The notes beneath the pieces are model-generated. The model saw only the letters and a program-made list of their open reading frames with translations. It made no database searches and was not told where the DNA came from. This document shows positions 1-36,688 of a DNA stretch of 36,688 bases, piece after piece. The stretch comes from Desulfocapsa sp. (lineage in GTDB: Bacteria; Desulfobacterota; Desulfobulbia; Desulfobulbales; Desulfocapsaceae), in assembly GCA_013792135.1 (NCBI GenBank), contig VMSP01000001.1, positions 1-36,688 on the forward strand, read 5' to 3'. Every line of letters starts with the position of its first letter. Positions within the stretch are counted from its first letter, which is position 1. A program made the position numbers and the translations under genes.

Positions 1-1638
1 CATCGACCTTCTGAAACAACATGATAATGGCCTTTTGGCCTTATTTTGTTGTTTTCTGAACGCAGCTGCCCGCAAAATATTGAGTGCCGCTGCTTTGAGA
101 GTCGCCGCGAAACGGACAGCTTTCATTCCTCGCACCCGGAGGTGCTTTATTCCTGTTCGCCTATCAAGTTGAGACATGGTGGCCTCAACGCCAGCTCGAA
201 ACCGATATTTGTCTTTGAACTCATCAGTTCGTTCATATGCTCGTCTTTGTGCAAGGCGGGCAGCTCTTTCATCGTATTGGATAAAACTGCTGTCTTTCTT
301 TCCTGGCTTTACCGGGCAGTGATTACACCTGGGGCAGTTGGAGCATGTGCGCGTTGCGAATGATATGGTGAATCTGTGCTTCTTCCTGGACACCTGGACA
401 GGAGCACGTCCCTCGGGACAAAACGAAATAGCACCATTATCTGAGAACTCGAAATCGGTTAAAGTGCAGAACAAGTTCTTTTGATTATCTTTTGTCGGGG
501 CAATAATATTGACATTTTTCTCTTTGGCTTTTTCATGATTACTGTCCCCTCCATAAAGGGTATCAGCCAGTGCTTCTTCCGGTTTCATTCCTCGCTGTTC
601 GACGGCATCTATATATGGGAGTAAGGCATTGGCGTCACTTTCATGGGCAGGTTGGACTTCAACATGGGTTATAATGGATAGTTGTGGGGATCCATCCTTT
701 TCCTCTGTGCTGTATGTTTCGGCAAACTGCACCTGGTACCCTTTTCCTTTATGGCCACTATAGCCGGCATCAGGGTCAGATGGGTTTTGTAAGGAATCAG
801 ATGGAACATCCTTGTTCGCCTTGGTTACTACCCGTTGTTCATTTGAAACCTCATCAACCTCCACAATGCATTGCTCTTTGAGAACACGCACCATGAGTTG
901 ATAAGTGGCCATCGATGGGATTTCTTTATGTAAACGATACCTCTCGATAAGGGAAAAAAGATCGTCAGCGACCATCTGTAGGGTTTTGGGTGATTCAGAT
1001 GGTTTGACCATGGCGAAAGAACTTTCTTCTTCCTTTTTCAAATACCGGTCTCTCAATTCCTGGGCAAGATCATCGAAATCATCCTTATGATGCCGTTTGA
1101 GGTTGGTAAGGAATTTCTTTATGGTGCTTACGAAAATACCAATGCGTCCCAAATGCCGCATGTTGGAAAATATATGGACCGAGTCTATTCGCTGCAGGGA
1201 TGTGTCCACATCAAAGACCTTGCAGAGTTTATCGCCTACGACATCAAAGATGGCATCGTAGAGTCCATGCTCTGTCATGATGGACCGGATAGTCCAAATG
1301 CTTTTTGGGCAAACATATGCTGCGCAGTCTGAGTTGCTTGTGATGTCCAGGGCATAATGCCACTGTATATTGAAAGAAAATTGTTCCACCGTTACCTGGT
1401 CAGTCAAATCATGCATATGTTGCAACAGCATCGCGCCCATCATGGAAACAAGTTCGTTGGTCGGTCGCCCCATGTTGGCACTGTAATGTTCTGCAAGAAG
1501 ACCCACAGGAAGAACCTGGCGGATATGGTCCCGAAAAATCCCTGCCCAGGAATCATTCAACAGCTGTCGCCGTTTTGGGCCAAGATATTCAAAAGGGTCA
1601 AACATGTAGATGGTTTTGTGATCCTTGACGTTGAGCAT
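1..1638 (-). CDS. IS1182-like transposase, stop codon lies outside the window
   Basis: The minus strand is open without a stop from an ATG at 1638 to base 1, 546 codons. The translation reads as one transposase. Near the N-terminus is an InsH-type region (FDPFEYLGPKRRQLL, residues 13-27). A candidate first catalytic Asp lies in RIDSVHIFSN (about residue 152), a second in ADTLYGGDSN, and a Glu in GVEATMSQLDRR, giving a DDE set. A cysteine cluster, CSNCPRCNHCP, precedes the Glu, as is common in the IS1182 group. The C-terminus is basic and close to the usual family length, so only the last few codons are probably missing. There are no frameshifts or internal stops, so the element may still be active. 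The terminal inverted repeats were not located. The plus-strand reading frames across this stretch are shadows. Confidence 0.85.
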   Translation of the reverse strand, partial: MLNVKDHKTIYMFDPFEYLGPKRRQLLNDSWAGIFRDHIRQVLPVGLLAEHYSANMGRPTNELVSMMGAMLLQHMHDLTDQVTVEQFSFNIQWHYALDITSNSDCAAYVCPKSIWTIRSIMTEHGLYDAIFDVVGDKLCKVFDVDTSLQRIDSVHIFSNMRHLGRIGIFVSTIKKFLTNLKRHHKDDFDDLAQELRDRYLKKEEESSFAMVKPSESPKTLQMVADDLFSLIERYRLHKEIPSMATYQLMVRVLKEQCIVEVDEVSNEQRVVTKANKDVPSDSLQNPSDPDAGYSGHKGKGYQVQFAETYSTEEKDGSPQLSIITHVEVQPAHESDANALLPYIDAVEQRGMKPEEALADTLYGGDSNHEKAKEKNVNIIAPTKDNQKNLFCTLTDFEFSDNGAISFCPEGRAPVQVSRKKHRFTISFATRTCSNCPRCNHCPVKPGKKDSSFIQYDERAARLAQRRAYERTDEFKDKYRFRAGVEATMSQLDRRTGIKHLRVRGMKAVRFAATLKAAALNILRAAAFRKQQNKAKRPLSCCFRRSM

Positions 1639-1898
1639 GGCGTCCCTGTAAGTGTTTAATTTATAAGGATATAATAGCACGGCCGCCCTTTGAATGCAAT
1701 GGTTTTTTAATAATATTTTCAGTTTGTTACGCCACGAAGTACCTTTTTACGAATCCATCAATATTTCAGGAGTGACGTTGAGTTTTTTCCTGACGTTTTT
1801 TATTCTCGCTCCAGCCTAGGTTGATGCCCGTCTTTGATCAACACGTTTTCTTCCTGACTATTACACTGAACTGGCACGCGGACAATGCCGGCGTCGAT

Positions 1899-2123
1899 TC
1901 AGGAAGTAAAAAATCGACAAATGCGCCTCAAAACTTTACCGGGTATCTCGAAGACATTTATTGAAATTTCACGATGTACAGTTCTTTTGCCACAACCCAG
2001 TTTAAAGTCAGAATGAAATTTGTTTCCACATGAAGGACAAGCCATAAGCATCCCACCAATGTGGTTAGGAAATCGTAACTGTTGACCGCATTTTGGGCAC
2101 TTCTTGACAGTATACTCAGTCAT
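1899..2123 (-). CDS. small zinc-ribbon protein, function unknown
   Basis: A 74-aa protein with one treble-clef type zinc ribbon: CPKCG near residue 9 and CPSCG near residue 29 give two CxxC knuckles about 17 residues apart. The C-terminal half is basic with hydrophobic residues and no further domain. The arrangement resembles the zinc ribbons in many short bacterial proteins, but no specific family was recognised. It stands alone between the transposon and the telA hairpin. The ribosome binding site before the ATG is weak, which lowers confidence in the start. The four cysteines in correct spacing argue that it is a real gene. Confidence 0.6.
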   Translation of the reverse strand: MTEYTVKKCPKCGQQLRFPNHIGGMLMACPSCGNKFHSDFKLGCGKRTVHREISINVFEIPGKVLRRICRFFTS

Positions 2124-2161
2124 GGTTTAGTTGAAGCTTTCTGAAAAGAAAATATGAACGA

Positions 2162-2201
2162 AAGGTTACCTTGAAAATTCCTTATTTTTCAAGGTAACCT
2201 T
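2162..2201. terminator. perfect 16-bp inverted repeat after telA, likely bidirectional terminator
   Basis: AAGGTTACCTTGAAAA (2162-2177) and TTTTCAAGGTAACCTT (2186-2201) are exact reverse complements around an 8-base loop. The repeat starts six bases after the telA stop and lies upstream of the zinc-ribbon gene. A-rich and T-rich runs at the inner end of the stem and a short T-rich tail on minus fit a weak intrinsic terminator. A protein-binding palindrome cannot be excluded. Confidence 0.6.
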
Positions 2202-2207
2202 AACTCA

Positions 2208-3335
2208 CTATTGCCCCGGCCTCGCATTCACCCGGGCACTGGCGCTGACAAGAGTTCTGCGCAGTTCTGCTTCAAGGGTCTCAAGCTGGAGCGCTGCCTC
2301 GGCGCGTTTCCTCCGTCCTTCATCGGCGATACTCAGGCTCTCTTCGATGGTCTCGATCAGTGAGGCATTGGCCTGCTTGACCGCATCGATATCAAAGACG
2401 CCGCGCTCGATCTCGCGCCGTGCCTCGGCGTTGCCCTGCTTGAGGTTTTCGGCATTGGCCTTGAGTAATTCGTTGGTGAGATCACTGGCCGAGCGGATGG
2501 TGGCGACCGCCTCACGGGATCGGTGGATGGTGACCGCCTGAGCCAGTTGCTGCCGCCACAGGGGCAGGGTGTTGGCGGTGGTAGAGACGATCTTATTGAT
2601 CAACCCCTTGTCATTCTCCTGTACCAGACGGATACTGGGCAAACTCTGCATGGCCACCTGACGGGTCAGCTTGAGATCATGCACCCGCCGCTCCAGGGCA
2701 TCACGATTGGCACGCAGATCTCGCAGCTGCTGGGCAGCGACCATTGCCTCGCTCTCCGCTGCCTCACGTTCCAGGGCCGGGATGTCCTGTTCATCGAGCT
2801 GCCTCAGCTTCTCCTCTCCGGCCACAATATAGCGTTCAAGATGGTGAAAGTACTCCAGATTGGCAGCGTAGAGGCGGTCGAGCGAGACGATATCCGTGAG
2901 CAGTTGCGTCTTGTGTCGCTCGAGATCATCACCGATGGCGTCGATCTGGTCGCGTACTTCCTCATAGCGTTGGAGGAACTTGGTCACGGGCCTGGTTTTA
3001 CCGAGCAGACGGGCGAAGATACCGGGCTTGCTGTTGGGATCCAGACTCCCCAGATCAAAGCCCCGCACAGTGACCAACATGCGGTTGAGGGCCTCTCCAG
3101 CAGGCCCCGTGTCCTTGTTGCGCACACCCTCCAACATGTCGTCAGAGATGCTGGCCAGCTGCTGCTGGGCGGGTGCGCCGAAATAGAGCAGGGAGTGGGT
3201 GTCATTGAGGTCAATCTCCTGAATCAGTGCATCCATCGCCGCTCGCTCCGTCAGGTCGGCCTGCTGGTAACGCACCAGTGACTTGCTCTGCAGCAGGTCG
3301 GTTTCAATGGTCTTAAGTTCTTTCTCGTTAATCAT
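2208..3335 (-). CDS. telA: TelA-family toxic anion resistance protein
   Basis: This 375-aa protein is highly charged and largely coiled coil. It has the TelA/KlaA signature segments: an N-terminal region ending in a GFDLGSLDP-like motif (about residue 95), then long heptad-rich helices through residues 130-350. TelA proteins are named for tellurite resistance on plasmid RK2, and chromosomal copies are tied to general envelope or chemical stress. Their biochemical activity is not established. It lies directly downstream of xpaC on the same strand with a 27-base gap and a good ribosome binding site (AGGAG before the ATG), so the two are co-transcribed. The unit is visibly richer in G and C than its neighbours, which suggests lateral acquisition. 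Confidence 0.88.
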   Translation of the reverse strand: MINEKELKTIETDLLQSKSLVRYQQADLTERAAMDALIQEIDLNDTHSLLYFGAPAQQQLASISDDMLEGVRNKDTGPAGEALNRMLVTVRGFDLGSLDPNSKPGIFARLLGKTRPVTKFLQRYEEVRDQIDAIGDDLERHKTQLLTDIVSLDRLYAANLEYFHHLERYIVAGEEKLRQLDEQDIPALEREAAESEAMVAAQQLRDLRANRDALERRVHDLKLTRQVAMQSLPSIRLVQENDKGLINKIVSTTANTLPLWRQQLAQAVTIHRSREAVATIRSASDLTNELLKANAENLKQGNAEARREIERGVFDIDAVKQANASLIETIEESLSIADEGRRKRAEAALQLETLEAELRRTLVSASARVNARPGQ

Positions 3336-3362
3336 GGTTCGTCTTCCTCTCCTAAGGTTGCA

Positions 3363-4340
3363 TCAATTCAGACCTTCGCGCTTGAGCTGGGCTTCCAGCA
3401 CTTCCATATTCACATCAAGGTCGAGCAGGTCATTCTCCAGCAGTCGCTGCAGCTGCTGGCCGAACACCGCTTCAATGCTGACCAGCACGCGACGGAAATT
3501 AGCATTCAGAGTCTGGTTGCAATGATTGCTATGGGCCTCGGCATAACCAGTGACCACCCGCTGGGCACCATCAAGATAGGTATTAAGGAATTTGCGAGCC
3601 CGACGCAGATCCCTGGGATCATGGGCGATCTCCGCCAGAATGTCTCGAGCCAGGGCGATGATGCGGGTCAGGCGCTGGTTCAGTTCCGGCTGCTTGATAC
3701 GGCTAGCGGCCTGCTCGATGCTCATGATCTTCTGCTCTGCCTGCTGTAGTGCCTCGGTGACCCGCGCGACGCTGCCATCCCTGTTCTCCGCCACGACCAC
3801 CGATTGCCGGCGTGGATCAAGACCGTAGAGCAGGATAAACGCAGCAAACGCCCCTCCTCCAAAAGCCAAGGCGATGGGTAGGCTATGGCCGGCGCCTGCC
3901 CAGGCGGTCAAGGCCGTGGCCAGGGCGACAGTCAGCCCGCCGAGTGTCTTGAACGGCCAGCGGACAGCGGTCTGGAATCGCTGCTGCCGCTGGTCCACCT
4001 CCTGTTGAAAGCCGTGACGAGCCAGCATGGCACCGGCCAGAAACAGGCTATAGGTGCCGGCGTTGACCACAAAGGCAGTGAACTGGCCGCCGGCAAGGGC
4101 AATCACCATGGCGGGGATCAGTGGCAGGGGCAGCAACCACAGCAGCCTGGCCTTGCGCGGCGTGAGGGCGGCCGCCTGCTGACGGCGCTGACGGAAATCC
4201 TGAACCTCCTTTGCCGTCTGTCGGGCCTGTTTTTCCAGTTCGGCAGCGCCCTTGGGCAACCAGCGGGCAGCAAGGTTCGCACCCTCCCTGACCACTGATG
4301 CAAGCAGTTGGGACCACTCCTGTCGAGGTCGATTTGCCAT
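3363..4340 (-). CDS. xpaC: XpaC-family membrane protein (5-bromo-4-chloroindolyl phosphate hydrolysis family)
   Basis: A 325-aa protein. An N-terminal basic, helical stretch is followed by two hydrophobic hairpins (about residues 65-105 and 130-175), then a charged, Gln/Arg-rich helical C-terminal domain. That order, and the partnership with TelA, match the XpaC family; xpaC-telA pairs are common. The family name comes from an old indicator-dye phenotype and says little about function. The ATG at 4340 is preferred over an in-frame GTG at 4355, because a short upstream gene ends two bases before this ATG (TAA-CC-ATG), indicating translational coupling. It probably acts at the cytoplasmic membrane with TelA. 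Confidence 0.85.
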   Translation of the reverse strand: MANRPRQEWSQLLASVVREGANLAARWLPKGAAELEKQARQTAKEVQDFRQRRQQAAALTPRKARLLWLLPLPLIPAMVIALAGGQFTAFVVNAGTYSLFLAGAMLARHGFQQEVDQRQQRFQTAVRWPFKTLGGLTVALATALTAWAGAGHSLPIALAFGGGAFAAFILLYGLDPRRQSVVVAENRDGSVARVTEALQQAEQKIMSIEQAASRIKQPELNQRLTRIIALARDILAEIAHDPRDLRRARKFLNTYLDGAQRVVTGYAEAHSNHCNQTLNANFRRVLVSIEAVFGQQLQRLLENDLLDLDVNMEVLEAQLKREGLN

Positions 4341-4342
4341 GG

Positions 4343-4432
4343 TTATACAGCCCACAAAGCCTGCCAGGCCGCTACACCGACGGTGGCGAACAGCAGAATC
4401 AGCCCGAGAATTTTACGTAAAGACTTTGGCAT
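4343..4432 (-). CDS. 29-residue single-span membrane peptide heading the xpaC-telA operon
   Basis: The ATG at 4432 is preceded by a strong ribosome binding site (GGGAGGAAGG, about 5-9 bases upstream). It opens a 29-codon frame ending TAA two bases before the xpaC ATG. The peptide starts MPKSLRKILGLILLF and continues as one hydrophobic helix ending in a Trp-rich segment (AAWQALWAV). It thus has a positively charged N-terminus and one transmembrane span. Its base composition matches xpaC and telA. No family was recognised. It could be a small subunit of the XpaC-TelA system, or a leader whose translation sets xpaC expression. The evidence is the start signals and the coupling. Confidence 0.6.
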   Translation of the reverse strand: MPKSLRKILGLILLFATVGVAAWQALWAV

Positions 4433-4613
4433 CTTGGCCTTCCTCCCAAAAAATTATGATGAGTACCCTTTATGGCGCCCCCTGAGTGTCATAGGAGAGT
4501 GAAACAATGACGATTTGGTAACCAAAGTCAACCACCTTTACGACAGAAAATCAACGAACCTTCACCAATTGTTCTTCGTACTCCTACCATCCTTCATCAA
4601 TTTGCCGGAAAAA

Positions 4614-4893
4614 TCAATGCTGCACGTTCTTGAACGTTGTGGACGGTTTGTCAAATATATAAAGGAGATTCGGTTCGCCGCAGATGAACAAAACACCGTT
4701 GGCATCCATGGTTAATGCCCTCGGCCTTGGGAACAACCTTTCACAATCCGGAATCACCACTCTCCTTCAAAGAGAGTCGGCCAAGCTCTTTTCCGTTGGC
4801 TGTTGCCTCAACCACACTGGCCGAGTCATCACTCAAAAGCAACAAATTACCACTGCCCGAATGATAATAATCATCAGAGAGGTCTTTCAGCGA
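4614..4893 (-). pseudogene. remnant of an SdiA-regulated/YjiK-like beta-propeller gene
   Basis: The minus strand carries a decayed C-terminal fragment. One frame reads SLKDLSDDYY, LLLLSDDSASVVE and GRLSLKESGDSGL, then a TGA stop, then KVVPKAEGI. A one-base shift continues as TMDANGVLFICGEPNLLY and ends at a TGA at 4616-4614. The segment (P-x-AEG-(I/V)-TMD-x-x-G-x-L(F/Y)I-x-x-EPNL-x-Y) is characteristic of the SdiA-regulated domain seen in YjiK, an extracytoplasmic propeller-like protein. With one stop, one frameshift and no N-terminal half, it is a pseudogene. It abuts a transposase remnant, so insertion probably caused the loss. Confidence 0.7.
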
Positions 4894-5058
4894 CAATGAT
4901 TGTTTTTATGTCAAGTCCCGTCTGATTGTAAACGTGTTTGACGAATAAATTTGGCTTTTCTTTCTGCCATTTTTTAAGTGCCTGGAAGGGTGTTTGGCGA
5001 CTCAGGGCACGTTGCGTGTGGAAACATCCAAATATTTATACAAAGTTGTTTCCAACTC
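4874..5058 (-). pseudogene. C-terminal remnant of an integrase-core (IS481/IS3-like) transposase
   Basis: On the minus strand, ELETTLYKYLD in one frame is followed after a shift by TQRALSRQTPFQALKKWQ and KEKPNLFVKHVYNQTGLD, ending at a stop near 4874. The pattern QRAL-x-x-x-TP-x-x-AL-x-x-W, with a short tail ending in a Gly-Leu-Asp type motif, is that of the extreme C-terminus of integrase-core transposases of the IS481 and related groups. The catalytic domain is absent and the frame is broken, so the element is dead. It overlaps the edge of the YjiK-like remnant, as expected of an insertion followed by deletion. Confidence 0.6.
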
Positions 5059-5114
5059 GCCTACCGGGGCAAAACAGGATTCTATGCAGTTCTGACTCAA
5101 TTCTGAGAAAAATG

Positions 5115-5159
5115 TAAAAGAGAAGCTCTGGATACGAATGTTTCATGGAGATCTTTTAC
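5115..5159. terminator. imperfect inverted repeat after the antiporter gene
   Basis: GTAAAAGA (5115-5122) and TCTTTTAC near 5152-5159 are complementary, with an additional CTC/GAG pairing inside. The repeat lies a few bases after the antiporter stop on the minus strand. It may act as a terminator for that gene. The stem is A/T-rich and interrupted, so this is tentative. Confidence 0.35.
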
Positions 5160-5163
5160 GCCT

Positions 5164-6132
5164 CTATGCCAAAACACTCATGCCCAGGAAAATAATGTAC
5201 CCGATATAACTTGCCAGCAACAAAACACCCTCGAAACGATTTATTCGCCCTGGCCCACGAAAGCCGTAGCAGAAGATGAAAAGAGATATTGTCAAAACAC
5301 TCATGACCAATATATCTCTTGAAAAAATTTCCTGCGCAACTGCCGTGGGATGAATAACACCGGCGACACCGACCACAGCCAGGGTGTTGAAAAGGTTGGA
5401 GCCGAGTATATTTCCGAGAGCAATGTCATGTTCGCCTTTACGGATTGCCATAAGCGACGAGGCCAGTTCCGGGAGCGATGTACCCACCGCCACAATCGTC
5501 AGGCCGATGATCAAGTCGCTGAGGCCAAAGAATTGGGCAATATCCACAGCACCCCAGACAAGGAGGCGAGAGCTGACGATCAATAACGCCAGTCCAAGCA
5601 CCAGCCGCAATAACGCCCTCCCCAGAGGCATGGCATGCGCCTCAAGTTCCTCTACTATTTCAGCGCCAAAAGCATCAACCCGTTGCCGAAGGCCCTGGAG
5701 AATGGTCCAGAACATGAGAGTTCCAAATACGCCCAGTAAAATCCAGGCATCAATCTGCGTCAGTTCGCCATCACTGATCTGGAAAGCAGCCAGCCCGGTA
5801 ACGGCGATCAGGATCGGCAGTTCCTTGCGTAACACCTGGGAGTGGACGGCCATGGGACTGATCAATGCTGTTAGTCCCAGTATTAAACCGATATTGGTGA
5901 TATTTGAGCCGTAAGCGTTGCCGAGTGCAAGGCCCAGGTTGCCCTGCATGGCAGCTAATGTCGAAACCACCATTTCCGGAGCCGATGTGCCAAAACCGAC
6001 AATCACCATACCGATAAGCAAAGGCGGCATACCAAAATACCGCGCAGTAACAGCGGACCCTTCGACAAAAAGGTCGGCACTCCATACCAGAACTAATAAA
6101 CCGCAAATAACGGCAACAGATGCCAGCACCAT
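5164..6132 (-). CDS. Ca2+/Na+ antiporter of the CaCA family (YrbG-like)
   Basis: A 322-aa integral membrane protein with about ten hydrophobic spans in two homologous halves. The two alpha-repeats are clear. The first has GFGTSAPE at residues 46-53 followed by GNAYGSNITN at 71-80. The second has AVGTSLPE at 215-222 followed by GNILGSNLFN at 240-249. The acidic residue in each and the Gly-Asn/Ser-Asn motifs form the cation site in this family. A charged cytoplasmic loop (about 150-168) separates the halves. It exchanges Na+ or H+ for Ca2+ across the cytoplasmic membrane. An AAAAGGGA stretch before the ATG supports the start. A NhaR-like regulator lies about 1.5 kb away but on the other strand, so a regulatory link is only a guess. 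Confidence 0.93.
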   Translation of the reverse strand: MVLASVAVICGLLVLVWSADLFVEGSAVTARYFGMPPLLIGMVIVGFGTSAPEMVVSTLAAMQGNLGLALGNAYGSNITNIGLILGLTALISPMAVHSQVLRKELPILIAVTGLAAFQISDGELTQIDAWILLGVFGTLMFWTILQGLRQRVDAFGAEIVEELEAHAMPLGRALLRLVLGLALLIVSSRLLVWGAVDIAQFFGLSDLIIGLTIVAVGTSLPELASSLMAIRKGEHDIALGNILGSNLFNTLAVVGVAGVIHPTAVAQEIFSRDILVMSVLTISLFIFCYGFRGPGRINRFEGVLLLASYIGYIIFLGMSVLA

Positions 6133-6239
6133 TCCCTTTTCACCTTTTTCTCAATTTCAGCTGAACTGCGCAACCTGCTCGGCACCCATTACAATATAGA
6201 GGTCCGGTTTTATTTTTACCAATCCTTTCATCACCGAGC

Positions 6240-6509
6240 CTATGTACAGTTTTGCGAATAAAGAAAGCCAAACGCCGCCCCTGAACCGGCGAGTCCGCAC
6301 CAGACATCGTCCCAGGACCAGCTCCCCTTACTCCAGAGATCAAGGGCCTCCTTGATCAGGGTGACCACAACACCAGCACCATACAATGGCAGCCAATAGA
6401 CACCAAGCAGGGTCAGGACAAAACCCCAGAAAAAATGGAGCTGCAGATCCCACCTGAAAATACGCATTACGCTGATGGCTTTCTGCTGATATGTTGGTAA
6501 TAAGTCCAT
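6240..6509 (-). CDS. small membrane protein, possibly YfiM/DUF2279-like
   Basis: An 89-aa protein with three hydrophobic stretches: about residues 24-44, 46-60 and 70-83. Polar residues sit at positions typical of YfiM/DUF2279-like proteins: a His before the first span (LQLHFFWG), a KEALDLW motif in the middle and WSWDDVW before the last span. The resemblance is in this pattern only, so the family call is tentative. The start at 6509 has a poor ribosome binding site, and an ATG at residue 15 (6467) is an alternative. It lies upstream of the antiporter gene on the same strand with a 107-base gap. Confidence 0.55.
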   Translation of the reverse strand: MDLLPTYQQKAISVMRIFRWDLQLHFFWGFVLTLLGVYWLPLYGAGVVVTLIKEALDLWSKGSWSWDDVWCGLAGSGAAFGFLYSQNCT

Positions 6510-6652
6510 AGTCGGGAGTGGTCTTTCAAAAGGGAAGCATCCCTGACCGGCCGCCAGCCCGGAAGAGGAGTCGGGATGGAAACCGGCAGGAGATGCTAGA
6601 CAAGAGAACTCACATTTAATCTGGAGTAGAAACCAGACAAGGCCTCAAGCTG

Positions 6653-6928
6653 TTATTCTTTTTCACTCTTTTCATCATCTTTGCCCTCGGCAGATTCTTC
6701 ATCTTCACCCTTGCCCTTGTCCCCGGATGTATCCGTGCTACCAATGACACTGCCAACCGTCTCTTTTGCTTTTCCGATGGTCTGATCAGCCGTTTCCTTT
6801 GCTTTCTCTATGGCCTGATCGGCCTGATCGCAAGCGGTCAAACCTGAAAGCGACAGAAGCAACAACAGCATTAACACGATTGACTTAAACGACACCAACG
6901 CCACACCCGACTTTCTAAAACCCTTCAT
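6653..6928 (-). CDS. small charged lipoprotein
   Basis: A 91-aa protein. It has a basic N-terminus, a long hydrophobic segment and a lipobox (LTAC) near residues 30-33, so it should be processed by signal peptidase II and anchored at the outer or inner membrane. The mature part has two similar 11-residue amphipathic units (IEKAKETADQT and IGKAKETVGSV). It ends in an extremely Glu/Asp/Lys-rich tail, probably disordered. A strong ribosome binding site (GAAGGAGAT) precedes the ATG. Similar KAKET repeats occur in stress-related and entericidin/CsbD-like small proteins, but no family is claimed. Confidence 0.75.
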   Translation of the reverse strand: MKGFRKSGVALVSFKSIVLMLLLLLSLSGLTACDQADQAIEKAKETADQTIGKAKETVGSVIGSTDTSGDKGKGEDEESAEGKDDEKSEKE

Positions 6929-7035
6929 TACTGATCTCCTTCATTGAAAATTATTCTTCACTTTACCCCCTGCTTCAGGGGTTTCACCTTGCACTCGTAT
7001 CGTTCGGTTGAAAACAGCGAGACACATCTTTGTCT

Positions 7036-7425
7036 TTATTGTGAAAAATTGTCATGTGTATCTTCAAGCAGATGAGATTCTTTTTCACTCGTCGTCCTGC
7101 GCCTGTTCATTCTGATCGGAATGTCACGGCGTCGCTCCAGGCTGCGGTTTATTGATCTACCTGCACGAGACAGAGAGTAGTTGAGGGCCGAAAATATATT
7201 TTCGCCTTCCCCCTGCACCACAACTTCACCAGATGATGCCAGTTTCACGGATACAATACATCGTTTATCCACTCCGCCTTTGGGGCCATTTATGTCAGTT
7301 ATGCGAACCTTGACAATCTGGAGGTATGTACCAAAACGGCTCAGAGCTAACCTTACTTGTCGAGCTAGTTGACTGTACATTGCATTATCCGAAAAATTTT
7401 GTTGCATCGTAATATCTATTTTCAT
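7036..7425 (-). CDS. HPF/RaiA-family ribosome-associated protein
   Basis: The 129-aa product has the HPF/RaiA (sigma-54 modulation/S30AE) fold pattern: an N-terminal MKIDITMQQNF strand, a helix (SQLARQVRLALSRFG), the strand VKVRITDINGPKGGVDKRC, a strand pair around VSVKL and EVVVQGEGEN, then the basic helix ALNYSLSRAGRSINRSLERRR. Such proteins bind the 30S decoding region in stationary phase and promote hibernation. The tail is charged and lacks the long HPF dimerisation domain. The ATG at 7425 is preferred because a GGAGG motif lies eight bases upstream. Longer in-frame starts (to 7512) lack one and add residues unlike the family. It is transcribed divergently from the LysR gene. Confidence 0.8.
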   Translation of the reverse strand: MKIDITMQQNFSDNAMYSQLARQVRLALSRFGTYLQIVKVRITDINGPKGGVDKRCIVSVKLASSGEVVVQGEGENIFSALNYSLSRAGRSINRSLERRRDIPIRMNRRRTTSEKESHLLEDTHDNFSQ

Positions 7426-7573
7426 ACGAAATGCCTCCATGAGTTGAAAACCCAGTTTTGATTCTGAACAAATGATTATAGACTGTATTGTTAACCGTTG
7501 ATGATGTTTCAATCATGATTGGAAGATAAAGCCTGATAAGCATTAGCGCAAATAGATAATTATGCTATTATGA

Positions 7574-7588
7574 TTCGAAAAATACGAA
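7574..7588. promoter_or_regulatory. inverted repeat upstream of the LysR gene, candidate autoregulatory operator
   Basis: TTCGAAAAATACGAA is a perfect dyad (TTCG-N7-CGAA) 12 bases before the LysR start. It overlaps the AT-rich, promoter-like stretch in the divergent intergenic region between the HPF-like gene and the regulator. LysR proteins usually bind interrupted dyads of about this size at their own promoter. This is inferred from position and symmetry only. Confidence 0.45.
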
Positions 7589-7600
7589 CTGGAGAAAAGT

Positions 7601-8524
7601 ATGGAATGGCTCAATTATCATCATCTGTTTTATTTCTGGACTATCATGCGGGAAGGGAGCATCACCGCAGCCAGCAGTAAGCTCAGTTTGGCACAGTCTA
7701 CTGTAAGCGCTCAATTGTCCAAGTTTGAAGAAAGCTTGGGTGCAAAACTTTTCACGCGGGTAGGACGAAATCTTGAGCCGACAGACATGGGCCATCTTGT
7801 CTTTCGCTATGCAGATGAAATATTTTCCTTGGGCCGGGAGATGATGGACTCTCTACGAGGGCGTCCCGTTGCTGGGTCCTTATCGCTAAAAGTCGGGATC
7901 GTCGACGTGATTCCGAAGCTTGTAGCGCGTAAACTTCTTGAGCCTGTAGGAAAGCTGCCAGAACAGGTGCGTCTGATTTGTCACGAAGGTAAAGACGAAA
8001 ACCTGCTTGCCGAGTTGGCGCTGTATAACCTCGACGTGGTCTTGACAGATACCCCGCTTCGTTCTGGTTTAAGTATTAAGGCCTACAATCACCTTCTGGG
8101 AGAATGTGGTGTTTCTTTCTTGGGGGTAGAAAAGCTTGCCAGACCACTTCAAAGGGATTTCCCCCATTCTCTTGATGGGGCGCCCATGCTGTTGCCTATG
8201 GCTATGAGTTCATTGCGGGGGATACTTGACCGATGGTTTGAAAGAATCGGTGTTCAACCGGCGATAATTGGTGAGTTTGAAGACACCGCCCTGCTAAAAG
8301 TTTTTGGCCAGGCAGGTGAAGGTATCTTCGTTGTACCATCGGTTATCGAAAAAGAAGTGGAGCAGCAATATCAGGTGCAGGTTGTCGGTCGAACACGTGA
8401 AATCAGAGAAAAATTTTACGCTATCTCTGTGGAACGGATTATCAGACATCCCGCAGTTTCAGCCATTTCTGAGGCCGCACAAAAAAAACTTTTTTTTGAC
8501 TGTCAACCAGAGCTGCCCGGTTAG
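7601..8524 (+). CDS. nhaR: LysR-family transcriptional regulator, NhaR-like
   Basis: A 307-aa protein with an N-terminal winged helix-turn-helix (GSITAASSKLSLAQSTVSAQ, about residues 19-38) and a C-terminal effector-binding domain. The N-terminus (MEWLNYHHLFYFWTIMREGS) and the QPAIIGEFEDTALLKVFG segment around residue 220 are typical of NhaR, the activator of the Na+/H+ antiporter gene nhaA in enterobacteria. No nhaA is visible here; the only antiporter is the CaCA protein at 5164-6132 on the other strand. The ribosome binding site GGAGAAAAG precedes the ATG. A TTCG-N7-CGAA dyad lies just upstream. NhaR-like identity is likely, but the target genes are unknown. Confidence 0.85.
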   Translation: MEWLNYHHLFYFWTIMREGSITAASSKLSLAQSTVSAQLSKFEESLGAKLFTRVGRNLEPTDMGHLVFRYADEIFSLGREMMDSLRGRPVAGSLSLKVGIVDVIPKLVARKLLEPVGKLPEQVRLICHEGKDENLLAELALYNLDVVLTDTPLRSGLSIKAYNHLLGECGVSFLGVEKLARPLQRDFPHSLDGAPMLLPMAMSSLRGILDRWFERIGVQPAIIGEFEDTALLKVFGQAGEGIFVVPSVIEKEVEQQYQVQVVGRTREIREKFYAISVERIIRHPAVSAISEAAQKKLFFDCQPELPG

Positions 8525-8528
8525 AATA

Positions 8529-8587
8529 TTGCCTTCCTGTTCCAACGTCCCCTTCACCATGGAGGGGATGTTGGAACAGGAGGGCAA
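8529..8587. terminator. long imperfect palindrome between converging genes
   Basis: TTGCCTTCCTGTTCCAACGT (8529-8548) pairs with ACATTGGAACAGG-type sequence on the far side. The two 27-base arms differ at about four positions, around the short loop ACCAT. It lies between the stop of the plus-strand regulator and the stop of the minus-strand membrane protein, where a shared bidirectional terminator is expected. There is no clear T-run, so it may instead be a repeated palindromic unit. Confidence 0.5.
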
Positions 8588-8598
8588 TGCGGAAGAGG

Positions 8599-9018
8599 TT
8601 ATTTCCCGGCCAACAGTGTTGTGACCTGTGCATCAGTGCCGGATTTGATCTTCAAGTATTGCTTGAAGATCATGGTCCCGAGAATAACGACATATAAGGC
8701 CATGAAGATAAGGACAAGGTCAAGTATCACGGGATGGGCGAGAGCGTGTTTGTAGACAAATGTGGCAAAGACCGAATAGGCCACCATCGGACAGATAGGC
8801 CCCCATCGAGATTCATCAAAGAAGGGATATCTTTTAAAATAATCACGCACGAGAAAGAGTCCCAGGAGCATGTACCAGCTCATCAGGGCAAAACCGCTGC
8901 TTGCCAAAAAGGCAAAAAGGGCGTCAGGCAGTGGGGTGTGAAATTTATGCTGAAAATAATATCCATAGCGCAGTATGGATATCGTTAACAGCGTAATAAT
9001 TGAGAAGTGGCCCCGCAA
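8599..9018 (-). CDS. multi-span membrane protein, probably 5'-truncated
   Basis: A 139-aa hydrophobic protein with about four spans. It includes the polar-flanked motif RYPFFDESRWGPICPMVAYS, which looks like part of a transporter-like fold. No family is named with confidence. The only start codon upstream is a TTG at 9018 without a ribosome binding site. The frame opens directly after a TAG near 9050, beside a tRNA-like fragment. Together these suggest the C-terminal part of a larger membrane protein whose 5' portion was lost at a recombination junction. If so, it is a pseudogene; a short genuine gene starting at TTG is the alternative. Confidence 0.45.
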   Translation of the reverse strand: MRGHFSIITLLTISILRYGYYFQHKFHTPLPDALFAFLASSGFALMSWYMLLGLFLVRDYFKRYPFFDESRWGPICPMVAYSVFATFVYKHALAHPVILDLVLIFMALYVVILGTMIFKQYLKIKSGTDAQVTTLLAGK

Positions 9019-9045
9019 ATTTGAACAAGCTGTTAAGTGGAAAAT

Positions 9046-9087
9046 CTTCTAAGCTGTAGCTCGCAGGTTCGACTCATGCCGGGCTTC
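9046..9087 (+). other. tRNA-Arg(UCU)-like 3' half, candidate attachment-site remnant
   Basis: CTTCTAA (9046-9052) matches an anticodon loop with UCU at positions 34-36. It is followed by GCTGT, a short variable region, then GCAGG-TTCGACT-CATGC, a T-arm with the canonical TTCRA loop and one stem mismatch. A 7-base acceptor strand CGGGCTT follows. The upstream bases do not form the anticodon 5' strand, D-arm or acceptor 5' strand, so the tRNA cannot be functional. Tyrosine integrases commonly recombine within the anticodon-loop to T-loop part of tRNA genes, so a leftover att core is plausible. The call rests on motif similarity read by eye. Confidence 0.4.
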
Positions 9088-9386
9088 ACGTCTGATTGTG
9101 GAGAAAGAGGATAATAAAGTAGGTGGAGGGGCCATCTGGATAAAATTATCTTTGATTTTTTTCATATTCACATGATTAAAATCGAGTAAAAGCGAAATGA
9201 AGTGTGTAATATGATATACATCTGGCTGAATAGTGGGTAAGAATGTGGCAATCATCTTCTTGTTCAAGTTCTATTAATTAGTGTAATTACCTTGTTGTTC
9301 TAGCTAGTTGTATATTTATAGCGTGTTGGCGTAATTGTTGGAATGTTAAACGGAAATGAATGAACTTCATTTTCCCCCTCCTCTCG
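9088..9386. other. AT-rich stretch without a convincing gene
   Basis: Both strands hold only short frames without good start signals or recognisable protein patterns. It lies between the tRNA-like fragment and an orphan intrinsic terminator. A short untranslated transcript ending at that terminator is possible. TTGTTG and TATATT-like elements occur near 9295-9315. Confidence 0.3.
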
Positions 9387-9417
9387 AAGCCTGCTCGATA
9401 TAAGCAGGCTTTTTTTA
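9387..9417 (+). terminator. strong intrinsic terminator with no gene in front of it
   Basis: AAGCCTGCT (9387-9395) pairs exactly with AGCAGGCTT (9403-9411) around a 7-base loop and runs into seven T residues. This is a textbook plus-strand rho-independent terminator. No plus-strand protein gene precedes it for about 860 bases, and dsbB starts 105 bases later. It must end either an unannotated small RNA or a leader transcript of the redox operon. Confidence 0.8.
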
Positions 9418-9521
9418 CAGTTTTCGTTTGGGGAGCTGGTGAAGTAAAAACAAAGGTTGTCAGTCACTTTTCTCTGATTAAAATAGAAAAAGCATCCATC
9501 ACATAGAGGAGAATCTTTTAT

Positions 9522-9968
9522 ATGCCAACACTTGACCAAACGTCCAATGCAAATTGTGCAAATTGGAACATTCTTTTTATCTGCTGGCTCCTCGCCACAT
9601 CGTCAACCATGGGAAGTGTATTTTTAAGTCATGTGATGGAGTTTGCGCCCTGCGTGTTATGCTGGTACCAGAGAATGTGCCTGTTTCCTTTAGTTATCCT
9701 GCTGGCCGTAGGACTTTTCTCTTTTGATAAAAACGTTGTGAAGTATACTCTCCCCTTAGCCATAGCAGGATGGTTGACAGCATTTTATCACACCCTGCTT
9801 TATGCAGGAATCATCCCGAAAAACATACAGCCCTGCACCCAGGGCGTTTCATGTACGGAAGAGTATATAAATATGTTTGGTTTTATAACAATACCAATGC
9901 TTTCTTTATTGTCATTTTCAATGATCATACCCCTGTTAATTATCCTAAATAGGAGAATGTCTCGATGA
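9522..9968 (+). CDS. dsbB: DsbB/BdbC-type disulfide bond formation protein
   Basis: A 148-aa membrane protein with four predicted spans. The first periplasmic loop has the redox pair CVLC in FAPCVLCWYQRM (about residues 43-52). The second has CTQGVSC (about residues 104-110), the spaced cysteine pair that exchanges with the DsbA-like partner. DsbB proteins reoxidise the thiol oxidase and pass electrons to quinone. A ribosome binding site (GAGGAGA) precedes the ATG. The stop overlaps the ATG of the next gene (ATGA-type overlap), so it heads a tightly coupled operon with its probable partner. The operon has an AT-rich composition compared with its surroundings. Confidence 0.92.
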   Translation: MPTLDQTSNANCANWNILFICWLLATSSTMGSVFLSHVMEFAPCVLCWYQRMCLFPLVILLAVGLFSFDKNVVKYTLPLAIAGWLTAFYHTLLYAGIIPKNIQPCTQGVSCTEEYINMFGFITIPMLSLLSFSMIIPLLIILNRRMSR

Positions 9969-10618
9969 AATATGTAATGATGGGAGTTTCATGTTTGGTG
10001 CTGGTCCTGATTTTTGTGTTCGGCAGTTCCTATTACAAAGGGCAACAGACTGAAAAGTTTGGTTTTATGGCCAAAGAAAATGCCTCAGCATTTGTCCGAG
10101 AACAGTCTCAATCGCTTGGCAGTGATGATGCGAAAGTCTGCATTGTCGAGTTTATGGACCCTGCCTGTGAAACCTGCGCAGCCTATTTTCCTTTTTTGAA
10201 GCAGTTGATGGACGCCAATCCAGGTAAAATTAAACTTGTCCTTCGATATGCGCCTTTTCATGATGATGCTGATTATTTTGTAAAAATGCTTGAAGCTGCC
10301 AAGAAACAGGGGAAGTACTGGGAAACTCTGAATATAATGTTTAAGTCGCAACCCTGTTGGGCCAGCCACACTAACCCGCAACCGCAAGAAATTTGGCAAT
10401 TTCTTCCCATGGCAGGGCTTGATGTTGAGCAACTCCAAAAAGATATGACAGACCCGTCAATTGAAAAAATTATTGAGCAGGATATCGCCGATGTAAAAAC
10501 GCTCGATGTTCATAAAACACCAGGGTTTTTTGTCAACGGTAAGCCTCTACAAACCTTTAGCTACCTGCAATTACAACAATTGATTGAGTCTGAAATATTG
10601 GCAAATTACCCGAAGTGA
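9965..10618 (+). CDS. membrane-anchored DsbA-like thiol oxidoreductase
   Basis: A 217-aa protein with an N-terminal hydrophobic segment (residues 4-21, signal anchor) and a periplasmic thioredoxin-fold domain. The active site is CETC within FMDPACETCAAYFP (about residues 62-75). The cis-proline motif is in KTPGFFVNGKPL (about residues 178-189). The intervening helical insertion is that of DsbA/BdbD-type enzymes. It would accept electrons from secreted proteins and be reoxidised by the DsbB encoded just upstream (start overlaps dsbB by four bases). In the BdbC-BdbD pair of Gram-positive bacteria, the gene order is similar. It is followed by a 79-base gap before the TlpA-like gene. Confidence 0.9.
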   Translation: MKYVMMGVSCLVLVLIFVFGSSYYKGQQTEKFGFMAKENASAFVREQSQSLGSDDAKVCIVEFMDPACETCAAYFPFLKQLMDANPGKIKLVLRYAPFHDDADYFVKMLEAAKKQGKYWETLNIMFKSQPCWASHTNPQPQEIWQFLPMAGLDVEQLQKDMTDPSIEKIIEQDIADVKTLDVHKTPGFFVNGKPLQTFSYLQLQQLIESEILANYPK

Positions 10619-10697
10619 CCAACCAGGCCGGAGCCCTGCATGGTGATGCTATCAAAATCATGGAAAGGCCGGCTACAACTAAACCAAACACTTGCTT

Positions 10698-11204
10698 ATG
10701 AAAAAAATATCATTTTTAATTTTGATGTGTTGCTTACCCTTGTTTGTTTTTGCCTGTGGACAAGGGCCAAAGGTAATTGAGATTGGTGCGCCAGCCCCGA
10801 ACTTTACTCTCGTGGACAGACAAGGTAAAACTTGGACTCTCTCCGAACTTAAAGGGCAGGTGGTCTTTGTTAATTTTTGGGCAACCTGGTGCCCTCCCTG
10901 TCGTGAAGAGATGCCATCCATGCAAAAACTTTATAAAATGCTGCCGAAAGATAATTTTAAAATGCTGGCTATACTTAACAAAGATGATCCAGCACTTGCA
11001 GATAGTTTTGCCAAAAAACATGGCCTGACCATGCCAATCATAAATGATCAGGACAATACGATTGGTGCAGCATATGGACTGACTGGACTGCCAGAGACTT
11101 TTATAGTTGATAAACAGGGAATTCTCCGAGAGAAATTTATTGGGCTAGCCCAATGGAATTCCCCTATTCACGTACAAATGCTGATGAAATACATCAACCA
11201 ATGA
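10698..11204 (+). CDS. TlpA/ResA-family thioredoxin lipoprotein
   Basis: A 168-aa protein with a lipobox (LFVFAC, Cys near residue 20) and a single thioredoxin domain. The active site is WCPPC within NFWATWCPPCREEMP (about residues 60-74). The cis-proline is in TGLPETFIVD (about residue 134). TlpA/ResA proteins are usually reductants of extracytoplasmic disulfides, for example in cytochrome c maturation, and receive electrons through a membrane protein such as CcdA. No ccdA is present; the neighbouring CXXC protein and 4Fe-4S protein could do that job. The ATG at 10698 is preferred to the TTG two codons earlier. The stop overlaps the next gene's start. Confidence 0.9.
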   Translation: MKKISFLILMCCLPLFVFACGQGPKVIEIGAPAPNFTLVDRQGKTWTLSELKGQVVFVNFWATWCPPCREEMPSMQKLYKMLPKDNFKMLAILNKDDPALADSFAKKHGLTMPIINDQDNTIGAAYGLTGLPETFIVDKQGILREKFIGLAQWNSPIHVQMLMKYINQ

Positions 11205-11368
11205 TGCACAAAAAAAACAATCCACTCAAACAAAATATCCGACCGGCTCCGTTTGTGGTAATCTTTATCTTTCTAGTCCTGGGGATTATCGGAATCACTT
11301 TGGAAGAGCCGTCACGAGTCCTTGAACAGGCAACTCAAATTTGCCTGCCCTGCATCGGTATTGGCTAG
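11201..11368 (+). CDS. CD1871A-like small CXXC membrane protein
   Basis: A 55-aa protein beginning at tandem ATGs (11201 and 11204) that overlap the tlpA stop. It has a basic N-terminus, one membrane span (about residues 18-34), and a C-terminal EPSRVLEQATQICLPCIGIG-like tail. The ending ICLxCIGIG directly after the span is the hallmark of the CD1871A family of CXXC-containing small proteins, which are usually encoded beside 4Fe-4S membrane proteins and TlpA-like genes. Here the CXXC is CLPC. It is likely a one-disulfide relay at the outer face of the membrane. The gene ends three bases before the 4Fe-4S gene. Its function has not been established in the family as far as I know. Confidence 0.8.
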   Translation: MMHKKNNPLKQNIRPAPFVVIFIFLVLGIIGITLEEPSRVLEQATQICLPCIGIG

Positions 11369-11371
11369 CAG

Positions 11372-12289
11372 ATGGATTTCATCCGCACATGGGTTCAGGC
11401 CCTGTTTTTCATTTTTACAAATGGTTACTGGAATTTCCCAGTTACCAAAGGGATATACCAGGGTCCTTTAAAAATAGTTTGTTCGCCAGGGCTTACTTGT
11501 TACTCCTGCCCAGCAGCCACAACTTATTGCCCACTCGGTTCATTGCAGCAACTCCTTTCCGGGATCAGAATGTCCATTGAAAATGGTCAATTTTTTGTCG
11601 GTTTTTATGTTGTTGGGACCATGGGCGTAATCGGCGGCTTTGTTGGCCGTATGGTTTGCGGATGGGCCTGTCCGTTTGGCCTCTTCCAGGAACTCCTCCA
11701 CAAAATCCCTTCACCTAAATTTGGCATCTGGCCACCCTTGCGCTATATAAAATACGGCCTTCTGCTTTTCATGGTCATCATTTTGCCTCTCTTTGCGCTT
11801 GACGAATTTGGTTCTGGAAGTACTTGGTTTTGCAAATATTTATGCCCAGTCGGTACATTAGAGGCTGGACTACCGATGCTTTTTTTACAGCCCGAACTTC
11901 GCACGAGCATAGGCCTTCTCTTCTTCAATAAGCTCTTTTTCCTCTTACTTTTTATTATTTGGGCTGTTTTGGCTAGTCGACCTTTCTGTAGAACTGCTTG
12001 CCCTCTTGGGGCTTTTTATGCCCTCTTTAGTAGAATTAAACTGGTTAAGTTGCGCCTTGATCCCGCAAAATGTACTGACTGTAAAGTCTGCCATAATGTA
12101 TGCCCCATGGGTGTTCGGTTTAATGAGTCACCTGACGATATGGAATGCATATCATGTCTTGCATGCAGCAAGGCTTGCAAATTCAATGCTATCACCCTTG
12201 AAATTGGAGGCTTGTCAATTACAAGCCAGCCAAGACCGAGCGTTTGCCAGCTAAAAAACCTCACGCAAGCCACTGATACTAGCAATTAA
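11372..12289 (+). CDS. NapH/YccM-like polytopic 4Fe-4S membrane protein
   Basis: A 305-aa protein with about five membrane spans and many cysteines. Three CxxxCP motifs follow spans: VCGWACPFG, FCKYLCPVG and FCRTACPLG. They resemble those of NapH, NosR and RdxA-type proteins. An additional cluster CSPGLTCYSCP lies near residue 37. The C-terminal domain has two ferredoxin-type motifs: CTDCKVCHNVCPMG and CISCLACSKACKFNA. These 4Fe-4S clusters should face the cytoplasm and feed electrons into or across the membrane. As the last gene of the operon, it would either supply reducing power to the TlpA/CXXC proteins or receive electrons from them. The direction is inferred, not shown. Confidence 0.88.
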   Translation: MDFIRTWVQALFFIFTNGYWNFPVTKGIYQGPLKIVCSPGLTCYSCPAATTYCPLGSLQQLLSGIRMSIENGQFFVGFYVVGTMGVIGGFVGRMVCGWACPFGLFQELLHKIPSPKFGIWPPLRYIKYGLLLFMVIILPLFALDEFGSGSTWFCKYLCPVGTLEAGLPMLFLQPELRTSIGLLFFNKLFFLLLFIIWAVLASRPFCRTACPLGAFYALFSRIKLVKLRLDPAKCTDCKVCHNVCPMGVRFNESPDDMECISCLACSKACKFNAITLEIGGLSITSQPRPSVCQLKNLTQATDTSN

Positions 12290-12500
12290 AAAATTTCTGA
12301 GAAAGCCGTTTCAGCTTGATTCGTGCATCATCCGTGCTGAACCTTGGTTTGACGATTGTTACGATCAGTATTTCCTGCCGCCACTTCAACTTACATTTTC
12401 TCAATACAGTCAATTCGACCTACAAGGCATTGTCGCTTCAAAGCGCTGAGTTCAATCTCTGCTATATCCAGCCAACTTCCGTGTTTAGGGATGATGTGAT
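12274..12500 (-). pseudogene. C-terminal remnant of an IS630-family transposase
   Basis: On the minus strand, IPKHGSWLDIAEIELSAL then KRQCLVGRIDCIEKM match the hallmark tail of IS630 transposases (PKHGSWLN-(M/L)-AEIE). After a stop or shift the homology resumes as VEVAAGNTDRNNRQTKV and, in a further frame, FSTDDARIKLKRLS. Thus at least two frame disruptions are present and the N-terminal catalytic part is missing. The fragment ends within the 3' end of the 4Fe-4S gene. A plus-strand 128-codon frame over the same bases is a shadow. Upstream of it on minus, up to about 12700, no recognisable coding was found. Confidence 0.75.
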
Positions 12501-12839
12501 CTCAAGTGTTGATCAGCGCGCAAGCTTGACCCCTTTCAGCACCAGAGAACAAACTCATTTTCCTTCGGCCGCTGCAATATTCATCTCCAAAATATGCTAT
12601 TATAAGAAGATACAAAGAGTTCTAATGGTAAAGTATTATGTTTTAAGAGGTCAAGTTTTGATGCTGGTAGGGGGGCATTTTTCAAAGCTGATTGACAGGT
12701 GATAATCGAAAGTTTGACAGAGGCAAATCAGGGGTGTTCTACTGCTTTCTCGTGCACTGAGTGGAAGGGCGTTGGACAACTCAAACAAATATGGATTTAG
12801 CAGCATGGCTTTCTGCTTTTAAACCTGCTGAAAGTGGGG
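12501..12839. other. gap between the IS630 remnant and hesA; nothing recognised
   Basis: No frame on either strand shows recognisable protein sequence or good start signals. Part of it may be leftover insertion-sequence DNA. No clear intrinsic terminator for the minus-strand hesA operon was found, although short complementary stretches occur between about 12805 and 12835. Confidence 0.3.
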
Positions 12840-13649
12840 CTAGTGCTGTGAACCTATCTCTTCAATTTCGCAGCTGAATAGGTCAACGCTTTTCCAGTTG
12901 TTGACAAGGGGGGAATTAAGGTCAAGAAGGAGTTTTATGGTTTCAGCGACCTGAAGGGAGGCAACCGCAGCGACGGTACAGGAAAGTACCGAAGGGGTGG
13001 TCATCTTATCGTGAAGAGGGATTTTGGGATAAAGGTCTTTGATAAGGGGACTCTCTTTCTGGACGCCAATTTGCCCGAACCATTTCTCCACTGCGCCGTG
13101 CACCAGAGGGATTTGAGATATTTGACAAAATTCTGCCAATTCGTACCGGTCGGCAACGGAGTCAAGGCAATCTATCACAACCTGTGCCTTGCGGACTTCT
13201 TTGTGAATAACGGGTGAGAAAGCGAGGGCAAGTGGCGTTACTTTTGTGGCCGGATTTACCGAGCGGGCGCGCCTGACTGCTGCCTGCACTTTGAACCGGC
13301 CTAACTCCTCGACAGTGCAGAGAAGCTGGCGGTTAAGGTTGTGAGCTGCAAAACTGTCCGGATCAATGGCGATAATTTGTCCGACGCCTAGACGGAGCAG
13401 CTCTTCAAAGACCTGGCCGCCTAATCCTCCGCAGCCGATCAGAGCCACAGTGGAGTTGAGCAATTGGTGTTGTTGGGCTGCTGAAAAAATGTCTTGGTGG
13501 CGCTGGTAACGTTCAGGCCAGATATTATCTGCAAGAGCAGCCTGTTCTACCTCCAGCAGATCAACGTTGCATTGCTCTGCCAGAATAAGGGCGTCGGCAA
13601 ACAGCAGGATATTGTCTTGGCTTTTCTCTCGCAGCCGGTCAACAAGCAT
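12840..13649 (-). CDS. hesA: HesA/MoeB/ThiF-family adenylyltransferase
   Basis: A 269-aa E1-like enzyme. An N-terminal helical extension ends in RYQRHQ (about residues 48-53). The nucleotide-binding Rossmann motif IGCGGLGG (71-78) follows, then NLNRQLL and the VIDCLDS motif, all typical of MoeB/ThiF/HesA. It would adenylate the C-terminal GlyGly of the MoaD-like protein encoded two bases upstream, so that sulfur can be transferred for molybdopterin assembly. The zinc-binding CxxC pairs of classical MoeB are absent, which places it with HesA-type enzymes. The start is two bases after the moaD stop, so the two are coupled. It ends the operon that begins near flx/aor. Confidence 0.9.
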   Translation of the reverse strand: MLVDRLREKSQDNILLFADALILAEQCNVDLLEVEQAALADNIWPERYQRHQDIFSAAQQHQLLNSTVALIGCGGLGGQVFEELLRLGVGQIIAIDPDSFAAHNLNRQLLCTVEELGRFKVQAAVRRARSVNPATKVTPLALAFSPVIHKEVRKAQVVIDCLDSVADRYELAEFCQISQIPLVHGAVEKWFGQIGVQKESPLIKDLYPKIPLHDKMTTPSVLSCTVAAVASLQVAETIKLLLDLNSPLVNNWKSVDLFSCEIEEIGSQH

Positions 13650-13650
13650 A

Positions 13651-13875
13651 TCAGCCCCCGCCGATGACTGGAAAAATAGCCAGATTATCCCCTTCTTTCA
13701 AAAGGGTTTCAAACTGGCAGTGCCTGGAATTTATCATGGTTATGCCGATTTCATCCAGGTTAATCCCCAGTCCTACAATTACTTCAGAAACTGCTGTCGG
13801 TTCGGGGTATTCTCTTTCTTCTACCTTAAAACGACCGTCGCGGAAGAAGGCAAAGAGTTTGACAGTGACCTTCAT
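13651..13875 (-). CDS. moaD: MoaD/ThiS-family sulfur carrier protein
   Basis: A 74-aa beta-grasp protein starting MKVTVKLFAFFRDGRF and ending in EGDNLAIFPVIGGG. The C-terminal GlyGly is the thiocarboxylation site. The placement before a HesA-type E1 and after two moeA genes indicates the small subunit of a molybdopterin synthase, specialised for pterin cofactor assembly in this operon. A ThiS role is less likely since no thiamine genes are present. Its ATG overlaps the stop of a preceding 40-codon frame. Confidence 0.9.
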   Translation of the reverse strand: MKVTVKLFAFFRDGRFKVEEREYPEPTAVSEVIVGLGINLDEIGITMINSRHCQFETLLKEGDNLAIFPVIGGG

Positions 13876-13994
13876 ATCATTTCCTGTATCTGTTCATAAA
13901 TACGTAAGTAAACATAGAGAAAATCATTGCCAGCAGTCAACAAGGCAAGACCCCAACAGGACGATCTCCACAGGCCCTTGGGTAAAATGACCAT
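13872..13994 (-). CDS. possible 40-aa gene between moeA-PBP and moaD
   Basis: A 40-codon frame starts at an ATG (13994) with an AAGGGGG ribosome binding site about 11 bases upstream. It ends in a TGA that overlaps the moaD start (ATGA-type overlap). The gap to the preceding moeA-PBP stop is 27 bases. The peptide begins MVILPKGLWRSSCWG and has an aromatic, weakly hydrophobic centre (NDFLYVYLRIYEQ). It has no recognised homology. The intact coupling at both ends is the reason to list it. It may only be a translated leader. Confidence 0.4.
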   Translation of the reverse strand: MVILPKGLWRSSCWGLALLTAGNDFLYVYLRIYEQIQEMI

Positions 13995-14021
13995 TTTTCA
14001 AAATACCCCCTTGTTTTATGA

Positions 14022-15950
14022 CTATTGTTCGTACATTACCTTGCCGCAATCGCGAAGATCATAGCCGCCGAGACTGAGGACTTTTTCATGGAAATTCCGG
14101 TCATTTCTCAAAAGATCGAGAACGATCCCGACCTTGTTGTCTTCCCGGAATTTCAGGGGGAGGATGAGGTCGTACCGTTCTTCCGTCACCGGAACAAAAT
14201 CAAGATTAAGAGCCACCGCCGCCGCCCGAATTCCCATTCCCGTGTCGACGCTGCCGCCGGCAATGGCAGCCGCAACACTCATATGGGTGTATTCTTCATG
14301 GCTGTATCCTTGGATGGAACCTGGATCAATATCCAGATCACGGAGGATCTTATCTGTGAGCAGACGGGTGCCGGCACCGTTCTGGCGGTTAATAAAAGAA
14401 AGCTTGCGTTCTGCAATATCGGCAAAGCCCTTAATGCCAAGCGGGTTACCTTTCTGGACGATTAACCCTTGTTCCCGGTAGCAAAGATTGATGAGTTGGA
14501 GAGGGACATCGGCCAGAAAACGCTTAATATAGGAAATATTATACTCCCCACTTTCTTCGTCAAGCAGATGGGTTCCGGCAAGATGGGCCTCGCCCCTGCG
14601 GATTGCCATTATGCCGCCCATGGATCCAACATGGGCCGACGAAATTCTGGTGGCAGGGCGTTGTTTGTAAAGCTGATTGGCAATAACATCAAGGATGTTG
14701 TCGTGACTGCCGATAAAGACAAGAGTTGACTCAATCTCTTGGCGGGGGCGGAGCAGTTCAATTTGAACTTTTTCGCCGGCGCCAATGCCTTCACTGCCAG
14801 CAGGAATAGTTAACAGGCCATCGGCCCGGACAAGAGACATCACCGCTCCGGCGCCTTTACCTGAGGGTGTGGCCATAAAGGTATTATCAACCTGGCCCAG
14901 GGTAACTCGTACATATTCATCAACCCCCATGGACGAGGCCAGGGGACGGGACATCAGCGCTTCTATCATCTCTGCTTTCGGAGTGTCCAGGTTCATGAAA
15001 GCATAGACCATGTCGCGGACAAAGAGACGCATGGTAAGAATTGCCGAAACCGGATAGCCAGGCAGGCCGATGACCGGCGTATTGTCGACAATGGCCAGAA
15101 TAACAGGTTTGCCAGGCTTTATAGCCACACCGTGGACAATGACTTCACCCAGTTCCGCCAACACACTTGAGGTGTAATCCCTGGTGCCTGCCGATGCTCC
15201 GGCATTGAGCACTACAATGTCGTTTTCCTGAACGCCTTTTTTAATTGCTTTACGCAGGTGCTCCGGATCATCAATCACCGGTGCCGAACCGCTCGCTTCA
15301 GCACCCCAATCGGTAAGATATCCGGCAAGTATCCTGGAGTTAAACTCGATGATCTGCCCTGGTTTTGCCGCTTGACCAGGTTGGATAAGTTCACTGCCGG
15401 TGGGGATAACCTGGATCTTGGGCGGACGCCGGACCTTGATTGTTGTTACCCCGGTGGCAAGCATGGCCCCCTGGTCAATGGGCCGGACTTTATGTCCTTC
15501 CGGCAGGATGAGCTCGGTGGCGACGATATCTTCACCAATGGTCCGGACATGCTGCCAGGGGGTTGCCGGTATGGCCAGCTCCACTTCCTCATCACTGACG
15601 TAGTGGACGTCTTCAATCATGACAACGGCGTCAAAGCCTTCAGGTAAAGCATTACCGGTGTTTACCGGCATGAATTTACCTTTACCAAGATGCACTGGCG
15701 AGGCTTCGCTTGCCTGGGCCAAATCCGCAAAATGGACGGCGATACCATCCATGGCCGCGGCATTGTATGAGGGTGAGGAATGGATGGCAAAAACCGGCTC
15801 AGCTAGACGATAGCCCAGAGATTTGTCCACAGGGATAGACTGGATGGCTGCCATATTGCTGCCAAACCCGATGCCTTCAAGGGCTTGGAGCCAGAGTTCT
15901 TTGGCCTCGGCCAGGGGATGGTTTTTGACAAAGATATTTCGATTTTTCAT
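14022..15950 (-). CDS. moeA: MoeA fused to a C-terminal PBP-like domain
   Basis: A 642-aa protein. Residues 1 to about 410 are a complete MoeA (molybdopterin molybdenumtransferase): N-terminal domain with AAAMDGIAV (about residues 64-72), the MPT-binding domain with a PTGSELIQPG segment, GASAGTRDY and PGKPVILAIVDNTPVIGLPGYPVSA, and a C-terminal beta-barrel. Residues from about 415 form a periplasmic-binding-protein-like domain (FIGSHDNILDVIANQL, SSAHVGSMGGIMAIRRGEAH, NRQNGAGTRLLTDK), as in PF12727-type fusions. MoeA inserts molybdate or tungstate into adenylylated molybdopterin; the binding-protein-like domain may capture the oxyanion. Its ATG overlaps the stop of the first moeA by four bases. 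Confidence 0.92.
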   Translation of the reverse strand: MKNRNIFVKNHPLAEAKELWLQALEGIGFGSNMAAIQSIPVDKSLGYRLAEPVFAIHSSPSYNAAAMDGIAVHFADLAQASEASPVHLGKGKFMPVNTGNALPEGFDAVVMIEDVHYVSDEEVELAIPATPWQHVRTIGEDIVATELILPEGHKVRPIDQGAMLATGVTTIKVRRPPKIQVIPTGSELIQPGQAAKPGQIIEFNSRILAGYLTDWGAEASGSAPVIDDPEHLRKAIKKGVQENDIVVLNAGASAGTRDYTSSVLAELGEVIVHGVAIKPGKPVILAIVDNTPVIGLPGYPVSAILTMRLFVRDMVYAFMNLDTPKAEMIEALMSRPLASSMGVDEYVRVTLGQVDNTFMATPSGKGAGAVMSLVRADGLLTIPAGSEGIGAGEKVQIELLRPRQEIESTLVFIGSHDNILDVIANQLYKQRPATRISSAHVGSMGGIMAIRRGEAHLAGTHLLDEESGEYNISYIKRFLADVPLQLINLCYREQGLIVQKGNPLGIKGFADIAERKLSFINRQNGAGTRLLTDKILRDLDIDPGSIQGYSHEEYTHMSVAAAIAGGSVDTGMGIRAAAVALNLDFVPVTEERYDLILPLKFREDNKVGIVLDLLRNDRNFHEKVLSLGGYDLRDCGKVMYEQ

Positions 15951-17218
15951 TGTAATAGGTGCACCCTTACTTCAGAATTTTTTTCCAGCCCCTGTGAACT
16001 TTCATCGATGAAAAAGTAGCCATGGGCTCTGGACAGGGTTGATATGGAGCCTGACTTGCCCAGGACCGGTTGGGCCATCAGAACGCCGTTTTCCTCGTGC
16101 AGACGGACGCGAACCAGATCAAGGCGACCGGCAGCGGAGTTGATATTTCTTTCGAGTACAGCTTTGATGGTTGGTTGCGGAAGTTTCTTGTCTTTTTTAT
16201 GGCCGGACAAGAGATCTATTGCCGGTTCAACAAAAAGTTCGAAACAGACCATGGCCGAAACAGGATGCCCGGGTAGGCCAAAGAGAGGCGTGTCGTTGTG
16301 AAGACCTATAATGATCGGTTTGCCCGGTTTTAAGGTGACACCATGGACAAGGATTCCAGGGTTGCCGAGCCGTTCAATGATTTTTTCACCAAGATCACGC
16401 ATCCCCACAGAGCTACCGCCTGAAAAGAGGACAATGTCGTTGTTCTTGATCGCTTTGAGCATTGTCGGAAAAAAATCCTCTTCCCGGTCCGAGACGATGC
16501 CGTAATCTATCACCTTGGCGCCTGCCCGTCTGGCAAGGCCTGTCAGGGTGATATTGTTGATGTCACGGATTTTACCGGCAGGGGGATTTTCGGACCAGTG
16601 GACAATTTCATCACCGGTGGAAAGTATGCCTACTTTCACCTGTCTGTAGACCTCAATCTCACCGATGCCCAAGCCGGCAAGCAGCCCGAGATCCTGCGGC
16701 CGTATCCGATGGCCGGCGGCAAGAGCGACACTTCCTTTGCTGATATCTTCACCCTTATCAATGAGGTTTGTGCCGGCGCCAACACTTTTAACAAGCTCGA
16801 TCATCTTGTCGTCAACCGGGATGGTATGCTCCAGCATGACCACAGCATCACTGCCGACCGGTAAGAGGCCGCCGGTGGATATGCGGAAACAATGGCCCTG
16901 CTCTACCTTTCCCAGCGGATTCTCGCCCATAAACACTTCGCCGCTCAACTGAAGATAGCATGGCATGGACTGGCTGGCGCCAAAGGTGTCTGCCGCTTTT
17001 ACTGCAAATCCGTCCATGGTAGACCGGGCATGGGCCGGAAGATCTTCCGGGGAAAAAATATCCTTGGCCGTTATACGATCAAGGGCTTCATCCAGGAAAA
17101 TACGCTCAGACGGCCTCTGGATATTTTGCAGGTTGCCGGTGAGAAGAGAAAGAGCTTCATGCACCGGGGTCAGACGCTGCCTTCCCAACATATCTTTTGT
17201 TTTATCAGGTGCTGACAT
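15947..17218 (-). CDS. moeA: MoeA molybdopterin molybdenum/tungsten transferase
   Basis: A 423-aa protein of standard MoeA length. It has the substrate-handling segments ARSTMDGFAVKA (about residues 64-75), the MPT-binding STGDEIVHW, SGGSSVGMRDLGEK and LKPGKPIIIGLHNDTPLFGLPGHPVSAMVCFE, and a C-terminal domain. It overlaps the end of the upstream 205-aa gene by 14 bases and the start of the second, PBP-fused moeA. Two different MoeA types in tandem next to an AOR gene suggest that one is dedicated to tungsten and the other to molybdenum or to the AOR cofactor; the sequence alone does not say which. It works in the cytoplasm with MoaD/HesA products. Confidence 0.93.
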   Translation of the reverse strand: MSAPDKTKDMLGRQRLTPVHEALSLLTGNLQNIQRPSERIFLDEALDRITAKDIFSPEDLPAHARSTMDGFAVKAADTFGASQSMPCYLQLSGEVFMGENPLGKVEQGHCFRISTGGLLPVGSDAVVMLEHTIPVDDKMIELVKSVGAGTNLIDKGEDISKGSVALAAGHRIRPQDLGLLAGLGIGEIEVYRQVKVGILSTGDEIVHWSENPPAGKIRDINNITLTGLARRAGAKVIDYGIVSDREEDFFPTMLKAIKNNDIVLFSGGSSVGMRDLGEKIIERLGNPGILVHGVTLKPGKPIIIGLHNDTPLFGLPGHPVSAMVCFELFVEPAIDLLSGHKKDKKLPQPTIKAVLERNINSAAGRLDLVRVRLHEENGVLMAQPVLGKSGSISTLSRAHGYFFIDESSQGLEKNSEVRVHLLQ

Positions 17219-17822
17219 GATCTTCTTGAATCCTCAAAAAAACGGTTTCCGATGAGTGAAGAATACTACCCAGGTCATCAAGGCCAACGGGTGTATCATC
17301 ACAATGCAGGGACAGGAGATGAGAAAACAGGTGCCGGCGGTAGTTAATGAATTTTAAAACGCTCTCACTTTTCATTAAACAGCCGTTATGAAAAATAGTT
17401 CCACCTCTTTCGGTGGCAATGATATTGAAAAATTTCAGCCTGATTGTAATTTTTTCGGTGCTCGGTAACTTGTCTGCCAAAGAGTCAGAGGTCGAGGTCC
17501 TTAAGGCTGCATGGAAGCTGTTTTTTCGAAAAATTGCCCCAGCAAGCCCAGGCATAACGGCAGAAATAGCAAGAACAGGAGATGGGCCGTTAATTTTTGT
17601 TTCCAGATCATCAACAGGCAGGCCGTTCAGGAAAATCGTTTCTATGCGTTCACGTATATATTGCATAGTAAAACCAGGTAAGGAGGCAAGAAGCTCGCCA
17701 ACAGTGGTTGGTGCACTTCTTGCCTCTAAAATACCGGCCTGCAAAAGGGTGGTATATTTTTTGGTAGTGTCAGCCGGGATAAGGAACTCCAGGCGGGGAA
17801 TATGAGGAGATCTGGTAATCAT
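17205..17822 (-). CDS. unrecognised 205-aa protein in the aor-moeA operon
   Basis: No family was recognised. The protein is cytoplasmic by appearance, with no signal or membrane span. Notable stretches are a basic N-terminus with an Ala/Leu-rich segment (residues about 25-50), the helix FTMQYIRERIETIFLNGLPVDD (about residues 51-72), PSPVLAISAVMPGLAGAIFRKN (about residues 79-100), and a C-terminal His/Cys segment (LFSHLLSLHCDD). It overlaps the moeA start by 14 bases and follows aor by about 230 bases. That position suggests an AOR maturation or pterin-cofactor delivery role. The start ATG has a weak ribosome binding site. It is real by virtue of length and tight operon fit; its function is open. 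Confidence 0.75.
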   Translation of the reverse strand: MITRSPHIPRLEFLIPADTTKKYTTLLQAGILEARSAPTTVGELLASLPGFTMQYIRERIETIFLNGLPVDDLETKINGPSPVLAISAVMPGLAGAIFRKNSFHAALRTSTSDSLADKLPSTEKITIRLKFFNIIATERGGTIFHNGCLMKSESVLKFINYRRHLFSHLLSLHCDDTPVGLDDLGSILHSSETVFLRIQEDHVST

Positions 17823-17867
17823 AATGAGAGTATTGCACAGATTGTTAAACTGTACAACTTGAAAAAG

Positions 17868-17937
17868 TGTACGCTTGCTCTCTGCCCATTTTTGGAGGAT
17901 TAGGGGAAAGAATGAACATAGGCAGAGAGGGCGTACA
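17868..17937. repeat. 70-base imperfect hairpin in the leader of the 205-aa gene
   Basis: TGTACGC-TTG-CTCTCTGCC (17868-17886) is complementary to GGCAGAGAGG-GCGTACA (17921-17937) with one small bulge. On the minus strand it lies about 46 bases before the start of the 205-aa gene. A shorter dyad, TTGTACAG/CTGTGCAA, lies between it and the start codon. It may be a leader-RNA structure or terminator. Confidence 0.55.
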
Positions 17938-17955
17938 GCTATGAAAATCTGTTTA

Positions 17956-18042
17956 GGGGCCGTTAAGAAATAACTTGGACTTTTTATTCATTTCTTTACG
18001 GCCCCTTATGCCGTTTTTGAAGCAAAAAAGTCCAAGTTATTT
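17956..18042. repeat. two interleaved inverted repeats (A-B-A'-B') between aor and the 205-aa gene
   Basis: Arm A GGGGCCGTTAAGAAAT (17956-17971) pairs with A' ATTTCTTTACGGCCCC (17990-18005) with one mismatch. Arm B AAATAACTTGGACTTTTT (17968-17985) pairs exactly with B' AAAAAGTCCAAGTTATTT (18025-18042). A and B overlap by four bases, and the two pairs are interleaved, so both stems cannot form simply. They would be mutually exclusive or form a pseudoknot. It lies 13 bases after the aor stop on minus. It could be a switchable terminator, a structured leader, or a mobile palindromic unit. Confidence 0.75.
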
Positions 18043-18054
18043 ATTTAAGACGGC

Positions 18055-19782
18055 TTAGAAATTCCAAAAGGTATCGATCTCTTCGCCGCTGAAATCCCAG
18101 ACCACGTTATGGGGAGGAAGAGGCTCAACGCTGAAAAAATCAGGCAGCCTGTCATCCTGGTTGGTAAATCCGGCCGCCAGGTTAAAGGCATGCTCTGTTT
18201 TAAGAATGGATTTGCCAAGATTGACCACATCATCTCCGGTCAATTCAATACCGTAACAGGCATTGAGGAGATCAATAAGGGCCGGAAGACAGGTTGCATC
18301 GTCAAGTGCAGCAAAGGCAATAAAAAGACACATGCCTGTTGAATCGATGGCAGCCGTTGCAATCTGCAGGTTGCGGGAAAGTTCTACCTGTCCTTCTTTG
18401 GAAAGTGGATCAAGGGAGCCGCCGACACCGAGAATATTGGTGGCAATGGTATAGCCCATTGTATGATCCGCTCCCTGGGTGGATGTGGAGTACGTGATAC
18501 CCATACCTTTTATGGCGCGGGGATCATAGGCAGGAATTGCCTGGTTTTTAACGACCGGCACCCGGGTAACGCCGTAGGCGCGGCCGACATCACCGGCACC
18601 GCCGCCGATTATACGACCAAGACCGGTTCCTTTGGCAACTTCTTCTGTCAGGATGCGCAACAGGCCTTCACCGTCACCAAACTCAAGAACTCCTGCCTCC
18701 ATGGCAATGCCGATGGCAACGGCTGTTTCAATGGAATCGATGCCGATATCATCTAGAAGGTGATCCGCTTCGGCAATTTGGTCCAAGTTGTCAATTTCAC
18801 AGTCGGCGCCCAGAGCCCAAATTGATTCATATTCAAAACCTGATGTCTTATATTTGTTTTTAACATCATTATAAATCTGAGAACATTGAATAACACAACC
18901 TGCGTGACAGTTATGTTTCACCTTGCCGCCGCGCTCTTGAATAAGATCGTGCATTGTTTCACCGGAAATTTGCTCATGGCCTGCAAATTGACCGGAGGTG
19001 AAGTTTCTGGTGGGCAGGCCTCCAGATTCATTGATAATGTTGACAAGAACGTTGGTGCCGTATGTTCCAAGGGCCTGGCTGACAGGGTGATCGATAAGGG
19101 CTTTAGCAAATGCCTTGTTGGCTACCCGGAATTTGTCCATATCGGCAACTTCAACTTTGCCGTCTTTGGGGTCAATACTGATAAATTTTACTCGTTTTGA
19201 TCCCATTACGGCGCCAAGACCACCGCGTCCGCCGGAACGCAGATTGCCATCAGGGTCTTTTACTGAAATATTGGCGGATCTCATTTTCATTTCACCGGCA
19301 GGACCAATGATGATAATTCCTTGCTTTGCGGTAAGACGTTTGTCAAGAATTTCAATCGCGGCGAAATTTCCTTTACCGATAACTTCTTTTTCCCTTTTTA
19401 TGGTCACACCGTCGGGGGTAACAGCCAGGCTGTACCACGCATCATCTTTTGGTTGGCCTTCGATGATAAGAGCTTTGCATCCACATTTTGCCAGCAACTG
19501 TGCTGATGTGCCACCGGAATTAGACTCTTTAATGGTACCGGTTAAAGGGCTTTTTGCGCCGCAGGAAAGGCGACCGGAGTTTGCCGCCGGAGTACCGGAA
19601 AGCAGGCCGGGTGCAAAAATAAGCTTGTTGTTTGCTCCCAAGGGATGGCAGGTGGGAGGGACTTCCGCCGCAACAATTGTTGAGGTGAGTCCGCGGCCAC
19701 CATGACCAGCCCAGGCAGCAGGGACCTCTTCGATGGAGGTTGAAAGATCTGACATGTTGACCCGAAAAATTTTAGCAGCCAT
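18055..19782 (-). CDS. aor: tungsten-type aldehyde:ferredoxin oxidoreductase
   Basis: A 575-aa protein of typical AOR length. It oxidises aldehydes to carboxylic acids with a bis-pterin tungsten (or molybdenum) cofactor and one 4Fe-4S cluster. The N-terminal domain has NKLIFAPGLLSGTPA (about residues 52-66) and SNSGGTSAQLL. The cluster ligands are Cys292, Cys296 and Cys300 (CHAGCVIQC), and Cys485 is the likely fourth. Pterin contacts are expected near GGRGGLGAVMGSK (residues 184-196). The ATG at 19782 is chosen because AAGGAG lies seven bases upstream; a longer frame to 19848 lacks it. It follows flxA by 151 bases, in the same direction as the Flx-Hdr genes and moeA. It would supply reduced ferredoxin to the Flx-Hdr complex. 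Confidence 0.94.
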   Translation of the reverse strand: MAAKIFRVNMSDLSTSIEEVPAAWAGHGGRGLTSTIVAAEVPPTCHPLGANNKLIFAPGLLSGTPAANSGRLSCGAKSPLTGTIKESNSGGTSAQLLAKCGCKALIIEGQPKDDAWYSLAVTPDGVTIKREKEVIGKGNFAAIEILDKRLTAKQGIIIIGPAGEMKMRSANISVKDPDGNLRSGGRGGLGAVMGSKRVKFISIDPKDGKVEVADMDKFRVANKAFAKALIDHPVSQALGTYGTNVLVNIINESGGLPTRNFTSGQFAGHEQISGETMHDLIQERGGKVKHNCHAGCVIQCSQIYNDVKNKYKTSGFEYESIWALGADCEIDNLDQIAEADHLLDDIGIDSIETAVAIGIAMEAGVLEFGDGEGLLRILTEEVAKGTGLGRIIGGGAGDVGRAYGVTRVPVVKNQAIPAYDPRAIKGMGITYSTSTQGADHTMGYTIATNILGVGGSLDPLSKEGQVELSRNLQIATAAIDSTGMCLFIAFAALDDATCLPALIDLLNACYGIELTGDDVVNLGKSILKTEHAFNLAAGFTNQDDRLPDFFSVEPLPPHNVVWDFSGEEIDTFWNF

Positions 19783-19933
19783 AATGTTGCTCCTTGTAGG
19801 ATTGAAAAAGAGAGGGTGGCAGAAATCTCCATAGAGATAAATCTTCAACTCCCGGAAAGACCTTGGTCAGGCCCTATTTCTAACGATTTTTATTAAAGAT
19901 TTTTTTTCTTCATATCTCCGCAATAATAGAGCA

Positions 19934-20767
19934 CTACAACTCGTTGGGTAGTTCTTTGAGCTGGGCGGCAGTAAAAACCGGTCCGTCCATGCACACATAG
20001 CTTGAGCCAATATTGCAGCGTCCGCAGATTCCAACCCCGCACTTCATTCGTTTTTCCAGGGTAGTGACAATCTGTTCATCTTTAAAACCAAGTTTTTCCA
20101 AGGCCTGCAGGGTGAATTTTATCATAATTGGCGGGCCACAGGTAACGGCTACACAATTCTCCGAGCTTGGTGCTATATCCAGTAAAACATTGGGGATAAG
20201 GCCCACGGTATGCTGCCACCCTTCATACTTGGCATCAATGGTCAAGTGTGTCTCAAGATCTTCACGTTCTAACCAGGATTGTAGTTCATAATTGAAGGCC
20301 ATGTCAACCGGTGATCGTGCTCCGTAGAGCAGGGTGATCTTGCCATAATCTTTTCTGTTGTCGAGCATGTACAACATCAGGGGGCGCAGCGGTGCCATGC
20401 CGATACCGCCGCCGATGAAGACAATGTCCTTGCCCTTCATGTCCTCATAAGGGAAAAAGTTGCCAAGGGGGGCACGGACGCCTATCTGGTCGCCTTCACT
20501 GAGGCTATGCAGTTTGCTCGTTACCTCACCGGTACGCATGACACTGAACTGTAAATAGTCCTTGCGGGTGGGGGGAGAATTAATGACAAAGGTGGCCTCG
20601 CCGGTGCCAAAGGAAGAAAGCTGCCCCACCTGGCCCGGTTGGAAAGTAAAATTTTCCATGACCTGTGGGTCGTTAAAGGTTACCCGGAAGGTCATGATAT
20701 TATGTGTTTCCTGAATGACTTCATTGATTGTCGCCATTTCCGGAAGATAGTGATTTTTGTCCTTCAT
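19934..20767 (-). CDS. flxA: FlxA, FAD/NAD-binding subunit of the Flx-Hdr complex
   Basis: A 277-aa ferredoxin-NADP reductase-like subunit. The FAD domain is residues 10-105, with a VINSPP motif at 61-66. The NAD-binding domain follows, with VFIGGGIGMAPLRPLM (116-131). A C-terminal 2Fe-2S motif uses Cys243, Cys248, Cys251 and Cys259. It is like the gamma subunit of sulfhydrogenases. In the FlxABCD-HdrABC system described in Desulfovibrio vulgaris, this subunit oxidises NADH. The ATG at 20767 has AAGGAG just upstream and lies four bases after the flxB stop; the longer frame to 20797 overlaps flxB without a ribosome site. It is the last flx gene before aor. Confidence 0.9.
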   Translation of the reverse strand: MKDKNHYLPEMATINEVIQETHNIMTFRVTFNDPQVMENFTFQPGQVGQLSSFGTGEATFVINSPPTRKDYLQFSVMRTGEVTSKLHSLSEGDQIGVRAPLGNFFPYEDMKGKDIVFIGGGIGMAPLRPLMLYMLDNRKDYGKITLLYGARSPVDMAFNYELQSWLEREDLETHLTIDAKYEGWQHTVGLIPNVLLDIAPSSENCVAVTCGPPIMIKFTLQALEKLGFKDEQIVTTLEKRMKCGVGICGRCNIGSSYVCMDGPVFTAAQLKELPNEL

Positions 20768-20771
20768 CTGC

Positions 20772-21833
20772 TTACTCCTTGCCAATGGCCGGCTCATGAT
20801 TTATGGCCTCTTGAACTATTTCACGGATATCGATACCCACCGGACAACTCTTTATGCATCGGCCGCAACCGCAGCAGGAGATAACCCCGTCATGGATGGC
20901 TGGATAGTAGCTGAACTTGTGGCCTACGCGGTTTTTCAGCCTGTGGGCTTTGGTGGGCCGAGGATTATGGCCGCTTGCCTCCATGGTGAACTGGGCTGAC
21001 ATGCAGTTGTCCCAGGATCTGAAACGAGTACCTTTCATGCCTGTTGTTTCGTCGGTGATGTTGAAACAGTAACATGAGGGACAGAGATAGGTACAGGCGC
21101 CGCAGCTGAGACATTTTGCGGCGGCGTTTTCCCAGAATTCCATATTGTCAAAGACGTCGAGGAGTTTCTGTGGGGCCTGGGACAGATCCGGAGCATTGGC
21201 CAAGAATCCAGCCGCGTTTTCATGGACGTCTTTGACTTCCAATATCCATCTTTCGCCATTTTCAAGAAGGCTTGAGGTCAGAAGTTTTTGGCCTTTTTCG
21301 GAAAACGGTTCAAGCACATAACCGTCTTCAATCGGGGTGGCCAGGACATCAGAACCGCTGGCGTCGGAGGGGCTGCTGTCCACCCAATGACAAAAACAGG
21401 TAGTTTCCGGTTTCTCGCAGGCCAAGGTGATAAACGAAGTGTTCTCCCGGCGGGCCTTATAGTAGACATCGGTGGTTTTTTCAGCGAGATAGACCCGGTC
21501 GAACATGGTGAAACCGCGGACGTCACAGGGGCGACTACCAAAGACAACGGTTGTGCCTTTGGGCAGGATTTCCTTGGCCTCAATCAAGATCCTGCTCAAA
21601 TTTTCAGGATCTTTACTGTAGGTGAAATCAACAAGCTTTTCACTCTGGGGAAAAACCGTTTTTTTGGGCGGCATGGTTGCCGCGTGTTTTATAGATATTT
21701 CCTGCTTGGGATCAAAGGGGGCGAAAATTACGGCATCGCCTTCATAACGTGGGGCGAACACCTTATTCTCCCGTGCCAATTCTTCAAGCCAGGACATCAA
21801 ATCAGCTGATTTTAGATATTTAACAGGATCCAT
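20772..21833 (-). CDS. flxB: FlxB, 4Fe-4S subunit of the Flx-Hdr complex
   Basis: A 353-aa protein. The N-terminal domain resembles hydrogenase beta-subunit (HydB-like) proteins, with a SRPCDVRGF segment and CEKPETTCFCHW cysteines. The C-terminal half has two ferredoxin motifs, CLSCGACTYLCPSC and CCGCGRCIKSCPVG, for two 4Fe-4S clusters. It would carry electrons from FlxA to FlxC/D. The ATG at 21833 overlaps the flxC stop (TAATG) and has AGAAGG seven bases upstream. The ATG two codons earlier is not supported. Such subunits are known from FlxABCD of sulfate reducers. It is cytoplasmic. Confidence 0.9.
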   Translation of the reverse strand: MDPVKYLKSADLMSWLEELARENKVFAPRYEGDAVIFAPFDPKQEISIKHAATMPPKKTVFPQSEKLVDFTYSKDPENLSRILIEAKEILPKGTTVVFGSRPCDVRGFTMFDRVYLAEKTTDVYYKARRENTSFITLACEKPETTCFCHWVDSSPSDASGSDVLATPIEDGYVLEPFSEKGQKLLTSSLLENGERWILEVKDVHENAAGFLANAPDLSQAPQKLLDVFDNMEFWENAAAKCLSCGACTYLCPSCYCFNITDETTGMKGTRFRSWDNCMSAQFTMEASGHNPRPTKAHRLKNRVGHKFSYYPAIHDGVISCCGCGRCIKSCPVGIDIREIVQEAINHEPAIGKE

Positions 21834-22834
21834 TACCATACCTTCTCTGTGATATTCTCTTCTTTCATCTTAAAGGAGAGCAGGGGCGGAGTAGCTTCAG
21901 GGTCGACTCCTGCCTCATATTGAAACGTATCCCTGATTTCCTTGTTCATTTTCTGCTTAAACATGAGAACAGGGATATCCACAGGGCAGGCACGCTGACA
22001 TTCACCGCATTCGGTACAGCGTCCTGCCAGATGATAGGCATGGATAACCTGAAACATCAATTTGTCACGAACATTGTTTTCCTGAGATAACCAGTGCGGG
22101 TCACGACTTTCAGCCGCACAATGGTCCCGGCAGACACATAAAGGACAGGCGTTCCGGCAGGCATAACAGCGGATGCAGCGATCAAACTCCTTAAGCCAGT
22201 AGCCGAACCTTTCGGGGACCGAAAGATTTTCAAAGGTTTCTACTGCCGCATAATCGGCATCCTCTTCGCCTTTATTACCTATCTTTTCACCGGCAAAATA
22301 ATCGCTGATAACCGCATCAGGATAGCGACAGGAAGAGCATTTGTCGGCCAGCATTTCTGCCATGGGCAAGGTATATGCTTTGTCCTCAGATTTTATGACA
22401 ATTACCGATTCAGACATATCACAGAATTCGATATTCCCTGTATGGCCGCCCAGGGCCTTCTTGATTTTTGACTGATCCACCACACCGGTGCAGGGGAAAC
22501 CGAATATGGTGATATCTTCCCTGTTGATGAGATTTTCCTGGAGCAGTTCAACCACGGAGCGGCTATCACAGCCCTTGACGACGATTCCTACTTTTTTACC
22601 ACGCAAGCCAGGAAGGTAGGTTGCCAGATTATGAACGCTTAAGGGGCTTATCTCCAGCTTATCTATATCTTCTTCCCTGCGCATAAAATGTGGTGTGGCA
22701 TGCAGGGGATCAAAGCTCCCGCACCAGCCGATGACCACATCCAGCTCAGGCAGGGCCTTTCTGATGTTGTCTTTGAGTTCTTCTTGAAATTTCACCTGGT
22801 CTCCTTTGTTCGACTCAGATCTTGGGTTACCCAT
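21833..22834 (-). CDS. flxC: FlxC, Fe-S subunit of the Flx-Hdr complex
   Basis: A protein of 333 aa if it starts at the TAATG overlap with flxD (22834). An in-frame GTG at 22795 has a better ribosome binding site (AAAGGAG) and would give 320 aa. The N-terminal part is FrhB/CobF-like with GLRGKKVGIVVKGCDSRSV. A cysteine segment follows (CSSCRYPD), then two ferredoxin motifs, CIRCYACRNACPLCVC and CTECGECQRACPVD. It is one of the electron-relay subunits in FlxABCD. It lies between flxD and flxB with overlapping starts on both sides, so it is strongly coupled. Confidence 0.88.
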   Translation of the reverse strand: MGNPRSESNKGDQVKFQEELKDNIRKALPELDVVIGWCGSFDPLHATPHFMRREEDIDKLEISPLSVHNLATYLPGLRGKKVGIVVKGCDSRSVVELLQENLINREDITIFGFPCTGVVDQSKIKKALGGHTGNIEFCDMSESVIVIKSEDKAYTLPMAEMLADKCSSCRYPDAVISDYFAGEKIGNKGEEDADYAAVETFENLSVPERFGYWLKEFDRCIRCYACRNACPLCVCRDHCAAESRDPHWLSQENNVRDKLMFQVIHAYHLAGRCTECGECQRACPVDIPVLMFKQKMNKEIRDTFQYEAGVDPEATPPLLSFKMKEENITEKVW

Positions 22835-23298
22835 TAGAGAGCTGCCTGCATAAGGCTGAGTGTATCCGAGGCTTCCGGTCCTAAAATTTTTGGGGCCGGG
22901 CCGAGTTTGTGAATCTGTTCAGTGAATGAGGTCACCACCTGTTGCCAACGCTGACCTTCAGATGCAGAAACCCAGGTATACTCAAACCGTTCCGGTTCAT
23001 ACCCGATAATGGGGAGAAAATTATGCATTATTTCCAGCCTCCTGCGGGCATAGAAATTGCCTTCTGCATAATGGCAATCCCTGGGATGGCACCCTGAGAC
23101 CAGTACGCCGTCAGCACCATTCATCAACGCCTTCACGACAAACAAGGGGTCAATTCTGCCTGAACAGGGGACCTTGATAATGCGCAGGTCCGTTGGCTGG
23201 TTAAAACGTCCAATTCCAGCGGTGTCGGCACCGCCATATGAACACCAGTTACAGAGAAAACCGACAATACGAAGTTCTTTACCTGTCAAAACTGGCAT
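22834..23298 (-). CDS. flxD: FlxD, MvhD-like Fe-S subunit
   Basis: A 154-aa protein with the MvhD (hydrogenase iron-sulfur subunit) pattern: LCNWCSYGGADTAG (about residues 15-28), VPCSGRIDP, VSGCHPRDCHYAEGN and RRLEIMH. It carries a 2Fe-2S cluster and links the electron input module to HdrA. In methanogens the equivalent MvhD connects a hydrogenase to Hdr. Here no hydrogenase is encoded, and FlxA-C provide the NADH input instead. It overlaps the hdrA stop by 13 bases. This is the point at which the Flx and Hdr halves join in the operon. Confidence 0.92.
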   Translation of the reverse strand: MPVLTGKELRIVGFLCNWCSYGGADTAGIGRFNQPTDLRIIKVPCSGRIDPLFVVKALMNGADGVLVSGCHPRDCHYAEGNFYARRRLEIMHNFLPIIGYEPERFEYTWVSASEGQRWQQVVTSFTEQIHKLGPAPKILGPEASDTLSLMQAAL

Positions 23299-25244
23299 AA
23301 TGCATTCACCTCCGAAAGGATCTGATTGTCAGTGGAATGCTGGAGTTGAATAGCTCCCTGGGGACAGGTTGACGTACAGATACCACAGCCCTGACATATT
23401 GTTTCGATGACATCCGCCTTGACCATACCCCGGAATTCCATTTCCTTGATGGCCCCAAAAGGACAGGTTTGGATACATTTGCCGCATCCTATACAACGCT
23501 TAATATCGACAATTGAAACCTGCGGATCGCTTTCCAGTTGATCCTTGGAAAACAGTCCCAGCACCTTGGCGGCAGCGGCACTGCCCTGTGCCACTGATGA
23601 CGGAATATCCTTGGGTCCCTGGCAGGCACCTGCAAGATAGACACCGGCAGTGTTGGTCTCTACAGGTTTAAGTTTAGGATGGCCTTCCATATAAAAGCCG
23701 TAAGAATCATAGGAAATGCGAAGTTTTTCAGCCAATTCACTTGCCCCGGCAGAAGCTTCAGCACCGACAGCTAAGACAACAAGATCGGCGTCCACTTCGA
23801 CCTGTGATCCCATCAGTGTATCAGCACCGCGGACCAGCAGTTTTTCGCCCTTGGGGTAGATCATGGAGACCCGGCCCCTGATATATTTGGTGTCGTACTC
23901 CTCCATGGCCCGGCGGGTGAATTCATCGTAAAGTTTCCCTACTGCCCGAATATCCATATAGAAGACGTAGCTTTGAGAATCCGGCAGGTGATCTTTGGTC
24001 AAAATCGCCTGTTTGGCGGTATACATGCAGCAAAAACCCGTGCAATAGGGGCGTCCGACAGATTTGTCACGGGAGCCGACGCACTGGATAAAGACGATAT
24101 TTTTTGGTTCTTTGCCGTCTGAGGGACGCTTGATGTGACCGCCGGTGGGGCCGGAGGCTGAAAGCATACGTTCATACTGCAGGCCAGTGATGACGTCGGG
24201 ATAGCGGCCGGCGCCATATTCTCCGTAGACACTCCAGTCAAAAAGATCATACCCGGTGGCTGTGACGATAGCCCCGACCTTTTCGGTGACGAACTCGTCC
24301 TGCATTTCATAATCAATACAGCCGGAAGGGCACACCTTGGCGCAGACCCCGCATTTACCTTTCGTTAGTTTGGTGCAGAAATCGGGGTCAATCTTGGCCT
24401 TCTTGGGTATGGCCTGAGGAAAGGGAATGTTAATGGCCGTTGTTTTGCCGATTCCTTCGTTAAAGTAGTCGGTGGCTTTTTTGCTCGGACATTTTTCCAT
24501 GCAGATTCCGCAGCCCGTGCATGAATCCCAATTAACATAAGTTGCCTTCTTTTTGACCTTGATCTCAAAGTTCCCCACGTAGCCGTTTATTTCTTCAATT
24601 TCTGAATAGGCATAGAGGGTGATATTGGGATGTTGGGCCACATCAACCATGCGCGGCCCGAGGATACAGCTGGAACAGTCCACTGTCGGGAATGTTTTGT
24701 CCAGTTTGGCCATCTTGCCTCCGATGGTGGACGTTTTTTCCACCATCACCACTTCAAGACCGCCGTCTGCACAGTCAAGGGCTGCCTGGATTCCGGCGAC
24801 ACCGCCACCGATAACAAGGACTCTTTTGTTGATATCAAACTTCTTGGAATAGAGGGGCCGGTTACGCAGCAGCTTTTCAGTGGCCATGCGCACAAGGTCA
24901 ACTGATTTGTTGGTGTTGGCCTCGCGATCCTTGCCAATCCAGGAGACATGTTCCCGGATGTTAGCCATCTCAAAGAGATATTTGTTCAATCCGGCCCGTT
25001 CCACGGTGCGACGAAAGGTTTGCTCGTGCATCCGGGGTGTACATGAGGCAACAACAATACCGCCAAGATTATGCTCCTTGATGGCATTAACGATTTCATC
25101 TTGTCCCGGTTCGGAACAGGTGTACATAGTATCCGTTGCAAAGACTACGCCCGGGAATTCTCTGGCAGCGGCAGCTACCGCAGCGGTATCAACCGTAGCC
25201 TCGATATTGCTTCCGCAATGACAGACAAAGACTCCTACTTTCAT
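23286..25244 (-). CDS. hdrA: HdrA, FAD/Fe-S core of heterodisulfide reductase
   Basis: A 652-aa protein with the full HdrA arrangement. An N-terminal Cys region (CHCGSNIEATVD, residues 8-19; CTPRMHEQTFRR) is followed by an FAD-binding VLVIGGGVAGIQAALDC segment (142-158). Internal ferredoxin-like motifs are CTGCGICMEKCP (242-253) and CGVCAKVCPSG (298-308). A second flavin-related part and two C-terminal 4Fe-4S motifs (CIGCGKCIQTCP and CQGCGICTSTCP) follow. HdrA is the site of flavin-based electron bifurcation. It overlaps hdrB by four bases and flxD by 13. It has the length expected for bacterial HdrA. The bifurcating role is known for methanogen HdrABC and inferred here. Confidence 0.95.
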   Translation of the reverse strand: MKVGVFVCHCGSNIEATVDTAAVAAAAREFPGVVFATDTMYTCSEPGQDEIVNAIKEHNLGGIVVASCTPRMHEQTFRRTVERAGLNKYLFEMANIREHVSWIGKDREANTNKSVDLVRMATEKLLRNRPLYSKKFDINKRVLVIGGGVAGIQAALDCADGGLEVVMVEKTSTIGGKMAKLDKTFPTVDCSSCILGPRMVDVAQHPNITLYAYSEIEEINGYVGNFEIKVKKKATYVNWDSCTGCGICMEKCPSKKATDYFNEGIGKTTAINIPFPQAIPKKAKIDPDFCTKLTKGKCGVCAKVCPSGCIDYEMQDEFVTEKVGAIVTATGYDLFDWSVYGEYGAGRYPDVITGLQYERMLSASGPTGGHIKRPSDGKEPKNIVFIQCVGSRDKSVGRPYCTGFCCMYTAKQAILTKDHLPDSQSYVFYMDIRAVGKLYDEFTRRAMEEYDTKYIRGRVSMIYPKGEKLLVRGADTLMGSQVEVDADLVVLAVGAEASAGASELAEKLRISYDSYGFYMEGHPKLKPVETNTAGVYLAGACQGPKDIPSSVAQGSAAAAKVLGLFSKDQLESDPQVSIVDIKRCIGCGKCIQTCPFGAIKEMEFRGMVKADVIETICQGCGICTSTCPQGAIQLQHSTDNQILSEVNALCQF

Positions 25245-26146
25245 GCCGCCTTCTCCTTGATATTTTCTTCGTTCACCATGAAATCCAATAGGGTACGGGG
25301 GCTAACGCAGAGTTTGTTCATGCCCAGTTCCTTTTCCGTCAGGCCCAGAGCCAGACCCAAAAGTTGGGTGAAGTAAAAAATCGGTATTTTATGATGTGAG
25401 CCATTGGCATGGTTTATCTGGTCCTGACGCATATCAAGATTCATCTGACACAGCGGACAAGCAGTAACAAGAGCCATTGCTCCAATGCTTTTAGCCGTGT
25501 CGAGGAGTTTTCCGGATAACCTCATCACCACGTCTTTGCGCGGGATACCAAAGGACGCACCGCAGCATTCGACTTTTAAAGGAAACGGCACCACTGTAGC
25601 GCCCAGGGCTTCCATTATATTGTCCATTGCCATGGGGTGCTCACGATCATCAAATTGCATTAGTTCAGCAGGCCGGTTAAGGATACAGCCGTAATAGGCT
25701 CCCACCACCAGGCCAGTCAGTGGTTTCACCACTTTTTTCCGTATATTTTCGATGCCGTAGTCTTCTACCAGTATCTGCAGTACAGACTTTGTTTCAATTT
25801 TTGTGTTTGCCGGCTTGTCGAGAAGATTGTTAACCTTGTCTCTGAAACCCTCATCTTCCATGCGGTGCTTTGCTGTTTTCAGATTGGCAAGACAACTCGG
25901 ACAGGGGGTTATACAGGAATCCAGACCCATTGAGGCAACCTGATCAAGATTTCGTGCAGAGAGGGCTGATGAGAGAGAGTGATCAACGGTGTGCGCCGGA
26001 GTAGAACCGCAACAGCTCCAATCTGGTACATCGGTCAATTTTATGTCCAAGGCTGCACAGACTGCCCGACTTGACATATCATATTCAATGGATGTTCCAG
26101 TACTTGAACATCCGGGGTAATAAGCGTAGTTCAAAGATGTATTCAT
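25241..26146 (-). CDS. hdrB: HdrB, heterodisulfide reductase subunit B
   Basis: A 301-aa protein with two CCG domains, the ligands of the noncubane 4Fe-4S clusters. The first is YYPGCSS (residues 8-14), WSCCGSTP (about 45-52) and CPSCLAN (about 79-85). The second is GCILNRPAEL, VECCGASFG and CPLCQMN. This is the subunit that cleaves disulfide substrates in HdrABC. In bacteria, the physiological disulfide partner is not known with certainty; DsrC has been suggested in sulfate reducers. It overlaps hdrC by four bases and hdrA by four. No dsrC gene lies in the window. Confidence 0.95.
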   Translation of the reverse strand: MNTSLNYAYYPGCSSTGTSIEYDMSSRAVCAALDIKLTDVPDWSCCGSTPAHTVDHSLSSALSARNLDQVASMGLDSCITPCPSCLANLKTAKHRMEDEGFRDKVNNLLDKPANTKIETKSVLQILVEDYGIENIRKKVVKPLTGLVVGAYYGCILNRPAELMQFDDREHPMAMDNIMEALGATVVPFPLKVECCGASFGIPRKDVVMRLSGKLLDTAKSIGAMALVTACPLCQMNLDMRQDQINHANGSHHKIPIFYFTQLLGLALGLTEKELGMNKLCVSPRTLLDFMVNEENIKEKAA

Positions 26147-26703
26147 CTTGCGGACTCCTCTTTGAAACGCATGAAAATTTTGGCGACCTCTTTCTTGCCC
26201 TGCATTTCAGTAGGCTTGAAATGAATTTTTCCTTTAGGAAGTACTTTGGGACCCAAACCGATATCGGTCCAGAATCTTCCTGTGTGAGATATGTAATTTA
26301 CCAGCAGGCCAACTTCAAAGACCCTGCCGTTGTTTTTTACGGAACTTAGAAAGGAATCCCAAAAGGTCTTGACCCTACCAGTGCCGACATACCCTTCCTT
26401 TCGAGCCATATGACGAAGCACATCCATGATCCGGGCCACATCTATCTGGTTGGGACAACGGGCAGTGCAGGATTCACATGTTGCGCAGAGCCACAGAGAG
26501 TTTGCTTGAAGAACTTGTTCCTTCTGACCTGCCTGAGTGAGTCGCATGATCTGGCTGACTGAAATATCATATTCTTCTGTGTACGGACATCCTGCGGTGC
26601 ATTTTCCGCACTGGTAGCAGTTGTTGAGCTTCTGGCCGCTTTCCTCTTCAACCTGGGTGACAAAATCAGAATTGTAAGACAAATTAATATTGATAACTTT
26701 CAT
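26143..26703 (-). CDS. hdrC: HdrC, heterodisulfide reductase subunit C
   Basis: A 186-aa protein with two 4Fe-4S ferredoxin motifs: CYQCGKCTAGCP (about residues 29-40) and CATCESCTARCP (about residues 72-83). A basic C-terminal region follows (residues 100-186). It carries electrons between HdrA and HdrB. It is the first gene of the hdrCBA-flxDCBA group. About 220 bases separate it from adh, with a hairpin at 26867-26896, so it probably has its own promoter. No sigma-54 or clear sigma-70 site was found in that gap. The start codon has only a modest ribosome binding site. Confidence 0.92.
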   Translation of the reverse strand: MKVININLSYNSDFVTQVEEESGQKLNNCYQCGKCTAGCPYTEEYDISVSQIMRLTQAGQKEQVLQANSLWLCATCESCTARCPNQIDVARIMDVLRHMARKEGYVGTGRVKTFWDSFLSSVKNNGRVFEVGLLVNYISHTGRFWTDIGLGPKVLPKGKIHFKPTEMQGKKEVAKIFMRFKEESAR

Positions 26704-26866
26704 TGTGTTACGAGCCGCCTTTTTGCTGTCGGTTCAGCGTTTCAAGTGTGAAAAATATTTCTTGCCTGGTTGCACTCTTTGTAAAACAAGGGTGGTTCAA
26801 GCGAAGCAGGTAACACCTCACTGGACTTATACCTGACTAACTTGCATAAAAAATAAGGAGCAGGGG

Positions 26867-26896
26867 AGGGTGCAGGCCAAAGCAGGCCTGCACCCT
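26867..26896 (-). terminator. perfect hairpin terminator after adh
   Basis: AGGGTGCAGGCC (26867-26878) pairs exactly with GGCCTGCACCCT (26885-26896) around a 6-base loop, about 25 bases past the adh stop. On the minus strand a T-rich run follows roughly ten bases later. It probably ends a mostly monocistronic adh transcript and separates it from hdrC. Confidence 0.7.
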
Positions 26897-26920
26897 GAAA
26901 AATCTGTTATTGCTTCTTAT

Positions 26921-28102
26921 TTACATAGCTGCTTTGTAAATGGCGATAACATCGGCATCCTTAGGACATCTCGGGTTGGTGAAACCACAGGCGTCCTTCT
27001 GGGCATTGCCAGTCATAATTTCGATGTCTTTTTCCTGGACATCCTTGCCATAGCGTTTTCCTAGGGCAACAAGACCATCAGGAATTCCTACGTCGGAAGA
27101 AAGTTTTTTGATTGCGTCCAGAGCAAGTTCAGCGGCATCGCGAGTAGAAAGTCCCTCAACGTTTTCACCCATAAGCTTGGCAATTTTTACAAAACGATCT
27201 AATTTGGCGATCAGGTTGAATTTCGAAACGTGGGGCAGAAGGATGGCGTTACACTCACCATGGGGCAGGTCATAGAAACCACCAAGCTGATGGGCCATGG
27301 CGTGGACATGACCGAGGCTGGCATTATTGAAAGCCATACCGGCAAGATACTGCGCAAAACACATGCCTTCACGGGCAACGATGTCGCCGCCGTTAGCTAC
27401 TGCGGGGCGCAGATGCTGGGCAATAAGTTCAATGGCTTTTTCAGCTGCGGAATCAGTCATGGGAGTTGCGATGGTTGAAACATAGGCCTCAACGGCATGG
27501 GTCAAGGCATCCATGCCGGTTGCCGCAGTCAGTGCCGGAGGCATACCCATCATCAACAATGGATCATCAAGGGCGATACCAGGGGTGACGCGCCAGTCAA
27601 CGATGGCCATTTTTACTTTGCGGCTGGTGTCGGTAATGATACAGAAACGGGTCATTTCCGAAGCGGTACCGGCAGTGGTGTTAACCGCAACATAAGGAGG
27701 CATCGGCTTGGTAGACTTGTCAACGCCTTCGTAATCATGGATCTTTCCGCCATTGGCGATTACCAGTCCCACACCTTTACCACAGTCGTGTGAACTACCG
27801 CCGCCCAGGGTAATAAGGCTGTCGCATTTGTTATCCTGATAAACCTTTACACCAGCTTCAACGTTTTTGTCGGTGGGATTAGGAATTGTGTCGTCATAGA
27901 CGACGTATTTCATTCCGGCCTCATCGAGGAGATCCGTGATCGTTTTTGTGATACCTGCACCGGTGATACCCTTATCGGTAACGACAAGGGGTTTGCTTCC
28001 GCCGAGTGCCTTGATTTTGGCAGGAATTTCTTTGTGAGCGCCGATACCGATAAGAGTGACGCTGGGAATGAAAAAACCATAGACTTGCTCTCGAACTGCC
28101 AT
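26921..28102 (-). CDS. adh: iron-dependent alcohol dehydrogenase
   Basis: A 393-aa group III alcohol dehydrogenase. The cofactor-binding motif is GGGSSHDCGKG (residues 100-110). The metal ligands are Asp198 and His202 (GMDALTH), His267 and His281. The spacing matches family members such as FucO. It converts ethanol or other alcohols to aldehydes with NAD. The ATG at 28102 is chosen because AAAGGATGG precedes it and the N-terminus fits; the longer frame to 28219 runs through the promoter. A gene like this lies next to flxABCD-hdrABC in Desulfovibrio vulgaris, supporting the ethanol pathway. A sigma-54 promoter lies about 75 bases upstream of the start. Confidence 0.94.
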   Translation of the reverse strand: MAVREQVYGFFIPSVTLIGIGAHKEIPAKIKALGGSKPLVVTDKGITGAGITKTITDLLDEAGMKYVVYDDTIPNPTDKNVEAGVKVYQDNKCDSLITLGGGSSHDCGKGVGLVIANGGKIHDYEGVDKSTKPMPPYVAVNTTAGTASEMTRFCIITDTSRKVKMAIVDWRVTPGIALDDPLLMMGMPPALTAATGMDALTHAVEAYVSTIATPMTDSAAEKAIELIAQHLRPAVANGGDIVAREGMCFAQYLAGMAFNNASLGHVHAMAHQLGGFYDLPHGECNAILLPHVSKFNLIAKLDRFVKIAKLMGENVEGLSTRDAAELALDAIKKLSSDVGIPDGLVALGKRYGKDVQEKDIEIMTGNAQKDACGFTNPRCPKDADVIAIYKAAM

Positions 28103-28458
28103 AATGTACCATCCTTTTTTGAAATAATGAGTTGTGTTACATTGCCTTAGTTTAAGTTTGGATCCAAAAACCGCGTACTCTTGATATAGCAAGTGGCGTG
28201 CCAAACTGAAAAAGTACAAAGAATCAATGGGTTGCTATTGTTTTTAAGAAATGTAACCGGACAATATGACCCCATAGAGAGCAACAGGATCTGGAAAGCA
28301 AATTTTCTTAAAAGGATGCAGCCCGGAAGTCCCTTGTGGGATGGGCTTTAGGAGGAAGTGGACAAAAGGAAACAGCAGGAAGAGCTAAGCGAGTCAGAAT
28401 GACCCTGGGTTGAATGCCATGAACTCAGATTGAGTCTGAGCTACTACAACTGACTCGA
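28103..28458. other. intergenic region between the broken kinase and adh
   Basis: It contains the adh leader and the sigma-54 promoter (listed separately). A short dyad, CTCAGA-TTGAG-TCTGAG, lies at about 28424-28440 next to the kinase stop and may be a weak terminator. No protein-coding frame was supported. Upstream activator sites for a sigma-54 activator are expected between about 28210 and 28350, but none could be identified by eye. Confidence 0.4.
28183..28204 (-). promoter_or_regulatory. sigma-54 (-24/-12) promoter of adh
   Basis: On the minus strand TTGGCACGCCACTTGCT matches the RpoN consensus TGGCAC-N5-TTGC exactly. The GG (28202-28201) and GC (28190-28189) are separated by ten bases. 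Transcription would begin about 12 bases further on, near 28177, giving a leader of about 75 bases before the adh ATG. This makes adh dependent on an enhancer-binding activator, which is not encoded in this window. Only adh has such a promoter among the genes here. Confidence 0.85.
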
Positions 28459-30354
28459 TCAGCTGTATAACGTCTCCTTAATTGCTCGACCAAGCTGATC
28501 TATTGAGTAAGGTTTCTTTATAAATCCACCAGCTCCAAGTTGGAGAGTGGCCTTGACATCTTCACTTTCAGCAAAGCCGCTGGCAATGACGGCTTTCTGA
28601 TTTGGGTACAGCTTCGTTATCTCTTCATATGTCTGACGCCCGGTCATGCCAGGTTCCATCAACATATCAATCAATAATAAATCAACAGGCTTTTTCTTTA
28701 CAAATTCAATCGCGGATTCACCGGATTTGACTACATCAACACGGTAGCCCAAGCTTGCCAACATCCGGCGGGCAATGTCACGCAGTTGAGGTTCATCATC
28801 TACAACTAGAATATGCGCTTCTCCACCAGTGATTTTCCCGCCATGTTCATCATCCGTTTGCGAGACTCTCCCCCCTTTGTTCACAGGGAAATAGAGTTGA
28901 AAGCAAGTTCCCTTTTCGTTGCTATCGACAAAAACTTTACCACCATGATCCTCCATGGTATTCCAGACCACGGCAAGACCAAGGCCAGATCCACTTTTAC
29001 CCATCACCTTTTTAGTATAAAACGGTTCAAAAATATGATCTATATCTTTCTTTGAAATTCCAGGTCCTGTATCTTGAACACTTAAAACAACATATTCGCC
29101 AACTTCAATTTCGTGTTCGGCAGTTGTCTTTTCATCAATATATTGATTATAAGTGGACAGAGAAATTGTTCCAGCACCAGCGATAGCTTCACAACTATTT
29201 GTTACCAGATTCATAATACATTTCTGAATATGCACTGGTGAACAGGAAACGAAAGAGTTTGTAGATTCAGATCGTTGCCGACATATAACATTTGGATGCA
29301 AGGACTTGAGCTTTTGATATTCGGGGGAGTTGAGGTATTTTTCAATCAAGGTGTTGATGTCATGTTCCTCACGAATAGTGGCGGCACCTCTTGCGACAGT
29401 AAGCAAATCAGATACCACCGTTGCAGCTCTTTGACCTGCTTCATGGATAGCCTCAATTGGTTTCCTTAAATCGCTATCTTGGGGTAATCTCAGCAGCATC
29501 AACTCTGGATAGCCAACGATCCCAGAGAGTATATTGTTCAGGTCGTGGGCCACTCCTCCTGCCATCAGCCCCATGGACTCCATTTTGTGGGCCCGCTGAA
29601 GCTGCAATTCCAATTTTACTCTTTCCTCTTCAGACTGCTTTCGATCGGTGATCTCCTTTTTCAAGTCTTTATTCACCCCTGCAAGTTCTGCAGTCCGTTC
29701 CTGCACACGGATTTCCAGTTCGTCATGGGATCGCTTTAACTCTTTTGCCTAGTCGACCAGACCTCTTTCAGCATCCAGACGGAGTATATATTCTTTATGA
29801 AATTGACGAGATACTGCCACTAAAAAAAATATCCCTAGAAATAGCATAGCCGAAAGACCATGGGCAATATTTGTCTTTTGAATGAAAAGGGCGATAGACA
29901 GAGGCAAAAGCATAGTGACCTGATAACTGAACACAAGCTTTTGATCACTTGACAAAGTGGCAGTGCCTCCACTCACAGTGCCAACGGTGGCAATCAGGCC
30001 TAGTATTAAAAAATTTGACATCCCATCCTGTATCAAAACAGTAATCCAGAAAATAACCCACCCGCCTGCAACAGCTAACGTTGCCAGACGAAAAAGCAGA
30101 TGCCACAAACGGGAATTATAATCAAAAATTTGTTTAAATTTTAAAATTAGAGTGATGCGAACAAGTAAACATACAAAATGGAAGGTCAATCCTGCATATG
30201 CCACAAAAGGATTCACCTTGTAGTAATCGGTTAAGAATATAAATAACGCCAGCAGGACAAAATAGAGATAAATGCCACTCTTTGAACGTTCAGCAAGGTC
30301 TAAACATGCCTGGCTAAAATAAGACCTTTTATCTATTTGGGTAAGCTTCCTCAT
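28459..30354 (-). pseudogene. membrane hybrid sensor histidine kinase interrupted by an in-frame amber codon
   Basis: Two frames form one gene of 631 codons. The first (201 aa) has about six membrane spans and ends LDAERGLVD with a TAG at 29751-29749. The same frame continues without a break as AKELKRSHDELEIR, then VQERTAELAGVN. This coiled-coil linker leads to the HisKA motif GGVAHDLNNILSG, an HATPase domain (DTGPGISKKD; GSGLGLAVVWN) and a REC domain (ILVVDDEPQL; LLIDMLMEPGMTG). A Gln codon mutated to TAG is the simplest origin. The downstream part might restart at a GTG (29706) as a soluble kinase without the membrane sensor. It is upstream of adh on the same strand, so it may once have been an alcohol or redox sensor; that is speculation. 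Confidence 0.8.
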
Positions 30355-30891
30355 TAATTTATCCAGTAATCGATCTAGGAGAAAAGTGTCAGATATTGTT
30401 GATTAAAAATAATTTCAGCATAGTAAGGACGGTCAACATTATGGAAAACAAACTAAACTACGGGTTACCTATAAGTATCAATAAAATCTAATCTAATAAT
30501 ATTAGGGAATAGCAGATGTGAAGTTAAATACAATTGCCGGAGGTAAAATAAATCATTTGGTGGAAAAATATTAACTGTAGGGGTTTCCTGATTCCCTCTC
30601 CATAAAGTCTTCACTATTAATTAAATCACAGTTGAAATATTTTTAACAGAAATTTCAGAAAAATTAAGGAAACCAAAAGTAACACTAGAATGACCAAGGG
30701 AAAGATCAAGATTTTGGCAGGTAAATACAAAGTTTATATGTTTCCTGATTCTTCTTATAGCAGCCCATAAATTATAAGGCTAAAATCAGAGGAGAACATT
30801 AGACAGCTCAACATGAGGAAGAGATAGAGCCGGTTGAAACTGGCAAGGCGAATCTCAACCGCTAAGTATCAAATTTTTTAAAATTCACCTA
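30355..30891. other. AT-rich intergenic region with no gene recognised
   Basis: About 540 bases of very A/T-rich DNA without a supported frame. The motif GTTTCCTGATTC occurs twice (near 30585 and 30740), which may be coincidence. It probably contains the promoter of the interrupted kinase and the 3' untranslated end of the downstream-reading kinase operon. Confidence 0.4.
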
Positions 30892-33213
30892 TCAAGTGAG
30901 CAACTTTTCCAGACTCTGTTGCAAATCAGAGAACAGAAACGGCTTTTGCAGAAAGCCATCTGGCTTAGTGGCCAAATCCTTTTCAAAAGGAAAGTCCTTT
31001 GCGGAATAACCGCTGCTCAGTAAAATGGGGAGATCGGGATTGCTCTTTTTTATTTCTCGCATTGCTTCCATGCCATCCATCTCCGGCATGGAAATATCCA
31101 GGATCACTGCCCGGTAATTAATATCCTGTCTCCGCACCATTTCCACGGCCTCTAGGCCATTGACAGCGGTATGGATAGTGAAACCCAGTGCCTCCAGCAT
31201 TCTTTTGCCAAGATTACGAATGCTGCCATCATCATCAGCAAACAGAATATCACCTGATAATTTCACGACATTTTTCTTGCTCCCGGCAGGAGATGTTATC
31301 TCTTTTTGAGACTGCTCCATGCCAGGCAACAAAATTCTGACAGTGGTGCCGGCATCAGGCTTGCTTTCCACAAGAACGGCTCCATGGTGTAGCCGCATAA
31401 TACCTACGCTCAAAGCAAGCCCTAAACCACGACCAACAAATTTCGTGGTGAAAAAAGGTTCAAAAAGACGCTGCAGATTTTCTGCGCTAATGCCCTGACC
31501 CGTGTCCCTGATCTGGCAAAATATGTACAGACCCTCTTTCGTATCATTACCTTGAAAAACAACAGGGAAAGAAGCCACGTCAAAATGATCAGCACCAAAG
31601 CTTATCTCTATTTCACCGGCTTCATTGTTCAACGATTCACTGGCATTGATGAGGATGTTGGTCAGTACTTCTTTTATCTGCTCCTTATCCATGGAGCAGT
31701 AAAGGGGGGCAGGGGGTGAAATTACTTTGAGCGAGATGGAAGGGTCCATTTGCTTCTTTAACTCTGTGGCACATTCTCCGGCAAAATCTGTAAGAGACGA
31801 TAGCTGAAGACGCAGAGGCCGCTGGCCTAAATAGGTCAGCATCATGGAGCCTACAAGAGATGCCTGCTTCGCTGCCTGTAACGCATCAGACCCCATTTCT
31901 TTTTCTTGTGAATTGTCAGGGAGAGTTTCGAGCATGAACTCAAGATTACCCAGAACCCCCATCATGGCATTGTTGAAACGATGAGCGATCGCACCGGCCA
32001 TTGTTCTCAGGCTTTCAAAATGTTTTAACTGCTCCTGATCTCTGCTTATCTGCTTGGCAAGTTCCTCCTGTTTTTTTTGTTCGGTGATGTCTTTGGCTAC
32101 ATGGATGAGATACTGAATGTCCCCATTGTCAGCAAGGACAGCAGAAGAGGATACATGAAAAAACTTACCCAGGTTTTCATGTCTTATGATTGTTGAATGC
32201 TTGCCTCTATCCTGAATGGTAGCTAACAGAGGACATTTCGAGCAAGGCTCTGAAGCTCCGGTGAAGAGTTCATAGCAGTGTTTGCCGTTCAGCTCTCCGT
32301 ACCTGGCCTGGAAAAAATCATGGGTCGCCTTATTGGCCCGGACAATGTGCATATCCTCATCCTGAATGGTGATGATGTCAGCTATGGCATCAAAGGTCTG
32401 CTCCCATTCTTCTTTGGCTTTTACGAGTTGCGTCTCGGCCTGCTTGCGCTCGGTGATATCGAAGATCGTGGATCGACTCATCACGTAATCACCATTGGAA
32501 TCATAAATGGCGGACGAGTTCAACAGTCCGATGAATACCGTACCATCCTTGCGGAGTATCTCGTATTCAATGTCACGAATAAATCCCTGTTTTTTTAAGA
32601 TCGGATAATTATTCCAGAAAACTGGCTGGCTTGCGGGGGTAATCAAATTGATCCACTTCAATTTCCCGATCACCTCATCCCGTGTATAGCCCAACCACGC
32701 GAGTTCGGTATCGTTAATTCGGCAGATGATGCCGTCCTTGTCCAGTGAGTGATAGCCGCAGGGCGCATGATTGTACAGGTCTTCAATTTCTTCAAATGAT
32801 TTGTGCAGTTGTTGCGACAGAACTTTGTTCTCTAACCTTAATTCCCGTGCTGCCAGGGCATGGGTCACTGCAAAGGAAAGATCGTCAATCTCCTCCAGGG
32901 GTTTTCGGAGATAATCATAGGCCCCATTGCCTTTCAAGACATCAATGGCATTTTCCATGGTGCCGTAGCCGGTCAGGACGATGACCTCGATGTCTTTGTC
33001 CATTTGTTTGGCAAATTTTAAAAGCCCAAGACCGGTCATGCCGGGCATCTTCATATCCGTGATCATAAGGGGAAACGAGTCGGCAGCAAGACAGGTAATT
33101 GCTTCCTCTCCAGATGCAGCGGTTGTCACCCTGAAACCCTGTTCGCTCAGAAACTCCGAGATCGTTTCCAGGATCTCCGGCTCATCGTCGACCACCAATA
33201 TCTTTTCGTTCAT
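30892..33213 (-). CDS. REC-PAS-PAS-histidine kinase-REC hybrid protein
   Basis: A 773-aa soluble protein. The N-terminal receiver has VVDDE (7-11) and the acceptor Asp53 in LMITDMKMPG. A first PAS (about 150-265) follows, then a second PAS (about 275-385) with a CSKCP pair that could bind metal or form a disulfide. The dimerisation helix has the phospho-acceptor His in AGAIAHRFNNAMMG, and the ATPase domain has DTGQGISAEN and GRGLGLALSVG. The C-terminal receiver has ILFADDDGS and VILDISMPEMDG. No membrane segment or DNA-binding domain is visible. The ATG at 33213 has GAGGG upstream and lies 33 bases after the stop of the preceding kinase gene, so it is co-transcribed and probably relays its phosphoryl group. 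Confidence 0.88.
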   Translation of the reverse strand: MNEKILVVDDEPEILETISEFLSEQGFRVTTAASGEEAITCLAADSFPLMITDMKMPGMTGLGLLKFAKQMDKDIEVIVLTGYGTMENAIDVLKGNGAYDYLRKPLEEIDDLSFAVTHALAARELRLENKVLSQQLHKSFEEIEDLYNHAPCGYHSLDKDGIICRINDTELAWLGYTRDEVIGKLKWINLITPASQPVFWNNYPILKKQGFIRDIEYEILRKDGTVFIGLLNSSAIYDSNGDYVMSRSTIFDITERKQAETQLVKAKEEWEQTFDAIADIITIQDEDMHIVRANKATHDFFQARYGELNGKHCYELFTGASEPCSKCPLLATIQDRGKHSTIIRHENLGKFFHVSSSAVLADNGDIQYLIHVAKDITEQKKQEELAKQISRDQEQLKHFESLRTMAGAIAHRFNNAMMGVLGNLEFMLETLPDNSQEKEMGSDALQAAKQASLVGSMMLTYLGQRPLRLQLSSLTDFAGECATELKKQMDPSISLKVISPPAPLYCSMDKEQIKEVLTNILINASESLNNEAGEIEISFGADHFDVASFPVVFQGNDTKEGLYIFCQIRDTGQGISAENLQRLFEPFFTTKFVGRGLGLALSVGIMRLHHGAVLVESKPDAGTTVRILLPGMEQSQKEITSPAGSKKNVVKLSGDILFADDDGSIRNLGKRMLEALGFTIHTAVNGLEAVEMVRRQDINYRAVILDISMPEMDGMEAMREIKKSNPDLPILLSSGYSAKDFPFEKDLATKPDGFLQKPFLFSDLQQSLEKLLT

Positions 33214-33246
33214 GTTTTTTCCCTCATTATTTCTCATGCCATATTT

Positions 33247-35460
33247 TCAGCTCACCGGCAACTCTACACTGAAAGTAGTCCCCTCGGGACTGCTCTTCGC
33301 TACCCGGATCTGGCCCCCATGCTTCTGGATGATCCCATAACTAATGGAAAGCCCCAGGCCGGTACCCTTGCCTACCTCTTTTGAGGTGACGAAGGGATCA
33401 AAGAGGGTGATTTCCATACCGGGCGGGATACCGCAGCCGTTGTCGCTGAGCAGAACGACGATATGAGACCTGTCGTCGCTCATAGCGGTGTGAATTGCTA
33501 TCTCCGCCTGATAACTCTCTTTCTCTTCGCATTTTTCACGTCTCTCCACCACGGCGTCCCGGGCATTAGCGAGTAGATTAAGGAAGACCTGCTCCAGCTG
33601 GTTGCCATCTGCCTTGATCTTGGGCAGGTCCGGATCGAACTCTTTTTTTATCTGAATATCCCGCAACCGCAACTGCTCACCGATCATGAGAAAGCAGTCG
33701 TCAATGACCTTGTTGAGCTGCACCAGCTCTCGTGTCTGTTCTGTCTGGCCGGACTGGCGGGAGAAGGCACGCAGATGGTTGATGATGTTCATCATCCGCT
33801 TGGTGTTTCGATCCACCATCTCTATGGCCTCACCAATATATTCAGGGGTCAGGGTCTCTTTCTGCAGGCGTCGCTGTATCAACTGGTTCTTGCTGCGCAG
33901 GATCATGAGCGGCTGATTGAGCTCATGGGCGATGCCGGCGGCCAGTTCGCCGATGGCTGCCAGTTTGCTCGTCTGGATCAGCTGCGCCTGGAGGTTTGTG
34001 AGGTCGTCATAAGATTTCCGCAAATCTGCTTCAAGGGCTTTCTGGACGGAGATGTCGCGCACCGTGGCTTGCAGAATGGCTTGCCCGTCGATCTCCATAC
34101 GGGAAAACAAGACCGTGGCGTGAAATGACTCGCCTCCATGGCGGCGGTGGGTCCATTCGAAGTAGTTCGATCCCTTGGTCATCGCCCTCTGGATCATCTC
34201 AGATGCCTTTTCGGACGAGGGTCGTCCATCAGGCTGGAATTCGGGCGAAACATCCCATGGCCCGAGCTTGGTGAAAGCCGCCTCGTCACCGGCCTCGAAC
34301 ATCTTGATCGTGGCGGGATTCCCGGAGGTGAACAACCAGGAAGGCGGGGCAAGCGTCAAGATCGCGTCGCTCGCACTTACGAACAGGGTGCGGTACCTCT
34401 CCTCACTTTCCCGCAAGGCAGTTTCCGCGTGCATGCGCTTGGTGATGTCCCTGTCAACACCACGATACCCCAACAACGCTCCACTCTTATCCAACAATGG
34501 CTTACCGTTGGTCACCAAACATACCTTTGTTCCGTTCTTATGCAGGGCCCAGTTTTGCACATCAATAATCGGTTTTTTAGCGGCAAAAATCTCCTGAAAT
34601 ATTGGGGATACTCTCTCTACCTCATCTGCTGTCATAAGATCAAAGGGTGTTTTGCCGATTATCTGTTCAGAAGAATAACCTAAAATGGCATCAATCTTGC
34701 CTGAGCAATAGGTATATTTTCCATTTTGATCACTCTCCCAGATCCAGTCAGCCATACTGAGAGAAATGTCTTTGAATCGCTCTTCACTTTCTCGCAATTC
34801 ATCTTCCATCCTTTGGTGCTCGTCGATCTTTATCCGTAATTCATCATTGGCCCGGCTGAGCGCTTCCGTGCGCTCTGCCACCTGCTGTTCCATCTCCTCG
34901 TGCGCCCGTTGCAACGCAGCCATGGTCTCCTCAAGCTGTCTGATCGGGTAGGTGCAGAAAGTTTTATAAAAGAGAGTGCCGAGAAACGAACAGAAAATTG
35001 CCAGAAGAGCGGTGGTGAGGAGTTGCGGGCGGATGGTATGGCGGATGATGAGCGAACCGGCAAGTTGGCCCGTGTCAAAGAATGGGGCGGAAGCCGACAT
35101 GACGGGACGTGGTATCGTCGTTTCAGTCTTGATCACCAGCTTCCCCGACCCCGATGCAGTACGTATTTCCTCTTCATGCGCCTCCTCATGGAGAGAAGAG
35201 TCAGAGATCAACTCCTTCAATCTGACGATTTCAAACTCCCATAGCTCCGGTCTGGATTGGACGATCTTGCCGATCGACCGTGCGGTAAGGGTAGCTTCCG
35301 TCTCGAGATTTTCATGTATTGAGATTATTGAAATTGCGATATAAATACCGGGCATGATAATGGTAAAGATTGAAGCGGCAAGAATGCCCAGGAGACGGAT
35401 GCGCTTCGGGATTGCCGCCTTCGATTGTCCGGATTGGCCATGAACAGGCATACGGCTCAT
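33247..35460 (-). CDS. membrane sensor histidine kinase with two PAS domains
   Basis: A 737-aa protein. The first transmembrane span (about 22-48) and the second (about 145-168) enclose a periplasmic loop of about 95 residues. A coiled linker follows, then two PAS domains (about 225-345 and 355-475), the HisKA motif with His512 in AAGIAHELNQPL, and the HATPase region with NQLEQVFLNLLANARDA, DNGCGIPPG and GTGLGLSISYG. There is no receiver; the downstream REC-containing kinase presumably accepts the phosphate. The ATG overlaps the stop of the binding-protein gene by four bases, so the sensor and the periplasmic protein are made together. The binding protein may present a ligand to the periplasmic loop. 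Confidence 0.88.
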   Translation of the reverse strand: MSRMPVHGQSGQSKAAIPKRIRLLGILAASIFTIIMPGIYIAISIISIHENLETEATLTARSIGKIVQSRPELWEFEIVRLKELISDSSLHEEAHEEEIRTASGSGKLVIKTETTIPRPVMSASAPFFDTGQLAGSLIIRHTIRPQLLTTALLAIFCSFLGTLFYKTFCTYPIRQLEETMAALQRAHEEMEQQVAERTEALSRANDELRIKIDEHQRMEDELRESEERFKDISLSMADWIWESDQNGKYTYCSGKIDAILGYSSEQIIGKTPFDLMTADEVERVSPIFQEIFAAKKPIIDVQNWALHKNGTKVCLVTNGKPLLDKSGALLGYRGVDRDITKRMHAETALRESEERYRTLFVSASDAILTLAPPSWLFTSGNPATIKMFEAGDEAAFTKLGPWDVSPEFQPDGRPSSEKASEMIQRAMTKGSNYFEWTHRRHGGESFHATVLFSRMEIDGQAILQATVRDISVQKALEADLRKSYDDLTNLQAQLIQTSKLAAIGELAAGIAHELNQPLMILRSKNQLIQRRLQKETLTPEYIGEAIEMVDRNTKRMMNIINHLRAFSRQSGQTEQTRELVQLNKVIDDCFLMIGEQLRLRDIQIKKEFDPDLPKIKADGNQLEQVFLNLLANARDAVVERREKCEEKESYQAEIAIHTAMSDDRSHIVVLLSDNGCGIPPGMEITLFDPFVTSKEVGKGTGLGLSISYGIIQKHGGQIRVAKSSPEGTTFSVELPVS

Positions 35461-36350
35461 CTCTCTTCTCTCGTTTCGCTGGAAAGAGGCACAAAGCCGT
35501 TAGCGGCGAGAATCATTTGACCGTCCCTGGAAAAAACGAAATCGATGAAGTCTTTGCTGGCCCCGCGGTATTTGTCCCTTTGGTACACAAATGACATCGT
35601 CATGGTATAGGGATAGTTACCGCTTGCGATATTGGTGAGGGTGGGCGCTGTCCCATCGACGGCAAGGGCTTTGATCTTGCGCTTCTCAGCCGCGACAACA
35701 GCGCCGCTGGTTGTACCGAACGAGCCAGGCGTCTTCTCGATTTGCCGGGCCGCTTCCTGGTCCGTGTTGCCGACAAAGACGTCAGGAATGGCGTGGGCCT
35801 TTGCAGACGCCGCCTGCAAGCCGGGATTGATGCTCGCCAGATAGAGTGAATACGCGTCACTGAGAGGACGAAGAGTCAGTCGTATGGGTGTTCCATCAGG
35901 CCAGCTCCTGCGCGTTCCTGCATAGATTTCTTCTATTTCCGCCAGGGTGAAACCTGGTACCGGGTTTGAATCCTGGACCCCGAATATAAAGGCGGTGCGA
36001 CCATAAGGCTTTTCAAAGATCTCACCACTCCGTTCTTCCGGCTTGAGGGGGCGGGCGGACAGCCCGATATCGATCTTGCCTGCCTGAACCGCCTTGATGG
36101 CTCCAGAGCTGCCGATACTGGGGGGCAGTTGGACTGTAACGGCTGGATGCTTCTCTTGAAAGGCCCTGGCCATTATTTCCATCACGCCTATGCCTGACCC
36201 TGTACCCGTAATAATGATAGTTTCCTGGGAAATCGCGGCAGCTGCGCCTGGATCAACAGCTCCCGCTGACAGCAGATCAGCGGCCAGGCAGGCGCTGCTG
36301 AGGCTGCAGATGACAAACCCGGTTATTATCGCCGCGATAAAACTTTTCAT
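35457..36350 (-). CDS. PstS-like periplasmic substrate-binding protein
   Basis: A 297-aa secreted protein. A signal peptide (residues 1 to about 24, cleavage near CLAAD) is followed by the PstS-type ligand-binding fold: TGTGSGIGVM (about residues 47-56), PSIGSSGAIKAVQAGKIDIGLSARPL (about residues 76-101), and FGTTSGAVVAAEKR with NYPYTMTMSFVY near the C-terminus. Such proteins bind phosphate or similar oxyanions. No ABC transporter genes accompany it; instead it is coupled (four-base overlap) to a histidine kinase. That suggests a sensory rather than transport role. The ATG at 36350 has GGAGGTAA upstream; the longer frame to 36395 lacks it. Confidence 0.88.
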   Translation of the reverse strand: MKSFIAAIITGFVICSLSSACLAADLLSAGAVDPGAAAAISQETIIITGTGSGIGVMEIMARAFQEKHPAVTVQLPPSIGSSGAIKAVQAGKIDIGLSARPLKPEERSGEIFEKPYGRTAFIFGVQDSNPVPGFTLAEIEEIYAGTRRSWPDGTPIRLTLRPLSDAYSLYLASINPGLQAASAKAHAIPDVFVGNTDQEAARQIEKTPGSFGTTSGAVVAAEKRKIKALAVDGTAPTLTNIASGNYPYTMTMSFVYQRDKYRGASKDFIDFVFSRDGQMILAANGFVPLSSETREER

Positions 36351-36425
36351 CTCTCTATTACCTCCGCATAAAAGAAGATTTTCATCTCTCGGCAAGAAAA
36401 ATGCTGAACGTTCTGCCGACAGAGC

Positions 36426-36551
36426 TCAACCACTGAAGACCACCCGGTCCCGTCCAGCTTCTTTCGCCAGATACAGGGTTTTATCCGCCAGAGAAATTAG
36501 GGCTGACGCTTCGTCCGCCTGATCGGGACAGAGGGCCACCCCGACACTGAT
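36426..36551 (-). pseudogene. 3' end of a GGDEF diguanylate cyclase gene, cut by an IS3 element
   Basis: The minus strand reads ISVGVALCP, then DEASALISLADKTLYLAK and EAGRDRVVFSG, ending TGA at 36428-36426. This is the C-terminal helix-strand part of a GGDEF domain (the ADxALYxAKxxGRNxV motif). The GGDEF active site is missing because the frame changes at an insertion-sequence end near 36551-36577. Only about 41 residues remain in the window. The gene lies just upstream of the binding-protein gene, so it may once have been part of the same signalling locus. Confidence 0.8.
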
Positions 36552-36577
36552 CTTGCCACAACAAAGTGGAGCCGTTG

Positions 36578-36688
36578 TTAAGCCGCTTTTCTCGTATTCC
36601 ACCATTCCTTCTCATATTGAGCTGGAGATTTATGTCCATTAGTAGAATGTTTTCTTCGGCGATTGTAGTAGACTTCAATGTAGTTAAA
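36578..36688 (-). CDS. IS3-family transposase OrfB C-terminus, partial at window edge
   Basis: The last 36 residues read NYIEVYYNRRRKHSTNG then HKSPAQYEKEWWNTRKAA and a TAA stop (36580-36578). The motif IE-x-(F/Y)-YN-x-x-R-x-HS-x-x-G-x-x-SP-x-x-(F/Y)E is characteristic of OrfB of IS3-family elements. The gene continues beyond the window. The bases between its stop and the GGDEF fragment (36552-36577) presumably include the element's terminal inverted repeat, which cannot be verified without the other end. Confidence 0.8.
   Translation of the reverse strand, partial: FNYIEVYYNRRRKHSTNGHKSPAQYEKEWWNTRKAA

Follow-up and report, generated by a model that had tools for sequence, protein, structure and literature searches.

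Does the row of genes around an aldehyde:ferredoxin oxidoreductase (AOR) in Desulfocapsa sp., a relative of sulfate reducers, serve one conversion of alcohol to acid, and is AOR physically bound to the Flx-Hdr proteins encoded beside it? We studied a stretch of 36,688 nt of contig VMSP01000001.1 (the window; coordinates are forward-strand positions). On a single (minus) strand, ORF calls and domain searches gave the order adh-hdrCBA-flxDCBA-aor-orfX-moeA-moeA/PBP-moaD-hesA. We consider it fairly probable that this row is a metabolic module that converts alcohol to acid reversibly, and that its enzymes are connected through soluble carriers they share instead of forming a fixed complex.

In such a module, Adh would oxidise its alcohol, which is probably ethanol or a short homologue, and reduce NAD+ to NADH, yielding the aldehyde, and a tungsten-type AOR would oxidise the aldehyde to the acid with reduction of ferredoxin. 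By keeping the aldehyde low, AOR would pull the Adh step. FlxABCD-HdrABC would oxidise NADH, sending part of the electrons to ferredoxin and part, at HdrB, to a disulfide that is most likely DsrC; NADH and ferredoxin would be the shared carriers. The products of moeA, moeA-PBP, moaD, hesA and probably orfX would supply and load the AOR cofactor. During fermentation the whole module could work in reverse.

Gene content of the row

The features are as follows.

adh, 26921-28102, minus strand: iron-containing alcohol dehydrogenase; PF00465 and PF25137 above cut-off
hdrC, 26143-26703, minus strand: two-cluster [4Fe-4S] subunit; Fer4_8/Fer4_17; TIGR03290 E 1.1e-23, below cut-off
hdrB, 25241-26146, minus strand: two cysteine-rich CCG motifs; PF02754 in two stretches
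hdrA, 23286-25244, minus strand: FAD and Fe-S subunit whose flavin site is presumed to bifurcate electrons; Pfam Fer4, Pyr_redox_2
flxD, 22834-23298, minus strand: MvhD/FlpD type; PF02662 171.1 bits
flxC, 21833-22834, minus strand: Fe-S subunit; Fer4_8, Fer4_9
flxB, 20772-21839, minus strand: HydB-like Fe-S subunit; PF17179 105.9 bits; NF040833 below cut-off
flxA, 19934-20797, minus strand: NAD/FAD-binding subunit; PF00175 and PF10418 above cut-off
aor, 18055-19782, minus strand: single-subunit aldehyde:ferredoxin oxidoreductase; PF02730, PF01314
overlapping inverted repeats in the aor-orfX gap, 17955-18045, no strand assigned: one of 21 nt (95% complementary) and one of 17 nt (94%)
orfX, 17205-17822, minus strand: 205 aa, family without a name; two predicted ubiquitin-like (beta-grasp) domains
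moeA, 15947-17218, minus strand: PF03453, PF00994, PF03454; by family, metal insertion into pyranopterin
moeA-PBP fusion, 14022-15950, minus strand: NF011068 742.1 bits, above the curated cut-off of 534; PF12727
moaD, 13651-13875, minus strand: WorX-like sulfur carrier with GGG end; PF02597 40.2 bits
hesA/thiF/moeB-like adenylyltransferase, 12840-13649, minus strand: PF00899 156 bits

All genes named in the first-pass annotation, which was made from the letters of the window, were recovered on the minus strand at the positions it gave. The 151 bases that it placed between flxA and aor were confirmed from the flxA stop to the aor ATG, and aor with moeA, moeA-PBP, moaD and hesA does follow flxA on the same strand; orfX, an ORF between aor and moeA, had been overlooked. 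The adh ORF is open to 28219, the likely start being the ATG at 28102. For aor, whose ORF opens with TTG at 19848, the ATG at 19782 was taken. The true start of flxA may be residue 11, since relatives show stops at residues 5-7 of the match. Neighbouring genes from hdrC through flxA overlap one another and orfX overlaps moeA by 14 bases, with gaps of 217 bases between adh and hdrC, 151 between flxA and aor, and 232 between aor and orfX.

Adh has the Pfam domains of the iron-ADH fold found in Adh1-type ethanol dehydrogenase. Its substrate was not assigned from family models because the best NCBIfam models (threonine and lactaldehyde types) were all below their cut-offs; ethanol or a short homologue is probable. 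FlxA, with NAD- and FeS-binding domains, is encoded together with FlxB, FlxC and FlxD (FlpD), as in FlxABCD-HdrABC, and of 120 loci fetched, 112 gave matches to each of flxB, flxC and flxD. HdrA has FAD and Fe-S domains in Pfam; it scored 817.6 bits against NF040770, under the curated cut-off of 1100. NF040770 is a longer model than the HdrA found here, and its C-terminus matches flxD.

HdrB contains both CCG motifs, C13..C45C46..C82xxC85 and C154..C194C195..C230xxC233, the latter with a spacing of 34 residues; such spacing is usually 35-36 residues. DsrC needs two C-terminal cysteines to act as disulfide partner. One DsrC above cut-off is encoded in the same genome, and its C-terminus (..ACKMAGLPKPTGCV) carries two cysteines. 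DsrC is probably the disulfide substrate of HdrB, and Flx-Hdr is predicted to catalyse NADH-dependent reduction of ferredoxin and disulfide.

AOR, its cofactor genes and orfX

Like Class I WOR enzymes, AOR is a lone large subunit with AFOR_N and AFOR_C domains; no WorS-like gene adjoins aor, whose flanking genes are flxA and orfX. We aligned AOR to the solved structures 9mqx, 1aor, 8c0z and 9g7j, and it aligned with them through the active-site regions. Against 1aor the cysteine, EYES, GADH and DSTGMC segments were aligned, with the four cluster cysteines and the conserved Glu and His that we take to be cluster and active-site residues. The first two cluster cysteines are x3 apart in our AOR and x2 apart in 1aor. 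This Cx3Cx3C motif (CHxGCxIxC) is present in 81 of 81 clade members, whereas the four aligned solved AORs carry Cx2Cx3C instead; it is among the newer findings. AOR is predicted to be of the tungsten type, oxidising aldehydes with ferredoxin.

Of the cofactor genes, moeA-PBP exceeds the NF011068 cut-off, and moaD has a ThiS family match and a C-terminal GG, the GGG end being invariant in 21 of 21 aligned sequences. HesA was assigned to the ThiF superfamily only, because it reached the cut-off of none of the NCBIfam MoeB/ThiF equivalogs (best TIGR02356, 139.6 versus 275.25). A moaD with a ThiF-like gene adjoining AOR is an already published pattern (PMC1779556, in the passages cited).

OrfX had no match in Pfam, NCBIfam or PHROGs, no MoaD/ThiS family match in Pfam at E 0.05, and a probability of 1.6% against a local MoaD profile (hhalign). 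Its AlphaFold2 model has a mean pLDDT of 85.1. Fold comparison with VIA gave Z 4.9 over 68 residues, with MoaD rows ranking first for residues 23-93, and Foldseek had no match below E 0.001. We rejected orfX as a MoaD homologue, the sequence comparison being negative and the fold hint weak. Two fused ubiquitin-like (beta-grasp) domains are a tentative prediction for orfX.

Homologues of orfX lie within 1 kb of an AOR in 28 of 39 cases (phylum sample, window included). The orfX protein has an invariant stretch, MPGLAGAIFR. OrfX thus tends to accompany AORs of this kind as a putative helper, a neighbourhood that is also among the newer findings. It is a family without a name, widespread beside AORs of the Cx3Cx3C class, with a possible role in getting or keeping the cofactor. 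Tentatively, and at slightly under even weight, we suggest that the Cx3Cx3C AORs are a broad tungsten class in the phylum with their own undescribed maturation or delivery partner, orfX, and that they are here joined to the Adh-Flx-Hdr ethanol system, the combination having passed as a single unit from one family of the order to another.

Linkage of aor to flx-hdr and the rival readings

Conservation of aor beside flx-hdr in related genomes, a check proposed in the first-pass annotation, was found in nine genomes, where this aor lies just downstream of flxA. Eight of the nine belong to the order and represent four of its family codes; they come from a set of 20 genomes in the order whose flxC match reached E <= 1e-60. 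The ninth is L004. Six genomes (G000, G007, G008, G009, G200, G230) have the whole adh-hdrCBA-flxDCBA-aor row on one contig, whereas G019, G125 and L004 have contigs that break off within flx. The row is more than chance, since the same order recurs in other genomes. In the phylum sample (window included) only 6 of 104 flxC places have an AOR-like gene in the fetched stretch, so the link of AOR to flx is lineage-specific.

Each half also occurs separately. Most relatives carry AOR without this flx, and adh (>= 55% identity) stands directly before aor, without flx, at 17 of 80 AOR loci. Conversely, the Adh-Flx-Hdr part can do without AOR: at E <= 1e-40 no AOR was matched in three genomes that carry adh-hdr-flx (G238, G241, G242). 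In a sister species (G083/L002) an internal deletion has removed hdrCBA-flxDCB from the locus, and aor (dN/dS 0.10) and the cofactor genes stay open and constrained; hdrB had no match in G083 at E <= 1e-10, in a search run without a positive control. Such genomes, and this deletion scar, are natural tests of the module parts.

These observations bear on whether AOR binds to HdrA or FlxABCD and feeds its electrons straight into the Flx-Hdr complex, in the manner of BamB, the AOR-family subunit of class II benzoyl-CoA reductase. We regard this as highly improbable. AOR is a lone large subunit without a WorS-like neighbour, a 155-aa gene separates flxA and aor in L007, the halves occur apart, and aor is still constrained after the deletion of hdr-flx. 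These points count against AOR docking. For it count the position of aor beside flx in nine genomes, the repeated finding of AORs together with various types of Hdr cluster, and the Bam complex as precedent for a tungsten enzyme with Hdr-like partners (PMC13328260). An energetic point also favours docking: when aldehyde is scarce, reducing ferredoxin may be unfavourable by itself and need coupling to the reduction of NAD+ (PMC13328260). This argues for a closer coupling than a pool of free ferredoxin would give, and against our module. The union of AOR with the Flx-Hdr complex raised in the first-pass annotation is unsupported, and as an obligate unit we rejected it; transient contact is possible.

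The same deletion, which the AOR and cofactor genes survive, and their occurrence without flx in many relatives would fit an independent aldehyde-detoxification cassette lying by chance behind adh-hdr-flx, and there would be room for separate promoters in the gaps of 151 and 232 bases. This is very unlikely, as four family codes of the order show the same arrangement and AOR elsewhere has adh or other Hdr clusters as partners. Somewhat less improbable, yet still unlikely, is an operon working mainly in reverse to dispose of electrons during fermentation or disproportionation, with AOR and Adh turning acids into alcohols while Flx-Hdr draws on reduced ferredoxin and DsrC thiols to form NADH. 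The cited passages describe acid-to-alcohol operation of AOR and Adh in other organisms (PMC10084766) and propose reverse Flx-Hdr for D. vulgaris (PMC10920352, PMC6491731); however, nothing in the sequence fixes the direction, and the flx-hdr-adh-aor case in the cited part of PMC6491731 concerns ethanol-using strains.

Nine flx-linked AOR rows were compared in a tree (the window, L002 with its remnant, and L003-L009). A single origin was not borne out: the supported clade holds seven of the nine, with L008 and L009 outside. These two fall near the root, which was placed by two long outgroups, and either ancestry or gain would fit.

Described systems and transcription signals

Most of the row is a variant of an already described system. 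The adh1-hdr-flx genes of Desulfovibrio vulgaris Hildenborough were reportedly treated by Ramos et al. in 2015. Like our row, that cluster combines an iron alcohol dehydrogenase with HdrABC and FlxABCD (cited passages of PMC6491731, PMC10084766, PMC10920352) in the order adh-hdrCBA-flx, by locus tags DVU_2405 down to DVU_2399 (PMC10920352), and is NADH-linked with DsrC as presumed disulfide. FlxCD is one protein there and two in Desulfocapsa, Aor (DVU_1559, 97 kDa) is by its locus tag encoded elsewhere, and the same passages mention no AOR cofactor genes with the cluster.

Association of aor with flxABCD-hdrABC and adh is already in print for Desulfovibrio L21-Syr-AB and related ethanol-using strains (PMC6491731, cited passages), so the linkage is not a new idea. 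The module of alcohol, aldehyde and acid with Flx-Hdr as electron splitter, as the first-pass annotation drew it, finds support in its domain content, in conserved synteny and in Adh-AOR pairing in relatives. The L21-Syr-AB cluster is described with a second adh (adh2), a sensor kinase and an NtrC regulator, and those passages do not mention moeA-PBP, moaD, hesA or orfX with it. Our row widens this ethanol system from Desulfovibrio to the window's order; further precedents appear in the cited parts of PMC10084766 and PMC10907483. In Solidesulfovibrio fructosivorans, likewise, Adh yields NADH, Aor yields reduced ferredoxin and a bifurcating enzyme re-oxidises the carriers, but that enzyme is the Hnd hydrogenase and the aor and adh locus tags are distant (PMC10084766, cited passages).

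Like Class I tungsten oxidoreductases, AOR is a single large subunit, and ThiS-like worX and thiF adjoin CsWOR87 (PMC13328260); AOR differs in the Cx3Cx3C motif and in the second, putatively two-domain partner orfX. Bam class II benzoyl-CoA reductase also has an AOR-family tungsten subunit with HdrA-like and further electron-transfer subunits, whereas the Desulfocapsa locus has no gene for a BamC/WorS-like small subunit, and AOR scored 66 bits against the Bam chain 4z3w versus 317.8 against the best AOR.

We infer that the row may be co-transcribed. The counts of promoter-like sites (27; shuffle mean 17.4, sd 4.0, an excess) and of terminator-like sites (19; mean 17.9, sd 4.2, no excess) do not decide transcription across the 151-base gap. 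Riboswitch control was rejected, as Rfam had no match anywhere in the window, the aor-orfX inverted repeats included; these repeats are a possible attenuator or processing site. In L105, L117 and L119, kinase matches (25-33%) on the strand of adh precede it by 0.6-2 kb; L003 and L118 have them elsewhere, and 7 of 12 loci tested had none at E <= 1e-10. We claim no shared regulator upstream of adh, because such identity is usual between unrelated kinases.

AOR also stands beside other Hdr systems, with an HdrC-CCG fusion, double HdrA and MvhD in L036 and L065, and with HdrA-FlxDCBA clusters in L172, L173, L180 and L198. That WOR replaces HdrB was considered for these last four loci and dropped for L172 and L198, where Pfam showed the CCG domains to be part of a fusion with an HdrC-like portion; in L173 and L180 the ORF at this place resembles the fusion in length and in its start.

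Gene row and proposed working

The row consists of the following features, assigned by ORF calls and domain matches.

28102 down to 12840, minus strand: adh-hdrC-hdrB-hdrA-flxD-flxC-flxB-flxA-aor-orfX-moeA-moeA/PBP-moaD-hesA
17205-17822, minus strand: orfX (205 aa), lying between aor and moeA

ORFs and domain searches of the window reproduced the gene coordinates of the first-pass annotation, and its 151-base gap between flxA and aor was correct on reading the sequence. The genes it named were all found, and orfX was missing from its list. HdrB contains two CCG motifs, as read from the cysteine positions, and the AOR (tungsten-type aldehyde:ferredoxin oxidoreductase) could be aligned over most of its length to the solved AORs 9mqx, 1aor, 8c0z and 9g7j. 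Two overlapping near-perfect inverted repeats, which matched no Rfam family, are located in the aor-orfX gap (17955-18045). The region upstream of adh (28459-36395) encodes sensor kinases, response regulators and a PstS-like binding protein, and loci L105, L117 and L119 likewise have weak kinase matches upstream of adh.

In the proposed working, Adh (iron-containing alcohol dehydrogenase) would yield aldehyde and NADH, and AOR would yield acid and reduced ferredoxin, low aldehyde pulling the Adh step. FlxABCD-HdrABC (Flx-Hdr) would take the NADH and split its electrons between ferredoxin and a disulfide at HdrB. DsrC is a plausible disulfide partner; the window's genome has one DsrC over the cut-off, with two C-terminal cysteines. 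PMC13328260 classifies tungsten oxidoreductases, and no word starting with Flx occurs in its main text. Its passages put the potential of the aldehyde/acid couple near that of ferredoxin, which lets AOR reduce ferredoxin unaided. According to the same passages, ferredoxin reduction at low aldehyde may have to be coupled to that of NAD+, so that a tighter coupling of AOR is conceivable. The substrate, metal and direction of the pathway are those we infer.

The row is real and conserved, a putative operon and a variant of a known ethanol system. As described in part of PMC6491731, aor and a second adh of ethanol-using Desulfovibrio are associated with flxABCD-hdrABC and adh1; the core of the first-pass annotation's alcohol-to-acid module had been anticipated there. 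Excerpts of other papers describe the same logic with Hnd (PMC10084766), a gene list for D. vulgaris (PMC10920352) and a link of MoaD, MoeB and MoeA to AOR (PMC1779556). In the literature collection searched, no paper combined AOR, heterodisulfide reductase and Desulfocapsa.

Conservation of the flx-aor linkage

The named loci of the AOR scan are the best 80 of 146, and among them flx genes precede aor on the same strand in 7/80 (L003-L009). A 155-aa cysteine-rich ORF (8722-9189) separates flxA from aor in L007. The four contigs long enough (L003, L005, L007, L008) also carry hdrCBA and adh. The matched genes are open; eight adh, flxA or aor matches have one stop each, never beyond residue 36, in a stretch where the position of the start codon is uncertain.

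When flxC was searched in 257 genomes of the order, 20 genomes matched at E <= 1e-60, and aor was downstream of flxA in eight (G000, G007, G008, G009, G019, G125, G200 and G230), where flxC identity was 75% or more in every case. Several of these contigs agree in length with named loci and are identical to them, which gives nine genomes in total once L004 is added; four families (f1, f6, f7, f13) cover the eight coded genomes. The linkage of aor is therefore conserved in related genomes. The AOR is 96% identical to that of the window in its closest relative (L002, genome G083, same genus), 86-88% in genus g4 of the same family and 90% in G200 of family f7; that G200 is closer to the window than genus g4 would fit some spread of the row as a unit.

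In a phylum sample of 395 genomes, flxC matched in 101 genomes at 105 places. An AOR-like gene (tblastn E <= 1e-4) was present in 6 of the 104 flxC stretches examined, many of which end at contig ends: the window, L152 (54%, ~6 kb away) and L172, L173, L180 and L198 (29-39%). Taken together, the order and phylum counts indicate that the linkage, though real, is confined to certain lineages, and that AORs and Flx-Hdr clusters come together in at least two forms. G000 has a second, divergent cluster on contig C140 (L223:7884-15570), with HdrA-like matches and FlxDCBA 33-52% identical to the window's Flx.

The set of cofactor genes differs between loci. L003 and L006 gave no match to a full-length separate moeA, and L007, L008 and L009 gave none to either moeA or moeA-PBP; moaD was also unmatched in L007. 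orfX was matched in all five.

AOR genes are also found in other settings. An adh of at least 55% identity directly precedes aor in 17/80 loci (best 80 of 146), and an adjacent Adh-AOR pair is described in part of PMC10907483. In L036 (9896-19977) and L065 (9992-17419), an AOR of the window's clade (77 and 75%, respectively) and moaD precede an HdrC-CCG fusion, one long ORF in which two parts match HdrA, and MvhD; these are followed by genes with MvhG-like and MvhA-like domains in L036 and a HypF gene in L065. The AORs of L172 and L198 adjoin HdrC-CCG fusions with HdrA and FlxDCBA. What these settings share may be an aldehyde enzyme beside Hdr-type electron splitters whose input modules can be exchanged.

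AOR and Flx-Hdr without each other

In the window's family, AOR matched at E <= 1e-100 in 62/93 genomes and flxC of at least 78% was present in only 5/93, all five among the flx-aor rows. Genomes G238, G241 and G242 have adh-hdrCBA-flxDCBA and no AOR match at E <= 1e-40. L002 carries a scar at 9072-10000 (G083 contig C16), where an adh fragment is joined to a piece of flxA at a shared CCGCAA; frame-breaking indels follow farther along flxA, and hdrCBA-flxDCB is missing from the locus. The G083 genome gave no flxC (E <= 1e-30) and no hdrB (E <= 1e-10), although, as a MAG 83% complete, it leaves their absence elsewhere uncertain and a misassembly conceivable.

The genes aor, orfX, moeA, moeA-PBP, moaD and hesA of G083 are all open. 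Compared with the window, dN/dS was 0.10 for aor, 0.08 for moeA, 0.07 for moeA-PBP, 0.09 for moaD, 0.24 for hesA and 0.30 for orfX; because the divergence also spans the period preceding the deletion, these values show retention more than timing. The higher orfX value speaks against G083 strictly requiring orfX. The mutual independence of the halves and the G083 scar argue against an obligate AOR-Flx-Hdr complex. Whether AOR physically joins Flx-Hdr had been left open; since the halves occur separately and G083 kept aor after the deletion, the answer is probably not.

orfX and AORs with a Cx3Cx3C motif

The novel lead that merits follow-up is orfX together with a Cx3Cx3C AOR class. This motif is present in 81/81 AORs of the clade (the window and 80 loci, best 80 of 146) and in the AOR of L152; Cx2Cx3C is found in the outgroups L172 and L198 and in the four solved AORs.

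orfX had no match in Pfam, NCBIfam or PHROGs. Homologues occur in 39/297 phylum genomes, 38 of which have an AOR at E <= 1e-90 compared with 138/297 overall (Fisher p 2e-13, a guide only because the genomes are related). The gene is within 1 kb of AOR in 28/39, in 23 of these immediately downstream in the same orientation; 2/39 are within 10 kb and 9/39 are not. The AOR motif was readable at 13/20 orfX loci examined and was Cx3Cx3C in 13/13. In the flx-linked group (L002-L009), orfX is present in 8/8 loci and moaD in 7/8. Judged by this linkage, orfX is likely an AOR accessory protein.

Across 23 aligned orfX sequences, MPGLAGAIFR is invariant. Profile comparison with MoaD found nothing, and a Foldseek search gave no match below E 0.001. 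The AlphaFold2 model has two domains (mean pLDDT 85.1, pTM 0.79), and its strand/helix order resembles that of two ubiquitin-like folds. In the structural comparison of residues 23-93, MoaD proteins ranked highest, with a modest Z score (4.9).
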